Shown: positions 1 to 64,000 of the stretch, one piece after another
How the letters are laid out: each line of letters opens with the position of its first letter
How positions within the stretch are numbered: the stretch's first letter is position 1
Translations under genes and position numbers: made by a program
Notes under the pieces: model-generated
The model's database searches: none
What the model was told of the DNA's origin: nothing
What the model saw: only the letters and a program-made list of their open reading frames with translations
Assembly (NCBI GenBank): GCA_949825025.1
Contig: OX463778.1
Span: 32,743,969 to 32,807,968, forward strand
Reading direction: 5' to 3'
DNA: 64,000 bases
DNA from: Siphlonurus alternatus
Taxonomy: Eukaryota > Arthropoda > Insecta > Ephemeroptera > Siphlonuridae

Positions 1-2071
1 GCATGGAAGCCGGGACCGGGACCAATTAAGGTACATATAGATAAGGGTCTCGTGGCCTACGTCGCTACTGGTTTTACGTTTGAGACGGATCAGGCACTCC
101 CCCCGTGATAATTATATAATTATGTATAGTAACGCCAAGATGGGATGTTTCGACAATCTATATCTTGACTATACGTTCGTCGCTCTATCGTTTTATACAC
201 CGTGTTATTAAGTTATTATCACGTATGAGACCTAGATTCGTCCGACGGGTCGACTTTATCGAACAAAACTCCCACCACGTAGAAATTGGTTTAGTTGAGT
301 GACGTACATTACTGGAAGAATAAGGCAATTAAACTATATAGGCAAGCAATTAAAATAATTATCATCAAATATAATTCTTTAATTAAATCTTATACTTTCT
401 GCATGCATGAACATAAAATCATATATAGATAAGCATTTTTAGTGCCTTAAAAGATAGTTTAAAGTGTCATAAAAAGTTTAAAAAATTAACAATTTCATTA
501 TAGTATTTAAATATTACATTAACGTTTTAAATTATACAGTATAATTGTAAGATAATGGTATTATAATAACTTATGATTTAAAAACGACCAATAATAAAAC
601 TCCAAATTTAAAACTTAATCAATTTACAAGCACCCGCGGTTAACAACACCTATGTTTTAACAAAGTATATATTATAATATATATTTATGTGCTCCTTCGT
701 GCATCATGATGTAAGCTACCTGGGCTTAGTTTTCAACATGGTAATAACACGTTTCAAGGCAAAGAGAAGCCTCAGAGTGATAAGAAAAGGTTCTAAGTAT
801 CTTAAAATAACACTTGAAGCTGTTGCCAACTTGATATACTCTCTTTTATTACAAACGTAAATTACCTTAAACTTTAAAATAACTCTAATTAATTTTGTTT
901 TGTTCTATTAAACAATTTTTTGCCATAATGTACACGTCAAGATATGCACCACAAACGTTATATACCTCAGTCTGATTTGTTGGAGCTCAAAGATGAAGCT
1001 ATACACAAACAAATTAGCATGCTGTCCTAAGGTGCAGTGTACATTCTGTACAAATATATATGGTTTAAAATTTATATGAAAAATATACAATTGATACATT
1101 TGAAACCATAATAATTAATTATTTGGCACTATCACCGTTTTACTCCGATTGTTAAATAAAATAGTTTCTCTCCGGTGATGTGTCCGTTAAGATCAAAGGT
1201 TATTTTCTTATATAGATATGGAACTCTCAGTGTATCAGTAATGAAGTTTTCTCGTTAATTTGGTCTCTTCCGTGTCACCGACCAAGCGCGAAATTAACCA
1301 CGATGGTCTTCTTACTCTCGACACATGAACTAGTGGTTGGTGGCCATGTGAAAAAAGGCACTGCTTGCACAATATACAGGTCGGTGAACGGCCGTGTAAT
1401 AGCATGACAGAACATGCAGCTTCACTAACAATCAATTCAATGCATTTTTTTTTTTTTTTACTTCGGGAGGTAGTCACTCAGACGTAATATCTTTCAACAA
1501 GCACAATTTGTTTTGTATTATTACATTACATAAGTCATGAAGGTTTAAAAACGTGATATATAACAACATAACATTCTGTAAATTACTTATACATGCAGCA
1601 TAAAATCTCATGCCAAATTAAACCCTAGCAATACTTTGCTTGGTGGCTATCTAAAGATAAATATTTTCTTCAGATTTTTCTAGCAGTCATTTTTGAAACA
1701 AGTATAGCAAAAATAAATATTTGAATAAATTTATATCATAATTAATTTAAAAAAAAAAACAGTACTTCTAATTTTTTTCTGCTCTGTGATGAAACGGAGA
1801 CTCGAAAAGGACATGGGATTTGTATAGTCGTCGTCTCGGAAAATTTCCCTTTGTGACCTTGTTAATCACCATTCGCCGGAAGAATAACATAGGGCATCGT
1901 TATTTTGTTATTTTAACAAGGCAACAAGTAGAAAAATTTTCAAGGCGATAAGTGTACCACAGTGTATTGACCCTAACCTCTGAATGACCCCCACAGCACG
2001 GAGACTCGACAAGAACAAGTGATTTTTGTACCACAGTGTACAAAACCCTAACCCCTGCATGACCCCAACAG
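1..2071. other. AT-rich sequence upstream of the first visible exon
   Basis: This is intron of block 1, because the first exon begins with the last base of a split codon. No convincing exon was seen. It holds a relic of a hairpin element at about 1855-1922 and the left copy of a 75-bp duplication (about 1948-2022). Confidence 0.7.
1855..1922. mobile_element. Relic of a hairpin element related to the one at 25.1 kb
   Basis: The left part reads CCTTGTTAATCACCAT and is followed by a degenerate GGAAGAATAACATAGGGCA. Both resemble the left arm and loop of the inverted repeat at 25116-25254. The right arm here is eroded but ends in TTTTAACAAGG. Confidence 0.5.
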
Positions 2072-2097
2072 CACGGAGACTCGGCGCGGCGGGCTGG
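1948..2097 (+). repeat. 75-bp tandem duplication covering a splice acceptor
   Basis: Two consecutive copies, about 1948-2022 and 2023-2097, each contain GTACCACAGTGTA, a CCCTAACC(T/C)CTG stretch, a CCC(C/A)ACAG acceptor and CACGGAGACTCG, which is the beginning of the exon. The motif ACGGAGACTCG recurs at 1794, 1998 and 2073, so a third, more diverged copy lies further upstream. Only the right copy leads into the long open frame. Confidence 0.75.
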
Positions 2098-2270
2098 CGG
2101 TGCTGGTGGACGGCCAGCAGTCCTCGGGTCGTCAGGTGCGGGCCAGCGTGCGCCTCGTGGAGCTGGCACTGCGCTCGGACGTGGCGGCGCTGCTCGTGCT
2201 GCGGCCGGACGCCTTCTGGGACAAGCAGCGAGTCGACTGCACGCGGAGCGCCACTCACGGCGAGGGCCAG
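2072..2270 (+). CDS. SESTD1: Exon: SEC14/CRAL-TRIO domain, central part
   Basis: The acceptor is CCAACAG and the donor is GTCAGT. It completes a split codon and then encodes about 66 residues including LAVLVDGQQ, a hydrophobic helix (VRLVELALRS), the strand AALLVLRPDAFWDKQ and the end GEGQ. The spacing VDG, helix, PD.FWDK is that of the SESTD1 SEC14 domain. GC content is far above the flanks. Confidence 0.88.
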
Positions 2271-3492
2271 GTCAGTTTGACCAGCATTGCTAATTTGACA
2301 CCCTTCTGGTTATGATTTACCACATTATTAATATAAGGAAGTAGTACTGTATCTTATATAATATTTTGAAAACTATAAAATATATTATATTAAAACTAAG
2401 TAAATACATTTTATTGTTTTCATTGAAAAATTTAATACGTTTAAAGTAAAATAAATAAACAATTAACGCATGAAGTAAAAAACAACATTAAATTTAAACA
2501 AAGCTACAGTATCTCGGACAACATAGCTGTTAATTACGATTATATTATTATCTCCCGATTGTTATGTGACGCTTGGACGCACTATGAAAAACAGAAGATA
2601 TTACTTCTTATAGAAATTTAATCTACCATGCATCAATGCTTTACTGTTTTCATGTCCTGCATCGGAACTAACTTTGTAACAGAGATTATCAACGAGAGAA
2701 AATAAACAGTTCTTATTTGTTTTATTTTAATATCAGTACTAACAGTAAATTGATTTTTGTTTTATTTTACGTACCGTTAAATAAAATAAATTATATAGGT
2801 TATTTTATAGAAAGGTACGTCTTATATTATACGCCTCATTGTTGCATTGTTTAATATTAAAAGTGTACGGTGACTAACTAGAAAATAGTAACAAAAATGT
2901 AATAAGAGAGACCACATGATGCGCGGTGTCTAATTTATATGGAAGTTACTCGGATTATTGTTATTAAGAACTCGGTCAATTTACCACTGACTCGTTTCTC
3001 TTGTTCGCCAGGGTATTGAGTTCATTGCGGCGAGTAAACCTCGTCGTCGTCGTCTTTATTGCTGTGATCTTGAAGGTCACCATCAGGTCATATCGAGGTG
3101 CCCGACGAAAAAAATTCAAGTACTTTCTACTTCATTCCATGGACCTCGGACTACTTTAAACAGATCGTTGTCATGGTCATGTTAAACAATGTTCATCATT
3201 ATTTGTGTTTTGAATTTATCAATAAAGAAGATGTACGAAATGTGCGAATACGAATTTATTAAGATAAATTATTATTTTGTTTGAAAATGTTTTTATAGGT
3301 TTTGTACAAATCAACAGTGTAAAAAAAGTTACAATGTCATAACTATTTCTTGCTATTGTAGCTGTGTAATATTCTGAATAATATATATTATAAATATAAA
3401 GAATTTAATAATAACTTTGGTAAAAAGTGATAATTAATTGTGAAATAATTCCATACCTAGCTAACTATAATAGTAAAAACACGTGTCCACAG

Positions 3493-3606
3493 CCCGTGTA
3501 CCTGCCTTTGTCCCGCCTGCACAAGTACGTGGAGCCCGGACAGCTGCCGGGAGAGCTCGGGGGCAGCTGGCCGTACGACCACGTGCGCTGGGTCGACAAC
3601 AGAATC
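3493..3606 (+). CDS. SESTD1: Exon: SEC14 domain, C-terminal half
   Basis: The acceptor is TGTCCACAG and the donor is GTAAGT, 38 codons, phase 0 at both ends. It encodes VYLPLSRLHKYVEPGQLP and then GGSWPYDH. The YVEP..L and GGS..YDH pairs are the family signature of the lipid-binding fold end. It joins the previous exon in frame. Confidence 0.9.
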
Positions 3607-4638
3607 GTAAGTGACTCTGATTAGGGGTTCAAGTGGTTCAAGAGAGGAATACCAATGTGTAGTGAGGTACCAAGTATACACGGAAATGATACTTTGGTGA
3701 TAGTAGGGACCAGAACATAGTTTTCGTTTCAATTTTTGTTGAAAACTTCTTTTTTAGAGCAATTAAATAATGATAGGTGGTATTAGGTGGTCTATTTTAC
3801 CATTTCCCAGAATTCTTTTTCAGCATTTTATATATTTTTATTTCCATTTATCTCGATGGTGAGCAACGTGGGGTGTCCTAATTTGAATCCTCTTATCTTG
3901 ATTCCTTTCTATAATTAATGTTTTGTTGCCGGGGACTATACTTTTTTATGTTTTTACATTCTCTGATAAACTGATATATACATTATTTGATAAATAGAAT
4001 TTAAACATTGTATAAAAGTATGTTTTTCAACATTCAGCACGCAATTTGATCCAACTGAATACAAAATAAGTATTTCTCATTGCATCACGCATGCAGCTCA
4101 TGCAGTTGAGCAGCAAATTTATGCGAAGTGTATTGTTGTGTGGGCGCGTCTCGCCGCCAGGTTGCGACACAGCGGTCGTCGCCGACTAATGCAATTCTCG
4201 TGTTTGTCGGAGACAACAGCTGAAACGTAAAGAAGTGGAGTTTAAAAATCAATTTATCATTTTACGTCAGGCGTCATTTACAGTTTTATGGCATGATAAA
4301 TACCTTGAGATTCAAGGCGCGGAATATTATTTGGGTGGGGTCAGCTTTAATAATTTCGTGGGAAGTCCATGAATGTCCCAAAATTTTATTTATAAATTTC
4401 AAAGGTGTTAATTAAACAGGAAAAAGGATATGAATATTTTATTACCTGCTAAAGATGTTCTACTCAAAATTTATAGCATTAGAATTTTAAAATTAGAATA
4501 AATAAAGCAAAAAGTATAATTAATATAATTAAAGACAATATAATCTTTTTCTCATTTTGACAATGTAAATATGAAATCAATGCTTCAGTTTTACGATATT
4601 ACTTTGAGGGCGCCAATTGATGTCGCCTCGTGTTTCAG

Positions 4639-4816
4639 TTCGTTGAGTCGTTCTCTCGAGACGCGGAGGGCGTGGTGTCCGACCTGGAGAAGGTTCGTCA
4701 CCGTCTGACTGCCCTGGCGCCCGGCGTACGGGCCTCCAGCGTCGAGGAGGCGCTCGCCCTCAGCAGCGACATGTTCTCCGCTACCACCGACGTCACTTCC
4801 AAGGTCCTCACTGCAG
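4639..4816 (+). CDS. SESTD1: Exon: end of SEC14 domain and first helical linker
   Basis: The acceptor is TGTTTCAG; the donor GTAACG leaves a one-base split codon. It encodes FVESFSRDAEGVVSDLEKV and then a helical stretch with EEALALSSDMF. The opening matches the FEKFTKE..SLLDEL segment that follows the SEC14 domain in SESTD1. Confidence 0.88.
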
Positions 4817-5163
4817 GTAACGCTCGCACATTGAAGCGTGAGAGGAGGAAAATGTGGAGACTTTAACGCATGGTATTATTAATAATTATTAATATGTACG
4901 ACAAAATCTTAAATAATATGACATTACATTTAGATGAAAAGTTATTTAGTATGAGTAAATTATTAATTGTTTGGGGTCTAGTGTACATTATTTTTATTTC
5001 AGCTAAGAAAATAAAACTAGTATAATAAATGAAACCAAATATATTATTTAAAAGAAAATTATTGTACGTCTATTGAACATGAGCTGTAACTGTTACTGCA
5101 TGCTTGCTTGCTTCTGTCTGGTGTGGCATTGTTGTATCATAATTATAACAATTAACGTTGCAG

Positions 5164-5267
5164 GTACTGAGGTCCTACAGCAGTTTGAGGCGTCCTACCT
5201 TTCCGTCCTGCCGCGAGGACTCAAGGAATCTGAAGTGCCCCAGGACTTGATTGACACTAAGAGCAAG
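5164..5267 (+). CDS. SESTD1: Exon: helical linker
   Basis: The acceptor is TTGCAG and the donor is GTAAGA; two bases complete the preceding split codon. It encodes TEVLQQFEASYLSVLP and ends IDTKSK in phase 0. TEVLQQ corresponds to the ETVLQ.G segment of the vertebrate protein. Confidence 0.85.
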
Positions 5268-5468
5268 GTAAGAAATTAAGACAGCACGTTTTCGATATTG
5301 TGAGCAATAATTCATAATATAAGCGCCCTCAGATTAAATTATATTTAATATATGGGCACTATCCTGCAACGTAGATCTTTATAAGAAAAAATAGCCTAGG
5401 CTGCTGAAAACCAATCAAATTAACCGATCATTTATTGTCGACGTAAACCATTAGTTTGTTAATTACAG

Positions 5469-5765
5469 AATTTGTCTGCCACACAAGAAGTCCTGACTAA
5501 TGACTCGTTTGTCCCTCAGGTCGGACGAACGCTGGAAATCGTACGCGGCAAGCAGGCCCTGATCGCTCAGGCGTGGGGCGCGCTGGAGCGGAGCTGCCGA
5601 GCGTCGCGCGAGTTGGGCTGGCTGGAGGCTGGCGTGGCGCGCGTCACGGACTGGCTGCTGGGCGTGGCGGAGCGACTTCTGGACAACCAGCAAGCCGTGG
5701 GGCGCGACCTGCGGGCCGCTGAGCAGCTTCGCCAACAGCACGAGACGCTCGAGCTGCAGTGCAGG
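5469..5765 (+). CDS. SESTD1: Exon: first spectrin-type repeat
   Basis: The acceptor is AATTACAG and the donor GTAAAG, 99 codons. Helices include LEIVRGKQALIAQAWGALE, a V.DWLLGVAE core like the V.NWLEG of spectrin repeats, and AEQLRQQHETLELQC. A second in-frame acceptor (CCCTCAG, exon from 5521) would shorten the exon by 52 bases, which is out of phase with the previous exon, so 5469 is preferred. Confidence 0.85.
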
Positions 5766-6945
5766 GTAAAGATCATGTCATTACACGAGTTCCCACCATA
5801 TAACCAAAATGAAGTGAATAAAGAAATTGGTGTTAATGGAGAACACCCTAGCTCTATATAAACTAGTCGATGAATTCAAAGATATCTACAAATTTATTAC
5901 TTGCTGCATTTACAATCCTAAGCTACAAAACTGTGATAGTAAAGTTTATGTTTATTATAAGTATTATAACGTGCAGTTTTCCTATATTTAATTTCTCTAT
6001 TCTTCTTAAATTTGAGCATATATTATTAAGGGAATGGTCAGAAGCTCGTCAGAATATGTATATTATTTAACTTCTAGGATTGACGGTCATAATTTTTCTT
6101 TTATATGCATTAAAACCATTTTTAAACAATTTCATATTAATCCAGGTCAAACTAACACCAGTGTTTTACCTGTGTAGGCGTGCGTCGTGATTTCTTATGA
6201 TAAAACGAAACGAGTGATGCGTGAAGCCTAATTGAATCCACGAGAAGTCAGAAGCTTTTACGTCCACGCAGCTTTACAATTTTATTTATTATTTTTTTTT
6301 CTATAATCAAAAGAGTAATGCGTATCTTGTTTTGGGCACTCATTAGGGTGTTCACACCTTTTTTTTTATATTGTAATTTAAATGATAATGGAAGGTTCTT
6401 AGCTCCATTACTTATGAAGATTGGTAATATTTTATGATTTTTTTTTCAAGGTTTCAAATAAACAAAGCTTATAAAGTAAGGCAAAATATTATAGATTTTT
6501 TTTTAATGTCGTACAACAATGAACTATCAGAAAATACTACAAAAAGTGCCTCTGCAAGTTAAATTACAAAATTTTAATTATACACTTTTATATATTTAAC
6601 AAATCATTTTTTTATTTTTTTTCGTCATGGCTGCAAACTTAAAATTCAGTATACCTAATATATATAACCACAGTGCACTACGTTATTATTTAATTTGTGT
6701 ATACTTATTAATCTTATTATATTGATTACATTTCTGAAGAGGTAGATCAACAAGTCTAACTATTATAACTCAGTTTGCTAATGCGTGTTGATCTATAGTT
6801 GGTTACATGAATACTTCAAATCTTTGTAACCTTATATACAGCTGATATGTATATAGTGCAAGCAATCAAGCAGCATGCAGACAGATATATTTTATATAAG
6901 CTCTCTGATGCAGGACAACTGATTAAATCTCTATGTTTATGACAG
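5766..6945. other. Intron, AT-rich
   Basis: About 1.18 kb with T-runs and no gene seen. Short open frames here (5870-6070, 6816-7031 minus) have no coding character and the latter overlaps a real exon. Confidence 0.7.
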
Positions 6946-7140
6946 GACACGTACGGACAGTACGCGGAGCTGCTGCACAAGATCGACACGCTGCCCCAGA
7001 GCAACAACATCGCCGTGCCGAGTGACCTCAAGTGTCAGCGGGACTTCATGGACTTCGTGTGCCGCAGCTTCGCGTCCAGACTCGAGCGGCGCCGCAACGT
7101 GCTCATCACCTCGCTCAGGTTCTACCGCCTCGTCTCGGAG
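6946..7140 (+). CDS. SESTD1: Exon: spectrin-type helices
   Basis: The acceptor is TATGACAG and the donor GTGCGA, 65 codons, phase 0 both sides. It encodes DTYGQYAELLHKIDTLP, then CQRDFMDFVCRSFASRLERR and ends RFYRLVSE. The LERR..VLI.SLRFYRLV pattern equals the C-helix of the repeat (LEFRQNLLQAALEFHGV in SESTD1). Confidence 0.9.
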
Positions 7141-7520
7141 GTGCGACCTTGATCTAACAAATTAATGAGTGGAGGTTTCCCCTCAAAGTAAAATATTTTC
7201 ATTAGATAACTATGTATTACCATATGTTGATGTAATTTTTGGAAAAAATACAATTGAAAAACTATGGTCACCGATTAACACAAGGAAAATAAAGAACGAA
7301 CTGTATTTTGAAAATAGTTTATTTTAGCTATATCCTATAATTATTTAAGTATAAGTATTTTTTTTCTATTACAAGGACATTTTTTCCATGAAAATAGAAA
7401 ATTTTCTTCAGCAACTATACAATTAATGTAAAAAAGGGTTTTAGAAATTTGTTATCATCACACATAAAGTTGGGCCTACTTGAGCTTTACTCGATCGTCT
7501 CACACTAACCCGTCCTACAG

Positions 7521-7635
7521 TACTTCCAGCGCACGAGCGAGGTGTTCGAGATGCTGGGGATGGCTAGCGACTCCGAGAACTGCGAGGCCCCTGAGGCGAT
7601 GCTGCAGAGCCTTGAGGAGAACCACAACACCATCG
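7521..7635 (+). CDS. SESTD1: Exon: inter-repeat helix
   Basis: The acceptor is GTCCTACAG; the donor GTGAGA leaves a one-base split codon. It encodes YFQRTSEVFEMLGMASDS, a cysteine-containing loop and AMLQSLEENHNTI. It sits between two well matched spectrin segments and keeps frame. Confidence 0.87.
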
Positions 7636-8143
7636 GTGAGACACGTGGCTAGGAGTCTGGGAGGAGCGGGCCCAGTTTAGATGTAATGTTATGTTTGACT
7701 CGTTGGTGATAGAGATTAATGTAACATAGACCAATTAATTACCATGCAATGAGTTTTGGAAATTATTAAGCCGGCTAGCGTGTTGATGATTTTAAATTAA
7801 TTTTCATCATAATGCGTATCTAAAATTACATAATTGTTATAGTCAATATTTCAATGTTACTTTGATACCAAATTTATTATAAAGGAAAAATAATTTGAAA
7901 GTTTAAATTAAATTAAGCATACAAGTTGTAATTTGATTTCTTTTTATTTTGATGGTTTTAAATTTATTTTAGCAAAATTTTCTGACAAAGGATTTTTTTT
8001 TATGATTAAAAAGTGAATCTATTGATGCCTTTGATTAAAAAAAAATCAAAATTAAAAATATTCTACTAATTGTTACACTCTGGTGTGCAATTAAAATCGC
8101 CCGGCTCTCAATTCACTCCTAACGCTGGTGCTCGATATTTCAG

Positions 8144-8385
8144 AGGGCGTGGGCCAGGAGGCTCGTCGTGAGGGCGAGAAGCTGATGGACGTGCTCTCGA
8201 TGCCGGTCAAGGGTGCTCTGGGCCGCGAGGTGGAAGTCAGCCACGAAGGCGACATTCTGCACGTGCAGGAGCTGCTGGACGCGGCCGAGGCGCGGCGTCA
8301 CGTCTTCTGTGGTGCCGTGCAGCTGCACCGTCTCAGACTGCAGCAAGTGTCGCACGTTAGGGCCTACGAGGAGGACGCCGCGCAG
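8144..8385 (+). CDS. SESTD1: Exon: second spectrin-type repeat, first part
   Basis: The acceptor is GATATTTCAG and the donor GTGAGC. It encodes EGVGQEARREGEKLMDVLS, then HVQELLDAAEARRHVFC and ends RAYEEDAAQ. The ending EEDAAQ followed by AV.WL in the next exon is a near-identical SESTD1 junction. Best-conserved stretch of this block. Confidence 0.93.
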
Positions 8386-8874
8386 GTGAGCTACATGTGA
8401 TAACATGGACACTGCTACATGAAAAGTCAACGTGAATCTTATGTGTAGCGGTAAATTAAGTATCAAATCCATGCTTGGTCATGCTCGTATTTTAATAACA
8501 AACCTGTTTAGCTATAATGATTTAAGTAATTTGTAAAGTTGAATAAGAATACTGAAATATTATGTTTAATTATAATTATTTTATTTATTTTTTTTATTTA
8601 TTTTTTATTTATTTATTTCACATTAAATATACATTAGTTTCGTATTTTAAATCATCACCATTAATAAATTTAAAGACAATAAGACTTCATTGTTCTCCAT
8701 ACATAAAAATTACACAACATATATGATATTATTAGCTTACTACCAACAATCCTCACGTGATGCTGTGATAATTACCAACTATTAGGTCATGATTCCCATT
8801 AATTGAATCTTGATTTCTTGACTTGGGTCTGTGGACCAAGCAGTCATTGTCCTAACTCCCAGCTGATTGTGCAG

Positions 8875-8997
8875 GCGGTGCAGTGGCTGCAGGACCTGAG
8901 CCAGGCGATGCTCAGGGAACACGCCTATGTGGGCTGCTCGGTGTCCGAGATCCAAACCCAGAAGGAGGCGCACCAGACCTTCCAGGACACAGCCAAG
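8875..8997 (+). CDS. SESTD1: Exon: second spectrin-type repeat, middle
   Basis: The acceptor is ATTGTGCAG and the donor GTACCT, 41 codons. It encodes AVQWLQDLSQAMLREHAYVG and ends AHQTFQDTAK. It corresponds to the AVEWLSELLDALLK and FVDVAQ segments of SESTD1. Confidence 0.92.
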
Positions 8998-9418
8998 GTA
9001 CCTCGCACCTCAGCTGACGAAGAATGTCACACTTGCTTTTAAAAAAAAAACAATTATTTGTAAAGAGTTTTCTTATTTTAAATTACAAGGAATTCATCAG
9101 GCCACCAATACTCTTACCAGTCGTGTATATTATTATCAATGATATTGTTTTTTTAAAGATTAATACATTGAAACATTTTTGTTTGATTTAATTATATTTA
9201 GAAATAATTTCCTCAGAATTCAAAAAAAAAAAAAAAAAAAAAGTATTGCTTAAAATACAGTATAGAAAAAGAGAGAGAATTATATAATTATATTTATGAT
9301 AAATATCTAGTGTATTAATTAAAAAATAACATATTTTCGTTTTTCTTTTCATTAAACAATATCGCATGCAGATGAATATTATAAATTCAATAAAATAACC
9401 AAGACTCTGCATTCTTAG

Positions 9419-9610
9419 GGTACGTACGAGTACGGCATGCAGTTGCTGGGGGCTGCTCGGTCGCTGCGTCAATCTTGCGAACTGTCAAGTGAGGGCCACG
9501 AGGCGCTGGGCCAAAGTCTGCAGGGCGCCTGGGGGACCCTCCAAACCGCAGCCACGGAGCACATGACCAGGCTCAGGGTCTCCGCGGTCTTCCACCGTAG
9601 CGTCGAAAAG
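9419..9610 (+). CDS. SESTD1: Exon: third spectrin-type repeat
   Basis: The acceptor is CATTCTTAG and the donor GTGAGA, 64 codons. It encodes GTYEYGMQLLGAARSLRQSC, then LQGAWGTLQTAATEHMTRLR and ends VFHRSVEK. STYDYGRQLL and FHSNAEK are the matching SESTD1 segments. Confidence 0.92.
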
Positions 9611-9947
9611 GTGAGAAAAATTGAAGACATGCAGAATGACTTGAAAAATACCACCGGTGCAATTTTCAAAACTAATTGCTGAATCAATTAGTAAACGAAA
9701 GCAACGAGAAATACACTATAAGGTGTTTCTAATCATTTACAAAATTAATCTCTGATATAGAAGTACTTGAGAATTTAGTAATTCAAGTAAAATTTAAAGA
9801 CATGAAGAAGATCGAATGTCCTTCGTCCTGTGGTTGTATTTTGAATACACATTTAATATTCAGTGTATTTTAGCAATTTTGGAAATACATAATTACATAC
9901 TTAGCTACACTCCATGATCTTCCTAACTTCTTTGTTTACCTCCTCAG

Positions 9948-10153
9948 CACTGTCGTCAGCTGCAGGACCTGAAGGACGCGGTGGCGTTGCTGAGCCGCGC
10001 TCGGCGGCGGGACAGCGAAGAAGGACGTACCAGGGTCCGAGGTCTGCTGGCGTCCCGCGAGGCGCTGCTGCTCGAGGTGGGCCGCATGGTGCGTCTGGGC
10101 CGGCTGCTGAGGAGCAGGTTGCGTGAACCGCTCTGCCCAGACCAGAAACTGGG
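9948..10153 (+). CDS. SESTD1: Exon: C-terminal helices of the SESTD1-like region
   Basis: The acceptor is TACCTCCTCAG; the donor GTGAGT leaves two bases of a split codon. It encodes HCRQLQDLKDAVALLSRAR, an Arg-rich stretch and VRLGRLLRSRLREPL. The minus-strand and other-frame open frames over the same bases are shadows. Confidence 0.88.
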
Positions 10154-11984
10154 GTGAGTCGGGGTGGGACAAGAAAGTATACTGTTGTCACTTGAGCTAG
10201 TACAAAAATTATTATGCTTGGGGTCGCTCGCGATAGAGGCACAATAAATTTTCGACATGGCAACTTAAGTAATAAGTTTATTTTCAACTCATTAAATTTT
10301 TCATTGTAGTAATCATCGACCAAGAGTAAAACAAAATAATAAAATTATACCGTACTAGTTATATCAAATTTGTCTTTAATGCACGGTCTGCCTAAATATA
10401 AGGATAATCATTATTGTGCTTTGATTACACTTCGGTGCGCGTCATATCATCAAGACTTAGATCTCTACTTTTCCCATGCATGTGAAATACTCAAGACAAA
10501 TATGGAATTTAAGTTTGTTTATTTTTTGTTTCAAAATTTTATCATCCAATCCCGTTTTACCTTATAATAATTTCTTTCCTATATGACGACTCATTACTCA
10601 TTAACCTTTAAAATTTATGTGTAGTAATTACAAAAACTTAACAACTTATATATAAAACTCCCAAAAAGTTTTTACTCTCTATTAAATAATTATACTAACA
10701 ATGATGTGATTTAAAACCACAGTATATTTTTCTTGTTAAAACGATCTGATAGACATAATTTGATGGCTCTTTTTTTGTAGAGATCCTAAAATACTTTTTG
10801 AAAGCTGGATTCTTTGAAATATTGTTGGCAAAGCTCGCTGGAGCTATTACTTTAGTATTTAGGTGTATTTACATTTAAAACTTTTGAAGCTTGCTTTTAA
10901 AGATTTTGTGATTTACTCCAGTCATCGCACTACTTTTGTCGCAACGTGTAAACACGACTTGAAGCGAACGTCATATTCTGTTTTAAGTACGGAAGTCGGA
11001 AGTCGTGGAAGTCTTGAGTCATCAAAGCACAGGACTATTATAAGCTTCCATGTAAATTCAGCTTTACCACCCGGGATTATAATGCAGCAGTGGCGTAGCA
11101 CTTGCACACAAGCGTACAAAATATAAATCACTAAATCTGGCTAGAGCTTAAAGGCAGTTTAATACGATGTGGAAACCATTAAACAAATACAAAAACATAA
11201 GTAAATAAACTCGACTTTAAACATTAAGGTTACATGTAAAATAAGCTATAATTGTCGTTTTCTTATTTTGACGGAGAGCGCATTACTTTAAATTTAGAAT
11301 CTGCTGTTATTTTTTCTTCTTCCTTAATATAAAAATTAAATTTACAAATTATTTCTCACTCAGTATCTTATATTTTCACTGTGATCTAATATTTAAAGGG
11401 GGCGCCGGAAATATGTTAATATAACCTTACTGTTTTGAAAATCAAAAGTGAATTAATATATCACTGAATATAAATATATATTTAAAAAAGCATATACATG
11501 AAAATAATTAGTAACTTAACAGACGTACTGCATTATTTTTAGATTCATATTAGAACAGCTGACTTTTAAATTTTATTTTTTTCTTGCATCTGTCAGAAAT
11601 GACGTAAAATATGTTATGTAAAAAAGAGTAAAGCAAAGTGTAGTTGAGAGGTTATACGTAAGAGGTGTTTTGAGCCAGATATAACTTGACGATCGAGCAG
11701 CAGAAGCAAAAATCTCTCCGTGCGTCTGTCTTCGCCGGCCCGTCGTTACGTTCATTGCGGAGCCTCTAGTGCGTGGGCTGACGATGCCAAAAAGTTGCAT
11801 ACATTCTAGAGTTGCCAAATTTACAGGGGCTTCAACCTCTTCCAATTGTCAATTGTACGATTAGCAAGCGAAAAGGGGTTAATAATAATTGACCTTATGG
11901 ACTTCCACCCTATCTTCTTTTTATGTTAAATGCAGGAACAATATAATTGGTTCCCCAGGCTTTGGACATCGCTTTGGTCCATTG

Positions 11985-12168
11985 AGAAAAAGTAGAGGTG
12001 TCCGTCCTGACTGAGGTTTTCCACGGTTCCCTCAGTCTCACCTCAGCGAATGCTGGGACGCGTAAGCATGCAGGCCGTGGCCACTATCCGTTCCCTACCT
12101 TATCCCTACCCAGTACCCCGCCGCGAGCTGTAAGCTCTTAGGGGTGTATCCTTGTAAAAAAAAAAAAA
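11985..12168 (+). mobile_element. Retroposon (LINE/SINE) 3' end with poly(A)
   Basis: A GC-richer island in AT-rich intron contains GGTTTTCCACGGTTCCC, GCGAATGCTGGGACG and CCTTATCCCTACCCAGTACC, then ends in a run of 14 A. This style of short 3' module plus A-tail is common in arthropod LINE and SINE 3' ends. The family is not identified and the 5' boundary is a guess. Confidence 0.55.
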
Positions 12169-13819
12169 ATTATTACTATCTGGTACTCTCAGCTCATATA
12201 GAATATAAAAATTATGTCCATAAAGAAGAGTTATTAAGAAAATATAATTTTTGCTGAGAATACAGTTTAATTAAAATCAATGAATAAAAAATTATAATAA
12301 AAAATTATGTCACTGTTAATTTGCGGTGATATGTACATGATGAAAAACAGCGGTCCTCCATGCACTCTAGTAAAAAATATGCAACCTCTTTCATTTTAAA
12401 AGTGTGGGTTACAAGATTAAGATTTCACCCAACGAAAAATCACAAGAAACGCCTGCGTCTACGACGTCTCTAGTAGTTATGCCACCGCCTTGGTTGGTTC
12501 ACCACAGAAATCTCGTGAGCACCACAGTCGGTGCCACCCTTCCACCTCGGCCGCACGTGGCGTGCCGAGCGACGTTTGTGCTGTGACATAAAACGCACGT
12601 AATTGTCATCCCGCGATGTAATTGTAATGTTTTCGTGTCAGTCGTATTTTTAATGTGAAATTAGAGGTGTCAGAAAGGACGATATTTTTTTATTCGCGTC
12701 GTGAATGAGTTAAAATAGAAATAGCAGAGGGAAGCTTTTTGGTTGGCCATCAACATGGCACGTCTGGAAAGTATTTTTTTGGCAAGATACTTCTATTGGC
12801 TGGAAAACTCTTAACAGTGTTTTAAAAACATTCAGACAGTAAACCTGAATTGAGAAAAGTGTTGTTTAATATTGAAAATGCACTAAAATTATTTAAATTA
12901 CATTTCATATTATATTTCTACGTGAACTGACAGGTAAGTGGATAAAATTTATTGCATATTGATTAATAAATTTGCGTAATGTAATTCACATGATTTGTGG
13001 ACAACAGCTGCATGATGTACAGTACGTGAGTTTAATTATAAATTTAATCGCTGGCTCCACAAAGTACTGCTTGTTGATGTAAGATCTTATCATTACTTTT
13101 AGAAAGCCCAAGAATAAATTATAAGAGTTAAACCAATGCACACATGCTAGAAAAGTTTATCACTTTGAAACAATAGTATATTATTAACGCCTTGTTACAA
13201 ATTTGATTGCATGCTTTGAAAAGTTTCTGTACTGTATAATATTTTCATATGGCATTACCTTCGTGCTACGTAATTTATAAAATGTCTTAATTAAAATTTA
13301 AAGTATGTTATGTACTGTACTATACATATTTATATTTTTATTAGCAGTGTACTTATTTTAATATAGACATCATTATTTTATATAACATTATCTTATACTT
13401 AGAGTCAAAAATACTTATTTGCGTCATTCACTTAATGTGTCTACTTGAACAAAGCCTGGTAACATATCTAAATGAGAGGGTGGGGGAGGGACTCTGCTGA
13501 AATCGAGCCAATTTTGAATAATGTACACTATAATTGATTGGTCACACCCTCGCTGCCAAATGTCATTCAAGAAAAAGTTTGTTAATAATTGATTGGTCGG
13601 AGGACACGTTTCGTGTTTTCTAGGAGAAATTCTAAGGACTCGCGTGACATTTTATCTTACTTCGTGGGTACTTCAAATGGCTATTTCGTTTAATTTGTTG
13701 TTATAATAATTACATCTCAGCATTATTTGCTACATCGCACCAATTAAGAAAACTTTATAACATTGATTCAGAATATCATTGACAACATACTGTATACTAT
13801 ATTATTATATCTATGACGC

Positions 13820-14482
13820 CTATATATCAGGGATCGGATGCGGATGCAGATGCAAGATGCACACGGATGCGCAAAAATGGGCTTGCATCCGCATCCGTGC
13901 ATCCCAGATGCACAGGAAAAAATGAATGCATCCGGATGCGCATCCCAGATGCACGGGGAAAAATGAATGCATCCGGATGCGCATCCCAGATGCATGAAAA
14001 ATAAATTTGCATCCGGATGCGCATCCACGGATGCACGAAAAATAAATTTGCATCCATTTAACACTTTTTTTTTTCTCTTTTTTATCAGGTTTTTTGCTAA
14101 TTGCCTCTAAATAAATCTTTAACACGAGGCATATTTTTTAACTTTATTTGCCACTTGTCGTTTAAAAATTACAAGAAACAAAGTGTATTATAAAAACCAA
14201 AGATCGGATGCGGATGCAGATGCAAGATGCACACGGATGCGCAAAAATGGGCTTGCATCCGCATCCGTGCATCCCAGATGCACGGGAAAAAAATTAATGC
14301 ATCCGGATGCGCATCTCAGATGCATGGAAAATAAATTTGCATCCGGATGCGCATCCCAGATGCATGAAAAATAAATTTGCATCCGGATGCGCATCCATGG
14401 ATGCACGAAAAATTAATTTGCATCCGGATGCGCATCTCGGATGCACGAAAAAAACGCGTGCATCCGGTCCCTGCTATATATG
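13820..14482. repeat. Composite element of palindromic 40-41 bp minisatellite units
   Basis: Two arrays (13831-14058 and 14202-14468) each open with the same segment of about 80 bases (GATCGGATGCGGATGCAGAT at its start) and continue with units carrying GCATCCGGATGCGCATCC at 13928, 13969, 14009 and at 14299, 14339, 14379, 14420. The unit core GGATGCGCATCC is its own reverse complement. The outer ends TATATATCAGGGATCGGATG and CATCCGGTCCCTGCTATATA are near inverted copies, so the whole may be a foldback-type mobile element. Confidence 0.8.
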
Positions 14483-15082
14483 ATCCATAAATACAGCGAT
14501 ATTCAAAGTTTGACATTTTGAACTGAGTTTATTAATTATTTGGATAAGTTTCATAAGGTATTCCTTGTATTTTACGAAACACTTCAACACATTAAGACTG
14601 GCTCACCTTTTCATTCGCCCCGATGTTGGCAACTTGTTCAGCTTGAAAACAGAGAGGATTACATGTAAGGTATTTAGGTATATAGGGTTATAATCGGTAA
14701 ACTAACTCCGTTTTGGTGCTGAGCAAATTGCCTAACTTCAAAATAAGTTCTCGATATGAAAATTATGGACACTTTCATTACATCTGTTTTGGTATACATA
14801 ATTTCTAGTTGATTTTTTTTTATTCGGAGTTGATTATGCATTGAAAAAAGACCATGTTTATACAAACATTTATCAAACAATTTTTACTGTTGTACTGATC
14901 GATTGTTTTAATTAATCTAAAATTATATATAATAAATAAAATCTTCTGAATTTTACTAGACAATCTACATGCAGTCTGCTTTATAAAGATTTATATATAT
15001 TTTTATTAAATATAGTCTTTTCGAAGAAAATTGTGGGAAAGCGAATTTAAAAAAAATAATGTCTGTTGCGTTTGTGTTTCAG

Positions 15083-15275
15083 CCCGGACGAGGAAAACAT
15101 GAACGCGGCCGCAGTGGACGCCATCTCTGAGCGTCTTGCAGAGGTGACAGCGTTGGCTGAGGCGCTGGACGCAGCCTTGGGGGCAGCGCGGCATGACCCC
15201 AGCGCCCCCTCCGCCTCCGAGCCGCCCCCAGTTCCCACCTCCGATCCCCCCACCGTGCCCACCAATACTGACGAG
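15083..15275 (+). CDS. SESTD1: Exon: end of SESTD1 homology and Pro/Ser linker
   Basis: The acceptor is TGTGTTTCAG; one base completes the split codon. The donor is GTGAGC. It encodes PDEENMNAAAVDAISERLAE, matching the S.SDMASTAENIRDR helix near the SESTD1 C-terminus, followed by a Pro/Ser/Thr-rich stretch ending PTNTDE. Homology recognisable from vertebrates ends about 15180. Confidence 0.87.
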
Positions 15276-15774
15276 GTGAGCTAGCCTCCGATTGAGAGAC
15301 ACGTGCAGGAAAAGTTGCATACATTACAGGGGCAATGATCATCTGCAATGTTTACCATAATTATACCATTTGTACATTTGAAATTGGGAGGGGGCCTCTC
15401 TAGAAGAGCAATTAATAGACAGAACATTATATTAAACATTATTAACTTTGTCATAGAAGATAATTCTGGCTCTTATAATTTTGTGTGATTATATGTATCC
15501 AATCTCTGATTTATATACATTTTTTTAAAAAAAAAAATTCTTTATACAGAAAAAGAGTTAGTTGATTAGATTCTTTAATTGTTCTTCATAGCCATGCATA
15601 TTAAAAAAAAACATTTGAAATTATATACTTTATACAGTCTATATAATATATAAGTTTTTTAATTGTCATGATACACCACAAAAATGTAAGCTTTGATATT
15701 TAAATATCATATCTCTGATTTTAATTACATCTTCACCACATTTCTCCTAACTTTATGCTTCGTTTGCTACCCAG

Positions 15775-16045
15775 CCCGGCACGGTGACTCAGAACTGGTA
15801 CGCTCAGAGTGGTAGCAGTGGCGACTCGGGCAAGGGCTCCCCGGTGTCACGTGACTCGGGGGTGGCCGACCCCACCGCCGTCACGGACCAACAGGATGAC
15901 GAGGAGGAGGAAGAAGAGGAGTACGCGACGGTGTCCGAGTGCACGTGCACGCCGCCCTCGCTGACCTCCTACCACACGGCGCTGTCCGAGGCGTGGTGGA
16001 GGGAAGATCCCGCGGCGACCAGACCTGCCAGCACCGCTAGCACAC
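15775..16045 (+). CDS. Exon: Ser/Glu-rich disordered linker
   Basis: The acceptor is TTGCTACCCAG; the donor GTGAGT leaves one base. It encodes Gly/Ser-rich sequence, an acidic run DDEEEEEEEYATVSE and HTALSEAWWRED. The AG/GT signals and frame with both neighbours support it. It has no counterpart that I recognise in vertebrate SESTD1. Confidence 0.78.
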
Positions 16046-16338
16046 GTGAGTTGGACGGGAAACCCTTGGGAGGGGGGAGGATAGAGTGACTTCTAAGCCT
16101 TGATACCTAATGATAACTGAAGGGGATTCAAAACATCCCTAACATAATTAAATGGTTTGCAATTAAAATTGAAAGATATTTCATTTTGAAATAGAATTAA
16201 AATTATATTATTACTGTAAAAAAACTTAACCTAGTTCTTTTTCCATCCTGTTTTTTATATAATATTACATGCAGGGTGCACAATGTAGCTTTTTGTCTCC
16301 AACAAACTCCAACTTTCTTCTATTATATGTGATTACAG

Positions 16339-16418
16339 TGGAGGGCGAGGTTGAGGGTTCGCCATCCCCACCGAGGAAGTCGCCGGACTTTGCCACGGAT
16401 TTCAAGAAAGAGTTAAAA
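16339..16418 (+). CDS. Exon: short linker
   Basis: The acceptor is GATTACAG and the donor GTGAGT. Two bases complete a codon, then GEVEGSPSPPRKSPDFATDF and KKELK. SPSPPRKSP is a proline-directed phosphorylation-type stretch. Low complexity, supported by phase and splice signals. Confidence 0.72.
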
Positions 16419-16598
16419 GTGAGTTATCTAAAGTTATTATAAGCTAACTTTTTATTAATTGTTGCATTTTTCATTCTTATTTCATAAAAATAATAATTCA
16501 CAATATATTAGTAATGTGCCTGCAATTGTTTCTGTTCACTATATTGTAATTTTACTTTTTATCACAATTGTTTATCATAAAATCGAAGTAACTAAATG

Positions 16599-16911
16599 GA
16601 GTATTGTCCTCATTTTTTTTTATTGCAGAAATGGATAGAGGGTGCAAAGTTATGCTACCCTGATTTTTTTCAGATTTTTTTGAGACCTGGAACTATTTTT
16701 AAAAAATTATTGAAAGTCCTTTTTGTGACGTCACGCGGCGGCAAGTCCTATCTTTTTCTTAAGGAGCGGCGTCTCGTGACGTCACGAAAAGGACTTTCAA
16801 TAATTTTTTAAAAATAGTTCCCGGGCTCTAAAAAATCTGAAAAAAATCAGGGTAGCATAACTTTGCACCCTCTATCCATTTCTGCAATAAAAAAAATTGA
16901 GGACAATACTC
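16599..16911. mobile_element. MITE family A, copy 1
   Basis: The terminal inverted repeats GAGTATTGTCCTC and GAGGACAATACTC are perfect, and most of the 313-base element is one long inverted repeat (ATTGCAGAAATGGATAGAGG on the left, reversed on the right). It contains TGACGTCA at 16726 and 16777. A second copy lies at 49663-49975. The open frames inside it are artefacts of the inverted repeat. No transposase is encoded, so it is non-autonomous. Confidence 0.9.
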
Positions 16912-17231
16912 TAATATACATAAAATAAATATAAGAAGTAAAATAAAAATGAGCGCATGAACAAAATCTCAGACAGGAAAATAATGTATATTTTCCTATT
17001 TTGCAATACTTGATTATTATTAACCCACAACAAGTACTCATCAATGCATGCTGCTTTTAAAATTATAAATATTGAATCCACTTGATCTAAGCTCGGATCA
17101 ACTATTTTGCCCCCCTCCCTCTTATTTTGCTGTCCCAACCGCGGCTCTTATTTGACAGTACCATATTATTTTCTTATCGATGGAATGGGCCAGCGCCGGC
17201 ATTACTAAAACCGTGGAGCGTGTGTTCTCAG

Positions 17232-17432
17232 GCGTACCGCGAGACGATCGAGACGATGACCACGCGACTGAGGGTGAGTCATAGCGAGCCTCTGGGGCTG
17301 ACCTCGTACCAGCTGACCTCGGAGACGATCCGAGAGACCTCCCCCGCCTCCCCCTTCCCCCAGTCCTCCTCGTCGGCCTCTGAAGGGGGCGCGGCGGCAG
17401 ACACCCCTGATCTCATGCAGCAGATGAAGGAG
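17232..17432 (+). CDS. Exon: last exon of block 1, Ser-rich
   Basis: The acceptor is GTTCTCAG and the donor is GTAAGA, 67 codons, phase 0 both ends. It encodes AYRETIETMTTRLRVSHSE, a Ser/Pro-rich middle and DLMQQMKE. An internal GTGAGT at 17274 could end the exon after 14 codons, also in phase 0. If the intron is retained the frame stops at 17454 (VRQNFIK then TAA). Its donor is phase-compatible with the exon at 37642. Confidence 0.75.
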
Positions 17433-20400
17433 GTAAGACAAAACTTTATTAAATAACAAGCCTTGCCGTTCCACAAACAAGGACTTTGCTAAGTAGGAAT
17501 TTTAGTCACAAATTCTAACAGTGCTGAGTCTTCATTGATTTTTTTTTATTTTTTTTGCTATTGAAGCATGTTTGACGTATTGAAAACAACATTTTTTTTT
17601 CATGAATCCAAGTACAGTAAATCATCTGATAATAAATAATCTTTTCGTTGACCTGCAGAGTAAAGTGACTTAACCTTGTTTTTGGTACAGCAACCCCTAC
17701 ATGCACATTGCACTTGGTGTTATCAGGACCACTTCCGGAGGTCGGTGGGTGGCGGAAGGACGCATGTCAAGTACTTCCAAGTACTTAGCTTGTCTGGGTG
17801 CGCTTTATGATGTGGGAGAACTGATACACAGCGTTATGACGTAACTTTTTTTTATATAAGACCAAATCATATTTTTATCTTTTATAAATGCAGTCACACT
17901 GTAGCCATTTAGCAGCCTTTACTTTAAATTAAATGACAATAATTGAGAACACTAGATGAAACTCCAAACAACGATTTCTGAAATTTCTTATGGCACCTAA
18001 TAAAAAAACTAAATACTATCAAAAATGTTAGTTGGCTTGTTTTGCATAATAAATTAGTTATATAATTTATTTTTCATCATTGAATATATTTACGTGTTTT
18101 TATTTAAATATTATTTTTTAAAATTACAAATTCTTCAATTAATATTCATGTACGACGTCTTAAAAATAGTTATTCTTTAAAAATTGATTGAATATTTAAA
18201 AAGCATTGCACATTAGCAATGATAATTCCAGTAGCTTGCAATTTGTTACAAGATGTGTCACGCTCTAAATATGCAAAATCAGCTGAGTGGAGAAATAATT
18301 ACGATGTGCTTGTCTAGTTTAGTTTTATTGCTTTTAGCGACTGAAAATTGCTACTCTCTTTTTGTTAGTCATTATTATTATTACAACACTGCAAGGTTCA
18401 TCTTTATACGAGAATAACAATTTTTTAAAAACAGTTTACTTTAATTAAAAACTGGTCTGAAAATCAAGAACGCATGCATAATTAAAAGGTGACGGCTTAT
18501 GAAAACTTTATATATAATTAAAATTTAAATTAAGTCAATCACAGGCAGTATTATAATTACTGGTTCGATGGTGTGTCATTTATCACGTTAATTATTTATC
18601 TTAAACCTTTAACTTAGCTACACTACACTACTCAACTTTTTTACATGCATGATTATAATGTTATTATTTTTAAACTTCCTATTACAGTAATGTAAATATA
18701 AGAAAAACGATATTTTAAATATTCATGATGCATAATGATCTAATATAATCTTAGGGGATAATAATTATGCTAAAATTAGCTCTACTATATTGGAACCAAA
18801 AAGGTGTGCCCCTGAATAGCATATAACTCCCATAAGGAGAGGGGCACACCTTTTTGGTTCCGATAGTAGTTAATGTATAAAAAACTATTTTACTATCGTT
18901 ACTGTCATTATGTAGCTGTAAACTGCTACTACGATAAAATATTGGACATTGTTTTCAATGAAAATATTTGTATATTTATATATACTTGCATCTAATAATG
19001 ACTAGCTTAAATGGAGCGCGCTATATACAAAGGAATCTTCATAGAGTATATTATAATTATATTATTTAGTGACCATATAAGTAAAAGTACTTGACGTTTA
19101 AAAAATGTACTAGTTTATATTCAATGCTGTTTTTTATGGTGCTATCCGCAAATTATCATCATAAAAGAATATATTAAATACGTGTGTGTAAATTATCTAC
19201 TTCCATGCATGGAAAAAAATGATGATGAAATCATACGGTTCACTGAAAGTGAGACTATAATACTAGAAGAGTTTTTTTAAATTCATACCAACATATGCAG
19301 TTCCATAAATAATTATATTTCCATCTGCTACTTCGGATTGAAATAAAAATGACCATATAATTATTATTATATTGTTATTGGTATCACTCATCCACTTCCG
19401 ACAACGTCCATGCAGCAGTGCGAATTTATTTATTTCTTTTATATAGTTCGAATCTCTGTATAAATTATACTGCATTTACTATTTTTATACATTAATAGAA
19501 AACTTTTAAAATTACTTAGGTATAATGATTTTAAACTGGAAATTTTCAAATACATGCAGCATTAAAAAAAAAAAAAAACTTTTGGAAGCTATTTATTATA
19601 GCTACTATAATATTTATGTTCATTGACCCTAATAGACCACTATACCTAGAGTTTTAAGTTAGCACGAATATAAGATTATTCATAGAAGCGATTACATAGA
19701 TCCAGAGAGGCACTGGCTATGAAAGTAGGGAGCCACACTGAGGTTTGAGGGCGGTGGGTAAAAATAGCGTCTGAGAGCAGCGACGTGTGATCGTGCAGCG
19801 CCCTCTGCCACGCCTCTTGGGAGACAGACGTAAGAGGGGAACAAACCTGACGAGCAAGAAATAAAAGATACTTTTGATGGCATTACGTAAATTGTATTTA
19901 TAAAACAGTTCATGTCACGATTATGTCTTAGTAAATGAGAAACACAAAACAATCCGAACAAGGCATAAATGACTAAATAAGAGTGTATCTTTTAATTGTA
20001 TCTTTTCTTAATTAAATTTATTGAATTTATGCCTTTTTCGAGTGTTATGTAAATATTTGAATTGTAAGTGAATTCATCGAATAATTAAAAAATGACCATT
20101 AATTGAAATTGAAAGAAGTAAAAAACAAAAAAAAAAACTTAAAACCATCAGGTCACCTTTTTCATCTCACTTTCAAATGATTTGTGTCTTTTTAATTTTA
20201 CTTTTAAAGTTGTACTCATTCTCACTCCATATACCAATATATTAAATAATAATTACATAATAAAATAAACATTTTTACAGGTAATCTAATATAAATGTGA
20301 ACATCTGGTATATAAATGCATATATAAGTTTTTATATTTCTTTTGCCATTCCATGACCTTATATGGTTGAAAAAAAAGTTTGTATGACCCTGCGGGCGAT

Positions 20401-20897
20401 TTATACACAACATCAGGCGGCTTTCGCGCTCTCTCTCTCACACAACGGCGAACAAATAAGCAAGCCGGCGCTTACCTTTACGTGTGTATGAACAAACTGC
20501 TGAGTTTCGACCTGAATTCTGCCAGCCTGGCAGCAGTACACGCAATAAATATCATTATCAATAACATATTACTTTATAACCTCTATATAGCAAAAATGTC
20601 ATCGAAATGTCAGAGTACTATTTGTTTATAATTAAAACATGAATAATATGGAGATAAAATGTTCTACAAATTTCTAAATAAATTTATTTTAATATTTATT
20701 TTATAATTATATAGTAATTATTATTATAGGCGTTAATTACATTAAATTAATATTAATAACTAATAATAATTTTCTGATATAATGAGTTTGATTTCGGATG
20801 TAATCGTTGGTATTCGTGTTACATCGGTTCTCCAAAAGTCGTGATCGTGAACGGCCGGCTTAGAGCGCCGCCGCCGCTGCGGTGACTTTTTCTGTTC
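17433..20897. other. Intergenic or intronic AT-rich stretch
   Basis: This is the interval between block 1 and the block 2 promoter. It holds a small inverted-repeat element at 18782-18869, AATAAA at 17631 (weak evidence in such AT-rich DNA) and a GC-richer patch at 19690-19860 without a convincing exon. GC rises again from about 20380 towards the promoter. Confidence 0.6.
18782..18869. mobile_element. Small hairpin element
   Basis: The left arm CTACTATATTGGAACC plus AAAAAGGTGTGCCCCT is repeated inverted as AGGGGCACACCTTTTT plus GGTTCCGATAGTAG, leaving a loop of about 25 bases. Size and symmetry suggest a MITE fragment or solo hairpin. Confidence 0.7.
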
Positions 20898-20930
20898 AGT
20901 TGGTGGCGAGCGGTCCCGAGGATGGGACGT
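20896..20930 (+). promoter_or_regulatory. Inr plus DPE core promoter of block 2
   Basis: TCAGTT at 20896-20901 fits the arthropod initiator TCAKTY with the A at 20898 as +1. GGACGT at 20925-20930 lies exactly at +28 to +33 and fits the DPE consensus RGWYV(T). No TATA box is at the expected place. The surroundings (20820-20940) are CpG-rich, unlike the flanks. Confidence 0.65.
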
Positions 20931-20959
20931 GACACGTGAATCCGTTTCTGACTTTACGA
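20898..20959 (+). other. CCDC141: Candidate 5'UTR exon of block 2
   Basis: It runs from the predicted start site to a full-consensus donor GTGAGT at 20960. The next acceptor is GTGACAG, ending at 21362, about 50 bases before the start codon. Inferred; transcript data would settle it. Confidence 0.5.
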
Positions 20960-21362
20960 GTGAGTGTGATACGAGTGTTATCATTATCAGTGCCATAACA
21001 TTGATAACACGTGTTAAGATTAGAGCATGGGAGTTTTTAATGCAATATTTATCATTGAATTAACTTATAAATTTTAATAGATAACTATTTTTGTAGTGAT
21101 AAATGGAAAAGGTCATAATTAATGGAAAATTTAAAAAACTAAATTTTGTATTCGATTTAATTTTTTTTTTTTTTAATTTAGTTACAATTTTACATTAAGT
21201 GTAAGATATACAACCTTGTAGATTTTACCTGAAAGTGATATAGTTAACTTTTCCACCTACCACGATGGTATAAATTTCTTAATTTAAAGTTTTTTTGTCA
21301 TTTCTTTTTTGTTATTGTTACGAAGAATATTCCCTTGCCCTAATCACCGTGATGCGTGACAG

Positions 21363-21625
21363 GCAGTAATCACAAGTGTTGCGGTAGCTACTGTGAGACC
21401 GCGTGACGTCACACGATGTCGGACGGTGGACTTGCGGGTGGCGGGGGAGGGGTGTTGAGATTCTCAGGGGAGATCTGCTCCACCCCGACCTCCTCCATCA
21501 AGTCTGGGGGAAGCGGGGGTGGGGGTAGCAGTCACCCTCCTTCTGGAGTACCACCCCCAACAACAACCATCAGCACCATTGCACTTCAAAGTGGTACCAC
21601 TAGAATCGTCATCGCTCTACTTCAA
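21363..21625 (+). CDS. CCDC141: First coding exon of block 2 (start codon 21416)
   Basis: ATG at 21416 follows an in-frame stop at 21404, so it is a true 5' limit for this frame. It encodes 70 codons: Gly/Ser-rich start, then PPPTTTISTIALQSG and TRIVIALLQ, then donor CAA|GTAGGT in phase 0. The last part matches the extreme N-terminus of vertebrate CCDC141 (TTTVSS.AVQAG..KIVIAVI), where WVQL follows; here WVQL begins the exon at 37642. The 5'UTR boundary at 21363 is inferred. Confidence 0.85.
21404..21411. promoter_or_regulatory. Perfect CRE palindrome before the start codon
   Basis: TGACGTCA lies 4 bases upstream of the ATG at 21416, within the 5'UTR of the model. It is the full consensus of CREB/ATF sites. 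Function is not shown. Confidence 0.45.
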
Positions 21626-24600
21626 GTAGGTGACAACCCCTCCTTCAACATCCCCCTAAATAGTTGACAACACCCAAATGACACCCCTCTTTTCTACAAG
21701 ACTTGTTTTGCCACAGGAGAAACGGGGATATATATTATCTGATGCATTTTATCCCGAGGTCTTTATTTCGTTAACAATTGAAACAAAGGTTTTTATATAC
21801 CTTAATCTTCTCAATCTAAAAAGCCTTGATGGCCCACCCCCGCGATACAATAACAATAGAGAGATGGTATTTGAGAGAGAAAAATTAATAGTGTTCCTAA
21901 TTTATAGACATAATCAATTAAATTGTCCGATTAAATTATAATGAGATCGACATTATTAAGCCAAATGAAGAATGAGATAAAAAAAGAAACTATTTATATT
22001 ACTACTTTTGTTATTTTTTATGACATGTTATTAAAAAATGCATTTAATATATAATTTACTATAATAATATCAAATGACAAGGATACAATACTTCTTCATA
22101 CATGCAAAAAATGAGGTATATTATATGGATGATAGTAATGATCGCGTTATAGCGAGTCTTCGTGGAAAAGGGGCGTGGCACTCACGATGTCACGGTCATT
22201 CATATTCTTTATTTTTAACTTTGCGGTTACATAAGAGCAATTATTTTTATTTTTTTATTTAATTTTTGCATCCAGAATTATAAATATTGAAAGTTTCATT
22301 TAATTTTATGTATAAAATAACATGCAGGTTATAAATGAAAATCATTCGTGAGTCCAATAAGCTAATTGAAGAAAATGTTACGTAAATATAATTATTGCAC
22401 TTTCAGGTTTGAAGTGTTTGAACTAAAATTAATGATCGTCAGTAAAAAAAAAAAAAATGAAGCAATTTTTATTATGGGTTTTATTTATTTTCTTCTTTTT
22501 AAGTCGTTATATTTATCATATTATCTAAAATACACGGTCAACTTACATGTTTAATATGTTAAGGTTGGCATGTTTAAAAAAAATACAATTATGTGTCAAA
22601 GTAAATGATAAAATATCGGCAAGTTCAATGAAGTATAGAAAGTTAGGTAAGCAACAAGAGGAAAACTTTCACCTACTTCAGAGACAGGAGCACAACGAAT
22701 ATAATCTCTTGTTATACGCTCTGTGGATCTTGACTGTCAAACAAACCTGACTGTAGGAACAATATATAGTAGAAATTTCATTGCCCTTATATGACTATCA
22801 ACCAATGATAGATTGCTTTACATGTTTCATATTGAAACTTACTATACATATATTATTACGTCAGAGGTCACCAATCTTGTATTCAAGACGCTCTTAAGGA
22901 TCTCTTGACCTTTTTGTGCATCACCAGCGTACAACGGCAGCATTCAAATAATGTCTCTGCATGAGCGTACTATCCCTTCATTTAGTATTTAAAATTTTTA
23001 AGTGAAGCTTATTTTTAATAGAGTCTTTATTGAATCAGGTTTTACTTTCAATTACATAATTCCAATCTATAATTTAATTGAATTCTTTTCAGTATGACTT
23101 TGACATAAATTATTATACACTGACTTTAAAATTAATTAAGCTGACATTAGTTAAAAATATGTAAACTGCACCATTTTTTTTTAATATTTTTTGTTGTATT
23201 AACTCTTTTATATGCATGATTGCACAGACGTATATACAAATACATAATTAAATAGTCAAATCAACGAAGAAAAATTTATCATTTATAAAGTTTTATTTCT
23301 ACATACGCATTCAAATTTAAATTCTTAATTTATTTATAATGTTTTACTATATTTATAAAATAATGTTCATCTTGACGTCACTACATCCATGCACGGTGGT
23401 ATGCTTAATAGTTAGCTGCAATAATGTGATTACTTGTAGCTCCATGTTGACTGGATTATGCAAATGAGAGAAAAATGCCGCCTCATGTACTTTTATTCAT
23501 TGAATACTTAAACATTAAACGATCCTTGCATACTAATATTTAATATATACTATAGCTATTTTATTTCCATAAAGGATTATAAAAAAAAGATTCTGTACAT
23601 TTTAAGAAGTAAAAGTTAATGATAAAGTACTTGTTATAAAAATTAAAAGCTTTTTTTTTTAATTCTTGTAAATTGTTAAGGAAAATATAGTTTTTAGTCA
23701 CTTTCTAGTTAAATTTATAAAGTATAAACAAAATAAAATGTCGTATATGATAGTAAAAATCCTTTTATATCTTCTAATTAAATAAACAAAAATACGTGTA
23801 AATTTCTATTTAATCCTAACCTAGGTCATTCAAGTATTATCATAAAATTTCTATTAAATTTTGTTGAAATTGCAACTCGAGCGTTATCTCTATAGTAAAA
23901 AAAGGAGTGACGTTTGCAATAATAATGATATTTTATATTGTTGCTTTAATATAGTCCCTTTCTATTTTTCCAGTTAAATCTCATTTATCTGTGTTATTTG
24001 ATGGTTTAAAAACAGCGGTAATATAATAGTATTGCTATGATGGGCTTGGTGTATACCGAACCTATTTAGTTACACCTCTGTGACAAGTATATATAGGATG
24101 GGCTCACCAGTATATATTATGAACTTATCAACTTAAATACTAGCAGGTATAATATTATTGCATCACAATATAATGTATACATCAGTATAGTCAGTTCACG
24201 TTTATTCTTTAGTATTTTAAAATCCACCCACTATGAGAATGGCGCCAACAAAATGATGACATCATTACCCTCGAAAACAAAACAAAAAATACGTTTTTTT
24301 ATTTGATTTTCCTCTTCTTTTTAGCCTGATGTCATGACATGTGTTGTGATGTCACGTACTCGCAAGAAGAGCTCGTTCGGAATCTCAAATCACGACACAA
24401 TTAAACGTCATGCAAACATGTGTGGGAGGGAAGATATATTTTTGTTTATAAAAACATTCATGTTACTTCCGGAAACTTAACAAATTTATTCATTGTTTTA
24501 TTGCTTTTAATTGATAATTTTAAATTAATTTAAAATTAAATTAAATTTAATTTTAGGTTAGATAAGTTGCAACAGAGTATAATTTTTGAAAAAACATTGT

Positions 24601-25115
24601 CAGCCTATTGTATTGTTACTATTGTTAAAATACAATGAATGTATTATCAATAAGCTGATCAAATGAAATGTATACATATGCATGAAATGAAATGTATGTC
24701 AGAAATTATAAGTGTAAAATAAACACACAAAATATTGTTCTCTTTAAAATTACATGTAAAATGCAATAAAAAGCAACAATCAAGTTTATGTTTCTAGCAT
24801 GCAATGTGTATGAATATAATATAAGTAAATAATACACTATATATTTTTATAATTATATCATAAAAATAACAATTGAACATAAAAAAAAATACTTCTTACC
24901 CTATTCATGAATGAAAAATAGTAGTACGATGTTCCCATAATATATTTTATACATAATTTATTCTTAAAATATATATTATACATGTATAAAATAATATTTG
25001 GGTGCGGAGAATATTGAAAATAATTGGCTTTAATAAAACAATAGATTATTAATCATTAACAATATTTACATATAAATTCTATAAATAAAAATTATAATTT
25101 ATATACATTTAATTC

Positions 25116-25254
25116 AAATGTATACATTCTCCTCGCCTCTGAAAAGTATCCTTCTGCAGTCTTGTTAATCACCATGTTCCGTAAGGATAACACAGGGCAC
25201 GGTGATTAACAAGGCTGCAGAAGGAAACTTTTCAGAGGCGAGGAGTGTACATTT
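25116..25254. mobile_element. Inverted-repeat element (hairpin MITE)
   Basis: The left arm carries CTCCTCGCCTCTGAAAAGT, CCTTCTGCAG and CTTGTTAATCACC; the right arm carries the reverse complements with few mismatches. The loop is 25174-25200. A degenerate relative lies at 1855-1922. Confidence 0.8.
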
Positions 25255-28027
25255 TTTTGTAATTTATAAAAATACTACAATCATTACATCATCTTTATAT
25301 AATTATTTTAGTCAATATTCTTTTTTTTTTTCCAAACAAAGAGACATAAACATGCAGCAGGAGAAAAACGTGACTCGTTCTCGTCACATTCTCGCTAATG
25401 TACAAGTGGGCGTTGTTATATAATATATACCGTATATACATCAACAAGCAGGATAGCCGACAGACATACATAGACCGTACATAAACGTACCGGCGCCTGT
25501 GAAATGATTACCTTTCATGATATTTGTTGACATTGCAACGACTGTCAATGTCAAAGTGACGTCATTTCGAGCCTCAAACTATACTCACAATTTATAATAT
25601 ATATGGTCAAGAACATATGTGCTAAAAAAATAATAGCCCTATGGGTGATAATACAGAAACATTATGAGATCATATATGACAGTTGCCTCTCTTTATATAA
25701 TATATATTTTTTTTTTATAATACATCAAGGCCTTTGACCATTTAAGTCCATTGAAATTAATTTGCAAGATGATGTCATTGTATAATATAATATTATGTAT
25801 ACATAAGAGTAGTAATTCATAGTAGTATAGTATATAGTAAATTACAGTAAATTTTAATGAACACTTAAATAAAACACCAAAATATAAGAGCAACCCTTTG
25901 TTCTTATAGTGAGTGTTTATAAAGTTAAATCTAAATTTATTATACTCTTTTTGAACCTTTTGAAGTCATGTTTAAATCTTCTTTTTTTATATATAAGTTA
26001 GGTATGCCATTCAAGTTGACAGTGGGTTGTTGAGTTAAGATTTTATTCAAGCTAATATTTAATTTTGTAAAAAAAAAAAACTCTGTGACTGAAGAATGAG
26101 GTAAAAAAAAAAATAGCAGTGATGAATAGACGAAACTTGCTGAATAATTTTAAAATTACGTTCCATAATATATGCCATTGAGAAAGCATAATATCAATGT
26201 ACTTCCTTTGTACGGTAAGTAAATTTAAATACATCGTAAATTATATCCATAGTTATATTTGCATATCGCTAAATTTATATCTACACTGTCATGAACAACA
26301 ATGCTAAATTATATCAAGTAAATAAAATTAAAATGAGGTATGAATATCATTATAAAGGTAAAATGTAAATTTATTACTTGTTAAATCAAAATCAACAAAT
26401 AAAATGTTAAACTAATGATACTAAAACAGAATAATATTTATCTACTACCTCAAAGTAATGTAATTTATATAATATTATGTTAGTAAAAAAAAAAAAAAAA
26501 TAATAATAATAATAAATAAAAAAAAAATGAAAAAAATAATGAAAATCAACTAACTCGGAATTTTAAAACATAAATTAATATTAATATAAAATTAATAATT
26601 TAAATACATGCAAATTAAAAAGAGCAATTTGTTTTAATGTTTAATTTTAAGACTTTAAAGTGCATTGAAAACCTGGAAATCATCTATTCTATCACACCGA
26701 ACAACAATTTAAAATTTGTAATCAATATCAAATACGTGATATGGAACTTCCTTCTAATTTATGATGTTATATACTTCTCTAAAAATTAAATTTTTCATGA
26801 ATGTAATATCCCAAATATTAATTAACTGTTAAAATCACACAAAAAATATCTATGTTACGCAGCCACCTCTTAATTCGTGGCTCGTTCATTATTTTACTAA
26901 ATCTTCGAAGCTTAATAATTCATTATTCAGTCTCCACATGGAAAAGAAGGTACTCCCTCCTGGTCGCCGCCGATCCGCTACACTGGAGCAAGAAATTGCC
27001 TCAATCCGAGTTACCCGATATATCGTTCGCCAGAAGCAGAAAACATTTAATAGCATTACTAGATTTGAAAGCTGATAACTTTGGCAAGTTTTTTTTATTT
27101 GTTTAATGGAGCAAGATAAGCATGAGAATAGTTTTATAAATTTTTAGAAATGTCTAATTTATTTTTATTGTTTAAATATAACACGCTGTCTAGGCACTCA
27201 AGACTATATAAGATAATAAACTAATTTTGTTACTACCCAATTTTAAAAATAATATTAAATAATATAAAAATATTTTAATCATATTTAAACTTTAAAGGCA
27301 AATTTTAGATGTAAATTGTATCATAAAAATTTAATTAACGAAAGCATAACAGGATAACATTTATATTAAATTTGACTTGTACATTGTGATGTATATTATG
27401 TTTGTTTGTGCCCATGAAAGAGATAATAAAATAAATAAAAATAAAAAAATGTATATATAATATAATCTTTGGTGTTCAAAGTTTTAAATGTCCATTCAGC
27501 TAAAAATTTAAGTGAATTAAACATTTCACTTGAATAATTTGCGTTATTTTATTTTTTTGCTATGGGAAAACCTACTTTTGGAATTTTGTTTACATTTCGG
27601 TGACTAATTTTGTATGTGTATTTATAGAGCGTTCTGTGATGCAAGAATTTTACTCTGAAGTTTACGATTAAAAAACAATCTGATGATGCAATAAACAAAA
27701 AGGCTTTATTGACTTTAAAAACAAATGAAACTTCAAATTATTTTCATACATCTGGAAACAGTATATTAATTACATTTTTAGGAAAAATTGCACAAATTAT
27801 ACATGAGCTAAACGAGACTGAGGAATGTTCTTATTTGCAACAGCATTCCATCATTTTAGCAATAAATAATTACGCAATTGACAATGTAGGAAATTTACCA
27901 ACCACCACTTCATTGAAATATTTTGCAATGGAAACAAAATTCCACTGTATTCACGCGCGTTGCATACAACGATGGACAGTACTGTTTGCTTTCCGCACTG
28001 TCACAATATTATTTAAATAATTTTAAA

Positions 28028-28030
<3 letters not shown>

Positions 28031-28100
<70 letters not shown>
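28031..28100. repeat. (AG)n microsatellite
   Basis: About 35 uninterrupted AG dinucleotides. Confidence 0.98.
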
Positions 28101-28101
<1 letters not shown>

Positions 28102-29879
28102 AATTTTAATCCCACCATTTCTTTGATCGAAAATGTACTAAATTTTTATCGATACGTTTACGTCACAACAAACCTCTGTTTATGTATTTTTATCACTTAC
28201 CACAACCACACAATTTCTATTAAATTTTGATATAATCTCTAAACTTCAATTCGTGCTAAGAATATATTATATTTCCAACCGTTTCCAATTCTCAAACTTG
28301 TTTATTTAATTTTTTAATACTTATTTTTTTTTTTTCAATATTAGCGGTCAAATCTTTATTGAAATGTGATCTAGGCACTTAAATGGTGTATGCAAGTAAA
28401 GGGAGTGAGTGGTTCATCAAATATGGATGGTTTTTGTGACTACGGTCCATCCTGTGGTGAATGTGGTGGCGATGAAAGACACAAGCAGCAGCAGTGAGAG
28501 CGGAGAACGAGTGGGATGCTGGTGCTACGAGTGACGCGAGGTCTAAATTGAGGCAGCGGTGGCCAATGCAGCAGCAGCAGCAGCAGCTAGCCAGCAGAAT
28601 AAAGTACTTCTTCATCTTATAGAGTCAACTTCCCTACTTTATGACCTCTGACCTTTACGTAGTATTATTCAATCAATGTCAACTCGCGATCTGATAGAAT
28701 CAATCTTGACCATTTAACTGTAACACTTTTATAAATTGAAACAATGTATTATAAATGATTTTAAATTTATTTAATATCATACATATATAGTATTTCAATG
28801 TGGAATCTTTGGTATAAAAAAATTAGTAGGTAGTGCGATTAAATCTTGATATAATACAAAAATTTATTTTTCTAAAGCAAGCTCATAACAGTATTTATTA
28901 TTTATGACTCATGGAAACTATATAGGGATTGCCAAAGCATCCCACTATACTGTTAACATTGACCATTTTTCATTACCTTCATGGTTAAAATGACGCATAC
29001 TAGAATTTAAAAAGCCGCTGTGCAAACTCTCGCACCTGCTGACTATAATATGAATTTATTTGTCTTTGTTTAAGATGAACGCATCACTTGAAAGTTTGAA
29101 TGATTTAGCGAGGCTCATTCTGTTGGGAACCAGATACGTTCCATGTCATGTGTTCTCCATTATCGTACTGATGTTCGTATTAGCAGCTAGGATCCCGTGA
29201 TGTCAGCACTAATATGTGGCTGTGTTGTAAACAACACAGAGAAAAAACAACAATATTATGCAATGAAATCATTTCATTTCAAGAGCTAAAAATCAGCAAC
29301 ATGAGCAACATTATAATTATATAGGATGATCATACTAGATTGGATATTAACTTATAAATTAACAATATAATATATCAGATTTATAGACGCAACATCAACG
29401 AAATTATTTTATAAATCGATATTTTTTGTTTAACTATATATTTCAAGCAAAATAACGATAAGTTTTTAAATTATTGATGATCGACATTGTTATATACATT
29501 GCATATATGATGTGGTTCATAATTTATAATTACAGAGTAAACTATGTAGTGTAAATATCATATGACAGATAAAAGTTATTTTAGCACTTTAACATGAACA
29601 AATTCAATACTATATATTATTCACATAGGGAAGAAGAAAGTTTCAACAGTTTGTACCTCGTGATGTATTCAGCACTAAAATGAACCAGAGTAAAATTACT
29701 TCAAGGAAGTCATCATAGTAAAACCCTGTGTGTAACATCTTCGTTACTTTCAACATTATTTCTGCATGTGGTGTCGTTTCTAAAATTAAATCCTATCTTA
29801 ACTCTCTATATGGTGTTGGTTGGGTCTCTATTATATGGTTTATTGGTGCTTTTTTTTCCTCTTTCTTGCGGTTGCTCAA

Positions 29880-30280
29880 AAAGATAACACAGACAAGGAG
29901 CAGCAGCACCAGCAAGAAAGACTTATCTTCTTATTTTGGTGCTCGCGCGTGTGGTGATGGTATTACAACAAGATTTACGATCCCGACTCTCCTCTTAGCA
30001 GCAGCAGGGCGTGAGTGCCACATCATGCGAGGGAGGAGGAGCGAGACCTCGCACTGTCGTGGCGCCCACAGTCTCTTCTCCGCGGCGCCTCCAAGCATCC
30101 TCAGGCGCCTCCCCAGAACCCGGTAGTCCCGGTAGTACAACAGACTGGGTGCCTCCGCACCGCCTGTGCCAACCCAGAGTGGAAGAACATGGACGTACCT
30201 GACATCAAGAGTGCCGGTGGGATGTCGTCTGGTGCTCACTGTGACGTCACTCGCGGAGGTGGTGCCCAAATGAAATAATT
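29880..30280. other. GC-rich island inside the long intron
   Basis: Composition is strikingly richer in C and G than its surroundings. Starting after the acceptor-like TTAGCAGCAGCAG at about 30008, one + frame stays open for 64 codons with Ser/Pro-rich content (SSPRRLQASSGASPEPGSPG). It contains TGACGTCA at 30242. It may be an alternative exon, a distal promoter or an enhancer; nothing decides. Confidence 0.35.
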
Positions 30281-32870
30281 ACTTCCGGCGTACTTGTCGT
30301 TAGTTCTAGAGATAACATTGTACTTTGAAATTACTGAATTGTTTAAATAATTTAGCTTTATTTTTAGCAAAATTTAAAAAGAAAAGTGAAGAAATGAAGA
30401 AATTACTGTCGAAACATCAATGTAGTGTCTCGATTATATGTATGTTGTAAGTGTAAACGATTTATTATTTTAAAATATTAATATATAATATTATGCCCCT
30501 TGAATCAAGATTTTTACATTCATCTGCATTTCACTGAGCAGTATTGTCTTTTGATATTTTCACTAAAATATAGAAATTCTCGACTTCTGCATTAGCATTA
30601 TAATGTAAAAAGCAAAATTCCGGCAAAGAAGTTCAAACGATAGCAAGAAAAGGTGCCTTTTAAATATAATAGAAGAACTACGGTTAAACTAAATAATATT
30701 CTGGAATTTTTATTGGCTTTATTGCATATCCAATTCGTTTAGTAAAGACGGCAAGCTTTCTCCTTGTAGTTATCAAAACCGACCTGAGTGTTCAGCAAAC
30801 CTTGAACCTGATGAAACCAGAACTATATATTTCTCTCATTCAAAGAATTTCAAAGCACCTCCTACGCCGGTATAAGCCAATTTGCTAAATAAAAAATATA
30901 TTGGTGCTAATATTGAACCGCCTTTGAACAAAAATATCGACTCGTCTGTAAAATAAATTGCATTTTTGACATTAATAATAGAATAATTATATTTTAAATG
31001 CAATTAGCTTATAATTTGTATGTATTTTATTCTCATTGATTTAAATTTATAATACCATACTTTTATTTTATTTTTTCTTTCAAATGATTCTCAAATTGGT
31101 AATACAACATCTTTTTAATGTTGTTGAGTGCATTTATTTGTTTATGCTTGTTACTTAGGTATAAGAAAATAATCATAAATATATTATAGTTAAAAATCTC
31201 AATATTATTTTGAACTTTATATAGGTTTAATTATATTAAAAAATAACGCATTTTTTTATTTACGTTGTTTTTGCTCAATAAAAATTGATTCTCAAATTAA
31301 TTTTTAAATGCTTATTTTAATTTAATTATTATTAATTACTGCATAGTATATTTTATTATAACTATTGTAAAGGAAAAAGAAGCACGCAAAGTTTTCGAGT
31401 TCTATTTTTGTTTCTACTCGCCCACGACGTCGTATGTTGTGTCCATTTTATTTTTTTGCTTTGGGATCGTCTGCCAAGATCTTACAAAACCATCAAAACT
31501 GGTTGAAATTTGTGTTGCTCAAAACTATTCTAGATATTTTTGTAAGAACAAAAAAATGTGCCAATTTTTAATCCTTATTGCTATTTACAAATATACAACT
31601 ATGTAAGGTTTATGGGATCAAATCGACACTGCCAATCTGAATTACAATCTATATTGTTATTTTGTGTCAGGTTGTATTTTTTATGATATAAATAAAATGT
31701 TTATAAAAACTTGACTTTGTTTATTTTACAGTCTGCCATTGGATTTTTATTGATTAATCAAATTGAACAGAATAAGGTTTCACTGTTGCTTTTCTAATTT
31801 AGGATTTGAAAATAAATTTATTTTTAAGTAAATGGGAGTATATTTGATCAGAAATCAGAATACAACATTTTGTGAACACACTGCTTTTTGTGCTAAATTT
31901 GAAATTATACAGTTTGTGAAACAAATTATTTTTTTTCTTTAGGCAATTTATTGACTAAGGTCAATTGTAGCGAGTAAAATTACAAGAAATTTCAATGATA
32001 AGTTTAATTTAATTAGTTTTATATAAAAAAGAAAAAATAAGAGTTTATAATTTAAGTCGATCGAATCATATATTCTTGGACAATCCAATTCATACATTAA
32101 CGCCCAAACTTTGAGAAGTTTATATTTTTGCTGTTAATAACTTACTGTCAAGTAAATAAATGTATAAATTTTTAGTTTGAATCGTGTAACTCAATCTTAT
32201 TGTTAGTTATACTTATAGAATTCGCTTAAAAAAAAAAACACACTTATTAGTCAAGTTATTAAGAAACAGCGGGACCATTCAATGATGCAAAAAATGTAAT
32301 TAAGCAGCTAGCTAGGGTTCTCATCCATCAGTAGAACAGCTGTTAACATGTCTAATTGACTTGCCGTTCACTTTCTCTCCAGCTCAATAACTTTCGTAAC
32401 CAACTTCCCTCCGAGTGATTAACACTTACCACCATTAATGTTACGATTTGCATAGCGCACACCATACTCCTTTTAACAAAATTTTTAATTACATGAAGCT
32501 ATGACACCACGGCTGTTCTCCTATCGCCCACCCCTTCCCCCGAATATATTACATCCACATGGGCTATATATTATATGCATCTCAGAATTTCGGATTCGCT
32601 TTACAGGTTGTGCAGCAGACAAGAGGAGGCATTTTGACTACGGTTGTAGTAATGGACACTCCATTAAAATAAAAATGTCCATTATAATGCATATATTATA
32701 TAAAATATAATTATGTTAGAGTATAGATCCTGAAGGCATTTTATTTAAATGGTGTGTATTCGCAGCATACCAGATATAATTATTGAATATAATAAATAAT
32801 AAGATTAAAATATCTCGGCGCGTACGTCCTCGCAAAGAACAATTCCATTGCATTTTAATACGTACATAAT

Positions 32871-33048
32871 GGGGGACATTCACAAAGCACTTTAACCCCC
32901 ACTTTAGCCCCGATTTTTAACCCTGGTGCTAAACATGGTGCTAAACTATGAGCTTAACATGGTTAGCCCCTGATTTAGTACCATGTTTAGCACCAGGGTT
33001 AAAAATCGGGGCTAAAGTGGGGGTTAAAGTGCTTTGTGAATGTCCCCC
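32871..33048. mobile_element. MITE family B, member 1
   Basis: Ends are GGGGGACATTCACAAAGCAC and the reverse complement GTGCTTTGTGAATGTCCCCC. Inner arms (CACTTTAGCCCC, TTAACCCTGGTGCTAAACAT) are also inverted. No coding capacity. Confidence 0.85.
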
Positions 33049-36000
33049 AATATTAACTATCGCTTTTAAACGATCGGAAACAAAGCTATCATTCATTAAG
33101 TAGCAATTCGGTAGATAGCGATAAAGTAATATATCTTGTAACTGGATTATACACTTCAAACTTATCTTGTTGTAATCTGACTTCCTGTTTCCATCCCGAT
33201 ATCAAATAACTAAAAGTCTGACGTATAAAAGTATAGCAATGTTGATGCTGATATTTAGATTTTACGTTTTTTAGGAAAATATAATATGAGTCTACTGATA
33301 ACAACCAATCAGCGAGTACACTGGAGTGCAGAGAAAATACAATTATCTATGACCCTTTTTGTCTGGATTACATAATATATTATATAAGATGTTGCATGAT
33401 CTGCAATGACTACATACGTTTTTGTCATTGTATTTCCGTATCGATGGTTTTCTGCAGTCAAACATAACATAACATAACATGCACCAGAGGCATAAATAAA
33501 TATTCCTATACCGTGAAGCTCGCCATGTTATATATCACAAAAAACACTTCTTGTCTTTAAATTATTTATTATATGAAGGAGGCTACACACACACCTGTAG
33601 GTACAAGAAACAATAGTATAGCTGGTAAGATACATAAGTGCATAATAGAATTTACCTGGGATAGTGTCAAAAAGTTTTCAAATAATAATTATTATTATTT
33701 ATAATTTTTATAATTATTGATAATCTTAGATGAAGAATTATTCTTCATCTACTTCGTCGTCATCCCGTCTATGCGGTCAATTACATCAATAATGCGTTTT
33801 AATTATAATAATTATCAGGGGGACAAGTAAATTTTTATGGACTAATATCAGTGTATTTCCAGAATAGAGAGCTATTTCTACAAAAAGATATTTTGTTAAA
33901 ATAATAACACAGTTTTTGAAGTACATCCATTTACATTAAAAAGGTATTAAGTTACATTGCAGCAAGGTGTTTGTGGTTTGAAACGTGACACTCTGAGATA
34001 CGATGACTTGACGTTCACAGGTGACAACTGCTACACATCGTTCTAAAACCAGTTATATACACCACATGAAAATAAGGTTAAATTTATTGCAAATACGAAT
34101 AGGAACATGAACCTTACAAACACGTATTCATGATTGGATTTAGAACAGTAAATTTTGCTTGTCTGAATGTAGTACTCATGCAGGAATGCATGAAATTACA
34201 GCACCCTTCAGATAATATCTCTAACGTAGCTGTCAGCCAGATTAGCTGCCAGGCAAGCTATAAAATTACATCTTTAGATCATGTTCTACATCAACTAAAA
34301 GAATTCGTTTTTTACTATCATAATTTTTTTTTCACATTCAATTACATCAAAAGGTAAGTTTTTTGTAGACATAGTTATAAATTAAAAAGGTAATGTAATA
34401 AGATATTACAAGTTTGTCTAATTATATTATTAATTAAAAAATAATAGGGTCAATGCACTGTAATTTATAGAGAATTTTTGTAATATTATAATTCTTAATT
34501 TATGACCAAGATTTAAAATGGCACAAAATGTTTATACATAAAAATTAAGCAAAAAATTTAATAGATATATATTGCAAAGTTTTTTTATGCTTTAATATCA
34601 GAGATTTTTTCTATAAATTAAAGTTCATATCAAAGATTGAAAATTTGAAATAAAATACAATAATATTTCTATCAAAAATAAAATCAATACACATTTCTTT
34701 AATAATTGCCAATGGCGTCATAAAGTTAGTGTGAACCTAGTGGTAACTGCTGGAACTACGTGCGTCTGGCGAGGATTGCTGTATATGATTAACATTGTAA
34801 AATCATGTAAATGCTCTGTCAGCAGCCACAACATAATTTTACAGAAATGACAACACCATAATTAGTTGTCAAATACTTTTGGACAAATATAAAAAAATAT
34901 TTCAACTTCGTAAGTGATTTCTTTCCTAAAAATTTGATAATTTTTGTGATTCTCCCCATGCTATATAGGTATTGCCGTATCCTCGATGCAAAGAGCAAAA
35001 TTTTCAGACGTCAGCGCCATCTCTTGGTCCTTTATGTCCTCTATATAGCAAGAAATTTTTATTTTTACACCTTTATATAATGAAGCATTTGAAGACAATT
35101 ATATCTTGGGTTGTTATCCCTGGTAGTGATCTATCACTTCACAAAGTATAGAATTACAGCCATCAAAGCCTGAATAAATAAAGTGAGAATACAAACTTTC
35201 TCATCTCTTTTGTAACGAAAGCTAATAAATTTAGTTATTTAAGATGAATTATACCCATCTTTGTACACATTTTACTTATAAGTAAAGACTTCTTAGGTTA
35301 TATATTTTATTTGCTTTTAACATAAGACTTTAAGTGTTATATTCCATGAGGCCATTTTTAGCACTTAAGCTTGTAGTATCTATACCCCCCACACGATCTC
35401 ATGTGAACAGTTTATTTTTGACTTTTGACTTCATTTCCTTGAAACACCTAAAAGCTCTTGGAGCATTATATACGTATAGTACATGCAGTCTTCTATTGAC
35501 TAACACATGTTTTTTAAATCAATTTAAAAAGACAAGCATAAAAAATGTTTTAAAATATTTTACCTTAAGAAAAGAATTTTTAAATATAAAAAAAAGGAGT
35601 TCGAACACAAAATCTTTTTTGAAGTCTCAAGCTAAATGGATATCCGAGTGATTATACATAATGATGAAAGAAAATTACCTTTTTATGTCTAATAAGATTT
35701 TAATCAAAAAATTCATAACAGCTAATAAAGTCATTGACCATTCAGTTCTTAAAAATATTTCTCTTCAAAAGAGCAACGAATATATTATTATTTTTAATAT
35801 TAAAAAAACAGCGTCTCCACTATCTCTCCTTACTTGGGATAACAACCGTAGCAAAAAGGACTAATGCTATAGCTACCGGTTTAAAAGTCTCTGTGTATCA
35901 GGTGTGTGTTTCTATCTTATAAGGTGGTTATATACCTGACTAGCCAGTCATGTGTTCTTCCTTATTTTTTGTTGTTAGAAGTACAAACCTCGACACAGAA

Positions 36001-36832
36001 GAAATTAATTCTATCTATAATGTTATACCATAGTCATCAAAGTTTGGCAGTCCATTATATGTAGTATTATGATTACTATAATTCAAACATTATATAATAT
36101 TACATCGTCATCGTCTATGTGGCGTCCGAGACTTTTAAATGAAAGTTAAAGTTTTTTTTTCTCTCTTGATTATTTATAGTTTATACATTTAGCAGCTGTG
36201 AGAATAAATGTGTTTTTTTTTTAGTCCTAAGATATACATTACTTACTTAATATTATATAGGTCAGTGAATTTTATCTTAAAATGTATATTTTTGGTGTTA
36301 AGTTTTTACAATTCAGAAAAAAAGCATAATTTAAATACAAAATTAAAAGTTTGTATCTGCTAAAACAAACAAATAAACTTAATAAAATTATAATGAATGC
36401 CACTTAATTTTACTAAGAATTAATCAGAAATTCTATTATAATGAATAAAACATATCATGTATTTGTATAAAATTACACAGTGAATAAAAAATTAAAATTG
36501 TTCACTTTAAAATAATGCTTCCAACATACATTGCAGTCAAATCATTTTAATTTTCAAGTTTTAAATATCAAGCTTAATACTAATTAATAATGTATGCAAA
36601 GTCTTTAATTTTTATTTATAATATGAACGTTTGCAGAGAGAGGCATACAAAAAAGAGTCTTTAAAAAAATAAAAATTAAATTTGAGTTAGAAGCTCAAGA
36701 CATTAAATTTATGGCCGAAAGGAATTTCTCCATTGTGCGCCTGATCGCATGTTTTTGATTCGTAATCTTCGTGAACCAAGAAATTCAGATTCGAACTTTA
36801 GTAGCCTTGGCCCTGACAGACGCCTACAACAG

Positions 36833-36886
36833 CTGTCAATGACATCTTGTGACAGAGGTGACTCGATGAAGAAATGCAACGCAACG
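36833..36886 (+). CDS. Doubtful 18-codon exon
   Basis: After CTACAACAG an open stretch reads LSMTSCDRGDSMKKCNAT and ends at GTGAGA. Phase 0 at both ends would fit the intron it lies in. The same frame is open upstream for about 40 more codons. The polypyrimidine tract is weak and no homology is recognised. Confidence 0.2.
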
Positions 36887-37641
36887 GTGAGAAATGAAAA
36901 ATGTTAATGCAGCTATATTTCTAATTGTTTTCTCAAATAGGCAAGTATAGAGACTATATGACAGGTATTTTTAGATAAATTGTTATGAAAGAATGATTAA
37001 TGATATCAAGACTGCGACAAATACAAGGTTATGCTGTAATCCTATGGCAACAAACTAATATATAGATTTATAGACACTTAATATCCTGCGAAGATTATGC
37101 TGCAAGAAATCGATCAAGAATCAATAAGTTATTTTTGGTGATTCACTAAATTTTTTAATTACTAAACCTTAAAAGCATAAAAAGTTACTGAATTGCTGAG
37201 TCTTTAACATGCAAGCCTAATCAATGCATGGTAAATAAGAGTATGAAATTTGCAAATTAAGAATAATATCAGCATAAAATCAAATTTAAGAGAAAAGAAT
37301 TGACTCGTATTTATAGTCATGCTATAAAAAATCAAAGCAACAAATTTGATAAATTTTTAATTTAAAGTAAATGAAAACTATTATTTTAATTCCTTCGATC
37401 AATACACTTCACCACTGTCGGAAAACTAAGAAAATGTAACTACTGATAACCTCACTTACCATCTATATTATTAAATTACACATAAAAAGCAAGCGGGGGA
37501 TAAGGATACACATCCCGTATCCTACATATTTTTCCCACTCAAATTCTGGTATCAACTCTGGCAAGTCAAACCCAAATCGTTGTCTACCCCATGTACCCCT
37601 GGTGCTCATCCCCATGTTGTGACGTTCACGTGGTGTTTCAG

Positions 37642-37764
37642 AGCCGCGACTGGGTGCAGCTGAAGGTCCTCGAGACCGACCCGGCGCTGACGCAGCTCGG
37701 AGCCAGCCTCGACCAAGCCCTGGAGCTCCAGCGCGCGCACGATGAGGTGCTCGTGCAGCTACAG
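37642..37764 (+). CDS. CCDC141: Exon: CCDC141 N-terminal helix
   Basis: The acceptor is GGTGTTTCAG and the donor GTATAA, 41 codons, phase 0 both ends. It encodes SRDWVQLKVLETDPALTQLG and LELQRAHDEVLVQLQ, parallel to KWVQLQLAESQPNLLEIG and LLHDHELLLAKL of CCDC141. It can accept either the 21625 or the 17432 donor. Confidence 0.9.
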
Positions 37765-39203
37765 GTATAACAATCACTGTCACGTTCTCCTCGCGTCCCT
37801 TGCGAAGTTTCTTGTTAAATCGTTGACGGCGTCATAGGCATGAACTTTAATAGTTTTTCATAAATATTCAACATTAGAAAACAAAAAGTAAGCAATGTTC
37901 TTTTGGTTTCTAAAAATAAAGTGAATGTTAAAGGTGTCAATTTACAGAGGAGATAATTCGTTTTCGATGCAAATGGCTTATTTTAAATTTAAGTAATAAT
38001 TATGTTTATGACATTTGAAATAAGAAAAATTGTGTTTTTTTAAAAATAATGTGATCACTTCAGTTGTGCCACTTTAAGATCGATAGTAGTTAGTCGTTTT
38101 GGCACTCTTACAGCCCTTGTAGCTGTTGAAACCTGTACCATTATAATATATTTATGATCTATTTGTGCCTGTAACTCAATTATTCAAGGACGAAAAATGT
38201 GAAAATAATCCGGGTCATGTCAGCATTAACTATCAATTATTATCATGACCATCTGTCTCGGTAATATCGCCATGTAAAACCGAATTAATCAATTATCTAA
38301 TTGTCATATACCCCCGTCCAAAATAATAAAATGTCATAATAATCAATTACCCCTCGTAATTTTCTTAATTTTCTCTACAAACACCATATGTATACGTACA
38401 CAAAGATTTTTCTTAAGACTTTTGCCAGACTTACCTGAGGAGGCAATCGCACTTCTCAAAACGTAAAACTGGACGCGAGCCAGTAGCTTAATTTGCTTAA
38501 CGACGTAATTCGCAGAAATGTGGAGTCAAATTAAAAAAATCAACTACGCAAGAGTGCATGATTTAAAATAAAAGTTTAAAATAATACATATATATTACGT
38601 TCATTTTTTTTCAAGCTTTTTCATATTTATTTTATATTTAAAAAAATACTGTATCATATGAGAAAATAAGCTTATTGTTAGTATATTTAGAAATAATTAG
38701 TTGTTGTTTTTATTTCTCCAATTCACATTCAAAACAGTTAAGTAAGTATAAAAGATTATGTGGAACTTTAAATTGTATAATCTGAAAATTAATTTCAGTA
38801 CACTCATGACCATTATCAAATAATGAAAATATGAAAGCGATAAAAAATGTTTCAAAATTATACAAAATAACAAATTAGGTAAATTACATTATTATAGTGA
38901 AAAATAAATCATGAGAAGTTCCTACAACTTAGCAGGGAGATAGTTTAGCACACCCATGCGAGCTGATGTAACCACGAAAATGCGGCCTAACCAGTCTTGT
39001 TTGCGGTCTTGCGGTCATAACGTCACCCGTGATTTATATTTAAGTATGCAGTACCGTCGTGCATGTACATTAACCTGCAAACAAAACAAGATCTTATCTG
39101 AGAGGTCAAGAAAGTTTTTTTTTTTTTTTTTAGTCAGACCACTAAAAAAGTCAAGCAATGCAGCGTAAATTACCTCTATACATTTTTTATTACATATTTA
39201 AAC

Positions 39204-39207
<4 letters not shown>

Positions 39208-39299
<92 letters not shown>
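39208..39299. repeat. (AG)n microsatellite
   Basis: Forty-six uninterrupted dinucleotides. They generate the false Glu-Arg and Ser-Leu repeat frames on the two strands. Confidence 0.98.
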
Positions 39300-39302
<3 letters not shown>

Positions 39303-39839
39303 ATATTATAATAACTACTTTGCCTTTTCCAAATTATTTTAAGTATAATCTTGCAAACTATTTTATTTTTTATATATTGATGCAAAGTTTTTGACGTCCA
39401 CGCCCATTTTTGTGTCAAAAGATTCTTTAATTCAGAAGAAAGTCTGCATGATACTATGATAACATGTTAACTATATAACGCCTCTTAAAAAGTGGTTCAT
39501 TTTTTTTTAACATATAATCCCCTATTCTAATTCTTACTAGTAAATTTGGGGAAAAAATATCAGTATAGTATATTTTTGTCACGCTCTATATATTTATTTC
39601 TGCGTTATTATTTTTTTCTACGATGATTTTTCATTGCTAAAGTCATTGGAACCGAGTCATCAAGAAAATCGCAGATAAAAATGGCTTAATTACTACTGCA
39701 TCCAAGCTATAGGTGTCTATAATTGTTCGAGTGTTTCTATTCAAATGTTGCGAACAGGCTTATGCAGCCTATTAGATACATTATATACTCTTTGGTTGCA
39801 TTAATTGCGTGTCCGTCTCTGCTCCTTTTAGAAAACTAT

Positions 39840-39982
39840 AAGGGTCATTCACAAAGTCTTAAGGCCACATTTAGGGCTCGATAATTTAAGACCAGAAATT
39901 TTGGGTCTAAAAAGCATGCCTAAAATCGGGCTTTATATTATCGAGCCCTAAATGTGGCCTTAGGGCTTTGTGAATGCCCCTT
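39840..39982. mobile_element. MITE family B, member 2
   Basis: AAGGGTCATTCACAAAGTCT on the left and the inverted GGGCTTTGTGAATGCCCCTT on the right. The terminal core CATTCACAAAG is shared with the element at 32871, but the interior (CACATTTAGGGCTCGATAAT) differs. Confidence 0.85.
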
Positions 39983-42463
39983 ATTAGCTCTTAAAAAGCT
40001 TCGAGAGATATTCAATTTTTATAAGGAGCTGTATACAATCCGTGTAAAATAACCTATGCTTGTTACTTTTAATTAATATAATTTTTATGCGAGGTGCATA
40101 TGAACCACTCGAGCGTTGAGAACTTCTGGCTCTGACCCAACTGATAGTGACGTCACTTGGCGTTCGGCCCAACAGGTTGCAGAAATCTCCGCGTAACACT
40201 CGAGTTAGTCTGCAAGTTTTTACCGTCTAATTCCATACACAGTAAAACGTAGTAAAAGCCGCAATGATACAGTTTGAGAAGGGTCATTGAGCCGATAGTT
40301 TTAGTATGAACATATATACTGTGGTTTTCATAACCATGTTCCCCTATAGTCTTTAAAAAATAGACGGGTATAATATAATAAAATAATTATGTAAATATAA
40401 AGCTCATTATAAAGTTTCATTAAAACAAATTTTAAATACTTCAAAACATTACGTTGCGGTTAAAAATATTACACGTTTTTTTTTTTCATTCATTATTTTT
40501 AAAAATGAATTTTTAAAATTTATAATTAGCTGATTATTTTCTTTGTGTTCATTATATTGTTTATTATATTAATAATAACATTAATAACAATGTTAATTAA
40601 TATATTTTTAACCATAACGTAATTAATATTTCATTAACTACTTTTAATTCAAATCACACTCTTTAATAAAACTAAGTTTAAATCCCTTTAGGCTAAACTT
40701 GACTGATTATATTTTAAATTTAATACTTCATTTAAAATTTAACAACATAAGAACACACAGTAAAATCCTTTAACAAAAATTCTTACGATAAAAAATATAA
40801 TTAATTTCATTATGCACATGATAGCTATTAATTTTAATACATTTGATTGGTTAAGCAGTGACATTAAGATTGAGCTTGACCAATCAGATTTTACGATAAA
40901 GTGTTAGTAAACGTATATACACGTTGGTGCCTCTAGCTTTCAGAAAATATATAGGTCGACTGTAGCATGAAACTTCCAATAATAGTTTGAGATGATGGTC
41001 AAAACGTGCAGGAGAGTTTACACTGGAGCACGGAGCATATAGATGCTTTAGATCCCAGATCTAGAGTACATAAGGTTCATTTTAATATAGTAAAACATGA
41101 GTTTAAAATTGAAAAGTTTATACTGCGTTGAGTATAGTACTAAAGGCCTTCTGCTTGGCTTACTAGTCGTTGAATACATAAGCAAAACGCCCCCTATTTT
41201 TAGCTGATAGTGTCTGAAATTCTCTCATGCCTCTATATAACTAAAGTCCAGTAAGCAAATGGAGAACAGCTAGCAACCATAAAGAGAGAGTATAGAAGAC
41301 CTGTTCAAATAAATAAATGTTAGTTTAAACTTTTACTTGGAAGTAAGGAAAAAAAGAGAATGAAAAGAGATTGTGTAAAGAATGTGAATTAATTCACAGC
41401 TCTTTTGTTTCTACTGAAAGATAAATGTTAAATAGTTGTCAAGATTTTTTTTGTTGTTAATTTTTTATTTGTATAAACTTGTAATGGACGACTTGTTAAT
41501 TGTTTAGTAAATATCTTGCTATATTACTTGAAGTTAATTAATGGCAATGCTTTAAGGTCATATAAAATATGTGTTTTTGTATCACATTATTCCCAGATAT
41601 GATCATTAATTATAATTTATGAAATTAAAATTGTGTTAAATATTTATATGCAGATATGAACAGTGATTAATAATCTCAGAGTAAAATAGAACAATCACAA
41701 CAATAAATTCGTACCATTTAAGTTTAATTTATTATAATGATTATAAATATAATATTTAATTATGTTAATATCCCGACCCATTATACTAGACAATTTAATA
41801 TCTATCATATATTACGAATCATATAAAGAAGGTAACCAGTAATTAAAGCTTGTGGGTGAATGTACGAATTAATGCATTTTCTTTATATATAGGCTTTCGC
41901 CTTTTACATTCACCACTAGCGTTTTGTAAACTTATTTTTTTTATTAATATTATTTTCCCTCCAAACTATGTATTTACCCAATAAATAATTATTATTAATT
42001 ATTCGATAAAAAACTAAAAAATATAAAAATTTAGAATGAAGCAATTAATTTATATGATTTGCATGGGAAATGTTGGTATCGGTTACGCCCCCTTAACAGC
42101 CAGCCAGCCTACGAAGTCCTCATTATGAGAAACTTGGGCAGCAGGAATATAGATAGACCAGAGAAATATATAAAATTTTAATGTAATCTGCCTGATAATT
42201 TGTTTTATAATATACTTGTGACTCTTTATAGGAACATTAACAATTTTTGGTTGTAACGTACGTATGTATAATAGATTTTGCTTTATAAATAATAAAAATT
42301 GTTTATTTATAATTATATATCACCATTTTTATTTTTTATATTGATTGATGTAAATGCCATGCCTGCACAACCTCAAAATATATAGGTTAAAATTATTTAC
42401 GACTACTAAATGTTAAACAGGAAAGGAGTGATGATTAATTCTAGCGAAACATTTTTTTTTCAG

Positions 42464-42642
42464 AGCAAGCAGAGCCCCGTCGAGGAGTTGCTCCGACAGG
42501 CGGACCAGCTCATCTCGACACAGAACCCTCGAGCGGAGGTTTACGCGGCTATGGCCGAATCTCTTGGTATCGCCTGGCGCGACGTGAACAAACTGCTTGA
42601 AGATCGCAAAATACTCCTCGACTTGAATATTCAATATCATAG
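42464..42642 (+). CDS. CCDC141: Exon: spectrin rod
   Basis: The acceptor is TTTTTTTTCAG; the donor GTATAT leaves two bases. It encodes SPVEELLRQADQLIS, then VYAAMAESLGIAWRDVNKLL. VYDAMAETLGEAW is the CCDC141 counterpart, one of the clearest matches in this block. Confidence 0.92.
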
Positions 42643-43349
42643 GTATATAGATTATATTATTATTGGAAAATTTCAGCAAAATTTGATTTAGCAAAATTGT
42701 ATGAAAATATATAGAATAAAATATAATTAATCGAATAATTACTATAACGAAACACGTTAACTTATAAACTATTATTTTGTTTCCGATAATCGATAATCAA
42801 GATTATACTATTTTATTAATATTTATGTTTCATTGATAAAAATAAAATCGCATTATCTATTTTTAATAAAATAATGAAAGGAAAAAAAAAAACTCTGATT
42901 TGAGAGGTAAATTTTTACACATATATACATATTATATAATTATGTATGTTAATAAAATCTTTATAATTTTATTAAATAAATGATTTTTTTATTAGTTAAT
43001 TAAAAATACTAGAAAATATAGAGAATGCGATTTTATTTTTTCCATGAAACATATTAATATTAATAAAACAGTATAATCCTGATTATCCTCTCTGTTACAT
43101 CTCAGAGACTCGACTGCTGTTTAGCTGTTTACATTAATTAATTTTGCTGAATTTTAACTTTATAAAAAACATTTACAATTATCTTCATACCAAATTCATA
43201 CCTCATTGTTCTAAAGTAAATTAATTATGGTAGATAAATGAAAAAAATAATCACAGCCTTGTGTAGAACTGTGTGAAAATAATATTTCCAGGAAAATAAA
43301 TTTGTGGACAAAGTGTTCGTTGTTTAAAAAATCCCCTCCTTTATTTTAG

Positions 43350-43597
43350 TGCTGCAGAGCGCAGCGTAGAGCGCATGATCGCTCTTGAAAAAGCGAGCGA
43401 AGATACGAGTTTCCCGAGCGATGGTGAGATTTCACGAAAACATCTCACCCGTCTTCATGACCTCAAGAGGGCCATGCTGGAGGCCTTCATGGTGGCCCTG
43501 CAAGAGGGCAGGACTCTGCTGGAGAAGCTGCAAGAACTGGAGAATGTGGGGACGCTGGATTCTCGTCCACAACACACGAGGGCCGAGGCTCAGCTGG
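43350..43597 (+). CDS. CCDC141: Exon: spectrin rod
   Basis: The acceptor is TTATTTTAG; the donor GTGAGT leaves one base. It encodes SAAERSVERMIALEKASEDT, then HLTRLHDLKRAMLEAFMVAL and EGRTLLEKLQELENV. Positions of HE..HTKELLE and ..LL in CCDC141 are kept. Confidence 0.9.
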
Positions 43598-44133
43598 GTG
43601 AGTTGCAACGTAAACAATGAACAGGTGCCGACTTTGCTATCATATTATATGCAAACATTAATGAACGAAAAACATAAACCTTTGAGATTCAGAAGTTAAT
43701 TATTATCTAGTTACATTAATGAAGCACTTTACAATATTGAATGATAAACATCTATCGCTTTTCATCAATGGCAGGCCTAATAAACGGGACGCTTGCAGCT
43801 TGCAGGGGCTGACGGTCACACGGAATGCAAACTGAACCGGTTTCAAGTGTTTCAACCGGTAAATCTGTAGTGCACACTCAGAGCATTCGGTACTGTAAAT
43901 AGTACTAGCTATATACATATTTGAGTGCATATAGACTCACGATAGAACTATAATAGAGACTGCTGAAATATAGAAATTCACATATTGTATGCAATATATT
44001 GTCCCCAATCGAGTAATATATATACGTAGCATTCAATTTTAAAACTTGTAGTGCAATAAACAAAACAAAAAAATTAGGGCGATTAATTTTAATTAAAAAA
44101 GCACACTTAAAATGGTCTTTCATTTTTCCACAG

Positions 44134-44387
44134 CCATATCGCAGGTTCAGCACTGGCTGGAGGCTCTTCACGACCGACGACGCTCTCTCGACGCTGCCTG
44201 GGCTCGACGAAAGGGTCAGCTGGAGCAGGCGCTGGCCGTGTCTCTGCTGGCGGCCGAGCTGGAGGGGCTGGAGGCCACACTGAGGGTGCGCCACGAGGGC
44301 CTGGCCAGGAGCGACCAGCTGGGAGACTCCGCCTCGAGCGCAGAGCTGCTGCTGCACGAACACAACAAGCTGCTGCCTGAAGCCAAG
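44134..44387 (+). CDS. CCDC141: Exon: spectrin rod
   Basis: The acceptor is TTTCCACAG and the donor GTTAGT. It encodes AISQVQHWLEALHDRRRSLD, AWARRKGQLEQALAVSLLAA and LLLHEHNKLLPEAK. The LHDRRR.LD segment parallels LLQDRRRQLDKY in CCDC141. Confidence 0.91.
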
Positions 44388-44657
44388 GTTAGTCTCGGCA
44401 AACATCATATAGTTACTAAAATTTTTACCAAGTTAAAAACAAATTTAAACTGGAAAAAAAGAACAAGGATAATTGTAGCCATGCAATTAATCAAATAAGT
44501 TGCTTTTTTAAAAATTGTCGAGTAATGTAAAAAGTAATATAAATATACATACAAATTTTGTACAGTAATACAGTATATAATATTAAAAAACAAGAAAAAA
44601 TATCCTACCTACTATATTTAAATCGTGAAGTTAAAAGCAACCTCATGTTCTGTCCAG

Positions 44658-44882
44658 GAGCTGCAGGAGAAGGGTCTGCGAGTAACGAGGGCCACTGACC
44701 GTCTCGTGTCCGGCGAGGGCCAGGCTACCGTCACAGCGACGCCCACCTCAGAGCAACGCAAGGCCCAGCTAGGCCTGCAGGCGTACACGGTACTCAACAG
44801 CTGTTCTGAGTACCTGCATCTGATAGACCAGCGGTCCCAGCTGCTCAACCAGACTATTGCCTTCTTTAGACTGGCCCAGGCG
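44658..44882 (+). CDS. CCDC141: Exon: spectrin rod
   Basis: The acceptor is TCTGTCCAG and the donor GTGAGT, 75 codons. It encodes ELQEKGLRVTRATDRLVSGE, a Thr/Ser loop, then VLNSCSEYLHLIDQRSQLL and ends FFRLAQA, a classical spectrin C-helix ending. Confidence 0.9.
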
Positions 44883-45281
44883 GTGAGTCGTGTGCTTGGG
44901 TAGTAGAGGAGAGCATTAATTTAAAAGGGATTTTAGCTTCTGAATTGATCCCACTCTATATAATCATATAGATTTATTTTACTGTAAACAAAGTACTGTG
45001 GTAATGTAAATATGTCATGTTATTCCATTTAAACATAACGTTTGAAAACGTGTTGTCAATTCCTTTGCTGTTATTTTTTTTAATTTATTTTAAAAATATG
45101 AATTAAATTTTTTTACAGTATATGAAAATTTGAACATTAATTGTTTTGATTCAAAGTTACAATGTACATATATATAAAATCAAATAATTTTTACTTGAGG
45201 TACAACTAACAATACAGTATATTTTAGTAATAATTTACTTGCAAGGAAATGCATGTTAAAACCACTTGCTCCTGGTTGCAG

Positions 45282-45467
45282 GCCCTGACCAAGTTAGACC
45301 AACTGGAGGTGCAGCTTGCCACGTCTGAGGTCCCCGTGGCGAGCCCCCAGCTGGCTCAGCTTCACGCCCAGGTGGCACGAACCCTGGAGGACATCACTGT
45401 GGCTCCGCTGCAGGAAGGACACAACCTGCTGGCCACCGCAGACGCCTGTGGTACCCAGGGAACCGAG
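45282..45467 (+). CDS. CCDC141: Exon: spectrin rod
   Basis: The acceptor is TGGTTGCAG and the donor GTGAGG, 62 codons. It encodes ALTKLDQLEVQLATSEVPVA, then LEDITVAPLQEGHNLLATAD. It continues the FF..A helix of the previous exon. Confidence 0.9.
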
Positions 45468-45689
45468 GTGAGGGAGAATAAATACAAGCATGCTTGCGGG
45501 AACTGACTGAGGGGGGGGGGGGGAAGAGGGGGGAAAATATTTTTTTATCATATTAAGGTTCACGAAAGACTGTAGCATTATTTTACATCCTAAGTTAAAA
45601 AAATTAACTTAAAATGATACTAAAAAGTCCCCCCCCCCCTAAATATGTGATTATCTAACAGCATCTGTAAAATGAGTTTAACATATTGG

Positions 45690-48600
45690 CAAATTTAGCC
45701 TAATTTTTTTAGTACCATAATGCCACATGTCTAAAATCTGATTGGACCCAGGATAAATTTCTAGCTAGGAAATAGTTTTGCGCAAGTGTTTTGTAAAAAC
45801 CCTCTTATCAAACCGTATAGTAATTATGTTCTATATACAAGTGTATAATATAGTAAATATTGGCATCTCATGCTTCATAAACCCAAAACATGGTCCAATT
45901 TTAAATTTCTTAAAACTTAAAGATTTTATCATCATCAAAACTAAATTTTTTACAGTCATTGCCATGTACCTTAATCCATATTTTACAGTTCTCGAACTAA
46001 TGGAGGTAGTACTATATGCAATAAGCCTCACAGAAAATGATGCTAATGTAATTTTCACGGGCGATTTTAACTGTAGAATTGACCTTTCAAATGTCCCGAA
46101 ACATCTACGAAACAAGACAGATATTCTATTAGACATTTTAAATTCAAATGGCTACTTACTCTCTAATAGCCCCCTAGAAAAAACTTTTGTAAACGCAAAT
46201 GGTTCAAGTACAATCGACCTGCTTTTTTATAAACCTAAAAATTTTATATTAATAAAACATGTCATTATTTCTGAGACAAACTCGTCACTGTTAAAGAGTC
46301 ATCTACCCGGTGAAATTATTTTAAAATTTACCCCTAGCAATCCTCCCAATAAAAAACTTTTTTACAGATCAAATTATTCAAACAAAATTGATATTAGAAA
46401 TTATAATGACCAAATTTATACTTATGGTGATACCATAATTACTCATATCAATAATAAAGATGTAAATAGTCTAAATACTTTAATTACTAATGTCATTCTA
46501 TATTCTACTATTGCAAAGAAAAATAATAAAAGAGTATCTAAACCCTGGTTTAATAGCGAATGTTATCTATCAAGGCAAGATCTTCTATCAAAATTTCATG
46601 CCAGCAAATTATATTTATTCAAAAACCCAAATTTGCATGAGCAATTTATTCAGGCAAGAAGCTGTTATAAGGCTTTATTGAAGCAGAAAGAATTAGAATT
46701 TAAAATTAAATCGGAAGATAAAATGATTAAAGACGCAGAGCTAGAACCATACACATATCTTAGGAAAGATAGACCACCAACTAAGTCATGCCCAATTAAC
46801 ATAGACAAATGGGAAAACCATTTTACAAATATCTTAAATACAAATAAATTACAATCCGACCAAACTCTCAATCTTTTATCATTAACAAGAGACTATAATT
46901 GTAACTCAAATTATATTCCCCTTAATGAATTTGAAGTCTATAATTGTATGCAAAGCCTAAAAAACAATAAAGCTTCGGGCCCAGATTTTATTACGAATGA
47001 ACATTTGAAGCTAGTAAGCAAGTCGTTAACCCCAACAATCACCAATATGTTTAACCTCTGTATTGAAACGGCTACAATTCCGGAATTGTGGCGGATCGCC
47101 TACCTAATGGTATTATACAAAGGGAAGGGTAACATTATGTCACCCGACTCATACAGAGGTATTATCCATGGTGATACCATGTACAAACTCTTCTCGAGAT
47201 TAATTGCAAACAGGCTTTTTGATTCCACCCACTATCTTATTCCAAAAGAGCAATACGGCTTTATGCCAGGACGTTCCACAATACAAGCTGTATCCACAGT
47301 ATATAATCAAATTAAACTAGCATTGGAGAAGCCAAAGGGTCATTTATATATTGTTTTTGTAGACTTCAGAAAAGCTTTTGATTCGGTCAATAGGAATTTG
47401 CTCATTGAAAAGCTGAAGTCATTTAAAGTAATTCCTTCTGAAATTTTGAATATCTTAGCTGTTATTCTAAATATCAATTATGTATGTGTTCAAGATCGCT
47501 TATCATGTTCTAGTAATATTATTCAATCTAACGGAGTTTTGCAAGGAGACCCGAGCAGCTCTCTTCTTTTCAATCTTTTTACTGCAGATATAACTGAGAT
47601 TACAAAAGATATAAACTGTGAAAATGAAAATGATCAAGTCGTACTAAATTTATATGCAGATGATCTTGCTATTATTTCAAAGAGCAAAGTCAAGCTACAA
47701 AAAGTGCTAAATAATCTATCCATCTGGGCCAAAACAAATGGTCTAGAAATTAACACAGAGAAAACCAAGGTTGTTAAGTTTAGAAGAGGCGGACCGTTAT
47801 GCAAAAACGATGAAATTTATTGTGACGGTCAAAAGATTGAATTTCTAAATTCATTTAAATATCTTGGCATAATACTTCAAATGACAGGGCTTTCTTTTTC
47901 TAAACATATAACAGAAAGATGTAAGAACGCTATCACTGTTATGTACACTATCTCAGGGCTGTCTGGTCTATCCGTCAAAACAGGGCTCAAACTGTTCAAT
48001 TTAAAAGTCGCCCCTGTGGCTACTTATGGTATTGAAATTGTATGGCCTCATTTATCTGTATCCGATTTTGATAAATTAGAATCAGTAAAAGCCATGTTTG
48101 TTAAAAGATTACTGTGTCTGTCAAAATTTGCCGAAACTAGACTGGCCTATAAACTGATAGATTCCAATTATTTTATTACAGAAATCAAAGAAATGTTTAA
48201 ACTTCCAACGACAGATCAATATTCCAATTTTATAGCTGTCAGGAATCAAAAAGCTCAGGATATTAATCCTGAGTTTTACAGCACTGATGCTATGACATGT
48301 AAATATTGGTGTCTGCCCCAATTGGATAGATCCAATGTTAGAAATGTTTTAACTCGCCAGGCTGTTCACGGCTTCCATTATCTAATTTGTAAATCTTCTG
48401 GTTATCATAAAGCTGAACAATCTTGTGTATGTAAATTATGTAATGAATATTGTAGCCAATATCATTTAAATATCTGTAAATCTAGAATTAAGTCTATTAG
48501 CGATTATGCCAGGGGAGATTTCATATAGTCTATAGATTTTGAATAGCAATGAAGCAATAAGTTTTTTATTCTATCTATTTTCTATGTCATATTTTGTCTT

Positions 48601-48840
48601 ATATATATGTGATTATATATATGATATATTATTATTATGATGTAACAGGCTGTTAGTATCATCTGTTATTTTATTTTATATTGTTTTATTATCATTTTCT
48701 ATTGTTCTATTATTCTGTAACTATTATATATGTTTTGTATGTATGTTTTATGTGTTCTATTGTAATGTTTTTCTATAATGTATGTTTCTAGTGCTGTTAA
48801 TATGTACACTTTCTGTGTTTAATAAAAGACTAATAATAAT
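45690..48840 (+). mobile_element. Non-LTR retrotransposon (LINE), 5' truncated
   Basis: It contains the ORF above and a 3' region of about 300 bases with repeated TAT/TGT blocks, AATAAA at 48821 and a terminal TAATAATAATATA tail. The 5' end is not defined; the missing N-terminus of the endonuclease suggests 5' truncation, as is common on insertion. Confidence 0.75.
45778..48528 (+). CDS. Non-LTR retrotransposon ORF: endonuclease and reverse transcriptase
   Basis: An open frame of 916 codons (first ATG 45826). Part of an apurinic-type endonuclease domain is seen: GDFNCRID near 46060, then STIDLLF and SHLPGE; its N-terminal catalytic part is absent. Reverse transcriptase motifs follow in order: SYRGI, YGFMPGRST, FVDFRKAFDSV (47359), GVLQGDPSSS (47533) and YADDLAI (47653), then FKYLGI. 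A Cys/His cluster CVCKLCNEYC..H..C lies near the C-terminus. AT-rich codon use differs sharply from the host exons. It is in the sense direction in an intron. Jockey/CR1/L2-like grouping is possible but not resolved. Confidence 0.93.
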   Translation: MRKCFVKTLLSNRIVIMFYIQVYNIVNIGISCFINPKHGPILNFLKLKDFIIIKTKFFTVIAMYLNPYFTVLELMEVVLYAISLTENDANVIFTGDFNCRIDLSNVPKHLRNKTDILLDILNSNGYLLSNSPLEKTFVNANGSSTIDLLFYKPKNFILIKHVIISETNSSLLKSHLPGEIILKFTPSNPPNKKLFYRSNYSNKIDIRNYNDQIYTYGDTIITHINNKDVNSLNTLITNVILYSTIAKKNNKRVSKPWFNSECYLSRQDLLSKFHASKLYLFKNPNLHEQFIQARSCYKALLKQKELEFKIKSEDKMIKDAELEPYTYLRKDRPPTKSCPINIDKWENHFTNILNTNKLQSDQTLNLLSLTRDYNCNSNYIPLNEFEVYNCMQSLKNNKASGPDFITNEHLKLVSKSLTPTITNMFNLCIETATIPELWRIAYLMVLYKGKGNIMSPDSYRGIIHGDTMYKLFSRLIANRLFDSTHYLIPKEQYGFMPGRSTIQAVSTVYNQIKLALEKPKGHLYIVFVDFRKAFDSVNRNLLIEKLKSFKVIPSEILNILAVILNINYVCVQDRLSCSSNIIQSNGVLQGDPSSSLLFNLFTADITEITKDINCENENDQVVLNLYADDLAIISKSKVKLQKVLNNLSIWAKTNGLEINTEKTKVVKFRRGGPLCKNDEIYCDGQKIEFLNSFKYLGIILQMTGLSFSKHITERCKNAITVMYTISGLSGLSVKTGLKLFNLKVAPVATYGIEIVWPHLSVSDFDKLESVKAMFVKRLLCLSKFAETRLAYKLIDSNYFITEIKEMFKLPTTDQYSNFIAVRNQKAQDINPEFYSTDAMTCKYWCLPQLDRSNVRNVLTRQAVHGFHYLICKSSGYHKAEQSCVCKLCNEYCSQYHLNICKSRIKSISDYARGDFI

Positions 48841-49004
48841 ATAGTAAATAAACCTTTTGATCAGTTTGAATTTTGATAAAATACATTTTTTTTTTCAACT
48901 GACGGGGAATATTGTGCACGGGGACCTAGAAATCACAGAAGTATCTGAACAAAATGTATCTGAACTCGCCAGATTTCTGAGACAAATTACTTTCTGTCTT
49001 GCAG

Positions 49005-49133
49005 GGAGTGAGACGCACCGTTGAGGAGATTGAGAACAGGAAGATCAACCTGGCTGGGAGGTGCACTGCCCACCAGGAGGAGAGTCTACGTCTGACACAA
49101 GCACTCACCATCTTCCTGGAGAGACACAATGAT
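49005..49133 (+). CDS. CCDC141: Exon: spectrin rod
   Basis: The acceptor is TGTCTTGCAG and the donor GTGAGT, 43 codons. It encodes GVRRTVEEIENRKINLAGRC and LTQALTIFLERHND. It joins exon 45282-45467 across the retrotransposon-bearing intron in phase 0. Confidence 0.9.
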
Positions 49134-49520
49134 GTGAGTGGCTTCTTTATGTTAATTCTGTGATAATTTGTTTCTCAACATGGGGGTTTAAACTATTGAT
49201 GTGATAAAATTTGACACAATGTTTTGAAGAGAATTATCCTAACCTATGAACCTTATTTTATAATCTATGGAAAAATAAACAAAACTTCATATATGTAATT
49301 TGAATATGTGATAGAAACATTTCCACAATCCAATATCTAATTTTGGTTCTGTACGAAATTCCCTTGTTGAGTTTTGAGTTTTAAATATTTTTGAAATAAA
49401 AAAGCAAAATGCTGTAAAATTTGCTGGTATTTTACTTATAAATAAAATAAAATGATAAGTTATTCATGAGCTTCCAGCCCTTGCTGGTAATTTACTGATA
49501 TTGGCGTTATGTTTTTGCAG

Positions 49521-49643
49521 CTGTACTCGTGGCTGGTTGGCATTGGTGAGGCGTTCATCCAGGGTCATCAGGACATGGGCAGTCAGCTCGCCATGGCCCA
49601 GGACTTCCTCGAGCTGCACAGACAGCTGCAGGCAGATCTGCAG
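49521..49643 (+). CDS. CCDC141: Exon: spectrin rod
   Basis: The acceptor is GTTTTTGCAG and the donor GTGAGA, 41 codons. It encodes LYSWLVGIGEAFIQGHQDMG and FLELHRQLQADLQ, with the YSWL core Trp of a spectrin repeat. A MITE begins 19 bases after its end. Confidence 0.91.
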
Positions 49644-49662
49644 GTGAGACAAAGAGACAGGG

Positions 49663-49975
49663 GAGTATCAACATCATTTTTTTTTATTGCAGAAATGGAT
49701 AGAGCGTTCAAAGTTATGCTGCCCTGATTTTTTTAAGATTTTTTAGAGCCCGGGAAGTATTTTTAAAAAATTATTGAAAGTCCTTTTTGTGACGTCACGC
49801 GGCGGCAAGTCCTATTTTTTTGTTAAGGAGCGGCGTCTCGTGACGTCACAAAAAGAATTTTCAATAATTTTTTAAAAATAGTTCCCGGTCTCTAAAAAAT
49901 CTGAAAAAAATCAGGGTAGCATAACTTTGCACCCTCTATCCATTTCTGCAATAAAAATAATTGAGGATGATACTC
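49663..49975. mobile_element. MITE family A, copy 2
   Basis: Highly similar over its length to 16599-16911: ATTGCAGAAATGGATAGAG, GTGACGTCACGCGGCGGCAA and inverted right half. Ends GAGTATCAACATC and GAGGATGATACTC match imperfectly. TGACGTCA lies at 49790 and 49841. Confidence 0.9.
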
Positions 49976-50178
49976 CGTTGTGAGTAAAGTACAATAAAAA
50001 GAGCAAAGAAGTGTTAATTAAACAGTGAATGTTAGGGTAGTTACTGCTGATATTTTTTTTAAACCAAGACATATTGCCATCTGAGAATGCATTTCAGATA
50101 CATAAACTATTGATGGGAAATGACCCTTAAATGTTATGGACATAAGAAATACCATAAAGTTTTTTTATTCCTTTTTTT

Positions 50179-50627
50179 AATGGACAATTTGCATCAACTT
50201 TTTTTAGTAGCTCAATCGAAAGAGGAGGTCGAAAAATACACCTGTGAATTTTATGCAATTTTTATTCGTACTGCATCATGGCTAAAAGAGAGGTCACGTG
50301 ACCTGGAACCGGCGCCCGTGTCGCCCGTGACGTCACTTAACTGTTCCGTCAAACAAACGATCGACTTTATAACGCTTGCAAAGAACCACGTTGCTATGGA
50401 AACAAGCAACAATTAATTTATTGTTTACAAGCATTATATAGACAATCGTTTGTTTGACCGGACAGTTAAGTGACGTCACGGGCGACACGGGCGCCGGCTC
50501 CAGGTCACGTGACCTCTCTTTTAGCCATGATGCAGTACGAATAAAAATCGCATAAAATTCACAGGTGTATTTTTCGACCTCCTCTTTCGATTGAGCTACT
50601 AAAAAAAGTTGATGCAAATTGTCCATT
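50179..50627. mobile_element. Foldback element with arms of about 200 bases
   Basis: The left arm opens AATGGACAATTTGCATCAAC and the right arm ends in its reverse complement. The two arms are almost identical through more than 170 bases, so matching open frames appear on both strands (MDNLHQLFLVAQSKEEVEKY). Each arm holds GGTCACGTGACC (50292, 50503) and TGACGTCA (50328, 50471). The loop is about 50385-50424. No transposase domain recognised. Confidence 0.9.
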
Positions 50628-50719
50628 ATCTAAAATACATTCTGAGGTGATGACAGTCCTATTTGTTCTCCTTACTTTTCACCTACAGGTATTAAATACT
50701 TTTCGCTCAATTGTTTCAG

Positions 50720-50926
50720 CTTAAGGGTACTGAGATTGAGGCTCTGGACGCTAGTTTGCCAGAGCTGCTCGGCCATTTGTCCCATCAGCAATGTGATGAT
50801 GTGGAGAACAAGATGGCCAGCCTACGCAACCATTGGGCGCGACTGTGCTCCCTGTTGGAGTCTCGACTGGAGCTGAGCGAGAAATACGTCCGCTTCCACG
50901 CCCTGGCAGTGAGACTAGCAGCTCAG
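50720..50926 (+). CDS. CCDC141: Exon: spectrin rod
   Basis: The acceptor is TTGTTTCAG and the donor GTGAGA, 69 codons. It encodes LKGTEIEALDASLPELLGHL, then MASLRNHWARLCSLLESRLE, a spectrin B/C helix with central Trp, and ends LAVRLAAQ. Confidence 0.92.
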
Positions 50927-51192
50927 GTGAGACAACAAGTCCTGAATGATTTTACAAAATCAGTTCAGATTTAAGATAATTCTAACGAAGCCTTGATTTA
51001 AAAATGTTGCTTATTACATTTTTATTTAATTTCATTGCATTACAAATTGTATAAAAGTCAGATTTAAAGTTTAAAGAGACGCAAGAAAAAAAAAAAAAAA
51101 AATTGATGCAGTATACAAAACTGAGTATGATTAAGGAATTGCTGGAAAAATTTATGTTCAGTTATTTGAGTACATTTGTTGACATGTTGCAG

Positions 51193-51348
51193 ATCGATGC
51201 TGCTGAGGAATCAATGCGTCGTGCACCGGATGAAGACAGTGAAAGGTCCGGCAAGCAGGCCCCACAGGAGGAGCAGTGGCTGGCCTGCCAACAGCAGCTC
51301 CTGCAACTGTCTACCGCGGGAAACAACTTTATGCAAGACACCGCCAAG
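51193..51348 (+). CDS. CCDC141: Exon: spectrin rod, charged loop
   Basis: The acceptor is ATGTTGCAG and the donor GTAGGA, 52 codons. It encodes a charged loop (MRRAPDEDSERSGKQAPQEE) followed by QWLACQQQLLQLSTAGNNF. Confidence 0.88.
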
Positions 51349-53295
51349 GTAGGACTCTCAATCTTTTATACTGTACTTACATCTTAGGGACACTGTGTAT
51401 GTACTTTTGCAAAGTACAGCATTTATTATTAAATATTTATACTGTTATTTTATGATGAATGGGAATAAAAAATAATCATGAATTTTATGGGGAATATATT
51501 ATATATAATATTATATACTATAATATGTTCCTATATTATATCTTATATTTTTCAACAAAATATATTGTTTTTATATATAATTATTTATTTACTCGATTAC
51601 CTTTTTTTCTGCAGTTTTTATGTTTTGTATGTTGTGGTAGGGTATACAGTAGTTAGTTTACCAATGAAATCTGCCTTCTTGTTTGTTTAAAATGTTCTGT
51701 TTTCTTTTCTTTTTTTTTATTTATTTTTTTATTAGTTACCAGGAAATTAATCTGTTTTTTAAACTTTCAGTTTTGAATTCACTTTGTAGCAGACTGTTAA
51801 TTTGTCTGAAAATAGGTCAAGGAAGGTTTCAATTTTCAAACCCCTAGCTTGAAAAATTACTATTTTAATTTGTCAAACTATTTTATATTTGTTAGTGGCA
51901 AGTATGTTAAGTGCTATATTAAGAAAGCTTCGATTTTGCTTAAAAAACTTATCATCATGCTATTGAATTTTACTTTTCTTTCTATGGATATGTCTATTTC
52001 GAAATGACATGACATGTTGAATAATAATTATTACAAATAATATTTAAGCTTATGCTTTTTTTTATGCATGTAATGCACACTACTTGTTGTGTACAAATTT
52101 AAGGTTAAAAAATATTACAACAGTTATAACTACGGTATAGGTTAAATTAGTTTTTTATCAATTTATTATTTTTAAGTAAAAAAAGAAGATAATATAAAAA
52201 ATGTAAATTCGAGGGATTCAATTACTTTTATAAATTGTGACTTAAGGTAGAGATAACGCCAATCAGCTGTTCGACGTACTCCCGTTTGATTAACAATAAA
52301 ACCTTAGCAAATTCACAAAAATTCTGAATTTTTTTAGAGGCAGATATTAGTGCCTTAAAGCTATAGAAAAAATTTCAAAACAATTTAACGAGCCTATTTT
52401 TTTTATTAATTTTTTTTTTTAATTTTCAGCTAGGGCTTTCCCATGGAGAGACAAACTAAAAACTTAATTAAAAAAAATCGTCTCGTTAAATTGTTTTGAA
52501 AATTTTTCTATGACTTTTAGGCACTAATATCTGCCTCTCAAAAAAAATTAAGAATTTTTGTGAATTTGCTAAGGTTCACATGTTAATCAAATGGAGCTAA
52601 AAAAACAGCCGATCGACGTTATCTCTACCTTAAATATAAATCAATTTATTAATTAATTAGTTATTACTGTAAATTATATTGAATTGAAACTCAATGCTTT
52701 CCAATTGTATATTTATATAATATTCTCGCAATAAAATGTGAAAATACGCGACAAAGCGCGTCAAAAATTACAAACGTGGAATTGGGAAAAGAATAAAAAG
52801 TTTAATCTTTGAAGCTATTTTTGCATTGATCTAATCTTGCACTTACTCGGCCACTAAAATTCGAATCTAACGACTCTGATTCTATATTTGCAAGCGCTAT
52901 AAAAAACTTTCAACATTATGTCCCTGTTCTTGCATATATAAATAAAAATATAAATTCAATTCGTTAGATTTTTTAGAAGATGGTGTTAAGATGGGTGTTA
53001 TATATATTTTTTACGGAAGGGAGATTTTAAAGATGAGAGTTATTTTTATCTGGGATATGAGTTGGCGTTTCGCCCGACGTACATGTTATATGTATGAAAG
53101 AAACGTTCTTTAGACCGGAGCTTGGCTCTAGAGCTGGCTGGAGCTTGTCTCGTGTAAATAACTTTGCATCGTGTTTAAAAAATTATTTAGTAACAAGTCG
53201 TCTCATTGGTCCGAATGCTAGCGGAGATTCCCGACGAAAATTTAATTAGATATGAAACTTGGTGAGATTCATGGCGCGGTGTCTGGTGTGTTCAG
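51349..53295. other. AT-rich intron
   Basis: About 1.95 kb. It contains the TTAA-flanked MITE at 52243-52632. No gene seen. Confidence 0.75.
52243..52632. mobile_element. TTAA-flanked MITE (piggyBac type)
   Basis: TIRs GGTAGAGATAACG and CGTTATCTCTACC are each bordered by TTAA (52242-52245 and 52630-52633), the target duplication used by piggyBac elements. Most of the interior is one long inverted repeat (GGCAGATATTAGTGCC on the left). Non-coding. The class call is from the target site only. Confidence 0.75.
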
Positions 53296-53496
53296 GAAGC
53301 GACCGCGCCTCCCTCGTCGCGGCAGGACCCGCACTTGGACGTGAAACGTGCCCGCCTCTGTGTTGAGACGCTGCTCGAGCACTTCAACAACCACCAAGTG
53401 ACGCTAGAAACTTCGTGGACCACCTGGCAGACGCGAATATCGACCTTCCGGGAGACCACCGTCCAGTGGCAGAGGATCATGATCGAAAGCTCCAGG
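53296..53496 (+). CDS. CCDC141: Exon: spectrin rod
   Basis: The acceptor is TGTGTTCAG and the donor GTAAGT, 67 codons. It encodes a Pro-rich start, VETLLEHFNNHQVTLETSWT and TVQWQRIMIESSR. Three Trp in helical register fit a spectrin repeat. Confidence 0.9.
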
Positions 53497-55456
53497 GTAA
53501 GTACGAAATTAACCTAAGGGAAATATGCTACTTTATACGTTTTATGAAACTTTAATGAACCGTTTAGCGTGTAAGATTTCGATTTTATACAGCGTTAGAA
53601 TTACGTGTGCCAAAAAACGTTGGCGTGTGATAATTTGTAAGAAAAATTAGCTAATATTAATTATCACAATTAAGAAAAAAAAATGTGAAGATTTAAAAAA
53701 AAAAAAATGTTTATGAAAACTGTCAGCTACAAGTATATTTTTAATAAATACGCGCAGCTGTTATAATTCTACGATTCACATATAACTTCTAAAATTCACA
53801 TTAAACTAATATGCTAGAGCTTTCAATAACAATAATATATGTAATGACACCAAGATTATTGATATTACTTTGCATGTAATGGCAGAAGATATTAATTACG
53901 AAACGTTCAATCATTGTCGTTCTACGTACACGTCAAAGCGCACATACCAAAGTTTTGTTGTATATTTTTTTTGTCACGTCCGTGAACTTCATAAAGCTAA
54001 AACAAATGAGACATGACCTATATAATAATAATATCTTCAGTTTCGCTTGCCAGGTGTCTGAAAGGGAGTCAGTTGCGAGCTCGAGTTAGCTAAGAATGAT
54101 TCCAGTGTAAAGAGCTCAGACCTCGATATGCCGCGTGTATCGGTGTTCTCGTGCTTGGGACAGGCGTATTTGGTGAGCTTTTATTAATTAAAATTCTGTA
54201 GTTTTGTTTAGTCCTGTAATATATATTTGTGGCTGGTTATGTCTAAATTTGTCTAAAGGAAGTTACTTAAAAAAGAAATACGCTGTTCTTCTAACAAAGA
54301 AAGATATTGTTACAAGAAGTAAAAAAGTTCTCAGTTTCAATTTTTTTCCATAGTTATACTGTGATGCTAGAAATAACTTTTAAACCATGGGAGAGCGAAG
54401 GCTTTAATGTTGTTATAGAATTTACGAAGCATGCATGCGGTAGTAGCCTAATGCTAGCTTGCTGTAAGCAGTTTATCTCTTGCGGCGAGGCGTGAAATGT
54501 TTGTTCCATGCAGAGTTAAAATATACGTGATGATTTATACGAAAACATCAGTAGCGGCCGGAGTGTAATTATTTTCATCTTAAACGCTGCCAATGGGATT
54601 TTCCAAGATCTGTTTGAACTTTCGGGTTGAAAAGTTACTGAAGTTACGTACTCGCGTCTCGCGTGCGTCTAATTTTGGGACACGCCCACGTACTTGTCCA
54701 CTCGGCGACACATGACACGATCTAGATGAAGTGTAATGAATTTTAAGATATAGTTAACATTTTGCTGCCTCAAATAAAAACCGATGATAAAAATTTAAGT
54801 GTTTTATTGAAAATGTAAAATCGCATGATCATAACATTTACTCTACGAGGTTTTTAAAGTCCATTGAAGTATATACATTTACTATATTATACATTTATAA
54901 TATATATATATATATATCATATAATGTATATAATAATTTATTATACATGCACCTTACGCGAGCGTTTTAAAGTATACATAATTTACGTATACTATAGGTA
55001 CTCTGCAAGAACGATAAATATAAATAGACGGTGCTCGATTTTTAAGGGGTTTTATAAATTATATTTTTATTTCTATATTTTGTATTGAAAAAAAAAATCA
55101 GTGTAATGAAAAAAAAAATAACTTTTTTTAACAGTATTTTTATTGGCAACATGCAGTAGATTTTGTGATCATTATTAAGAAATATTTTGTAAAGAAGAGA
55201 AATATATAAATATATACGGTTTATTTTTCTTTTCCATGCCAAAGAGCCATCATGAAGTGTGTATAATAGATAGTGTCTTAGCGTGTAGCTGAAAGTGAAT
55301 TATAGGAATTATATAATTCCTGTAATGCACTTTCATCAGCTACAAACTATCTATTATATCACACTCCATAATTAAATGGACAGAAAAATAAACCGTAATT
55401 TTATCTGATTTATCTCCACCATAAACGTAATTTTCGAGTTCCTTATCGTTCTCCAG
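53497..55456. other. AT-rich intron
   Basis: About 1.96 kb. It contains an AT-dinucleotide stretch near 54900 and the inverted-repeat element at 55257-55364. No exon recognised. Confidence 0.7.
55257..55364. mobile_element. Small inverted-repeat element
   Basis: GTGTGTATAATAGATAGT and GTAGCTGAAAGTG on the left pair with CACTTTCATCAGCTAC and ACTATCTATTATATCACAC on the right. The centre GGAATTATATAATTCC is itself palindromic. Confidence 0.8.
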
Positions 55457-55640
55457 ACGGTGGACTGGGTGTCTCGGCTGGACGCTCAGTTCTACCCGCT
55501 GTTGGACGCGGACGAGGTGGCGCCTCGCGGCGTCGTGCGGCGCTTGGAGGAGCGTCAGGCCCGCGTGCTGCCTGAGGCGAGGCGCGCGCAGGCCGAGGTA
55601 GAGCTCAGACTGCGGGCCGTCGAGTCGCTTCAAGTGCAAG
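55457..55640 (+). CDS. CCDC141: Exon: spectrin rod
   Basis: The acceptor is GTTCTCCAG; the donor GTGAGT leaves one base. It encodes TVDWVSRLDAQFYPLLDADE, then VVRRLEERQARVLPEARRA. DWVSRLD is a spectrin A-helix core. Confidence 0.9.
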
Positions 55641-56106
55641 GTGAGTTATATGCATCTCTCGTTCGGTACCAGGCTAATTTATTCAACCAGGAACTCAATT
55701 AGGAAGATCTTTATAATTATATTTTTAACTTAAACATGTTAGAAATAAAGTTTGTTTGTTATTTTAATAAATTTTTTGAGCATCACCTACCTTGTTGATT
55801 TCATTATCGCCGAATTTTTTTTTTTTACTTTTTGTCTAGATTTGTCTCTCCCCCCTCCTCCTTTCCATACTCTATATTTAGAAAGAAACATACAAGTTTC
55901 CTTTTATTCATTTATTTTCACAACAAAAAATTTCGTTTGAAAAATAAAACAAAAAAACAAAACAAAACAAAAGGTGGTGGGGAAAGAAATTAATTTTTTT
56001 TTTTTTGCAACATTCAATGCCTATAATTACATCTAATTTTACATTACATCTGATTTTCCTATATAATCTCAGTCACGTTTCGATCATGTTGTGTGCATGT
56101 GTGCAG

Positions 56107-56237
56107 GCGAGGCCCAGGTCCAGCGTGACAACGTGGTGACACAGCTGCTGCAGCTCAACCAGAGGGTCAACACCATCGTCTCAGAGTACCAAGTCCTGCT
56201 TCAGATGCTCATCGCCTTCTTCAAGAACGTTGCAGAG
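56107..56237 (+). CDS. CCDC141: Exon: spectrin rod
   Basis: The acceptor is TGTGTGCAG and the donor GTACGA. Two bases complete a Gly codon; it encodes EAQVQRDNVVTQLLQLNQRV and QVLLQMLIAFFKNVAE, a C-helix ending. Confidence 0.9.
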
Positions 56238-56586
56238 GTACGACTTTCGAGTACGCCTCGGGGGCAAATTTAATAATAAATAGATTAAATACTGTCAGAT
56301 AAAAGCAAAACATAATAATAGATATGTTTAAAACCTGTTAGGTTAAAAATATAACAATCACTATATGGGTTTCAGTGAAAAATAAGACAATAATAATTGG
56401 AAAAAAAAAATATTTATATATAATAAATTAATGAAATAAATGATGAAAAAAACAAATGAAAAATAAATCAATAAATGAACAAACAAACAAATATTTTAAT
56501 TATATAAATACTGTATAATATTTAAATAAATAATAAGTGTAAAGAATACTTGAACTTAAGTAAAATGGAGACTTATGTGTTCACAG

Positions 56587-56763
56587 CTGGAGAAGACGGT
56601 GGAAGGCCTGCAGGTCCAGTACCGAGGCACGGTGCTCCCCACGGATGTGACCAGCGTGGAGAAGATGCTTAAAGAACACGAGGCCTCACGACACACCGTG
56701 TCCGAGCTCTTCCGCTTTACCAGCAACGAGAGCCAACAGGTCATCGCACGCATCAGGCAACAG
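56587..56763 (+). CDS. CCDC141: Exon: spectrin rod
   Basis: The acceptor is GTGTTCACAG and the donor GTGGGG, 59 codons. It encodes LEKTVEGLQVQYRGTVLP and VEKMLKEHEASRHTVSELFR. Confidence 0.9.
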
Positions 56764-57075
56764 GTGGGGACACTCTGTTGCTTTTGTCATACATTCATAT
56801 AGTGTGACGGAGGCATGACATAATTATTATTCTAAGTGCTTTGAATAAAGTGTTTACAAAAAGTAGCGAAAACATTCAAAATTACAGTATAATTAATTTT
56901 TGATTCATTGATAAAATATTTATATTTTTAATGACAAAATAAATACAACTACAACTTCATTATTTTCAGCTTATTTATAATTATCAGCTTTTTTTTTTTT
57001 GGTGTCACATTTCATTTAATTAATCTAATTAATTTGTCGGTATTAGACAAAACCTCACTAAGTCTGTTTTTCCAG

Positions 57076-57348
57076 GAGCCGGGCCAGGCAGCCCAGAACG
57101 ATGTGGAGGTGATCTCTCGCGTGCTGGGGTCTCGCCAGGTGCAGTGGGAGCAAGGTTGGGAGGAAAGACATGCACAGCTGGAGCAGCACCTGCAGCGTTG
57201 CCAGTTTGATGCAGACCTACAGCAGCTCAACCAGCAGCTTGCAGATCTGGCAACACAGCTCGGCAGGGTCAGGGGCCAGTTTGGGGAATCCCTGGCGACA
57301 GCAAGAGCAAACGCTCAGGCCTTTGTGGCCTTTGAGAGGACAATAGAG
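57076..57348 (+). CDS. CCDC141: Exon: spectrin rod
   Basis: The acceptor is TTTTTCCAG and the donor GTGGGT, 91 codons. It encodes AAQNDVEVISRVLGSRQVQW, a Gln-rich helix (LEQHLQRCQFDADLQQLNQQ) and AQAFVAFERTIE. Confidence 0.91.
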
Positions 57349-57564
57349 GTGGGTGGAGTCAATGTTTGTGTGCTTAAGTAGCTTCAATTTCTGGCAATGT
57401 CTTTTTAATTTTGTTGTTTTGTTGATAAAAAACAATGAAATAAAATGTTTTTATATCAAAAGTAACAATTTGGAAGAACACTCATAATTCAAAGTTATTT
57501 CCCTTTAAATGCACAATTCCGCATCACTATTTCCTTCATGGAACTTGATATCTTTGGTAATCAG

Positions 57565-57756
57565 CTGCTGGAGCGGAGGGTGACGATGTTCGTGAGCACT
57601 GCTGAGAACCTTCTTGCTGTGGAGCACATGTCGTCCAGCCATGTCCAGCAGGAGCTGGAGAGACTGCAGGCGCGCTGGGCCATGCTCAGGTCGCAGGTCA
57701 CCGAGTCCAAGCGGCTCATCGACCTCAGCGTCCAGTATTTCATTCTCGTCGAGGAG
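57565..57756 (+). CDS. CCDC141: Exon: spectrin rod
   Basis: The acceptor is TTTGGTAATCAG with a mediocre tract; the donor is GTATGT, 64 codons. It encodes LLERRVTMFVSTAENLLAVE and LQARWAMLRSQVTESKRLID, a Trp-containing B helix. Frame agrees with both neighbours. Confidence 0.88.
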
Positions 57757-58148
57757 GTATGTGTACCAGCAATCAGGAAAATTGTGGAGTGACGTAATTG
57801 TAACTGTCTCCTTGTTACATGCTCGCTAAAGGAAACAGGTAACTTTAAGATGTCTTAATGCAGGGTACATTTTTTTTTAACAGTACATCAGGTGGTGAAT
57901 TTTTAGAACCATTCAATTCAATTATGTAAAATGATTTTTTTTTAATTACAATTTTTTATGTTTTTTTGCAGCAAATACCGTATCATATCTATAGCCTATA
58001 AGCTAAGAATTTCGATCTATTTTTGAAATCACATTAATGAGAATTGCATGTTTATTTTTCTATACAGTAAAGAAATAATTTATAAAAAATTATATTTAGT
58101 AGTATTTTTTTCTTTGATAGGTAGTATTATACATTATTTGTGTAACAG

Positions 58149-58529
58149 GCCGAGGAATGGTTCAGAGAAGGTAGTCGTCTACTTGTTACGATTGCTCGCA
58201 AGTCCACGGCAGTCAAGACTCCAGAAGAAGCAACTCAACTCCTCAGTGAAGTGGAAATGTTCCTCAGACCTGGTGAAGCTCGACAAAACGAACGCATTGC
58301 CAAGATTTCCTCTCTGGCCTCTCAGCTGTACGGTAAGCTGACCAACAAGTGCCGTAAGTGGGAGATTCTGATAGAGATTGTTACAGGGGAGGAGAGGTCA
58401 CGGCAAGTCACGACTGTGCTGACGGAGAACCACGAGATGTTGGAGTCATTCAGCGTGATCAACATCGAACTTACGACCCTGATTCGAAACCTGAGGGCTG
58501 CAGACGACGAGAGACAACGACAGAAGAGG
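58149..58529 (+). CDS. CCDC141: Exon: last spectrin-type segment
   Basis: The acceptor is GTGTAACAG and the donor GTGAGA, 127 codons. It encodes AEEWFREGSRLLVTIARKST, KTPEEATQLLSEVEMFL, RIAKISSLASQLYG and NHEMLESFSVINIEL. These run parallel to the C-terminal rod of CCDC141 (FWYEDASATVVRVGKYST, KTKEAVKIL, LAQHLYG, HKEVLESV). Confidence 0.93.
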
Positions 58530-58727
58530 GTGAGAATAGTTTTCCAGCTCATCATGATCTAACCTCAGTACAATTTACTAACTAAAATGTTAATCTAGTA
58601 TGACATTTGATTGGGAAGAAATAGTAAAATAGCCTTATTTTTACATATGATTTTTTATACTAGATATTTTTTAATATAGTCCTAGCTAAGTTGCATGAAG
58701 AAGTTGCTGACTGACCTTTGGTTTCAG

Positions 58728-58877
58728 GAACTGCTGGAGGCTGATGCATCATTGACGGCCGCTAGACTCGAGGCTGAAGCTGCAAGAGCAGCGGCTGCAG
58801 CTGCCGAGGATGCAAGAAGGTCCTCTGAGGCAGCAGCACAGGCTCTCAAAGAAGCAGAGCGAGAGAGACAGAGAAGG
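58728..58877 (+). CDS. Exon: Ala/Glu/Arg module 1
   Basis: The acceptor is TGGTTTCAG and the donor GTACGT, exactly 50 codons. It encodes LTAARLEAEAARAAAAAAED and ends KEAERERQRR. It is homologous residue by residue to the next exon and to the start of the one after. Confidence 0.9.
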
Positions 58878-58929
58878 GTACGTTTATCAAGATGAAACTA
58901 GTGACCATGACTGAAAGGTGTTTTTGCAG

Positions 58930-59079
58930 GAGCAACAACAAGCTGAGGCATCCCTGGCCACTGCAAGAGCCGAGGCAGAGGCAGCGAGATTAGCGGCCGC
59001 AGCAGCAGAGGAAGCAAGAAGGGCGTCCGAGGCTGCAGCAAAGGCATTGAGCGAGGCTGAGAGGGAACGTCAAAGACAG
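58930..59079 (+). CDS. Exon: Ala/Glu/Arg module 2
   Basis: The acceptor is TTTTTGCAG and the donor GTACCA, again exactly 50 codons. It encodes LATARAEAEAARLAAAAAEE, then ARRASEAAAKAL and ends SEAERERQRQ. The preceding intron is only 52 bases. Confidence 0.91.
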
Positions 59080-59334
59080 GTACCAATTTTCACTGAAGAT
59101 TGGAGCAATGTTAAAATTTCACTTTTGTACTTGCGTAGACAAATTAATTTTGAGCACTAATTTAAGTTTTAAAAATTCCAACTGAAAATATACTGTATTA
59201 TATTTAAGGGATCAGAAATCATATGGTTCTAAAGTTTGAAATGACTCCAATGAAAGGGAAATTATTATATGTAAACCTATTGCCAAGATTCTATTTGTAC
59301 AGTACAGTAGTTCAGCAATCTCTTTGTTTTTCAG

Positions 59335-60129
59335 GAACAATTGAAAGCAGAAGAGTCATTAGCAGCTGCAAGGGCAGAGGCAGAGTTAGCTAAAAATGCC
59401 GCGGCTGCAGCAGAAGAAGCTCGAAGGGCTGCTGAGGCTGCTGCTAATGCTATGAAAGATGAAGAAGCAAGGAGAGCGAGAGACGCAGCTGAACATGCAC
59501 GCAGGGCTGAAGAAGCAAGAAGGGCAGCTGAGGCAGAGACTTTACGACTTCAGGCAATGCGGGAGGAGGAAGCCAGGAAGGCTGCTGCAGTAGCAGAATA
59601 TACACGACGGGCGGAGGAAGCCCAGCGTGCTGCAGAGGCCGAGGCACTCAGGCTAGAGGCTTTGAAGGAGGAAGAGGCTCGCAAGGCCGCAGAAGCAGCA
59701 GAGAACGCTCGGAAGGCAGAGGAACAGTGGAGAGCTGACGAGGTTAGGAGAGCTGCGGAGTCTGCCGAGAGGGTGAGGAAAGAGGAGGAAGCAAGGAAAG
59801 CTGCAGAGGAAGAGAGACTTAGACATGAACAAGCAAGGAGAGCTGCGGAAGCAGAGAGAATTAGACAAGAGGAGGCTGCAAGGAAGGCTACAGAGAAGGC
59901 CAGGCAAGAAGAAGAAGCGAGAAAGGCTGCAGAGGTTGAAAGAATTCGACAGGAGGAGGCGACAAGAAAGGCAAAGCAAGAGGAAGAAAAGAGAAAGGCT
60001 GCCGAGGCCGAGAGAACCAGACAAGAAGAGGAGAGGAGAGCAGCAGAGGCTGAGAGAGCTCGTAGAGAGGACGAAGCTCAGAGAGCAGCTGAGGAGAAAG
60101 CCAGGCAGGAGGAGGAAGCAAGGAGAGCT
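59335..60129 (+). CDS. Exon: Ala/Glu/Arg module 3 and long charged helix
   Basis: The acceptor is TGTTTTTCAG and the donor GTGAGT, 265 codons, the longest exon. It starts like modules 1 and 2 (LAAARAEAELAKNAAAAAEE) and then repeats EEARKAAEAAE and EEARRAAEAER types to its end. Glu and Arg/Lys at 3-4 residue spacing predict a stable single alpha-helix or coiled coil of some 40 nm. It separates the spectrin rod from the Ig domains. Other-frame and minus-strand frames here are shadows. Confidence 0.92.
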
Positions 60130-60432
60130 GTGAGTGATATTTTATCTTATTATGCATGGTCACAGTTTCATCCATGATTTTAAATTGTGAAAAAAATTAG
60201 TATTAGTTTTCCTTTCTGAAATTTAATTATTTTAATATTTTAATTAACTGTATTTTTTTAGTAATACATAGTTTCATCCCAGGAAATTTTCCACAGTGAA
60301 AGAAAAAAAAAAGTTTTTTTTTTTATTAATATTATCATTATTATTTAAAAAAAAAATTAAGATACTGCAATTGCTTGATTCCAGAGCTTAATGTATTTTG
60401 TAGTGAAATACATGTCATGTTTCTTCTCTTAG

Positions 60433-60572
60433 ATTCCAGTTATTGAGCCTCAACCTGCTCCCATGAAGGTCCAACTCGAGGAGTCTGCCCCAGTCCTCAC
60501 TGTCCCCGTCTTTGTAGAAGCTCTCAGAGACTCCGTCATCCAGGAGGGAGACAAGTTCACCTTCGAGTGCAG
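60433..60572 (+). CDS. Exon: linker and first half of Ig 1
   Basis: The acceptor is TCTCTTAG; the donor is the non-canonical GC (CAG|GCATGT), leaving two bases. It encodes a Pro-rich linker, VFVEALRDSVIQEGDKF and the B-strand FTFEC. A GT three bases later would break the frame. Confidence 0.87.
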
Positions 60573-60633
60573 GCATGTACCAGCATGTTCTTTGTAATCT
60601 CGTATCACAGTGCTAATGAACTTGTTCTTGCAG

Positions 60634-60839
60634 GGTGTCTGGAGTGCCTGTGCCTCAAGTGGAGTGGTTTAAAGACGGAATCTCGATACAAAATAACCCA
60701 GACTATCATACTAGTTTCTACAAAGGTATTTGTCAACTTCGAATAGAAGAAACCTTTACTGAGGATTCTGCTAAGTTTACATGTAAAGCTGTAAATGCAG
60801 CTGGTAAAGCTGAAACTCATGCTACATTATCTGTGAAAG
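60634..60839 (+). CDS. Exon: second half of Ig 1
   Basis: The acceptor is TTCTTGCAG; the donor GTAAAT leaves one base. It encodes VSGVPVPQVEWFKDG, then LRIEETFTEDSAKFTCKAVN. The Cys pair, the Trp and the ED.A.F.C.A.N pattern define an I-set domain of titin type. Confidence 0.93.
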
Positions 60840-60900
60840 GTAAATGTTACTTTAATTTCTTAAAAAATACGGGTTTTGATGTAATACTGTTTTTTCACAG

Positions 60901-61197
60901 AACCTGGACCCCAGCTTACTCCTCCTGTGTTCTTGAAACCACTACTAGATGGCACTGCACGTGAGGGTGGAAAATACCAACTTGAGTGTACAGTTCACGG
61001 TTACCCTCTACCCACGGTACAGTGGTTCAAGGACGGTACTTGTATTGATGCCTCGCCAGATTATGTTATTACTTTTAACAATGGTCAAGCCATTCTGCAG
61101 CTTGATGAGGTGTTCCTTGAAGATCAAGCAATGTTCTGCTGTCAGGCGTCCAATAGACTTGGCACTTGTCAAACTGAAGCCAAGTTAACTGTCGAAC
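60901..61197 (+). CDS. Exon: Ig 2, complete domain
   Basis: The acceptor is TTTTTCACAG; the donor GTAAGT leaves one base. It encodes PPVFLKPLLDGTAREG, YQLECTVHGYPLPTVQWFKD and LEDQAMFCCQASNRLG. One exon, one domain, both cysteines present. Confidence 0.94.
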
Positions 61198-61548
61198 GTA
61201 AGTATACTAATTAGAAAATTCTGTAGCTATTTTAAGAGGTAATTTTGCTAATTAGCATTATCTGAATAGCAGTGTTATAACAAAAGTCATGCCTTTTTAA
61301 AATTAAATATAAACATTCTCATTTTTTTTTTTTAATTATGACATATAAAATTATTGACATTATACTGTAATTATAATTAATGTAAATTTTACTATTGAAT
61401 ATACTTTTTAATTTAAAAGTTTATGAAGATAAGTATCAAAATAATATTTCCGTATATCTTTCTATCGTCTTTCTACTATTGTTTAATTAAAATTTCAATC
61501 TTCCCATTCTCAAAAATCATAACCATTTAAATAATTTTTTTCCTGCAG

Positions 61549-61712
61549 CTTTGGAACCCACTCAGACTCCTGCATTCACTGTGCCACTAAGCAATATTAT
61601 GGCTCGTACTGGACAGAAAATCAAGCTAGAATGCGAAGTATCTGGAATTCCAGAGCCTCGAATTACTTGGACACACGATGGAAAACTCGTCAAAGAAACC
61701 AGAGAAGTCAAG
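61549..61712 (+). CDS. Exon: first half of Ig 3
   Basis: The acceptor is TTCCTGCAG and the donor GTAAAA. It encodes PAFTVPLSNIMARTGQKIK, LECEVSGIPEPRITWTHDG. B-strand Cys and C-strand Trp are present. Confidence 0.92.
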
Positions 61713-61777
61713 GTAAAAAACAACTTATAAATCAATGTTGGATGTTTCTTGTTATATACTTTTTTATTTTATTTTAG

Positions 61778-61906
61778 ATTGTCCATGACAAATGCAAATC
61801 CACGCTTCATATTTCTGAGGCCTTCCCTAAGGATGCTGGTGTGTACACTGCCAGAGCTAAGAACTTGGCTGGGGGTGCCACCAGCTCCTGTAATGTGTCC
61901 GTGAAG
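61778..61906 (+). CDS. Exon: second half of Ig 3
   Basis: The acceptor is TATTTTAG and the donor GTAAGT, 43 codons. It encodes STLHISEAFPKDAGVYTARA and NLAGGATSSCNVSVK. The F-strand Cys is replaced by Ala (YTARAKN), so no canonical disulfide-type pair, as in many intracellular Ig domains. Confidence 0.92.
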
Positions 61907-61962
61907 GTAAGTGAAGAGGTTCTTACACTCAGGGTAGTGTGTGACCAAGTTCTATGTCTCAG

Positions 61963-62115
61963 GGCCGCCTTCCCACGGAGACCTCAGACTCTGAGATGGC
62001 CAGTGACATTGAGCCGGTTAAGCCTGCCATCCAGATGCAGCTCAAGAACACCAGGGTGGACGAGGGGAGTCCTGTCAAGCTGGACTGTATCATCACGGGT
62101 CAGCCGGAACCTGAG
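61963..62115 (+). CDS. Exon: linker and first half of Ig 4
   Basis: The acceptor is ATGTCTCAG and the donor GTGAGG, 51 codons. It encodes an acidic linker (TETSDSEMASDIEP), IQMQLKNTRVDEGSPVKLDC and ITGQPEPE. The preceding intron is 56 bases. Confidence 0.91.
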
Positions 62116-62330
62116 GTGAGGAAAATTTGCTTGCTAATGAAACATTACTTTTATCAATTGTGATTTCAGCATTGTTTCTCCAGCTATTCATTTGATTTTT
62201 TTTCATAACATAATTTATAATACTACTGAACAAATATTTTCTGAACCATATTTTAATTAAGTTTCTCTTAATTTTTTATTCTCTTTTAAACTTGATTGAA
62301 ATTTAATATTTAATTTTGCTTTATTTGCAG

Positions 62331-62511
62331 GTTATTTGGTACCATGATGGTCGCCCAGTGAAAGAGTCCAAGGAAGTTCAGCTGTTGTTCAAGGGTGACC
62401 GGTGCACACTGGTGATCAAGGAAGCCCTTGTGGAGGAGGCTGGGGAGTACCGAGTTGTTGCCGTTAACTCTGCAGGCGAGGCCTCAAGCACCTGTCAGCT
62501 CACTGTTGACC
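62331..62511 (+). CDS. Exon: second half of Ig 4
   Basis: The acceptor is TATTTGCAG; the donor GTAAGT leaves one base. It encodes VIWYHDGRPVKESKEVQLL and EEAGEYRVVAVNSAGEAS. The F-strand Cys is replaced by Val. Confidence 0.92.
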
Positions 62512-62566
62512 GTAAGTTCCTCAAAGTTCACCTGAGAGTTGTGACTTACCAAGGTCTTCATTACAG

Positions 62567-62754
62567 CTCTCAACGTGCCTACGCCTGAACCAGAGATAAT
62601 TGGTGTGGCTCCCAAGTTCACCAAACTCCTAGCGGATATTCTCATACCAGAGGGAGAAACTACCAGATTGGAATGTGCCGTGGAAGGAGAACCAACACCT
62701 AAAATCACTTGGTTATTAAATAATCATGAAGTTCCTCCTTGTGATAGACTTGAG
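62567..62754 (+). CDS. Exon: first half of Ig 5
   Basis: The acceptor is TTCATTACAG and the donor GTAATT. It encodes VAPKFTKLLADILIPEG, TRLECAVEGEPTPKITWLLN. The preceding intron is 55 bases. Confidence 0.92.
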
Positions 62755-63066
62755 GTAATTATTGTCATTATTACAGAAGTTAAGAGTTTTATGAGGGAAC
62801 CAAAAGTAGTAATTTGTTGTTGTTGTAGTTTTTAAATATTGGTAGAATCAATATTAATTTGTATAATTTATTTAGCAAAAAAGCACCACAAAAATATGTG
62901 GTTCTGTTACAATTTTGTAATGCATGTAATTTATTACTAAATATAAAACAAGAAAGTGTTAACCATTTTGTACTGTGTAGCTATTAAAGTAAAAAATAAA
63001 AGACAATCTTTGTGTTTAACTCTTTTCTTTTATTTTGACTATTAACTATTTATATTTCATGTGTAG

Positions 63067-63345
63067 ATGATTCATAATGAAGAATCGGGCCAAGTATGTC
63101 TGACTATTACCAACACTATGACATCAGACAAGGGAGTGTATACAGCAAAGGCTATAAATAGTCTGGGTGATGCAAAATGCTTTGCTACATTGATCGTAAG
63201 AAGCCACCAAGAAACACCAGAACTGCAGCGCAAGGAGAGGTTGCATGAAGCTCCCTACTTCACTGAAATACTCTGTGACAAACTAGCAGTTGAGGGAGAC
63301 TCAACAAGATTTGAGTGCATAGTCCAAGGCAAACCCACTCCTAAG
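63067..63345 (+). CDS. Exon: second half of Ig 5, linker and first half of Ig 6
   Basis: The acceptor is TCATGTGTAG and the donor GTATGC, 93 codons. It encodes CLTITNTMTSDKGVYTAKAI (F-strand Cys replaced by Ala), a charged linker, then APYFTEILCDKLAVEGDSTR and FECIVQGKPTPK. Confidence 0.92.
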
Positions 63346-63741
63346 GTATGCACAAGACCTCTATTATTTTGTTTTGCAAAGACTAACATTCTTGCTTTCA
63401 CTTTGGAATTTTTATGTTAGGAAAGTACTTTAGTTTTCTTTTCTATGATTCATTCTTTGTTTAGCAACAATGTAGATGTTTACCATCTATTTGTAGAACT
63501 TGTTTAACAGTGATAATTTAAAATAGACTTGTTATACTATTTCCTTTAATCAGTATTGTTGAGTTACTAAATTAAATTTTTTATAAATTTTATACAATAA
63601 GCTAAAATTATAGCTAAAAAAAAAAGGACTTTTTTGAAGCTAAAATATAAAAGATACGCGAGTATAATTATTTTATTTTTCACTCATTTCAATCTGTGTT
63701 AAAATATTAGGACCAAATTTTACAAATACGATGCTTTGCAG

Positions 63742-63919
63742 GTGCGTTGGCTGTTCAACGATAGCCCGGTGTCTGGCCGAGACTTCCTAGTGTCCACCAG
63801 TGGTCAGCGACAAGTGCTCACCTTGCCTGCCGTGTCAAGAGAGCATTACGGAACCGTCTCGTGTGTAGCTGAAAACGAAGCAGGCCGGGCAACTTGCCAG
63901 GCAGCTCTCAGAGTTGAAG
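63742..63919 (+). CDS. Exon: second half of Ig 6, last exon in the window
   Basis: The acceptor is CTTTGCAG; the donor GTACTT leaves one base, so the protein continues beyond the window. It encodes VRWLFNDSPVSGRDFLVS and REHYGTVSCVAENEAGRAT. The canonical Cys is present again. Confidence 0.92.
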
Positions 63920-64000
63920 GTACTTTAATCAGAACACTTACATGTTTTTATTATAACATTATTGCATTTGTGTAACATTAACTCTTACTAGGTCACTTTT

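Follow-up and report, generated by a model that had tools for sequence, protein, structure and literature searches.

The mayfly Siphlonurus alternatus carries an SESTD1-type gene, a CCDC141/zormin-type gene and a sallimus/titin-type gene next to each other, collinear and all on the + strand, and the best explanation is that this is the arthropod 'connectitin' locus. The order of these genes and the idea that they descend from one ancestral gene are already published and are not new. What looks new here is that, judged from genomic sequence and annotated proteins, the first two genes appear to be splice-linked in many insects.

Organisation of the locus

The window analysed is a stretch of 64,000 nucleotides. 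It contains gene S (SESTD1-type, with SEC14 and spectrin domains) followed by gene Z (CCDC141/zormin-type), both on the + strand, as are all features given below. The part first described runs from the start of a SEC14 exon (2072) to the end of an Ig exon (63919), and the original prediction placed the whole row within these 62 kb; the three genes in fact span at least about 217 kb. The splice model (15 + 32 exons) was built by hand. Its phases agree and it has no internal stop, and its introns are GT-AG, the sole exception being a GC-AG intron at 60573. This hand-checked model was used instead of a loose-penalty exon-chain prediction, which contained many spurious mini-exons.

All 100 Ig matches in the 264 kb covering the surroundings of the window and its right side are on the + strand: 11 inside the window, 6 to its right within gene Z, and 83 from 108 kb onward. 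These and the I-set figures are matches and not domains, because introns split the domains; in the genome-wide I-set search, 150 of 663 candidates were scored.

Gene S

Gene S has 15 exons in the window (2072-17456); a first coding exon precedes them, about 550 bp beyond the left edge. The SEC14 exons (2072-2270, 3493-3606) are phase-consistent, and the SESTD1 model of Ephemera danica maps to them and to the upstream exon. They are followed by spectrin-repeat exons (4639-4816, 5164-5267, 5469-5765, 6946-7140, 7521-7635, 8144-8385, 8863-8997, 9419-9610, 9948-10153), identified by the splice model, the Spectrin_SESTD1 profile and homologues, and by tail exons (15083-15275, 15775-16045, 16339-16418, 17232-17432), for which the evidence is the splice model, the E. 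danica model and, across the joint described below, the dragonfly protein P0136. Residues 352-453 match Pfam Spectrin_SESTD1 (PF24915) with 61.8 bits (cut-off 27 bits). In the protein search (7,995 candidates scored) the best match was E. danica EDAN004272, aligned over 99% of the query at 59% identity (E 2.2e-283). The E. danica SESTD1 model matches the genome 15 times, always at this locus, and gene S is a single-copy gene. The window part of gene S, with its first exon outside, gave no Pfam match to CRAL_TRIO. The homologue P0005 is 42% identical over the SEC14 part and passes the CRAL_TRIO_2 cut-off, and the closest PDB fold to a model of its SEC14 part is the Kalirin Sec14.

The last tail exon ends in DLMQQMKE in phase 0 (17432). 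Reading through it gives a short SESTD1 end, VRQNFIK (17433..17456, stop at 17454-17456), with an AATAAA at 17631 on its 3' side. No VRQNFIK-type ending was seen in the relatives, among which short SESTD1 models that end otherwise are common. A similar short C-terminus is present in 32 of 78 SESTD1 relatives, so the short SESTD1 protein is real and common; this C-terminus was sought in the mayfly intron and not found. A possible alternative last exon (30047..30199, ending in WVPPHRLCQPRVEEHGRT and then a stop) lies within the first intron of gene Z, and matches the E. danica SESTD1 model at its C-terminus (63% identity). Its motif is in no other protein among the 133 checked of the 174 fetched, and the exon is thus supported by a single model.

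Gene Z

Gene Z has 32 exons in the window (21416-63919) and is open rightward. It has the layout of CCDC141/zormin: a TTTIS-type N-terminus, a spectrin rod, and Ig domains toward the C-terminal side. It presumably resembles human CCDC141, and a tick protein named CCDC141-like aligns at 29% over Z residues 47-1061.

The alternative first exon (21416..21625) starts with an ATG, is preceded by an in-frame stop, and ends in TTTISTIALQSGTTRIVIALLQ with a phase 0 GT donor. The TTTIS motif occurs in 30 of 55 Z homologues, and in 26 of the 30 it is near the N-terminus. Exon 2 (37642..37764, beginning SRDWVQLK) has a phase 0 acceptor, which by its phase is able to accept either 17432 or 21625. The spectrin rod follows (42464-42642, 43350-43597, 44134-44387, 44658-44882, 45282-45467, 49005-49133, 49521-49643, 50720-50926, 51193-51348, 53296-53496, 55457-55640, 56107-56237, 56587-56763, 57076-57348, 57565-57756, 58149-58332, 58387-58529), as drawn from the splice model and E. 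danica. It matches Pfam Spectrin (93.5 bits, five stretches) and Spectrin_7, and its best match is E. danica EDAN004271, with 70% identity over 99% of the part searched (7,982 candidates scored). The frame at 50190-50410 was considered as a rod exon and dropped, as no phase-0 acceptor was seen.

Between the rod and the Ig domains, three exons (58728-58877, 58930-59079, 59335-60129) encode an Ala/Glu/Arg-rich stretch of 365 residues, which is probably a coiled-coil. Its largest exon matches no Pfam family. About 50 residues of the stretch are present in E. danica, and a long version in Neocloeon. It is followed by six I-set domains (60433-60572, 60634-60839, 60901-61197, 61549-61712, 61778-61906, 61963-62115, 62331-62511, 62567-62754, 63067-63345, 63742-63919), with a best I-set E value of 3.6e-20 and titin as the top PDB matches.

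The original prediction took these modules for a titin-type array. Ig modules are indeed in place on the + strand. However, the rod frame runs on into them (60129 phase 0 to 60433 phase 0), so that they form the C-terminal half of gene Z and not titin, which starts beyond the window. Gene Z continues past the window to a stop at 74275-74277 on the window scale, its Ig array ending about 10 kb beyond the edge.

The downstream gene

The rightward extension that the original prediction had proposed as a check spoke in its favour: a sallimus/titin-type gene lies on the same strand downstream of gene Z. Its first Ig lies about 45 kb past the window edge. The evidence for the assignment is the 83 Ig matches mentioned above together with a PEVK-rich frame of 2,819 codons (55% P/E/V/K). 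Two Ig pieces gave titin as the top PDB match, and a likeness to the N-terminus of Drosophila sls is presumed. As a hint of zormin joined to sallimus, a presumed sallimus N-terminal motif was looked for and found in none of the 174 fetched proteins, a set whose length limits leave out most giants. Between gene Z and this Ig array no additional gene was recognised; short coding-like stretches are present there.

The identities SESTD1 and CCDC141 given in the original prediction thus stand, on the Pfam profiles, the E. danica best matches and PMC12198301. The single strand and the human order SESTD1-CCDC141-TTN are likewise borne out by the splice model, the downstream gene and the same source, in which the notion of a single ancestral unit has also been put forward independently.

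A probable joint between S and Z

In 25 insect species, spread over four orders, 37 annotated proteins contain SEC14, SESTD1 spectrin and the zormin rod, in that order, in one polypeptide. In three further species there is an ordered SESTD1 spectrin and zormin rod with no SEC14 match. The count covers the 174 proteins fetched; counted loosely there were 43, compared with 37 + 3 in the ordered count. P0076, P0124 and P0168 were dropped, since they probably reflect spectrin repeats that match one another. Four zormin models listing PF24915 (P0083, P0087, P0122, P0131) were not taken as fusions because the SESTD1 query parts had no match in them, and in P0165 and P0167 the joint is less clear-cut than in the other fused proteins. 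The fused models are predictions of annotation pipelines, found by a joined-query protein search (2,227 candidates scored) with a length window that misses giants; as a joined query favours joined matches, the counts are not frequencies. Fused models with 4,500-5,000 aa would correspond to a protein of about 500 kDa. No fused mayfly model was seen in this search, which means little, since the joined query also missed Neocloeon P0082, which the rod query returned.

In the mayfly, a virtual joint from 17432 to 37642 aligns with the dragonfly protein P0136 without interruption, with identity in 100 of 199 columns, reading DLMQQMKE|SRDWVQLK against ELMQQMEE|SRDWLQLK. Donor 17432 scores 10.4 (median of the other donors, 8.4) and acceptor 37642 a modest 4.9 (median of the other acceptors, 7.3). 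Both are phase 0, an agreement that would arise by chance in roughly one case in three.

Given that 25 insect species have fused models and that the dragonfly alignment runs unbroken over an allowed splice, we think it likely that the SESTD1 and zormin parts in the mayfly form a composite gene that has two starts. The upstream one, predicted near -0.6 kb, would lead into the SEC14 and spectrin exons, which would end as the short SESTD1 protein or alternatively be spliced from 17432 to 37642 onto the zormin body, so that the product is SEC14 - spectrin - rod - coiled coil - Ig. At the internal one, predicted near 21.4 kb, exon 21416-21625 would supply a short N-terminus, giving zormin alone. 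We infer that the fused form is transcribed in the mayfly, and we infer its function by analogy: the Ig half would be placed at the Z-disc and M-line, like Drosophila zormin, and the long form would gain a Kalirin-like SEC14 head and extra spectrin length, by which the edge of the sarcomere might be tied to the membrane.

It is unlikely, at perhaps one chance in a few, that these are three ordinary neighbours as drawn for Drosophila, with the fused models due to gene predictions wrongly joined or to infrequent read-through. The E. danica models (P0001, P0079) are two separate neighbours, the Neocloeon model is zormin-only and begins at the TTTIS exon, CG15822 and zormin are separate genes in PMC12198301, and the short C-terminus of SESTD1 relatives noted above fits this reading too. 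Against this, one and the same exon pair is joined in 25 species of four orders, and mayfly and dragonfly align unbroken over it; random joining errors would not pick one joint. Somewhat doubtful, yet to be taken seriously, is that the joint exists but arose later, insects having re-fused two genes already separate, in which case it would be silent about the ancestor. Every fused model encountered comes from an insect, and those relatives met in crustaceans and arachnids have the TTTIS exon or exon 2 as their start. The non-insect sample is small, however, the search for fused proteins used no non-insect queries, and joined forms are reported in cnidarians and placozoans (PMC12198301). That the locus is instead TRIO/Kalirin or obscurin, with which it has SEC14, spectrin or Ig domains in common, has a negligible probability: the SEC14 fold of P0005 is closest to Kalirin, but none of the 39 genome matches to RhoGEF lies on C1:32.7-33.0 Mb, which speaks against this identity, and the SESTD1-specific repeat is present, with SESTD1 and zormin-type proteins as the nearest.

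The choice between a split and a cut left by the original prediction can be sharpened: the cut between SESTD1 and CCDC141 looks incomplete in insects, because 25 species have both halves annotated as one protein. We would put at about even chances the wider proposal that insects never completed the cut of the ancestral connectitin gene. In this view SESTD1 and CCDC141/zormin are one gene with two promoters, and the joined SEC14-spectrin-rod-Ig protein is regularly made in muscle across the range from dragonflies and mayflies to flies; some transcripts may even reach sallimus. If living insects do make such a protein, the proposed single ancestor would have a partial living counterpart in Bilateria, and zormin, a Z-disc and M-line protein, would gain a SEC14 head. 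The synteny argument for the origin of titin becomes testable at the bench, and a composite gene would explain why SESTD1-containing insect proteins carry the names 'titin' and 'zormin' in databases.

Comparison with known systems

Ischnura elegans 'titin isoform X2' (P0136), Photinus 'titin isoform X3' (P0134) and Linepithema 'zormin isoform X3' (P0147) are examples of predicted models in which a single chain carries SEC14 - spectrin - rod - Ig. Their junction exon pair is the same as the candidate joint in the mayfly, and their names conceal the SESTD1 half. Compared with them, the 365-residue stretch between rod and Ig is a mayfly feature.

Drosophila zormin has spectrin repeats and Ig domains and lies upstream of sls (PMC12198301). 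It is found at the Z-disc and M-line (PMC5521747; for the Z-disc also PMC4095857), and is called a sallimus isoform in PMC5521747 and in a reference title of PMC7349286. The available portions of PMC5521747, PMC4095857 and PMC7349286 mention no link to SESTD1 exons.

The closest system is connectitin, for which human SESTD1-CCDC141-TTN was equated with Drosophila CG15822-zormin-sls in 2025 (Hanashima et al., PMC12198301). That paper proposes that the three genes originate from one ancestral TRIO/KALRN-like gene; according to it, the internal promoters of KALRN correspond to their starts, and the joined forms of cnidarians and placozoans carry RhoGEF and kinases. The mayfly locus resembles TRIO/Kalirin in its SEC14 fold (P0005 model), spectrin repeats and Ig domains, and the Kalirin-Sec14 fold agrees with the published origin; it differs in having no RhoGEF, as does the published bilaterian unit. 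It has the same genes, order and strand as connectitin, a TRIO/KALRN-related SEC14, and the PEVK-bearing sallimus-type gene last. In the published account, however, bilaterians have these genes apart, with the single gene as an inferred ancestor, whereas in the mayfly the first two genes look splice-linked.

Genes of the locus

The window (C1:32,743,969–32,807,968, + strand; assembly of 455.7 Mb in 102 contigs) holds spliced animal genes, GC-rich in the exons and AT-rich in the introns. The nearest proteins come from the mayfly Ephemera danica, at 59% for the SESTD1-type gene (gene S) and 70% for the rod of the CCDC141/zormin-type gene (gene Z); the mayfly Neocloeon matches the rod at 51%. These values suggest a mayfly of a genus other than Ephemera.

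Gene S (2072–17456, + strand) has 15 exons, all phases being consistent, and 914 residues. Its first coding exon lies about 550 bp to the left of the window, in a frame containing MSCAAALLEALHHSPRLACLPGGRDRQG. Gene S scores above the cut-off of PF24915, the SESTD1 spectrin family, which is listed for 75 of the 78 returned S homologues (all except P0001, P0077 and P0078). No CRAL_TRIO match was found in gene S as read in the window, the first coding exon being outside it. The SEC14 part aligns at 42% with a louse homologue, P0005, which scores above the CRAL_TRIO_2 cut-off. An AlphaFold model was made for the louse protein P0005 (29 homologues; pLDDT 87.7, pTM 0.54); its best eight PDB matches are all to the Kalirin Sec14 domain (eight chains), and β2-spectrin repeats come next. 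Searched against the whole mayfly genome, the SESTD1 protein of E. danica matches 15 places, each of them at this locus (scoring covered the best candidates, 18 of 18), and gene S therefore looks single-copy.

Gene Z (21416–63919 within the window) has 32 phase-consistent exons and 2,178 residues. It starts at the ATG at 21416, with an in-frame stop codon upstream, and its frame stops to the right of the window, at 74275–74277; the E. danica protein EDAN004271 (3,794 aa) maps from 37642 through 73603. In order, there is a short N-terminus, a spectrin rod (in Pfam, Spectrin in five stretches plus Spectrin_7), a stretch of 365 residues rich in Ala, Glu and Arg, and six I-set domains, the first of which is interrupted by a GC–AG intron at 60573. 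The Ala/Glu/Arg-rich stretch (58728–60129) is also long in Neocloeon, but the E. danica model has only some 50 residues of it; on this comparison it is an apparent expansion on the mayfly side. Z residues 47–1061 align at 29% with P0133, a tick protein that bears the name 'coiled-coil domain-containing protein 141-like'.

Public names are a poor guide here. Relatives of Z are called zormin, titin, unc-89 (P0081) or nothing, and two SESTD1-type proteins (P0042, P0052) are called 'titin'. The zormin-type Tribolium protein P0087 is named 'SEC14 domain and spectrin repeat-containing'; a SESTD1 match was looked for in it and none was found.

Other features were noted in and around the locus. An open frame of 919 codons in a rod intron (45769–48525, + strand), with a reverse-transcriptase domain (RVT_1 E 4.8e-37) and an endonuclease domain (Exo_endo_phos_2 E 2.7e-8), is identified by these matches as a LINE-type retrotransposon on the same strand as gene Z. 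Inside the sallimus-type gene, at about 130–134 kb, a reverse-transcriptase-like frame on the − strand adjoins a run of N. Two copies, 93% identical, of a self-complementary element some 314 bp long (16598–16911 and 49662–49975) and further self-complementary stretches (50178–50628, 52242–52633, 32866–33053) look like hairpin-type mobile elements. An intron of S holds two tandem arrays with a 40–41 bp unit (TTGCATCCGGATGCGCATCCCAGATGCACGAAAAATAAAT; 13862–14454). Coding stretches left of gene S (−29.5 to −11.8 kb) may encode a valyl-tRNA synthetase and a DENN-domain protein. A candidate Trio gene is at C5:3.90–3.99 Mb, on a different contig from the window, where two RhoGEF matches stand about 85 kb apart on one strand and I-set matches lie farther right.

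Three genes in order

The original prediction described SESTD1, CCDC141 and titin-type modules in one collinear row within 62 kb, as in human 2q31, and the row itself is confirmed. The analysis was extended by 190 kb beyond the right edge of the window and by 30 kb beyond its left edge. An Ig profile made from zormin-type proteins matches 100 times in 264 kb, always on the + strand: 11 matches are within the window, 6 in gene Z to its right, and 83 beyond 108 kb. The same region contains a PEVK-rich frame (153.0–161.5 kb; 2,819 codons, 55% P/E/V/K), a frame of 4,023 codons (186.1–198.1 kb) and Ig matches as far as 235.3 kb. With an Ig array and the P/E/V/K-rich frame following Z on the + strand, the order SESTD1-type, CCDC141/zormin-type, sallimus/titin-type is real. 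The predicted extent is not: the three genes take up no less than about 217 kb, counted from −0.6 kb to the Ig matches at 216 kb, and the Ig array in the window belongs to the zormin-type gene Z and not to titin. Titin is the top PDB match for two Ig pieces of the third-gene region and likewise for the six-Ig array of the window. Short coding-like stretches occur between 74.3 and 108.8 kb. Two features appear to resemble the N-terminus of Drosophila sallimus, as a lead only: a Q-rich exon at 91.6 kb and, at 108.8 kb, the first Ig.

A probable composite gene

Some fetched relatives contain the S and Z halves in one protein. A search with the joined query gave 55 matches, a joined query favouring joined matches; fusions were then counted among the 174 fetched proteins with local alignments, the fused models being pipeline predictions. 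SEC14, SESTD1 spectrin and zormin rod occur in this N- to C-terminal order in 37 proteins from 25 species, which we assign to Hymenoptera (19), Coleoptera (4), Odonata (1) and Hemiptera (1); in three more (Ptiloglossa, Schistocerca, Bactrocera) only the SEC14 match is missing. No fusion was found among the non-insect relatives in the fetched set. In 34 of the 40 fused proteins the SESTD1 tail runs directly into the homologue of mayfly Z exon 2 (37642–37764), the joint being less sharp in P0165 and P0167, while in the other 6 a TTTIS exon, as in the first exon of mayfly Z (21416–21625), lies in between.

The mayfly has both sides of this joint in phase 0: a good donor closing exon 17232–17432 (..DLMQQMKE; score 10.4, median of the other donors 8.4) and an acceptor at 37642 (SRDWVQLK), with a modest score of 4.9 (median of the others 7.3). 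A phase match arises by chance about one time in three; the weight is carried by the homologous joints. The virtual mayfly joint aligns unbroken with the dragonfly protein P0136, at 50% over 199 columns, through ELMQQMEE|SRDWLQLK.

Against the joined reading, the E. danica models describe two separate genes, as neighbours, and the Neocloeon model starts at the TTTIS exon. Of 55 Z homologues, 30 carry the TTTIS motif, 26 of them near the N-terminus. Short SESTD1 models also occur, with a similar C-terminus (about K-Q/H-A/T-x-x-G/S-x-F/L) in 32 of 78; in P0017 it arises by read-through past the donor of the same exon (RRMKQ|VSAS..). Read-through is possible in mayfly S (stop at 17454–17456, AATAAA at 17631), although this conserved ending was searched for in the mayfly intron and not found there. 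A coding-like stretch in the first intron of Z (30047–30199) is 63% identical to the C-terminal end of the SESTD1 model from E. danica, and would, on that single model, set an end of S within Z, so that the two may interleave. Taken together, the SESTD1 and CCDC141/zormin halves at this insect locus probably behave as one composite gene.

Comparison with known systems

Zormin has been described as a small sallimus isoform at the Z-disc and M-line (PMC5521747) and as a Z-disc protein (PMC4095857), and a title cited by PMC7349286 calls it an 'Sls isoform'. Our literature search, which covered papers outside subscription and some of them in part, found no description of a SESTD1–zormin joint, no second source for 'connectitin' or for CG15822 together with zormin, and no publication combining SESTD1, spectrin, titin and insect. 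Hanashima et al. 2025 (PMC12198301) give the name 'connectitin' to the unit, with SESTD1-CCDC141-TTN as its human and CG15822-zormin-sls as its Drosophila form, derive it from TRIO/KALRN, report joined forms in cnidarians and placozoans, and cite transcripts spanning CCDC141-TTN and zormin-sls. The main idea of the original prediction, an ancient linked unit of common origin, is thus supported in part and already in print. The three-gene unit being published, what seems new is the probable composite nature of its first two genes in insects.
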